From positions 1-23,221 of the IMG/VR virus record IMGVR_UViG_3300000101_000109: a stretch of 23,221 nt of DNA; one strand, written 5' to 3'. The stretch comes from a virus. The notes beneath the pieces are model-generated. The model did not search any database. It worked only from the letters and a program-made list of their open reading frames with translations, and was not told the origin of the DNA. How positions within the stretch are numbered: position 1 is the first letter of the stretch; every line of letters starts with the position of its first letter. Position numbers and translations under genes: made by a program. Positions 1-23,221 of the stretch are shown here, in pieces.

Positions 1-10
1 AGAAATAACG

Positions 11-3000
11 ATGATGACGATTACTGATTCATCATTAACCCCTGTTACAACACCTACACCGACACCAACACCGTTACCTGTAGACTTTACTATTAGATTT
101 CAATTGGATGGGGGAAATAGTACTTATTCATTAAAAGACTTAAGCATCCCACAATCGTTTGGAAATACACATAACCACACTATAACGGGATATGATCATG
201 ATGGTTTTGAAACAGTAACTACTAATGTTGTTGCTAATAATGGATATACGTTTAATGGTAATGATGGGGAGTTAACTTATGCAATAAACGGTTCACCTAT
301 AAGTAATAACCAAGGTAATTCTACCCAAAACACTAACGGATTCTTTACAACATACAATTCTGTAACTGATAGTTGGGATTTATCAATACAAATAGGTTCT
401 GTTGGTTCTGATCTTATAACAGAAGGAGAAATAATAATATTAACCATCTCGGGTAACGCAATTTCGGATCCAACACCAACACCAACACCCACAGTAGAAC
501 CAGATCCAACACCAACACCCACAGTAGAACCAGATCCAACACCAACACCTACGGTAGACCCAACTAGTACTCCATTACCTAATCCAACACCAACGCAACC
601 AAACGAGGATTTACAAGATATATATTTAACCCTCTACATCAATAATGATGGTGGTGTGAATCCATGGTCGGGTAACTCGACATATGATGATGTTCAAAAT
701 CATTTATGTACTTATGGAGCAACAAGTACTAATGGGACCACAAGACAAACTGATGGTGATCCCAACAACCCACAAACAGGTGATAGATTTTATGCTGGTG
801 GGTTCCCTTTAGAACCTTTTGGAAGAAAATTTTTAAAATACTATCCAGATACGACGCAAGTTTCAAATTGGAAGTGGATAGATGTGGACAATAGTGGTTA
901 CATAAGTGTTTCAGGATTTACGTGTAGTACCCCAACACCGACACCAACGGTAGAACCAACTAGTACTCCTGTACCGGATCCAACGGCAACAGTAGAACCA
1001 ACAAGTACTCCTGTACCTAACCCAACAAATACACCTGTACCGGATCCAACGGCAACAGTAGAACCTACACCAACAAGTACAGAGGTACCTCTACAAAACA
1101 TTCTGATGGTGACCACAATTAATTCACTACCAAACCCAATATATAATACTTTAACGGGTAATTTTAGTGGGACCCAACAGTTCCTTTGTAACAACACAAT
1201 AACAAGTGCAAGTCAGCAATACAGACAAACAAGTGGAGACCCGACTAACCCACAAAATGGGGATATGCTTTACCATAATGGTAGTTTAGCAATAAACACC
1301 CAATTCGGATTTTTTTGGAACCAATGGAATGATGTTAGTGACAAGTCATCATGGAGATGGGTTACAACCGATTCCAACGGTGTAATGACAGTATCTCAAT
1401 TTAATTGTCCAACAAGTACACCCGTACCTAGCCCAACGGCAACAGTAGAACCTACACCAACGGAAACGGTTTCACCTACAAGTACACCTGTACCAAACCC
1501 AACAAGTACACCAGTTCCTAATCCAACGGCAACTCCTGTACCAGACCCAACTGATACTCCTGTACCTACAAGTACGGAGGTACCAACACCAACACCTACA
1601 GTAGAACCAACGGCAACTCCCGTAAGTTGTATATCGGCAGCACCTCTCAATATAAACGTAGAGTCTGAGTACGATAGTAACACCAATACCACTGTCTTCA
1701 AATACATAACAAGTGATTCAGATGGAAATGGTGGTTTGTTTGGTTGTATTAATGTTAATCGTGGCTCCACAGTAACAATATCAGTTACAGGAAGTGCACC
1801 AAATCTTGAATCACACCCAATAAAAATAACCAATTTTAATGATCAGGGTCAGCATGAATCGTCGCTCCCTAATGTGGTGAGTACGTGGAACGCAGGATCC
1901 CCATATACACTGACATGGGAAGTACCATGTGATATGGGAATTACTCAATATCAGTATCAATGTGTAAATCACGCAAGTATGCGTGGTGTAATTAATGTGA
2001 GTGGAACGTGTCCAACACCCACACCAACAGATACGCCAACCCCGACTAGTACAGAAACCCCTACACCAACAGATACACCAACACCTACAAGTACTGAAAC
2101 ACCCACACCGACGGTAACCCCTACCCCAACATCGACACCAACTATTGTTGATTGTTATGTTGCTGGACCGTTAATTACGGATTCAAGTAACGGTGCAGTT
2201 TTCGATAGAAGTGTTAACGTTAGTGGTATGTTAGAGGTCATTGCCGGTGCGGTTGGTGGTCAGGTAGCGGTACCTGATGAGTTCTCTAAAAAAGTTGCTC
2301 GTTCATTCCAATTAATAATGGACCCATCAGCCACGGGAATTACCCTATCATATCAAAATAATTTAGTAGCAACTTTAAGAGGTGATGAGGGTACCACACA
2401 CGAGGGGTTACCAACGGCTCAAAGAATTGGGTATGGTAGTGGAGATAACTATGACCCTAATTGGTTAACAGATGAAGGTATAACTGGATATACAGGTTAT
2501 GAAGAATTCTTAGATACTCATGCAGTTAATGACATGATATGGTATCAAAGTGGTTCCACAAGTGGTGATGCAGTAATATCTGAGGTATTTGAACATATTT
2601 TCCATACCGTACATTTATTTGGTATTATGGGTGCGGTTCCCGGCTCATCGACTGCGGTAAATTGGATGGCGGGAGAAAACCCAAATTGGCAAACAACAGA
2701 ACTACACTTATCCATGAAACAAGCCATCGAGAATGGTATGTATGACCCAACTGACTATGCACCTAATTGGAATACCGACACAGGTCAAGCTCAAGTAGCG
2801 TATAAAGAGTATATGTACTTATTAAACTTCGGTATGTGGGAAATGTCCGAGTTTTGGGATGGTGGGTCATTATCTCCAGAATGGAATGATAATATGAGAA
2901 CTCCATCGGGAATTCAAACTAATAATATTTTAGGATATACATTGTTTAATGATTACTTCACACCAGTACTGACTAAACCTAGTTTTACAACACTAAGAAA

Positions 3001-3922
3001 TATTTTCCAAAATAATGGAGGGGGTAGTTCAGGATATGTTGCCGATGATTGTATAACACCAACACCAACACCTACAGTAGATCCCGTACCTAAATTAGAT
3101 CCTACACCAATACCAACTAGTACACCAAACCCTACACCTACTAGTACGGTGGAACCTACGGCAACACCGGTACCATCTACCCCAACACCGACAGTTTCTT
3201 TAACATGTTTAGACGGTGATAATGACAATACTGTAATGTACAGTGAAATTAATTTTGGTCAAGGTAATTTTTACATATTTAACGGGAGTTATGAGAAATA
3301 CCACACAAATACAGGTACTTATGTGTTGAAAAATGTCTCTATTGGTCACCCTATAACGGTACTAAATAGTGGTAAGGAAAGTCTAATTTACGTTGATGGT
3401 ATACACTCAGGAACTAAAATAGGTTCTGATGGTAATTCATATAGTTATTACTACGGAGATGTAACCATAACCGTCCAAGGAAATTATGGAACAGTAAGTT
3501 ACGAATGTTACTACCATGGATATATGGGTGGTCAGGATAACCTTGTATTTAGTAATACGTGTGATTCATCAAATCCGGCACCAACGGCAACAGTAGAACC
3601 TACACCTACACCAACAGATACGCCAACCCCGACTAGTACAGAAACACCCGTACCTAGTCCAACTGAAACACCTATTCCAACTAGTACAGAAACCCCTACA
3701 CCTACGAGTACAGAAATACCAACACCAAACCCAACAAATACACCTAACCCAACACCGACCCCAACAGTACCCCCTAGTCAAACACCTCAACCCACTCCTA
3801 CGAGTACGGTAGAAATTAGTCCAACACCAACTATTACGGTGGTACCTACTAATACGCCATTACCTAATCCAACACCAACACCAACAGCTCAGGCTAATAG
3901 TGTTTATGTTCACATACCTTAA
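11..3922 (+). CDS. Giant Pro/Thr-linker multidomain surface protein with two cupredoxin-like domains (possibly 5'-partial)
   Basis: About 1303 residues; globular domains alternate with low-complexity Pro/Thr/Glu/Val linkers. Domains, approximate residues: beta-rich 25-150; two paralogous domains 200-305 and 358-466, each ending near a W-[KR]-W motif and a final Cys; cupredoxin-like 540-667; a larger domain 713-1015 with His-rich E861-H862-x2-H865-x2-H868; a second cupredoxin-like 1065-1185. Both cupredoxin-like domains have a His-Pro (H602, H1113) and a late C-x2-H-x2-M (C651/H654/M657; C1166/H1169/M1172), the arrangement of type-1 copper ligands. No membrane anchor or clear signal peptide is seen. 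I infer a virion surface or fibre-like protein, because it lies among phage structural genes. The frame is open upstream of the ATG to the window edge and the protein begins inside a Pro/Thr stretch, so the true start may lie outside. Function is not established. Confidence 0.75.
481..540 (+). repeat. Perfect 30-bp tandem repeat in a PT-linker
   Basis: Bases 481-510 and 511-540 are identical. They encode a ten-residue Pro/Thr/Val/Glu linker unit, and a third, diverged copy starts at 541. The exact DNA identity suggests recent tandem duplication or slippage in the linker. Confidence 0.85.
968..1065 (+). repeat. Identical 32-bp direct repeats in a PT-linker
   Basis: Bases 968-999 and 1034-1065 are identical, both starting cctgtaccggatcc. 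They sit in the linker between the two paralogous domains, so recombination between them could shorten or lengthen the linker in steps of 66 bp (22 codons), keeping the frame. Confidence 0.8.
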
Positions 3923-3927
3923 AAATT

Positions 3928-5208
3928 ATGACTAACGAAAAACTACAAGAATTAACCTTATCTATAAACCAATCAACATCAGAGGATGTTGTTTCGGTTG
4001 GTTATGGTTTTAAAACCGTAGATGGTAAATTAACTAATGAAAAATCATTAGTTTATACGGTTAATCAGAAAAAAGATTTATCTGAAGTACCTGAAAGTGA
4101 AATAATACCTTCAGAGATAACACATGAAGGTGAAACGTTTAAAACAGACGTTATTGAGGGTATTGTAAAACCCCAAGGATATGGGATGTGTGATGCATCT
4201 TTCTATGGTTGGCAAACAGTAGCACCTACTAACAGAGATCAACACAGACCTCTTATTGGTGGTTGTTCTGTCACAAATTTTGGTAAACTACCAGGATTCG
4301 TCGGCACTTTAGGTTTTATTGCCGTGGATAACGAGACAAATACCTTAGTTGGTGTTAGTAATAATCACGTATTAGTAAACGATGCGTGGATTACTGTTGA
4401 GAGAGACCCTCTTTCTCTGTGGACAAACGTACTAAATGACCCTGTAACTCAACCGAATGAACCTGGTAAGTCTAATATAAGTTTTGAGATCGGTCAGGTC
4501 CGAAAATATGTTCCATTAAATTCACCGACTAATTATGTTGATTGTGCATTGACAACTATTGAGGATTGGGGATTAATTGACCCAAATGTGTCATGGAGAC
4601 AACATAACATAACCTCTATGACCACAGCACCTAGATTTGCAACAACTAATGAGTTGGATGAGTTTTTATTAGAGGATAATAGACACTATTATAGTGCCGG
4701 TAGAACAACAGGTGGTAAGGGTGAAGGTGTTATCAAACTACTTAGAGAACAATTTGCGGCATCTATAACCATAAATTATAATAAACAAGGTGTGAGTACC
4801 GCAACCAAAATGAACGATACATTTGTATTAATGGCAAGTGGAAACACAACACCCGCAGGAGATACGTGTTATTTTCCATCTTCCGGTGGTGATTCAGGTT
4901 CGGCAATATTAACATATAATGAACCTACTAACGAGTGGTTAATTGTGGGTTTACTGTATGGTGGTACTTATGTTAACGATGGCGACAACCAAATGGCAAT
5001 AAGATCTTTATGTAACAGGATAGATAGAATTGTGAATGAATTAGATATAAGGGCTTGGGATGGTACATTTAATGGAATACAACAACTCCAAGGAGGAGAA
5101 ATGGTACACGTATTACCAGGATTATCTCAGCAAAAAACGATTATGTCGGGAGGTAAGAGATATTGGCAGGTTGGGATTGGTAGTTCTCACGATTTTCCTG
5201 CAACATAA
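3928..5208 (+). CDS. Trypsin-like serine protease
   Basis: A 426-residue protein with a chymotrypsin-like catalytic triad in the expected order: His147 in SNNHV, Asp205 in VDCALTT and Ser323 in GGDSGSA. The first ~80 residues (from about 'VVSVGYGFK' to 'TDVIEG') resemble the N-terminal segment that precedes the catalytic domain in bacterial Nal1-like trypsin-fold proteases. It has no obvious signal peptide. The ATG lies 5 nt after the stop of the PT-linker protein, so the two are probably co-transcribed and translationally coupled. I infer that it processes or decorates a virion protein, the upstream neighbour being the obvious candidate substrate. It does not look like the T4 gp21 prohead protease. 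The C-terminal ~50 residues are not recognised. The fold assignment is secure; the substrate is unknown. Confidence 0.82.
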   Translation: MTNEKLQELTLSINQSTSEDVVSVGYGFKTVDGKLTNEKSLVYTVNQKKDLSEVPESEIIPSEITHEGETFKTDVIEGIVKPQGYGMCDASFYGWQTVAPTNRDQHRPLIGGCSVTNFGKLPGFVGTLGFIAVDNETNTLVGVSNNHVLVNDAWITVERDPLSLWTNVLNDPVTQPNEPGKSNISFEIGQVRKYVPLNSPTNYVDCALTTIEDWGLIDPNVSWRQHNITSMTTAPRFATTNELDEFLLEDNRHYYSAGRTTGGKGEGVIKLLREQFAASITINYNKQGVSTATKMNDTFVLMASGNTTPAGDTCYFPSSGGDSGSAILTYNEPTNEWLIVGLLYGGTYVNDGDNQMAIRSLCNRIDRIVNELDIRAWDGTFNGIQQLQGGEMVHVLPGLSQQKTIMSGGKRYWQVGIGSSHDFPAT

Positions 5209-5222
5209 AAAAATAGATTAGA

Positions 5223-5229
5223 TATTTAT
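5223..5229 (+). promoter_or_regulatory. TATTTAT late-promoter-like motif, 4 nt before the ATG
   Basis: TATTTAT followed by TTAG-like spacing of 4 nt and ATG at 5234. It is one of eight such motifs upstream of gene starts in this window. If it acts as a -10 box, the transcript would be leaderless or nearly so. Confidence 0.5.
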
Positions 5230-5233
5230 TAGT

Positions 5234-5602
5234 ATGGAATTTTTTATACGGAAAGGGGCCACAGACCCATTATTAAAATTAAGGTTATCTGATGACGGTA
5301 GAAACGACAAGTCTTCTTTAAACGACTTATTGGAAAATGCCGACATTAGATTTGATATGGTTGATATCGAAACAGAAATTCCTGAAATTTTAGGTGGTGA
5401 GTGTTTATTAACAACAAGAACCAAAAACTACGACCAAACCACAGAAGAGTATTATATTACATATAGATTTACTTCAGAACAAACAAAAAAAATAGGTAAA
5501 TTCGAGGGAATGGTCAATATTCAATTTAGAGATACAGACCTTAAACCTACGAATAAACTAATTGTTCCCATTAAGGAAAAACTCTACATTAACATTATTT
5601 AG
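5234..5602 (+). CDS. Small beta-rich protein, probable phage structural protein
   Basis: A 122-residue protein rich in predicted beta-strands, with no membrane segment. The pattern 'F-I-R-K-G-A-T-D-P-L-L-K-L' at the start, a central 'ADIRFDM' and a late 'GKFEGMVNIQF' recalls Ig-like N-terminal domains of phage receptor-binding or baseplate proteins (BppU_N type). That resemblance is from memory of the pattern and is weak. It follows the protease gene by 25 nt and has its own TATTTAT motif, so it falls in the late/structural class by regulation. The only ATG in the first part of the frame is at 5234. Treat the product as a hypothetical virion protein. Confidence 0.6.
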   Translation: MEFFIRKGATDPLLKLRLSDDGRNDKSSLNDLLENADIRFDMVDIETEIPEILGGECLLTTRTKNYDQTTEEYYITYRFTSEQTKKIGKFEGMVNIQFRDTDLKPTNKLIVPIKEKLYINII

Positions 5603-5642
5603 AAAGTGTGCAAACATTAATGGAGAATATATGATATCTATC

Positions 5643-5673
5643 TTGATACTATAACTTATTTTTTATATCTTTG
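5643..5673 (+). promoter_or_regulatory. Bacteroidetes-type vegetative promoter for the DNA polymerase gene
   Basis: TTG at 5643-5645, a 20-nt spacer, then TATCTTTG at 5666-5673, an exact match to the known Bacteroidetes consensus (TTTG/TTG, 17-23 nt, TAnnTTTG). Transcription should start near 5680, giving a leader of about 35 nt before the polymerase. The stretch 5603-5713 holds nothing else that I can recognise. Confidence 0.7.
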
Positions 5674-5713
5674 TATTAATTAAGGCAAACTACCCAACTA
5701 AGGGTAAGCTAAT

Positions 5714-8626
5714 GTGTCATCCAATTTTAATACAATGAAAGAAATCATTTCCCAAGAGGTAATCGAAGATTTCCTCAGTGGTTCGGATCCTGAAGATTAT
5801 ATAACAGGAATAGAATACGAGTACCGATCCAACACAATCTACAAAATTATTCAACATCCTGAAAAGGGTAAAATTATTCGAAAAGATAAGTTAACCGCAT
5901 TCTTATGGGTTGATGATCTTACAGGTTTAAATTTCTATGGCGATAGTAAGGCCAAACAACGTCAGAAAATGTCGGAATATGGGATTACTATTGAGAAGTT
6001 AGATACTGCGGATAATGAACGTTTAGAGAATGGTTATAATTTCTTAGTTAAAAGTAGTCAAGGTTATCGTTCACTTCTTAGTTTTTTTAGACAAGGAGGT
6101 TTGAACCCATGGGACGAAGAAATAAGAAAACATTTTATACTACTTAATCCTAAAGAACAATATCTTATACAAAAGGAAAAAAGATTATTCAAGGGTATTG
6201 AAGAATATGAGGATGTACATAGATTAGTTTTTGATATTGAGACAACAGGTCTTGAACCCGAAACAGATAAAATAATTCTAATTGGTTTAAAAGACAATAG
6301 AGGATTTGTTAAAATCATCAATGCATTTGGTGAGGATGGGGAAAAGAATTGTATTATAGAATTCTTCAAATGTGTTGAGGAACTTAAACCCACCATATTT
6401 TCAGGTTATAACTCCTCATTTTTCGATTTTCCTTTTATTCTAAAAAGGTCTGAGATATTAGGTATTGATGTTACTGAACATACTAAAGTATTCATAGATA
6501 TCGGATTAAAGGAAAGGGAGGGTATGTTAAAACTTGCAAACGAAGTAGAAACATACACCCAACATATGATATGGGGAATGAATATTCTTGATATTGCACA
6601 TTCCGTTAGAAGAGCACAGGCGATTAATTCGGATATTAAATCATGGGGTCTGAAATATATCACAAAGTATTTGGGTGCGGAAAAGGAGAATCGTGTTTAT
6701 GTAGATGGTGCGTGGATATCAAAAATATATTTAGATAATGAGAGTTATTATGTAAACCCTAAAACGGGTAACTATAAAAAAATAGGTGACCCTGGCACTG
6801 AAGGTTTATTGGAAAAATACCCTAACCAATTCGAAGTGTGGACAGGTAGAAAAATTGTAGAACAATACCTTGATGATGATTTATATGAAACCATGGTTGT
6901 TGATGAATCATTTAGTCAGTCAACATTCTTACTATCAAAAGTAGTACCCACAACATATGAACGTATATCCACTATGGGTACCGCAACACTGTGGAAACTA
7001 ATAATGTTGGCTTGGTCGTATAAACATAATTTAGCCGTACCTGAGAAACAAGATAGGAGGGCGTTTACGGGTGGTTTATCGAGACTACTTGCGGTTGGTT
7101 ATGCTGAAAAAGTGGTTAAGTTTGACTACTCTTCACTATACCCATCAATTCAATTGGTTTATGATGTATTTCCTAAGTGTGATGTGATGGGGGTACAGAA
7201 ATCTATGTTAAAGTATTTTAGAGATGTTCGTATAAATTATAAGAAGTTGGCATCTCAACATTATAAAACCGACCCCGAATTATCCGAAAAGTACAACAGA
7301 AAACAACTACCGATTAAGATCTTTATTAATGCATATTTTGGTTCTCTTTCCGCACCTCACGTATTTCATTGGGGTGATATGGATACAGGTGAGACCATTA
7401 CGTGTGTTGGTAGACAGTGTTTACGTATGATGATTATGTTTTTCGAAAAGAAAGGTTACAAGTCACTCGTGATGGATACGGATGGTGTAAACTTTTCTTG
7501 TCCTGATGATGTGGAAGATAGGGTATACGTCTCAAAAGGTCTTAATGAGTTAGTGGAAGGAGGTAAAACCTATAGGGGTGCTGAGGCCGACACCGCCGAG
7601 TTTAATGATATTTTCATGAGAAATGAAATGGGGTTAGATATTGATTATGTTGCACCATCAACAGTTAATGTCGCTCGTAAAAACTATGTACTTAAAAAAC
7701 CAAGTGGTGGACTTAAACTAACGGGTAATACCATTAAATCAAAGAATCTTCATGGTTACATTGTTGATTTCTTAGACGAAAGTTTAAAATTAATGTTAGA
7801 TGGTAAGGGACAGGAATTCTTAGATGTTTACTACAAATACATCGGTATGATTTACAATAAGGAGATTCCGTTGGCTAAGATTGCCAATAAGTCAAGAGTA
7901 AAATTGTCAGTAGAGAATTACCTTAAATCCATGAAGACTAAAACCAAGAGTGGAGCATCTAAGGCAAGACAGGCACATATGGAGTTAGTAATGAAAAATA
8001 ATTACCCCGCAGGACTTGGTGAAACCATATACTATGTAAACAATGGTGAACGTAAGGCTGATGGTGATGTACAGAAAATGACCAAACCAACTAAGAAATT
8101 TCAAAAGGAGTTTCTTGAAGAACATGGTTATCCCGTTCCCGAAAATTATATAAAAATTAATTCCTTTATGATTACCGAACAGGAGTTAAAAGATAATCCA
8201 GATATGAAGGGTAATTACAATGTTGCACGATATATTAATACCTTTAACAAAAGAATAGAACCTTTATTGGTTGTATTTCACCCCGACATTCGTAGTGATA
8301 TTATTATTGAGAATCCCGATGATAGACCTTTCTTTACATTAAACCAATGTAAGTTGGTTAATGGGTTCCCAATGAAAGAGGGTAGTCAGGATAGTTTTGA
8401 TGAAGTTATGACATTATCTGATAGTGAGGTATTGTTTTGGAAAAAGGTTGGTAGAGATCCGTATTTTATGTATTTGGAGGATAGTCTTGATCATGTTGAT
8501 CAATATTGGGTACAGAAAAATAGGGATGCGGTTAACTTTAAAGTTCCAAGTAGTCCAACTCAAGAGGGTGATATAATTGAAAGAAGTGGTCATGATTATG
8601 CAACCCACACAGATGTGGATATTTAA
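5714..8626 (+). CDS. Family B DNA polymerase with 3'-5' exonuclease
   Basis: A 970-residue replicative polymerase. Exonuclease motifs: Exo I FDIETTG (D174, E176), Exo II GYNSSFFDFP (N233, D238) and Exo III Y385-LDD-D389. Polymerase motifs: A at KFDYSSLYPSI (D471), B at KIFINAYFGS (K535, N539, G543) and C at MDTDGV (D588, D590), followed by RKNYVL, which fits the KKxY region. All catalytic residues are present, so it should be an active proofreading enzyme. It is slightly longer than T4 gp43 (898 aa), with about 120 extra C-terminal residues beyond the thumb that I do not recognise. The start used is GTG at 5714; an in-frame ATG at 5735 (residue 8) is an alternative. A host-type promoter lies just upstream. 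Its 3' end overlaps the convergent minus-strand gene by 4 nt. Confidence 0.95.
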   Translation: MSSNFNTMKEIISQEVIEDFLSGSDPEDYITGIEYEYRSNTIYKIIQHPEKGKIIRKDKLTAFLWVDDLTGLNFYGDSKAKQRQKMSEYGITIEKLDTADNERLENGYNFLVKSSQGYRSLLSFFRQGGLNPWDEEIRKHFILLNPKEQYLIQKEKRLFKGIEEYEDVHRLVFDIETTGLEPETDKIILIGLKDNRGFVKIINAFGEDGEKNCIIEFFKCVEELKPTIFSGYNSSFFDFPFILKRSEILGIDVTEHTKVFIDIGLKEREGMLKLANEVETYTQHMIWGMNILDIAHSVRRAQAINSDIKSWGLKYITKYLGAEKENRVYVDGAWISKIYLDNESYYVNPKTGNYKKIGDPGTEGLLEKYPNQFEVWTGRKIVEQYLDDDLYETMVVDESFSQSTFLLSKVVPTTYERISTMGTATLWKLIMLAWSYKHNLAVPEKQDRRAFTGGLSRLLAVGYAEKVVKFDYSSLYPSIQLVYDVFPKCDVMGVQKSMLKYFRDVRINYKKLASQHYKTDPELSEKYNRKQLPIKIFINAYFGSLSAPHVFHWGDMDTGETITCVGRQCLRMMIMFFEKKGYKSLVMDTDGVNFSCPDDVEDRVYVSKGLNELVEGGKTYRGAEADTAEFNDIFMRNEMGLDIDYVAPSTVNVARKNYVLKKPSGGLKLTGNTIKSKNLHGYIVDFLDESLKLMLDGKGQEFLDVYYKYIGMIYNKEIPLAKIANKSRVKLSVENYLKSMKTKTKSGASKARQAHMELVMKNNYPAGLGETIYYVNNGERKADGDVQKMTKPTKKFQKEFLEEHGYPVPENYIKINSFMITEQELKDNPDMKGNYNVARYINTFNKRIEPLLVVFHPDIRSDIIIENPDDRPFFTLNQCKLVNGFPMKEGSQDSFDEVMTLSDSEVLFWKKVGRDPYFMYLEDSLDHVDQYWVQKNRDAVNFKVPSSPTQEGDIIERSGHDYATHTDVDI

Positions 8627-9741
8627 ATCATATTAAAAGGAGATGGCATCGCTCTATACTTTAACGACTTGTTAAGACTTTCGGCTTCATTTCCTTTTCT
8701 TTCTAACATTTTGTCAGGTCTTAACCTTTCTAACCTTTGTGACAATTCTTCGATGAGTTTTAGTTTTTCATCCTTACCTTCAGTTAGTAAAGATTGGTAA
8801 TCTAATTTAACTTGACTATCAGGTACTTGTAGGTCCCCCGAGAATTTAGAGTATATCCTACCTAACCCTTCTTTAGAGTATGCGATAAGGAATTTCCTAA
8901 CCCATGTTTGTGCAGGTCTGTTAAGTTCTTCCCATACCAATTCTTCGGTTGCGATATCGGACGGTAATTTTACAACATCTTTATTCTTGTCTAAACAATC
9001 ATCCCTATCCGTAGTATCATAATACCAATACCAAACATAGTAGTTGTGTTGTTGTATAGAACCAAAATCAAATCTACCACCAGGTACGTTAGCCAAGTGA
9101 ATATATTTTTTACCTTCAGGTCCTGCAGTTATACGATAAGTCATTTCACCACCAATTAGACGGTTTTTAATATTCCTATCTTGCATACGTGATAATAAAT
9201 CATAGGCGGGTAACATAAAATAGGAACCTGAAGTACCCATTTGTGCAAATCCACCCACACCACCTGACCCAACACCACCAAGACCACCAAATCCACCTAA
9301 AAATGGATCCACAATAGAGTCGGTTAGTTCGGCACGTGTAAACCATAAGAGTTCGTTTATTTCACGACCCGCAGGAATTTCATATACTTGTTGATCTCTA
9401 ACAAGTTCTATTTTGTCTTTTAGTAGTTCGGAATCACCACCCGCCTGTAAACCAACAATTTTTGAATATGCGTGTGAGTATTGTGTTTCATAGTCTAATG
9501 ATCTCGTAGTAAACGCTCTCGTCAAAGATTGCGTATCAACATTTAACCCAGCTAAAGATGACCACTGAGATTCAATTAACCAATCACTTACGTATTGTTC
9601 ATATTCATCCAAAGACAATTCCAAGAAAGTGTCCATTTGTTCTTCGGTCAATTCTATTGACCTAATAGGTGCTCCTAAAAGGTTAAGAACCTGTGAATAT
9701 AACTTGTCTCGATTTGCCGGTGTAATAATAGTGCTTGCCAT
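8623..9741 (-). CDS. Putative neck / head-tail connector protein (T4 gp13-like)
   Basis: A 372-residue protein. The N-terminal ~60 residues are helical ('ELTEEQMDTFLELSLDEYEQ'-like, then WLIESQWSSL) and are followed by a beta-rich section, an internal Gly-rich loop near residues 147-168, an aromatic stretch (YYVWYWYYD) and a charged helical C-terminus. This resembles neck or connector proteins annotated near gp13/gp14 in T4-like marine phages; the resemblance is from family memory and moderate. It starts with ATG behind a TATTTAT motif, like the tail genes, although it lies on the opposite strand next to the polymerase. Its stop codon overlaps the polymerase stop through a shared TTAA. Confidence 0.6.
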   Translation of the reverse strand: MASTIITPANRDKLYSQVLNLLGAPIRSIELTEEQMDTFLELSLDEYEQYVSDWLIESQWSSLAGLNVDTQSLTRAFTTRSLDYETQYSHAYSKIVGLQAGGDSELLKDKIELVRDQQVYEIPAGREINELLWFTRAELTDSIVDPFLGGFGGLGGVGSGGVGGFAQMGTSGSYFMLPAYDLLSRMQDRNIKNRLIGGEMTYRITAGPEGKKYIHLANVPGGRFDFGSIQQHNYYVWYWYYDTTDRDDCLDKNKDVVKLPSDIATEELVWEELNRPAQTWVRKFLIAYSKEGLGRIYSKFSGDLQVPDSQVKLDYQSLLTEGKDEKLKLIEELSQRLERLRPDKMLERKGNEAESLNKSLKYRAMPSPFNMI

Positions 9742-9743
9742 AC

Positions 9744-9774
9744 TTGATTTATTAATATAAATAGTTTATATTTG
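9744..9774 (+). promoter_or_regulatory. Bacteroidetes-type promoter for the nuclease-like gene
   Basis: TTG at 9744-9746, a 20-nt spacer and TATATTTG at 9767-9774 match the Bacteroidetes -33/-7 consensus, with the same spacing as the polymerase promoter. The expected start near 9781 leaves a leader of only about 14 nt. Confidence 0.65.
9757..9763 (-). promoter_or_regulatory. TATTTAT late-promoter-like motif of the neck-like gene
   Basis: On the minus strand TATTTAT lies 15 nt before the ATG at 9741. On the plus strand the same bases are part of TATAAATA (9756-9763), the T4 late-promoter octamer, and they fall inside the spacer of the plus-strand host-type promoter. Confidence 0.5.
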
Positions 9775-9794
9775 GGAAAAACAGAACAACAATT

Positions 9795-10631
9795 TTGGAT
9801 TTAACTAAAATAAGACTCAAACATCGTAAAACACTTAACATATGGAGGTACATTCATCAAACCTCTAAGTTTAACAAACCTTTCAGTAAAGAAATAACGA
9901 GAATTATTAGAGAAACCCATTCAGAAGATGAATTAAGATGGAGATCGCCTATGGGTTCTGTTGGTAGTGGTTACTACAATTACGATGAAGACACTAAATC
10001 GTATAGTTTTAGAAGCGGAATTAATTTTATTAATACGGGTTTTTCTTATCAGGAATATATTGAGAGGGTTTTAAATGAAAAATACGGTATTAAATTACCC
10101 TATGAAACTGACAATGAGGGTAAATATATTGATGAGACCGTAGAAGAAACTTTGAAGGAGTTTTGTTATTACTTAGAACTTTATAAAGAAGATTTTCTTT
10201 TTGATGGTGATGTAAAGAATCACATCGATCTTATAAGATATCGATTAAAAGTAATATCTGATCGTTCGGAAAAATTAATAGAAAATAATTTTAAGAATAT
10301 ATGGCCCGATTCGATTAGTTACCTTTCGTCTACAGGAAATGGAGGTAATATAAAGGACTTTAGAGGTATCGACGCTGAGATAGTATTTGATCGCGGAGTT
10401 GAAACTGTACAGTGTAAGGAGGTAAGTTTTATTGAAGAGGACGATAATAAAATCATTTTGACCCTTACAATGGATCATACAAAATACTCAAATATAAATT
10501 ACTACGCATTTACACAAGACAATAATTATATTGTTTTTAAAAACGACTCAGGGGGTATAGAAATTTTAAATTCTATGGAGGGTAATGTTTATTCTTTTAA
10601 TAAAGACTTAATTGTGTATTCTACGTTTTAA
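9795..10631 (+). CDS. Unrecognised protein with possible PD-(D/E)XK (Mrr-like) nuclease core
   Basis: A 278-residue protein. The N-terminal half (1-130) is basic, then mixed, and not recognised. Around 155-240 there is a helix with E159/E163, then FRGIDAEIVF (D193), then ETVQCKEV (Q206, K208), then beta-strands: the E / D / QxK order seen in Mrr-type restriction-endonuclease folds. This is a pattern match only. The start chosen is TTG at 9795; there is no in-frame ATG until residue 53, and the frame is open only from 9765, so TTG fits the promoter position. It has a host-type promoter like the polymerase and overlaps the convergent helicase gene by 11 nt. That context fits a DNA-processing role, but this is inference. 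Confidence 0.65.
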   Translation: MDLTKIRLKHRKTLNIWRYIHQTSKFNKPFSKEITRIIRETHSEDELRWRSPMGSVGSGYYNYDEDTKSYSFRSGINFINTGFSYQEYIERVLNEKYGIKLPYETDNEGKYIDETVEETLKEFCYYLELYKEDFLFDGDVKNHIDLIRYRLKVISDRSEKLIENNFKNIWPDSISYLSSTGNGGNIKDFRGIDAEIVFDRGVETVQCKEVSFIEEDDNKIILTLTMDHTKYSNINYYAFTQDNNYIVFKNDSGGIEILNSMEGNVYSFNKDLIVYSTF

Positions 10632-12375
10632 TATTCTTAACTAACTCATTACCAAAACTTTCCGAATATTCCCCATCTCCCATCACTTGATCTATAATTT
10701 CTTTCTTTTTCTGTAGAATATTATAAATCGTCATTTCGATGGTATTTTCAAAAACAGGATAATAAACAAGTACACTATTTTTTTGACCATACCTATACGC
10801 CCTATCCTCCGCTTGTGAGTGGTCTGCAGGGACAAAAGACAAGTCATTAAATATAACAGTATCCGCGGCCGTTAAAGTTATACCAACTCCCGCCGCTTTA
10901 ATGTTACCAATAAAGACCTTAACCTTATCCTCGTTTTGAAACCTATCAACAGATTGTTGTCTTCTATCTTTGGACATTCTACCATCTAACACCACCGCTT
11001 TCTTCCCGTACTTTTCATAGATCATATCTAAAGACATAGTAAAATTAGTAAACACAATAACCTTCCTACCTTGTTCTAATACTTTATCAATCAATTCACA
11101 CGTATGATCTACCTTTTCAATTGCAATGAGTTGTCTTAACTTCATTAATCTATTAAGTGTAACCGTTAGACTTTCTTTTTTCCTATTCTCCTTACTTATC
11201 CTCAAAAACTCTGTAAGTTCATCGTCATAAAAAGAATTCTTTAGTTCTAACCATATTGGTGAGATAATTTTTTCAGGTAAATCTAATATATCGGTCTTCA
11301 TTCTTCTCAATACCACCGCTTTAGTTTGTTCCCTTAATTCATCTAAATTACTCGCACCACTTGTATTCCATATTTTTCGTCCACCCACTCTAAATTGGTA
11401 ACCTTTACAATATCTTAAAACATAACTCTTCCAATTAAGTGTTAGAGGTGAGTTTACTATTTTTAATAGGTTAAAATAATTAATTGGTCTTGAGGTCATG
11501 GGTGTTCCTGTAAGTAACCAAACTTTAGGTATTTTTGCAAGTATATCATTTAATAGTTTTGTTCTCTGTGCTTGACTATTTGAGATATAATGAGCCTCAT
11601 CAACTATTGCGAGGTCAAACCCCTCGTTCAGTATAATTTTATATGCATCACTATCTTCAGTATTTTCTGTAGTATGAAAGTTTTTTAAGATATCATAATT
11701 TATAATATAATACTTAAAGGTAGATCCCCATTTCTTCCCTTCAACAATTAATACATTTTCGTCTGAATAGAGTTCAATTTCTCTCTTCCAATTAATTTTA
11801 AGGGACGCTGGACAAACTATTAATACCTTTTTAATGTCACTCTCCAAAGACGCGATAACCGTACTAGTAGTCTTCCCTAACCCCATATCATCGGCAAGAA
11901 TGAATTTATTATTTGCCAATAACTTTTCTATTGCTATTTTTTGGTGTTCCATCGGTGGTCTGTGTGAGTATGGACTATAATCCACTTCTCGATCTAAGGT
12001 TTTTTCCTCTTGAATAACCGACGCTTTGGGTATCCACATGGAGATGGGTTTCATTTCTTTGGTTAGATTACCCCATACATTATATGCCTTATCACTTTCA
12101 CATAACAATTTTTCAACCCACACTTCCTCAACGGGAGACATGAGTAATCGATCCTCTTGTATTTTTGTTCCAAAAGACTTGGCAATTCTAAGATACTTTC
12201 GGGCAACCTTTGGTACTATCTCATGATATTTTATGACATATTCTGATTGTGGACGAGTTAAACTGTAATTTTTCGATTTTTCGAATTTACGTTTTAGGTC
12301 CAATATATGGTTATTATAACCAGTATATCCTGTTACAATCTCCCTCGCTTGTATTTCGGGTAATAGTTTTCCCAT
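10621..12375 (-). CDS. SNF2-family (SMARCAL1/HARP-like) DNA helicase/translocase
   Basis: A 584-residue superfamily 2 ATPase. Motifs: Q-like HQKIAIEKL near 144, Walker A DDMGLGKT (162-169), Ia CPASLKINW (188-196), Walker B DEAH (259-262), III LTGTP (288-292), IV VIVFTNF (439-445), V GNIKAAGVGITLT (490-502) and VI QAEDRAYRYGQ (521-531). This set is typical of the SNF2 branch, closest in style to short SMARCAL1-like annealing helicases. The N-terminal ~135 residues carry no domain I recognise. It probably acts on branched DNA or displaces proteins during phage replication or recombination, comparable in role to T4 UvsW. The start is ATG at 12375; its upstream region has only a degenerate host-type promoter (TTTA-N19-TATATTTA). 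Its 3' end overlaps the convergent nuclease-like gene. Confidence 0.9.
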   Translation of the reverse strand: MGKLLPEIQAREIVTGYTGYNNHILDLKRKFEKSKNYSLTRPQSEYVIKYHEIVPKVARKYLRIAKSFGTKIQEDRLLMSPVEEVWVEKLLCESDKAYNVWGNLTKEMKPISMWIPKASVIQEEKTLDREVDYSPYSHRPPMEHQKIAIEKLLANNKFILADDMGLGKTTSTVIASLESDIKKVLIVCPASLKINWKREIELYSDENVLIVEGKKWGSTFKYYIINYDILKNFHTTENTEDSDAYKIILNEGFDLAIVDEAHYISNSQAQRTKLLNDILAKIPKVWLLTGTPMTSRPINYFNLLKIVNSPLTLNWKSYVLRYCKGYQFRVGGRKIWNTSGASNLDELREQTKAVVLRRMKTDILDLPEKIISPIWLELKNSFYDDELTEFLRISKENRKKESLTVTLNRLMKLRQLIAIEKVDHTCELIDKVLEQGRKVIVFTNFTMSLDMIYEKYGKKAVVLDGRMSKDRRQQSVDRFQNEDKVKVFIGNIKAAGVGITLTAADTVIFNDLSFVPADHSQAEDRAYRYGQKNSVLVYYPVFENTIEMTIYNILQKKKEIIDQVMGDGEYSESFGNELVKNIKT

Positions 12376-12415
12376 CTATAAACTAAATATAAGGAATTCA
12401 AATCATTTTTTAAAC

Positions 12416-12422
12416 TATTTAT
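12416..12422 (+). promoter_or_regulatory. TATTTAT late-promoter-like motif, 4 nt before the ATG
   Basis: The string TATTTATCTATATG (12416-12429), including the start codon, is identical to the one in front of the tape measure gene (19152-19165). The motif lies in the 51-bp divergent gap between the helicase and this gene. Confidence 0.55.
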
Positions 12423-12426
12423 CTAT

Positions 12427-12939
12427 ATGAGTAAAAAACTACCAATTAAAAGAATGAGTAAATTCTTCTCTGAAGAAGACTTCGACTTTAATGTTCAAAT
12501 AGGTCAGGAGTATCTTCATGGAGATTTAAATATGAAATTGGTACTCTACCGTGTTGATACTGAGAGTACGGATACCGATGCGGTATATGCTGAGGTTGGT
12601 AAGGATCAGATTAAGTTCTTCCCACCTATTGAATTCAACGCATTAGTTAAAATAGAAACACCTAAAAATCAGTCTTATAAACCTGGTTTAGTTCGTTACA
12701 TAGAACCTGGTAATATGACTGTATCTGTTTATATAAGTCATTTACGGGATTTGGGTGTTGATATAAAATACGGTGATTTTATTGCATATCCTGAGACTGA
12801 AGATAAGATTAGATATTATACGGTTGCAAATGACGGTAAAGTTACTTCAGACAATAAACACAATATGTTTGGTTTTAAACCACATTACAGAACAATAACT
12901 TGTGTACCGGCAGAAGAGTCGGAATTTAGAGGAATATAA
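12427..12939 (+). CDS. Putative neck/virion structural protein (T4-like phage conserved)
   Basis: A 170-residue soluble protein starting 'MSKKLPIKRMSKFFSEEDFD' and ending in SEFRGI. Both the opening FFSEEDF and the tail 'DNKHNMFGFKPHYRT...PAEESEFRGI'-like segment look like a protein I associate with the neck region of T4-like marine phages, where it sits next to the tail completion gene. I cannot assign a precise role. It overlaps the next gene by one base (TAATG), so the two form an operon with coupled translation. The start is fixed by the ATG directly after a TATTTAT motif. Confidence 0.65.
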   Translation: MSKKLPIKRMSKFFSEEDFDFNVQIGQEYLHGDLNMKLVLYRVDTESTDTDAVYAEVGKDQIKFFPPIEFNALVKIETPKNQSYKPGLVRYIEPGNMTVSVYISHLRDLGVDIKYGDFIAYPETEDKIRYYTVANDGKVTSDNKHNMFGFKPHYRTITCVPAEESEFRGI

Positions 12940-14171
12940 TGGCGATACCTAAAAGAAAAAATAACATAAAAGTTTACCAAGGAAACGAATTAATGGATAG
13001 ACGACAGGAATTATTAGACAAAATCACCGAAGGTGATTCGTTTCTTCCTGACTCGGTACTACACGACGACTTAGATTTGGGGATGTTAGATTTTGTTAAG
13101 AAGAACTTTATTGTTGTTTCTGATGGTATGCAAATACCAATTATACCTAAAATTTTAACCACACAACGTTGGGGTGAGTTTGCTAACACATGGAATTTTG
13201 CCAACTTAGACGGTAACCCGTCAATACCTTTTATTAGTGTAATTAGAAAACCCGACGTTCAACTCGGTACTAATCCAAGTTTACAAAGAACGATACCCGA
13301 TAGACAACAATTTCACTACGCCACAGTTCCAACATGGAATGGTACTCAAGTCGGTGCTGACATTTACAAAATACCACAACCCGTTCCTATTGATATAAGT
13401 TATGAGATTACTATTGTTTGTTCAAGATTCAGAGATTTAAATAAATTTAATCAAATAATATTACAAAAGTTTTCTTCGAGACAAGCGTATACAACTGTTA
13501 AAGGACATTATGTTCCAATAGTTTTAGATAGTATCGAGGATAACACTCCTGTGGATTTAGAATCAAGAAGATTCTACGTTCAAAGCTATAAATTCACTTT
13601 ATTAGGTTTCATTATTGACGATGAAGAATTTGAAGTGAAACCCGCAGTTAGTAGGTTATTTTTGATGAACGAATTTATTAATAGTAATAATTTTGAAAAG
13701 AAATATCTAACTAAAAATTTAGAAATTACTGTTGCTAACTTTACCGCTGATGGAGTACAAACAATTTTTAGTGTAGGAGAGACAATAGGTATACTATTTA
13801 ATGTAACAATTAATGGTTTATTACAAGAAAGAGGGGTGGAATTTAACCATGTTTCTTTGACCTCTAAAATTAGTTTTGTCGAACCACCAAGAGAAGGTTC
13901 CAAGGTAACGATAACATATTATAAAGGAAGGTCAAGTGTTTTTGTAGATTCTGAAGGAAACGTAAGACAGGTTTCTACAGAGTATTTTGACTATTCGGGT
14001 GGAGGTCTTTCATTCACCACATTAAACAATATAGATAGTGTAATTAGTTTAGATTTAAATGGTCTATTGTTAGAAGAAGGTAGTGATTTCGATATTACGG
14101 GAGGAACAGAAGTAACACTAAATGGTACTCCTCGAGTCGGATCAAGAATAGGTGTCACTTATTTATTTTAA
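12939..14171 (+). CDS. Putative tail completion / sheath stabiliser protein (gp15/gp3-like) with C-terminal beta-repeats
   Basis: A 410-residue protein in two parts. Residues 1-~247 contain 'ISYEITIVCSRFRDLNKFNQ', 'FSSRQAYTTVKGHYVPIVL' and 'DDEEFEVKPAVSRLFLM', a pattern I associate with tail-terminator or sheath-stabiliser proteins of T4-like phages (gp15/gp3 group). Residues ~268-327 and ~347-410 are two related beta-repeats of the type 'F-x-V-x-x-x-x-x-x-V-x-NG-L-L' followed by a closing ITY[YF] or VTYLF strand, as in tail fibre or appendage modules. Such an appendix is absent from T4 gp15 (272 aa), so this looks like a fusion. The start overlaps the preceding stop by one base, with AGAGGA seven bases upstream. 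Position before the sheath gene supports the call. Confidence 0.65.
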   Translation: MAIPKRKNNIKVYQGNELMDRRQELLDKITEGDSFLPDSVLHDDLDLGMLDFVKKNFIVVSDGMQIPIIPKILTTQRWGEFANTWNFANLDGNPSIPFISVIRKPDVQLGTNPSLQRTIPDRQQFHYATVPTWNGTQVGADIYKIPQPVPIDISYEITIVCSRFRDLNKFNQIILQKFSSRQAYTTVKGHYVPIVLDSIEDNTPVDLESRRFYVQSYKFTLLGFIIDDEEFEVKPAVSRLFLMNEFINSNNFEKKYLTKNLEITVANFTADGVQTIFSVGETIGILFNVTINGLLQERGVEFNHVSLTSKISFVEPPREGSKVTITYYKGRSSVFVDSEGNVRQVSTEYFDYSGGGLSFTTLNNIDSVISLDLNGLLLEEGSDFDITGGTEVTLNGTPRVGSRIGVTYLF

Positions 14172-14173
14172 TT

Positions 14174-14190
14174 AACCCATTGGGTTTTTT
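14174..14190 (+). terminator. Weak rho-independent terminator after the tail-completion gene
   Basis: AACCC (14174-14178) and GGGTT (14182-14186) form a 5-bp stem with a 3-nt loop, running into six T. It sits three bases after the stop codon. The stem is short, so the call is tentative. Confidence 0.4.
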
Positions 14191-14240
14191 GGGTTTTCTA
14201 TAAAAACTACTGGGTTTTTTGGGTTTTATAAAAAAACTAC
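14181..14240. repeat. Two 30-bp T/G-rich tandem repeats
   Basis: Bases 14181-14210 and 14211-14240 match at 28 of 30 positions; each begins TGGGTTTTTTGGGTTTT and ends AACTAC. A third unit begins with TGGG at 14241 and then diverges. The array lies in the 3' intergenic space between the tail-completion gene and the convergent small minus-strand gene. Function is unknown. Confidence 0.8.
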
Positions 14241-14253
14241 TGGGATATTTTTG

Positions 14254-14312
14254 AATTTTAATTGGCACAAACCCGCCACACATACATGATCTAATTTTAA
14301 TTGGCAGAAACC
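14254..14312. repeat. 20-bp direct repeat pair next to the tandem array
   Basis: Bases 14254-14273 and 14293-14312 match at 19 of 20 positions (AATTTTAATTGGCA[C/G]AAACC). The second copy ends at the stop codon of the small minus-strand gene. The gene-free stretch 14172-14311 otherwise holds only the weak terminator and the 30-bp array. Confidence 0.75.
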
Positions 14313-14470
14313 TATTCATCATATAAACCTCTTTTTCGGTCCACACAATTGGTTTCTATCCACTTTTCCACAACTTTATAAATTTTAAATCCATTATCAT
14401 CACAATACTTTTTTAATATATCGTGGTGTTTTTGACTTATTTTGATGTTTTTGGGGGTTTTGTCGCTCAT
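14312..14470 (-). CDS. Small ribbon-helix-helix-like protein, 52 aa
   Basis: A 52-codon gene on the minus strand, ATG at 14470 and TAG at 14312-14314. The product begins MSDKTPKNIKISQKHHDILK, continues through KKYCDDNGFKIYKVVEKW and ends RKRGLYDE. A short beta-strand (KNIKIS) followed by two helices separated by a DNG turn is the outline of a ribbon-helix-helix (Arc/MetJ-type) DNA-binding protein, and similar short phage proteins with that opening are familiar to me. Coding support: a compositionally normal protein, and TATTTAT exactly 4 nt before the ATG, as at three plus-strand genes. It could be a small regulator acting on the divergent sheath promoter region, but that is inference. Confidence 0.72.
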   Translation of the reverse strand: MSDKTPKNIKISQKHHDILKKYCDDNGFKIYKVVEKWIETNCVDRKRGLYDE

Positions 14471-14474
14471 AAAG

Positions 14475-14481
14475 ATAAATA
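14475..14481 (-). promoter_or_regulatory. TATTTAT motif of the small minus-strand gene
   Basis: Minus-strand TATTTATCTTTATG: the heptamer, 4 nt, then the ATG at 14470. It has the same 4-nt spacing as at 5223, 12416 and 19152. Confidence 0.5.
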
Positions 14482-14548
14482 TAGATAAAAAAATATCTTT
14501 AAATATCCTAAAATAGAAAACTTGGGAACTCTTTACTAAAAACTAAGA

Positions 14549-14555
14549 TATTTAT
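14549..14555 (+). promoter_or_regulatory. TATTTAT late-promoter-like motif of the sheath gene
   Basis: TATTTAT 35 nt before the sheath ATG, followed by an A/T-only leader. The tube gene has the same motif at exactly the same 35-nt distance. The region 14471-14590 contains no Shine-Dalgarno-like sequence and no further gene. Confidence 0.55.
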
Positions 14556-14590
14556 AGTAAACAATAAAAATTTATAATTAAAGTTAATCG

Positions 14591-17401
14591 ATGGCAAATT
14601 CAAACAGAGTATTCGTTTCTCCAGGTGTATATACCTCAGAAAAGGATTTAACGTTCGTAGCACAAAGTGTGGGTGTGACCACATTAGGGTTATCAGGTGA
14701 GGCACTAAAAGGACCTGCATTTGAACCAATTCTAATAAGAAATTTTGACGAATTCAAAACATATTTCGGACCTACTTCACCAACTAAATTTTCGGACGGT
14801 AACCCAAAATACGAATTGGGTTATGTCGCAAAATCATACCTTCAAGAATCTAACCAACTATTTGTAACAAGAGTTTTAGGTTTAACGGGTTACGTACCAA
14901 AAATAACATACGCAATTAAAACATTAGGAGGGGTAACAGTAGACCTTACAGGTGGAACTACAAATGTTGTAGACGCACTATCAGGTACTTCAGTAGATAT
15001 TTCAACTTCCGCATTTATTGCTGACCTAAGTGGGAAAACCGCAAATGATGGAAATAGTGTCGTTGATTCTATCGGAAATTTATCGGTAGTGGACGGAACA
15101 TGGTTTACTATTGGTTTAGTTGATGGATCAGAGACGGTAGGTTTAACACAATCTTTAGAAGTGTCAGGACCAATAGGTACAAACAATAATAACAATTGGT
15201 ACAATACGTACTTTTCAGTAGACGGTCTTGGAAATATAGACGGGGTATATTCATACCTTTTTGTATTTAATTCGACCGATAACGGTTTTAAAATCATACA
15301 ATACAAGTATAATGCATCAGTAAATTCTGATTATGACAATATGGTTGTATTATCTTTAAGACCAAGAGGGTCTTATCAAGGGCAAACTTTAAATCTTGAG
15401 TTAACAACATCAAGTGATGTAGATATTACATCATCTACTTTAGGTAGTGACCCATTATCTGAATTTACACTAAGTGTTACGGGATCTACAAGTGGTGCTA
15501 AGTCATTCACATGTACATTGAATACTTCATCTACTAAGTATGTTTCTAAAGTATTAGGTAACACTAATTTCGATAAGAAGAAAAATGAAGTACCTCTTTA
15601 TGTTTTTGAAGAGTACCCAAAATTATTATCTGCACTTTACGGACAAGGACTTGTTAGAGGTTTAGATGTTGAACATATTTCACATAATGTGGGTAATGAT
15701 TACTTAAATCAATGGGAGACACCGGCATCACCAACAGTTGTATCTGAAGTGAGAGGTGGTATTGTTTCTGACTTATTTAGTGTAATTAGTATTTCAGATG
15801 GAGATGCTGCAAACACACAATTAAAAATACAAGTTCAAAATATTGACCTTGATTCGGGTGAGTTCGATTTGATTATTAGAGACTTCAACGATACTGATAA
15901 TAATGTTTCAGTACTTGAGAAATTCTCAAGATGTACAATGAACCCTGACTTACCAGGATATATTGCTAAGAAAATAGGTACATCAGACGGTGAATATGAG
16001 TTACGTTCAAAATATATAATGTTGAACATGGCTATAGACGCACCCGTTGATGCATTTCCTGCAGGATTTAAAGGATTCACATCAGATTTTCTAAATACAT
16101 CTAAAGTTGGTAACGTATTATTCAAAACAAAATATAATGTGGCGGGTGATGTTATTTCTTATAACTCACAAGGTACAGAACAAAAAACAAACGGAGATAA
16201 AATTAGAAAAGTTACTTTAGGTTTATCATCTCAAATTGGTTTTGATAGAGATTTATTTGAATACAAAGGAAACACTGCGAGTTCAACCTCAAATGGTTTT
16301 CACCTTTCAAGTCAGGCATCTAACATATCAGGTTTTAAAACGACACCATATGATTTAGAAGGAAACAATAAAGGTTTATTAGAAACTAAATCATACAGAA
16401 AATTCACATTCACGGTTTGTGGTGGTTTTGATGGTTGGGATATCTATAGAGGAACAAGAACAAATGGAGATGGTTATATCTTTGGTAAAAACACTTATGT
16501 AAGTGGACACACATCTAATCAGGGTGTATTTAGTGATACTGTTGGAAACTCAGATTACTACGCATATTTAGCGGGAATTGAAACGTTCTCTAACCCTGAA
16601 GCGGTTGATATTAACATATTTGCAACACCAGGTATTGATTTCTATAATCACAGTTCATTAACAAATCAAGCAATTGATATGATTGAAGGTGATAGAGCGG
16701 ATTCATTATACATCACTAACTCACCTAATACTTCAGATGTTGACGAAATAGTTGACCAATTGGATGAAGTTGATTTAGATACTAACTATACGGCAACATA
16801 TTGGCCTTGGATACAAGTAAGAGATGGGGACAATGCAACTCAATTATATATTCCACCAACAGGTGAGGTGTGTAAGAATATTGCATTGACCGATAATGTT
16901 TCTTATCCTTGGTTCGCAGTAGCTGGATACCAAAGAGGTTTGGTAAACGCAATTAAAGCGAAGAAGAAGTTGACGTTAGATAATAGAGATGATTTATATA
17001 ATGCAAGAATTAACCCAATTGCAACATTCTCAGATACGGGAACAATAATTTGGGGTAATAAAACATTACAGGTTAGAGAATCTGCACTTGATAGAATCAA
17101 CGTAAGAAGATTACTACTAAGAGCGAGAAAATTAATTTCAGCAGTTGCCGTTAGATTGTTATTTGAACAAAACGACGAACAGGTAAGAAATGAATTTTTA
17201 AGATTGGTTAATCCAATATTAGAATCTATTAAGAAAGAAAGAGGTTTATATGAATTTAGAGTAGTAGTGTCTAATGATCCAGAAGATATAGATGCAAACA
17301 CACTAAGAGGTAAGATTTATGTTAAACCAACTAGATCTCTTGAATTTATTGATGTAGAATTCTTAATTACTCCAACAGGGGCATCATTTGAGAATATCTA
17401 A
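14591..17401 (+). CDS. gp18: Contractile tail sheath protein
   Basis: A 936-residue sheath subunit, polymerising around the tail tube and contracting on infection. The N-terminus has the typical opening 'VFVSPGVYTSEKDLTF' and 'FDEFKTYFG', then KSYLQESNQLFVTRVLG. The C-terminal ~250 residues carry the conserved sheath core: TYWPWIQVRDG, PPTGEVCKNIALTD, YPWFAVAGYQRGL, 'NARINPIATFSDTGTIIWGN', NVRRLLLRARKL and a final beta-strand ending FLITPTGASFENI. T4 gp18 is 659 residues, so this protein is about 280 longer; the extra lies in the middle (roughly 100-650), which is beta-rich, Ser/Thr/Asn-rich and probably forms surface-exposed domains. It has tandem stop codons (TAA TAG). The large transcript probably starts at the TATTTAT motif 35 nt upstream. 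Confidence 0.95.
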   Translation: MANSNRVFVSPGVYTSEKDLTFVAQSVGVTTLGLSGEALKGPAFEPILIRNFDEFKTYFGPTSPTKFSDGNPKYELGYVAKSYLQESNQLFVTRVLGLTGYVPKITYAIKTLGGVTVDLTGGTTNVVDALSGTSVDISTSAFIADLSGKTANDGNSVVDSIGNLSVVDGTWFTIGLVDGSETVGLTQSLEVSGPIGTNNNNNWYNTYFSVDGLGNIDGVYSYLFVFNSTDNGFKIIQYKYNASVNSDYDNMVVLSLRPRGSYQGQTLNLELTTSSDVDITSSTLGSDPLSEFTLSVTGSTSGAKSFTCTLNTSSTKYVSKVLGNTNFDKKKNEVPLYVFEEYPKLLSALYGQGLVRGLDVEHISHNVGNDYLNQWETPASPTVVSEVRGGIVSDLFSVISISDGDAANTQLKIQVQNIDLDSGEFDLIIRDFNDTDNNVSVLEKFSRCTMNPDLPGYIAKKIGTSDGEYELRSKYIMLNMAIDAPVDAFPAGFKGFTSDFLNTSKVGNVLFKTKYNVAGDVISYNSQGTEQKTNGDKIRKVTLGLSSQIGFDRDLFEYKGNTASSTSNGFHLSSQASNISGFKTTPYDLEGNNKGLLETKSYRKFTFTVCGGFDGWDIYRGTRTNGDGYIFGKNTYVSGHTSNQGVFSDTVGNSDYYAYLAGIETFSNPEAVDINIFATPGIDFYNHSSLTNQAIDMIEGDRADSLYITNSPNTSDVDEIVDQLDEVDLDTNYTATYWPWIQVRDGDNATQLYIPPTGEVCKNIALTDNVSYPWFAVAGYQRGLVNAIKAKKKLTLDNRDDLYNARINPIATFSDTGTIIWGNKTLQVRESALDRINVRRLLLRARKLISAVAVRLLFEQNDEQVRNEFLRLVNPILESIKKERGLYEFRVVVSNDPEDIDANTLRGKIYVKPTRSLEFIDVEFLITPTGASFENI

Positions 17402-17419
17402 TAGAATAAAAAAGGAAAA

Positions 17420-17441
17420 GGGAGGGTCTAACGACTCTCCC
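17420..17441 (+). terminator. Strong hairpin after the sheath gene
   Basis: GGGAGGGTC (17420-17428), loop TAAC and GACTCTCCC (17433-17441) form a nine-base-pair stem with one G-U pair. It lacks a following T run, so it may terminate inefficiently or protect the 3' end of sheath mRNA. Confidence 0.55.
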
Positions 17442-17466
17442 CTATCCAAAAGTAAAAATTGAGATG

Positions 17467-17552
17467 ACCCCAGTATATACTGGTTTAATATATACTAGAT
17501 TTAATATATTATATACTTTATATCCTATATTTCATACTAGTAATTACTGGGT
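17467..17552. repeat. Nested inverted repeats between sheath and tube genes
   Basis: A perfect 14-bp palindrome CCAGTATATACTGG occupies 17470-17483. The longer arms 17467-17487 and 17534-17552 (ACCC(C)AGTA...TACTGGGT) form an imperfect stem-loop around an almost purely A/T centre. No gene is visible in 17402-17671. It could be an operator, an RNA processing or stability element, or a relic. Confidence 0.6.
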
Positions 17553-17629
17553 AATAAAAAAATACGGAAATTAATTGACAATGTCAAGTAGTTCTCAAAT
17601 AAAAAAGAAAAATATTTCGTGAAGAGATA

Positions 17630-17636
17630 TATTTAT
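17630..17636 (+). promoter_or_regulatory. TATTTAT late-promoter-like motif of the tube gene
   Basis: TATTTAT 35 nt before the tube ATG, matching the sheath gene spacing exactly. The A-rich leader has no Shine-Dalgarno sequence. Confidence 0.55.
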
Positions 17637-17671
17637 AATAATAGAATAACAAATATAACAAAAATACAGAC

Positions 17672-18160
17672 ATGGCAGATTTATTAATGAAAATGCCGGT
17701 TCCTTACGAACCGAAAAGAGTTAACCGATTTATCGTTAGGTTCCCATCATCATTGGGTATTAACGAATGGTATGTAACATCGGCGGCAAGACCGAGTGCA
17801 AAAATCAACTCAGTAGAAATTCCTTTCTTAAATACTTCAACTTATGTTGCAGGTAGATTCGTATGGAATGAACTAAGAGTTAAATTTAAAGATCCAATTG
17901 GACCATCAGCGTCTCAAGCGTTAATGGAATGGTTTAGATTACACGCAGAATCAGTAACAGGAAGAATGGGTTATGCTGCAGGGTATAAAAAAGATATTGA
18001 ATTAGAAATGTTAGACCCAACAGGTGTTGTGGTTGAAAAATGGATTTTACAAGGTTCATTTATGACTGACCTAAACTTCAACGAACTTGATTATAACAAC
18101 GATGCATTAGCAACGATTGATTGTACATTGAGAATGGATAGATGTATCCAAGTATATTAA
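17672..18160 (+). CDS. gp19: Tail tube protein
   Basis: A 162-residue protein of the T4 gp19 family (163 aa in T4), which stacks as hexamers to form the inner tail tube. Characteristic stretches are PYEPKRVNRFIVRFP near the start, a central 'KFKDPIGPSASQALMEWF', then GYKKDIELEMLDPTG and 'WILQGSFMTDLNFNELDY' with the closing strand IDCTLRMDRCI. The length and the position right after the sheath gene match the T4-like order. It has its own promoter-like motif and its own terminator, allowing the high-level monocistronic expression expected for a major structural protein. The ATG at 17672 is the only reasonable start. Confidence 0.95.
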   Translation: MADLLMKMPVPYEPKRVNRFIVRFPSSLGINEWYVTSAARPSAKINSVEIPFLNTSTYVAGRFVWNELRVKFKDPIGPSASQALMEWFRLHAESVTGRMGYAAGYKKDIELEMLDPTGVVVEKWILQGSFMTDLNFNELDYNNDALATIDCTLRMDRCIQVY

Positions 18161-18184
18161 AAAAATAATCTGTCGATATATTTC

Positions 18185-18215
18185 AAGGGGATCTTTTATA
18201 AGGGTCCCCTTTTTT
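18185..18215 (+). terminator. Rho-independent terminator after the tube gene
   Basis: AAGGGGATC (18185-18193) pairs with GGTCCCCTT (18203-18211), nine base pairs with one G-U, nine-nt loop, followed by T through 18215. It lies 24 nt after the tube stop codon. Confidence 0.85.
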
Positions 18216-18265
18216 ATTTCATTTAAACTTTACTTTATAGTATTTAATAGTTAGATTTAAACAGT

Positions 18266-19018
18266 ATGGAAAACGAATATAGAATAGACCCGACAATTCA
18301 ATACGATGTTGTTGAATTACCAAGTAGAGGTATATACTATCCAAATGGTGTAAAGGCATTAAAGGTAGCATACCTAACCGCGGCGGATGAGAATGTCTTA
18401 TCCTCACCAAACTTAGCAGCAAATGGAGACATTGTTACAGAACTTTTAAAAAGAAAAGTTTTAACTAAAGATGTACCTGTTGAAGATTTAACAAGAGAAG
18501 ATAAAGAGGCAATCTTAATTTTCTTACGTAATACTGCATTTGGTTCAGAATTAAAACTAGAGTTAAAAGACCCTAAAACGGAAGAGACATTTGAACATAC
18601 AGTTGATTTAAGTGAACTTACTTATAAAGAATTCGACTTAAAAGAAGATGAAAACGGTGAATATCCATATTTTATGGAAAAATCTAAAGTAGATATTACA
18701 TTTAAATTTCTTACACCAAAAGACGAACAAGATTTAGAAGATATAACTAAAAGTTGGAACGGTCTTGGTGCTCCTCCTATTGTTACAAAAAGATTAGAAA
18801 AACTAATTAAGAGTGTTAAAGGTAATAAAGATCAAATGAATATAAGAAATTTCATTGAAACCTTACCTATATTAGACTCTCAAGATTTCAGAAAATATAT
18901 CAATAAAGTAAAACCAGGTGTAAACTTAGTACACCACGCAGTCGCCCCATCAGGAGAAAAAGTCACTTTTAGAGTAGACTTTGGGGTGGAGTTTTTTCGT
19001 CCTTTCTACGGACTATAA
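18266..19018 (+). CDS. Baseplate/tail assembly chaperone (T4 gp26/gp51-like)
   Basis: A 250-residue soluble protein with the pattern 'VVELPSRGIYYPN', 'VAYLTAADENVLSSPNL', KEAILIFLRNTAFG and, at the end, FRVDFGVEFFRPFYGL. This matches my memory of the T4-like baseplate/hub chaperone family around gp26 and gp51 (about 210-250 aa). It sits between the tube and the tape measure genes, the usual place for tail assembly chaperones, which often use a frameshift to make a longer form. A +1 overlapping frame continues 44-50 codons past this stop (see next entry). Upstream is a degenerate box TACTTTAT (18231-18238) rather than TATTTAT. The start is ATG at 18266, with no Shine-Dalgarno. Confidence 0.75.
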   Translation: MENEYRIDPTIQYDVVELPSRGIYYPNGVKALKVAYLTAADENVLSSPNLAANGDIVTELLKRKVLTKDVPVEDLTREDKEAILIFLRNTAFGSELKLELKDPKTEETFEHTVDLSELTYKEFDLKEDENGEYPYFMEKSKVDITFKFLTPKDEQDLEDITKSWNGLGAPPIVTKRLEKLIKSVKGNKDQMNIRNFIETLPILDSQDFRKYINKVKPGVNLVHHAVAPSGEKVTFRVDFGVEFFRPFYGL

Positions 19019-19151
19019 AAGCGCGCAGTTTACTGAAACAATTTTTTTACTTAGAAAAGGGTTCTCACATAGGGATGTTTTAGAGATGCCCGTGTTTATG
19101 AGAAGATACTACGTCGAACGAATTATAGAGTTAGAAAAGTCTACCGACTAG
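18978..19151 (+). CDS. Overlapping +1-frame extension of the chaperone (candidate programmed frameshift)
   Basis: Relative to the chaperone frame, the +1 frame is open from 18978 to the TAG at 19149-19151. It encodes YKSAQFTETIFLLRKGF, then SHRDVLEMPVFMRRYYVERI and finally IELEKSTD, a protein-like, helical, charged sequence. The only ATG (19086) would give just 21 residues, so an independent gene is unlikely. A shift at TTT TTT CGT (18992-19000, Phe tRNA slipping UUU to UUC before a rarer Arg codon) or at CTA TAA (19013-19018) would each give a 294-residue fusion. The frame ends exactly where the tape-measure TATTTAT motif begins. Shift site and direction are inferred; a sequencing indel is the alternative. 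Confidence 0.6.
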   Translation, partial: TLGWSFFVLSTDYKSAQFTETIFLLRKGFSHRDVLEMPVFMRRYYVERIIELEKSTD

Positions 19152-19158
19152 TATTTAT
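19152..19158 (+). promoter_or_regulatory. TATTTAT late-promoter-like motif of the tape measure gene
   Basis: TATTTATCTATATG, including the ATG at 19163, is identical to the start region of the neck-like gene at 12416-12429. It directly follows the stop of the +1 frame. Confidence 0.55.
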
Positions 19159-19162
19159 CTAT

Positions 19163-20956
19163 ATGGACAAGAAAACGCAAAGGGAACTAGCCAATTTAAT
19201 GTCAGAGGTTGATAAGGGTAATATAACCCCTAAACAAGCTCAGAAAGAACAGAATGCGATATTTTCAAGGTTACAAAGTAGTGGTAATAACGGTTCAAGT
19301 GGTAACTCAATTGGTGGTGCTGACATGCGATCCACCGTTACCGATATTATTGCCGGTGCCTCATTACAACAATACGCACCTGAAGATACCAATGTTATTG
19401 CGGAATTAGTTAAGAATTATAAACCACCAACTGATGGTGGAAGTACCGTGGGTGCGGTTTTTAGTTCACTAATTAAAACGGCAATGGATGGTATAGGGGA
19501 TTATGTAAAAGAACAATCCTATTTACTTACGTTTGTTAATAAAGAATTAGGTTTGGCGGGTGAGTTATCTCAAAAGTTTAGAGAATCTGTAACTGAGGCC
19601 CAACCAGAATTAAGAAGAATGGGTATTCCTTTTAAGGAGATGACCGATTCTATAGGTAAATTAATAGAAGATACGGGTAGATTTGCGTTAGTTGGTGAGG
19701 ATATGTTGGTACGTGCAGGAGAAATTTCTGGTGCATATGGTATGAAGATGTCTGAAGTAATTGGTGCGTATGATGATTTTGAAAAAGTAGGTATCGGAGC
19801 GGCACAAGCACAAGAGTCTATTGCAGATGCGGGTAAACGATCTTTAGAGGTTGGAATACAATCAAGACAAACCATTCAGGGAATGATAGAGAATGTTGGA
19901 AAACTGAATGAATATGGTTTCTCTCAAGGAGTAGAAGGTCTTGAAAAAATGGTAAGAAGGTCTACAGAAATAAGAATGAGTTTAAGTGAGACATTTAAAG
20001 TTGCTGATAAGGTATTTTCACCTGAAGGTGCGATGGAACTATCCGCAGAGTTGGGTGTTTTAGGTGCTGCGTTTGGAGACTTTAACGATCCATTAAGACT
20101 TATGTATATGGCAACCAATGAGGTTGAAGGATTACAGGGAGCGTTAGAAGGTGTTGCGGGTAACTTAGCAACCTACAATATGGAAACAGGTGGGTTTGAA
20201 GTTACAGGTGCCAACCTTAGACAGGCAAGAGAAATTGCGGGTAAATTAGGTATAGACATGGCTGAACTTACCCAATCAGCAATCGCACTACAAGAACGTC
20301 AACAGGCGGCGTTATCATTAGAAGGATTAAATATTGATGAGGATCAAGTACAAATTCTAACCAACCTCGCGAGAATGAAAGATGGTGAAATGTCAATTGA
20401 TCTACAAGCTGCGGGATTGGAAGAAGAGTTTGGAAAAAGTTCAATTAAATTAAGTGAATTAAATGGTGACTTAGCCGACAAATTAATAGGTTTCCAAGAT
20501 GAATTTAAAGATAAATCAGAAAAAGACCTCATAAGAGAACAAGTAACTTTAGTCGAAAACATAAGTAGGGATGTTAATTACCTTGCGATGTTGGCAAGAT
20601 TAGAAGTTGCGGGTGTCGGAGACCAAGCGGTACGGGCATTGTCTCAGATGGGTGCTAAAGAGGGAGGAGTTGATTTAAGTAAAATGTTAGCGACAGAATT
20701 CGATGAGTACGTGGAAATGTTCGGTGAACAAAAAGCGGCAATTATAAAGGCGGCACAAGAAAAAATGGGTATAGACCCATCCGAATTTAAAAAGAATAAA
20801 AATACCTCTTCAGAATCAACCACTGAAAAGGGTAAGACAGACACTCTTAAAGTAGAGGTTAGCGCTAAAGACGCAATTACTGGATTTTATCAAAAGGAAT
20901 GGTCGTTAAATCCTGAGAGATGGGTTGCGGGTAAAGGTTATTTAAACCCTAATTAA
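19163..20956 (+). CDS. Tail tape measure protein
   Basis: A 597-residue, mostly helical protein. Residues ~85-330 look like the phage tape-measure core: 'LRRMGIPFKEMTDSIGKLI', then 'VGEDMLVRAGEISGAYGMK' and 'MSEVIGAYDDFEKVGIGAA', with no membrane segment except moderately hydrophobic helices. The N-terminus (1-60) is polar with a Gly/Ser/Asn-rich linker, and the C-terminus is a charged tail (535-565) followed by WSLNPERWVAGKGYL. Tape measures set tail length at about 1.5 Angstrom per residue, which would give a tail of roughly 90 nm; this is an estimate. Position after the chaperone and before the baseplate gene agrees. A terminator overlaps its last codons. Confidence 0.85.
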   Translation: MDKKTQRELANLMSEVDKGNITPKQAQKEQNAIFSRLQSSGNNGSSGNSIGGADMRSTVTDIIAGASLQQYAPEDTNVIAELVKNYKPPTDGGSTVGAVFSSLIKTAMDGIGDYVKEQSYLLTFVNKELGLAGELSQKFRESVTEAQPELRRMGIPFKEMTDSIGKLIEDTGRFALVGEDMLVRAGEISGAYGMKMSEVIGAYDDFEKVGIGAAQAQESIADAGKRSLEVGIQSRQTIQGMIENVGKLNEYGFSQGVEGLEKMVRRSTEIRMSLSETFKVADKVFSPEGAMELSAELGVLGAAFGDFNDPLRLMYMATNEVEGLQGALEGVAGNLATYNMETGGFEVTGANLRQAREIAGKLGIDMAELTQSAIALQERQQAALSLEGLNIDEDQVQILTNLARMKDGEMSIDLQAAGLEEEFGKSSIKLSELNGDLADKLIGFQDEFKDKSEKDLIREQVTLVENISRDVNYLAMLARLEVAGVGDQAVRALSQMGAKEGGVDLSKMLATEFDEYVEMFGEQKAAIIKAAQEKMGIDPSEFKKNKNTSSESTTEKGKTDTLKVEVSAKDAITGFYQKEWSLNPERWVAGKGYLNPN

Positions 20957-20969
20957 TTTGAGGGTTTTT
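20944..20969 (+). terminator. Terminator overlapping the end of the tape measure gene
   Basis: AAACCCT (20944-20950) and AGGGTTT (20961-20967) form a seven-base-pair stem with a ten-nt loop that contains the stop codon, followed by T to 20969. It isolates the tape measure transcript from the next gene. Confidence 0.65.
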
Positions 20970-20980
20970 CATCTTAAATC

Positions 20981-20987
20981 TATTTAT
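20981..20987 (+). promoter_or_regulatory. TATTTAT late-promoter-like motif of the baseplate gene
   Basis: TATTTAT 14 nt before the ATG at 21002. It is also preceded by TTTG (20957-20960) at 20 nt, the only copy with a host-like -33 element. Confidence 0.55.
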
Positions 20988-21001
20988 ATTAAAAAGAAAT
21001 T

Positions 21002-23221
21002 ATGCCAAGTAACTTAGATTTCGATTCTACAAGTCAATTTAGGGATAGTATATTAAATAGGACGTTACAACAACCTAACGGTCCTCAGACGTTTACTAGT
21101 TCCGCATACTCTGTAGAGTCCCTTAGTGATCATTCAAATGTGGATCAGGGGGATGTAGATGATAATCTAAGTACTTACTTATCAGTACCCCAAAATTCAA
21201 ACACGTTTACTACAGAAAATTTTAGTACTGTTGATACTTTAAGAAATTTAACAAGGATTGATGATTTAGGTTTATACCCTGAATATTTCGTTCAAGGAAG
21301 TTACAGTAATTTAATTAGTATTATGACAACCGACAACTACGACAATGAGTCAAGGTTGATGAAGTTTGCCGCAAGACATATTAGAGAAAATAAACAAGGA
21401 CCTGTTTTAGCGAGAATAACACAAAATTTGGTTGCTGCCACTTATGGTAGAGTAAGACTAATAGATGCGTTGGAAGGTAATTTGGCGACAGCGGTTAATA
21501 TTGTTACAGGTAAAGAAGGTTTAATAGAGAAGAATTTTAAAGTAACGGTTGCCAAAACCATAGCGGGTAAGGCAATTGATTTCTTACAAACAGTTGCGGG
21601 TGTAGAATTTCCATGGAGTGAAATACCTGGCGATTATCTAACAAACCCAAGAAGACCGACAGTTAATAGACCTGAAGCACAAACAGGGTTAGGTGCAGTA
21701 ATACAAGATGTAACGGGGGTATTAGGTTCTTTAATTGGAATTCAAAGAAGACCAAAATTATCGAGAAAACCATCTGACTTAATGATAGAATATCTAGGTT
21801 CAGGTCAGAAGGACGTTTTATTTGATAATTTAAGTTACTCAACATATGCACCGAACTATACTAAAACTGCGAGATCACAACAATCATCTAAACTATTCAC
21901 TTTTATTGACAAGGTAGGTGATGCAATTAATGATGTTTTAGGTATGGGAGCACCAAGAGGGGTTGCATACATTGGTGATGATAGAGGGGAAGATGTAAAA
22001 TATGCGATGGGTGATTTCAATGACAACATCGTCAGAAGTAGTTATTATTTAAGTTTAATGTTTGACCCCGTACAGACGGCATTGTTCGAAAGACAACGTT
22101 CTGTGGTTGAAGGTGGTCAAATTGGGGGTAAATTAACATGGTACAGTAGTAAATCACAAAATAAATTAGGTGAAGGTAATCTCGAATACCAAGTAGAAAG
22201 ATCTCAATTAGAAGAAAGTTTATCCACTAAATACGGATTTAGGAGTGACTCTATTTTAGGTAAAACTCAAGAATTACTTGAGACCATGCCATCTGATGGT
22301 GGAGCTGCGAGGTCACACGTAGCTAACGCTATTGACCAAACAAGTAGAATATTTAGAGAAGGTAACGTAATGATGTCGAGAGGATCGGCAGTAAAGTATG
22401 TGGATAAATTTGGGGAAGAATCAGGTGTTGAATACTGTAGAGTATGGACAAAAGACGACCCATATATGAATATGTCTGATACAATGAAACGTACAGGTAA
22501 TATAAGAAAGTTTGATTCTAGTGTAATGTCAAAACCATGGAATTTAAATATGGCACCAATGTCTAATGGTGAGGGGTCATTTGAAGGATCAACAAATATT
22601 GTTGAATCCACATTTGGTGATGGATACATGGCAAAAAAATACATGTTCTCACTTGAGAATTTAGCGTGGAAAACATCTACACTACCTGGGTTTACATACA
22701 CAGACTTACCGTTTTGTGAAAGAGGACCTAATGGAGGTAGAGTAATGTGGTTCCCACCATACGATATAAAGGTATCAGAACAAAATAGTGCGAGATGGGA
22801 AAGTAATGTCTTTTTGGGTAGACCTGAACCGATATATACCTATCAATCTACTGAGAGATCAGGACAAATATCATTTAAAGTAGTTGTCGATCATCCTAGT
22901 ATATTAAATCTTTTAGTTACTAAAGTCTTTAAAGGAATGTCAGATGAAGAATCTGATAACTATATAAATGCGTTTTTTGCGGGATGTGAAGAATTAGATT
23001 TCTATGAATTAATAAGAACATACACGACATTAACGAAGGAAGATATAGGAAGTATCAAAAAATACTTGGAAGCGGACAATCCTGACAAAGAATCAATTAC
23101 TAAATTTAAAGTGGAAGTTGATGATAGTGAATATGAGACACCCGATTTAAGTCCTATTGAACAATCACCCGAGAAAACCTTAATAAATCTATATTTTAGG
23201 AATGATTACCCAAGGATAGGG
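21002..23221 (+). CDS. Large baseplate-type structural protein, 3'-truncated by the window
   Basis: Open from ATG 21002 to the window end, 740 codons without a stop, so the protein is incomplete. Residues ~1-580 are mixed helix and beta without a domain I can name, apart from a hydrophobic stretch near 240 (TGVLGSLIGI). Residues ~582-635 (WFPPYDIKVSEQ, then ESNVFLGRPEPIYTYQ, then SGQISFKVVVDHPSIL) resemble the module found in baseplate proteins that carry LysM or peptidoglycan-binding domains. The last residues visible, INLYFRNDYPRIG, look like the opening of an OmpA-like domain, but that is a guess. Gene order directly after the tape measure supports a baseplate or hub role. Its own terminator-flanked start and TATTTAT motif suggest independent late expression. 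Confidence 0.72.
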   Translation, partial: MPSNLDFDSTSQFRDSILNRTLQQPNGPQTFTSSAYSVESLSDHSNVDQGDVDDNLSTYLSVPQNSNTFTTENFSTVDTLRNLTRIDDLGLYPEYFVQGSYSNLISIMTTDNYDNESRLMKFAARHIRENKQGPVLARITQNLVAATYGRVRLIDALEGNLATAVNIVTGKEGLIEKNFKVTVAKTIAGKAIDFLQTVAGVEFPWSEIPGDYLTNPRRPTVNRPEAQTGLGAVIQDVTGVLGSLIGIQRRPKLSRKPSDLMIEYLGSGQKDVLFDNLSYSTYAPNYTKTARSQQSSKLFTFIDKVGDAINDVLGMGAPRGVAYIGDDRGEDVKYAMGDFNDNIVRSSYYLSLMFDPVQTALFERQRSVVEGGQIGGKLTWYSSKSQNKLGEGNLEYQVERSQLEESLSTKYGFRSDSILGKTQELLETMPSDGGAARSHVANAIDQTSRIFREGNVMMSRGSAVKYVDKFGEESGVEYCRVWTKDDPYMNMSDTMKRTGNIRKFDSSVMSKPWNLNMAPMSNGEGSFEGSTNIVESTFGDGYMAKKYMFSLENLAWKTSTLPGFTYTDLPFCERGPNGGRVMWFPPYDIKVSEQNSARWESNVFLGRPEPIYTYQSTERSGQISFKVVVDHPSILNLLVTKVFKGMSDEESDNYINAFFAGCEELDFYELIRTYTTLTKEDIGSIKKYLEADNPDKESITKFKVEVDDSEYETPDLSPIEQSPEKTLINLYFRNDYPRIG

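Follow-up and report, generated by a model that had tools for sequence, protein, structure and literature searches.

What does the heptamer TATTTAT do in front of phage genes? The question is raised by a stretch of viral DNA of 23,221 nucleotides (hereafter, the window), which comes from a virus record of 28,513 bases (IMGVR_UViG_3300000101_000109). The first-pass annotation had noticed the heptamer before eight gene starts and proposed a phage-specific late promoter that does without a -33 element. This proposal is strongly supported by the conservation of the heptamer, its distribution between late and early genes, the lack of a -33/-35 column, and the presence of a gp55-like sigma factor in relatives. 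The window encodes a tail sheath, a tail tube, a gp13-like neck protein, a T4-type baseplate protein, a family B DNA polymerase, and a phage DNA helicase, and is therefore a fragment of a T4-like myovirus. The hosts of this group are most likely Bacteroidota, because the DNA polymerase gene and gene 9795 possess Flavobacterium-type promoters (TTG-N20-TAnnTTTG) and because one of the two named relatives found via the sigma gene infects Flavobacterium. Neither an Rfam scan nor a tRNA scan of the window gave any match.

Table 1. Promoter elements and associated genes of the window, with the number of distinct ortholog upstream sequences that carry TATTTAT where counted
Feature	Position	Strand	Evidence
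TATTTAT box, 4 nt before ATG 5234 (122-aa protein)	5223..5229	+	10/17 distinct ortholog upstreams; spacers 4-5, 13
Host-type promoter TTG-N20-TATCTTTG before family B DNA polymerase, without TATTTAT	5643..5673	+	0/17 orthologs with TATTTAT
gp13-like neck / head-tail adaptor	8623..9741	-	phrog_211, E=8e-11; T4 gp13 by phmmer
Host-type promoter TTG-N20-TATATTTG before gene 9795, back-to-back with late box 9757(-)	9744..9774	+	sequence
TATTTAT box, 15 nt before neck gene 8623-9741(-)	9757..9763	-	23/23 distinct ortholog upstreams
TATTTAT box, 4 nt before ATG 12427 (170-aa protein; first of pair with 12939)	12416..12422	+	27/27 distinct ortholog upstreams; spacers 4-7
TATTTAT within 3' end of gene 12939-14171 (ninth copy; probably no promoter)	14160..14166	+	
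TATTTAT box, 4 nt before Arc/RepB-like 52-aa gene 14312-14470(-)	14475..14481	-	37/40 distinct ortholog upstreams
TATTTAT box, 35 nt before ATG 14591 (tail sheath)	14549..14555	+	31/31 distinct ortholog upstreams; spacers 33-40
Tail sheath (T4 gp18 family)	14591..17401	+	phrog_23, E=6e-60; query for finding relatives
TATTTAT box, 35 nt before ATG 17672 (tail tube)	17630..17636	+	32/32 distinct ortholog upstreams
Tail tube (T4 gp19 family)	17672..18160	+	phrog_4542, E=1e-23
TATTTAT box, 4 nt before ATG 19163 (597-aa protein)	19152..19158	+	7/8 distinct ortholog upstreams; spacers 4-5
TATTTAT box, 14 nt before ATG 21002 (1574-aa protein in full record)	20981..20987	+	22/22 distinct ortholog upstreams

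The window contains nine copies of TATTTAT, eight of which lie 4-35 nt upstream of a gene start on the same strand. The coordinates, strands, and distances to the ATG (4, 14, 15, and 35 nt) reported for these eight sites proved correct, as did the identity of two of the 4-nt sites, at 12416 and 19152, over 14 bases including the ATG (TATTTATCTATATG). The whole 28.5-kb record has ten copies with eight upstream of genes, the tenth being intragenic at 24887(-). The total in the window is not high (9 vs. 15.5 expected from whole-window shuffles); it is the placement that is unusual. The upstream regions, 648 nt in total, hold eight sense copies where a first-order Markov model of these regions predicts 1.10, and eight was never reached in 5000 Markov simulations (maximum, 7). 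The same upstream regions hold two antisense copies. The statement that the element marks structural genes holds as a trend and fails for the full set of eight, where family matches cover the sheath, the tube, and the gp13-like neck only; the remaining genes preceded by TATTTAT in the window encode the Arc/RepB-like 52-aa protein and proteins without functional assignment.

Relatives of the window were collected as 80 IMG/VR loci using the sheath protein as a query (66-94% identity), and orthologs sharing an identical upstream sequence were counted once. Before the genes for the sheath (31/31), tube (32/32), and neck (23/23), the heptamer never varies, although its flanks have diverged. In the tube gene upstreams, the seven motif columns are 100% conserved, with adjacent columns going down to 33%. 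TATTTAT is absent from all 17 upstreams of DNA polymerase orthologs and from those of the operon-internal genes g12939 (0/35 distinct upstreams) and g25719 (0/14). The baseplate gene 18266 is preceded by TATTTAA in the window and by the exact heptamer in 7 of 37 relatives. Conservation, enrichment, and the split between gene classes described below make TATTTAT a real, conserved element.

Five large records were scanned in full (G001, 176 kb; G002, 169 kb; G009, 236 kb; G010, 317 kb; G011, 159 kb), with gene starts called by a home-made ATG-only caller. TATTTAT turned out to be the top upstream 7-mer in G001 (37 genes vs. 4.7 expected), G002 (28 vs. 5.4), G010 (96 vs. 12.5), and G011 (51 vs. 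7.1). In G009 it is third, behind pieces of the host-type box TATCTTTG. The host box TAnnTTTG is not matched by TATTTAT, and both boxes are separately enriched in G009-G011. Homologues of T4 late genes are preceded by TATTTAT in 37 of 44 cases vs. 3 of 28 for early and middle homologues (Fisher p 5e-10), in counts that also take in shorter records and whose orthologs are not independent; with each T4 gene counted once, the split is 7/8 vs. 0/9 (p 4e-4). The major capsid gene, gp23, has no box within 110 nt in any of the four genomes where it was found; perhaps it is transcribed by read-through from the preceding gene. TATTTAT thus very probably turns on the late (virion) genes in a large T4-like group of Bacteroidota phages, as judged from the genomes.

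The box also occurs in a cultured phage. Flavobacterium phage vB_FspM_immuto_2-6A (Immutovirus; hereafter, immuto) carries a distant gp55-like gene (32% over half the protein), and TATTTAT is its top upstream 7-mer, found before 33 genes vs. 3.6 expected. These include the genes for terminase, portal, sheath, tube, baseplate hub, and tape measure. Immuto differs from the window in its annotated DNA polymerase, which belongs to family A rather than B. In the phage Mel-JY01, TATTTAT is likewise enriched upstream of genes. No description of immuto promoters was found in the open-licence literature; this phage offers a system for direct study of the promoter. The 67-74 kb region of immuto shows a different repeated promoter, TTG...TATATTTAGGTATCAATAATTAAAAC, before many small genes, the downstream part of which is unusual and conserved; it is likely an early promoter class.

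An alignment of 275 TATTTAT sites on the box reveals no conserved column that could correspond to a -33 or -35 element, and no column upstream of -2 exceeds 0.12 bits in the full set, so that the claimed lack of a -33 element is borne out. The base just before the box is a purine, A or G, in 80% of the sites. Variants of TATTTAT with a single mismatch show no enrichment at the 4-5 nt position. The proposed tight coupling to the start codon is seen as a spike: 48 sites have a box-to-ATG spacing of 4 nt and another 42 one of 5 nt (90 in total), with a floor at 4 nt and three sites at 0-3 nt. Spacings of 6-11 nt occur at only 19 sites in all, and a second mode lies at 13-17 nt. Of the three fixed spacings suggested earlier, the larger data retain the sharp mode at 4-5 nt and replace the rest by the broad 13-17 nt mode and a tail, in which the 33-45 nt spacing reflects a leader conserved in front of the sheath and tube genes. 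The host-type box TAnnTTTG of G009-G011 likewise piles up at 4 nt.

The spacing floor suggests that transcription starts 4-5 nt after TATTTAT. In Flavobacterium johnsoniae the -7 box stands 4-5 nt from the transcription start (PMC6847099), and in F. psychrophilum the box occupies -12 to -5 (PMC9723704). Since the Flavobacterium box has this distance, transcripts of the 4-5 nt class would begin at the A of the ATG or one base before it. The sites with such spacers are thus predicted to yield leaderless late mRNAs whose 5' end coincides with the start codon or lies no more than one base from it. The scarcity of 6-11 nt spacings fits a ribosome that accepts either no leader or a leader of about nine bases. 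In the five large genomes, 23-42% of the sites have a spacing of 4-5 nt, compared with 9% in immuto (3 of 34 boxes) and 0% in Mel-JY01; the leaderless habit therefore seems to belong to the clade of the window, whereas the box is spread more widely. At leadered sites, A is preferred at the predicted start (58% vs. 47%, p 0.02), a signal too weak to establish A as the initiating base of leadered transcripts. Leaderless mRNAs make up only 5.5% in F. psychrophilum (PMC6847099, PMC9723704).

The first-pass annotation regarded TATTTAT as the reverse complement of the T4 late box and hence as oriented opposite to T4. This is not the simplest reading and is not upheld: read on the same strand, TATTTATA differs from TATAAATA only at its centre (TAT-TT-ATA instead of TAT-AA-ATA). 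The sense heptamer ATAAATA is not enriched in G001 and G002 and is enriched only mildly in G009-G011, far below TATTTAT, which does not favour the reverse-complement reading. Upstream of genes, TATAAATA itself is rare in G000-G005, with 0-5 genes per record, and shows a broad scatter in G009-G011. Like the T4 late promoter, which is served by gp55, gp33, and gp45 (PMC2988020, PMC7892883), the element is a single AT-rich box of the -10 region without a -35 element and stands before late genes. Unlike it, the box is TATTTAT(A) instead of TATAAATA and is commonly 4-5 nt from the ATG, compared with 13-34 nt in T4. Aeromonas phage Aeh1, as far as it is cited in PMC2988020, provides a precedent for an altered T4-type box (a/gC at -13/-12); by that account Aeh1 changes the 5' edge of the box, whereas here the centre is changed and the edges are kept. 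Bacteroidota sigma-A promoters (TTG/TAnnTTTG; PMC6847099, PMC9723704) resemble the element in the distance of 4-5 nt between box and transcription start, and they serve in these phages for the DNA polymerase gene, among others. They differ in the box and, in the two clear cases of the window, in having TTG at -33. TATTTAT is best read as an altered form of the T4 late promoter; its promoter function, the start site, the leaderless state, and the reader are inferred by us from sequence. No earlier description of it was found in the open-licence literature.

A candidate reader is encoded in relatives. The 233-aa protein of G001 (26799-27500, minus strand) has T4 gp55 as its best PDB sequence match (E 0.0012 in a single-sequence search and 0.0046 with a profile), a weak similarity in sequence terms, which points to region-2 homology of the two. 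All 29 aligned relatives of this protein match phrog_234, 'late sigma', at E up to 1 (best E 1.3e-4); in a comparable search, T4 gp55 itself reaches only 14.5 bits against Sigma70_r2. The AlphaFold model (mean pLDDT 79, pTM 0.43) shows a predicted sigma fold, and a structure search with it returned mostly sigma factors at E of about 0.01 and above, none below 0.001, with gp55 itself at rank 43. Region 4 is not detectable in the protein. The gene is present in one copy each in G001, G006-G013, and G017, a survey that is not independent, as most of these records were fetched via the gene. G002 does not show the gene, and it also lacks gp17, gp20, gp21, and gp23, which the same search found in G001; the record therefore probably lacks that region. 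No sigma gene was seen in the 28.5-kb record of the window, a fragment, so the sigma factor of this phage is deduced from relatives.

In T4 gp55, R57, F86, and Y97 line the pocket for A-12, while N13 and T99 touch A-9 and A-8 (PMC7892883). The three pocket residues are kept in the clade (F86 is Y in one sequence), whereas N13 is replaced by E, V, D, I, or T, and T99 by G. These changes fit a box altered at its centre, as a correlation over few lineages. H95 is Y in the clade; this difference from T4 is less telling, and its role as a specificity switch is weakened because cyanophages have F there. The gp55-like protein carries a C-terminal segment of about 90 residues that is absent from T4 gp55 and present in immuto and Mel-JY01. 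A conserved sliding-clamp-binding tail (SCBM) was not identified on it: the C-termini are hydrophobic (e.g., DFINY) in some members, such an end is absent in the other subgroup, and a pattern scan for clamp-binding C-termini gave scattered, chance-like matches. Neither gp33 nor gp45 was matched in phmmer comparisons with T4 or among a small number of scanned proteins, and divergence may hide them.

The box could instead be read by a second, canonical sigma factor having both regions 2 and 4. Such a protein does exist: at 133478-134278, G001 encodes 266 aa comprising both the Sigma70_r2 and the Sigma70_r4 domain, and Sigma70_r2 is strongly matched in G002, G006, G008, G009, G010, and G013 as well. 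However, region 4 would be expected to leave a -33/-35 signal, and none is seen. The canonical gene was not found in G011, G007, and G012, records that may be incomplete, yet G011 uses TATTTAT strongly. The complete genomes of immuto and Mel-JY01 contain no detectable match to canonical sigma region 2 or 4, although TATTTAT is enriched upstream of their genes, and for this reason the gp55-like protein is favoured as the reader of the box. We regard the canonical sigma factor as an unlikely, though not negligible, candidate for this role.

Two further explanations dispense with a phage sigma factor, and both appear far less probable. TATTTAT might act in the mRNA as a translation-initiation element replacing the Shine-Dalgarno sequence, which Bacteroidota do not have (PMC6847099), and its frequent position 4-5 nt from the ATG would agree with that. 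Against this very improbable role, the distance spans from 4 to more than 40 nt and is broadly conserved for each gene, operon-internal genes (12939, 25719) and replication genes have no box, and the known positive determinants in Flavobacterium are adenines at -3, -6, and -12/-13 rather than this heptamer (PMC6847099). That TATTTAT is a host promoter element recognized by a host sigma factor also has very little probability in our view. Bacteroidota promoters do have an AT-rich box near -7 (PMC6847099), but none of the six sigma motifs of F. psychrophilum is described as TATTTAT (PMC9723704), and these phages have the host box TAnnTTTG as well, in separate use, e.g., before the DNA polymerase gene.

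We therefore return to the late promoter read by a gp55-like protein. It is likely, taken as a whole, that TATTTAT is a late box of the -10/-7 type, served by a gp55-like sigma factor without a -33/-35 element, with transcription starting 4-5 nt downstream. In such a scheme, TATTTAT would be the -10-type box (-7 in Bacteroidota), to which a gp55-related phage sigma factor without detectable region 4 would direct the host RNA polymerase by the box alone. The -10 box would have passed from TATAAATA to TATTTATA, the central AA becoming TT with the outer bases kept. RNA would start 4-5 nt after the box, so that a box 4-5 nt before the ATG would give a leaderless mRNA, and the other promoters would give leaders of about 9 nt or more. 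A more specific proposal has in our estimate an even chance of being right: a gp55-like subfamily that has an extra C-terminal domain and lacks a conserved clamp-binding tail would recognize TATTTAT in place of TATAAATA in T4-like phages of Bacteroidota and would place the transcription start at the AUG, a quarter to two fifths of the late promoters thereby giving leaderless virion mRNAs.

With such a rule for recognizing late promoters by sequence, late genes could be called from DNA alone in a large T4-like group, most of which is uncultured. A structural question also becomes testable, namely, which sigma residues switch the box centre from AA to TT with the A-12 pocket unchanged. Finally, the scheme predicts leaderless phage mRNAs in Bacteroidota, hosts that have no Shine-Dalgarno sequences and in which leaderless mRNAs are rare.

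Several other features of the window deserve mention. At two pairs of divergent genes, a late box stands back-to-back with a host-type or near-host box: 12416-12422 (+) with TATATTTA at 12384-12391 (-), and 9757-9763 (-) with TATATTTG in 9744-9774 (+). Positions 11-3922 encode a 1303-aa protein in which long Pro/Thr repeats (PTPTPT) separate globular segments; the motifs CVNHASM and CYYHGYM in two of the segments presumably resemble cupredoxin copper sites. It is directly followed by a protease-like protein (3928-5208; phrog_20754, protease). A tandem AACCCATTGGGTTTTTTGGGTTTT / AAACTACTGGGTTTTTTGGGTTTT at 14174-14233, 3' of gene 12939-14171, is a terminator-like repeat. Upstream of the DNA polymerase gene, at 5682-5719, there is a hairpin, AAGGCAAACTACCC-AACTAA-GGGTAAGCTAATGTGTCA, which is conserved in 13 relatives. 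Its outer sequences are near-invariant, and the stem arms vary in length and sequence with complementarity kept, as judged by eye. In position it resembles the translational operator of T4 gene 43.
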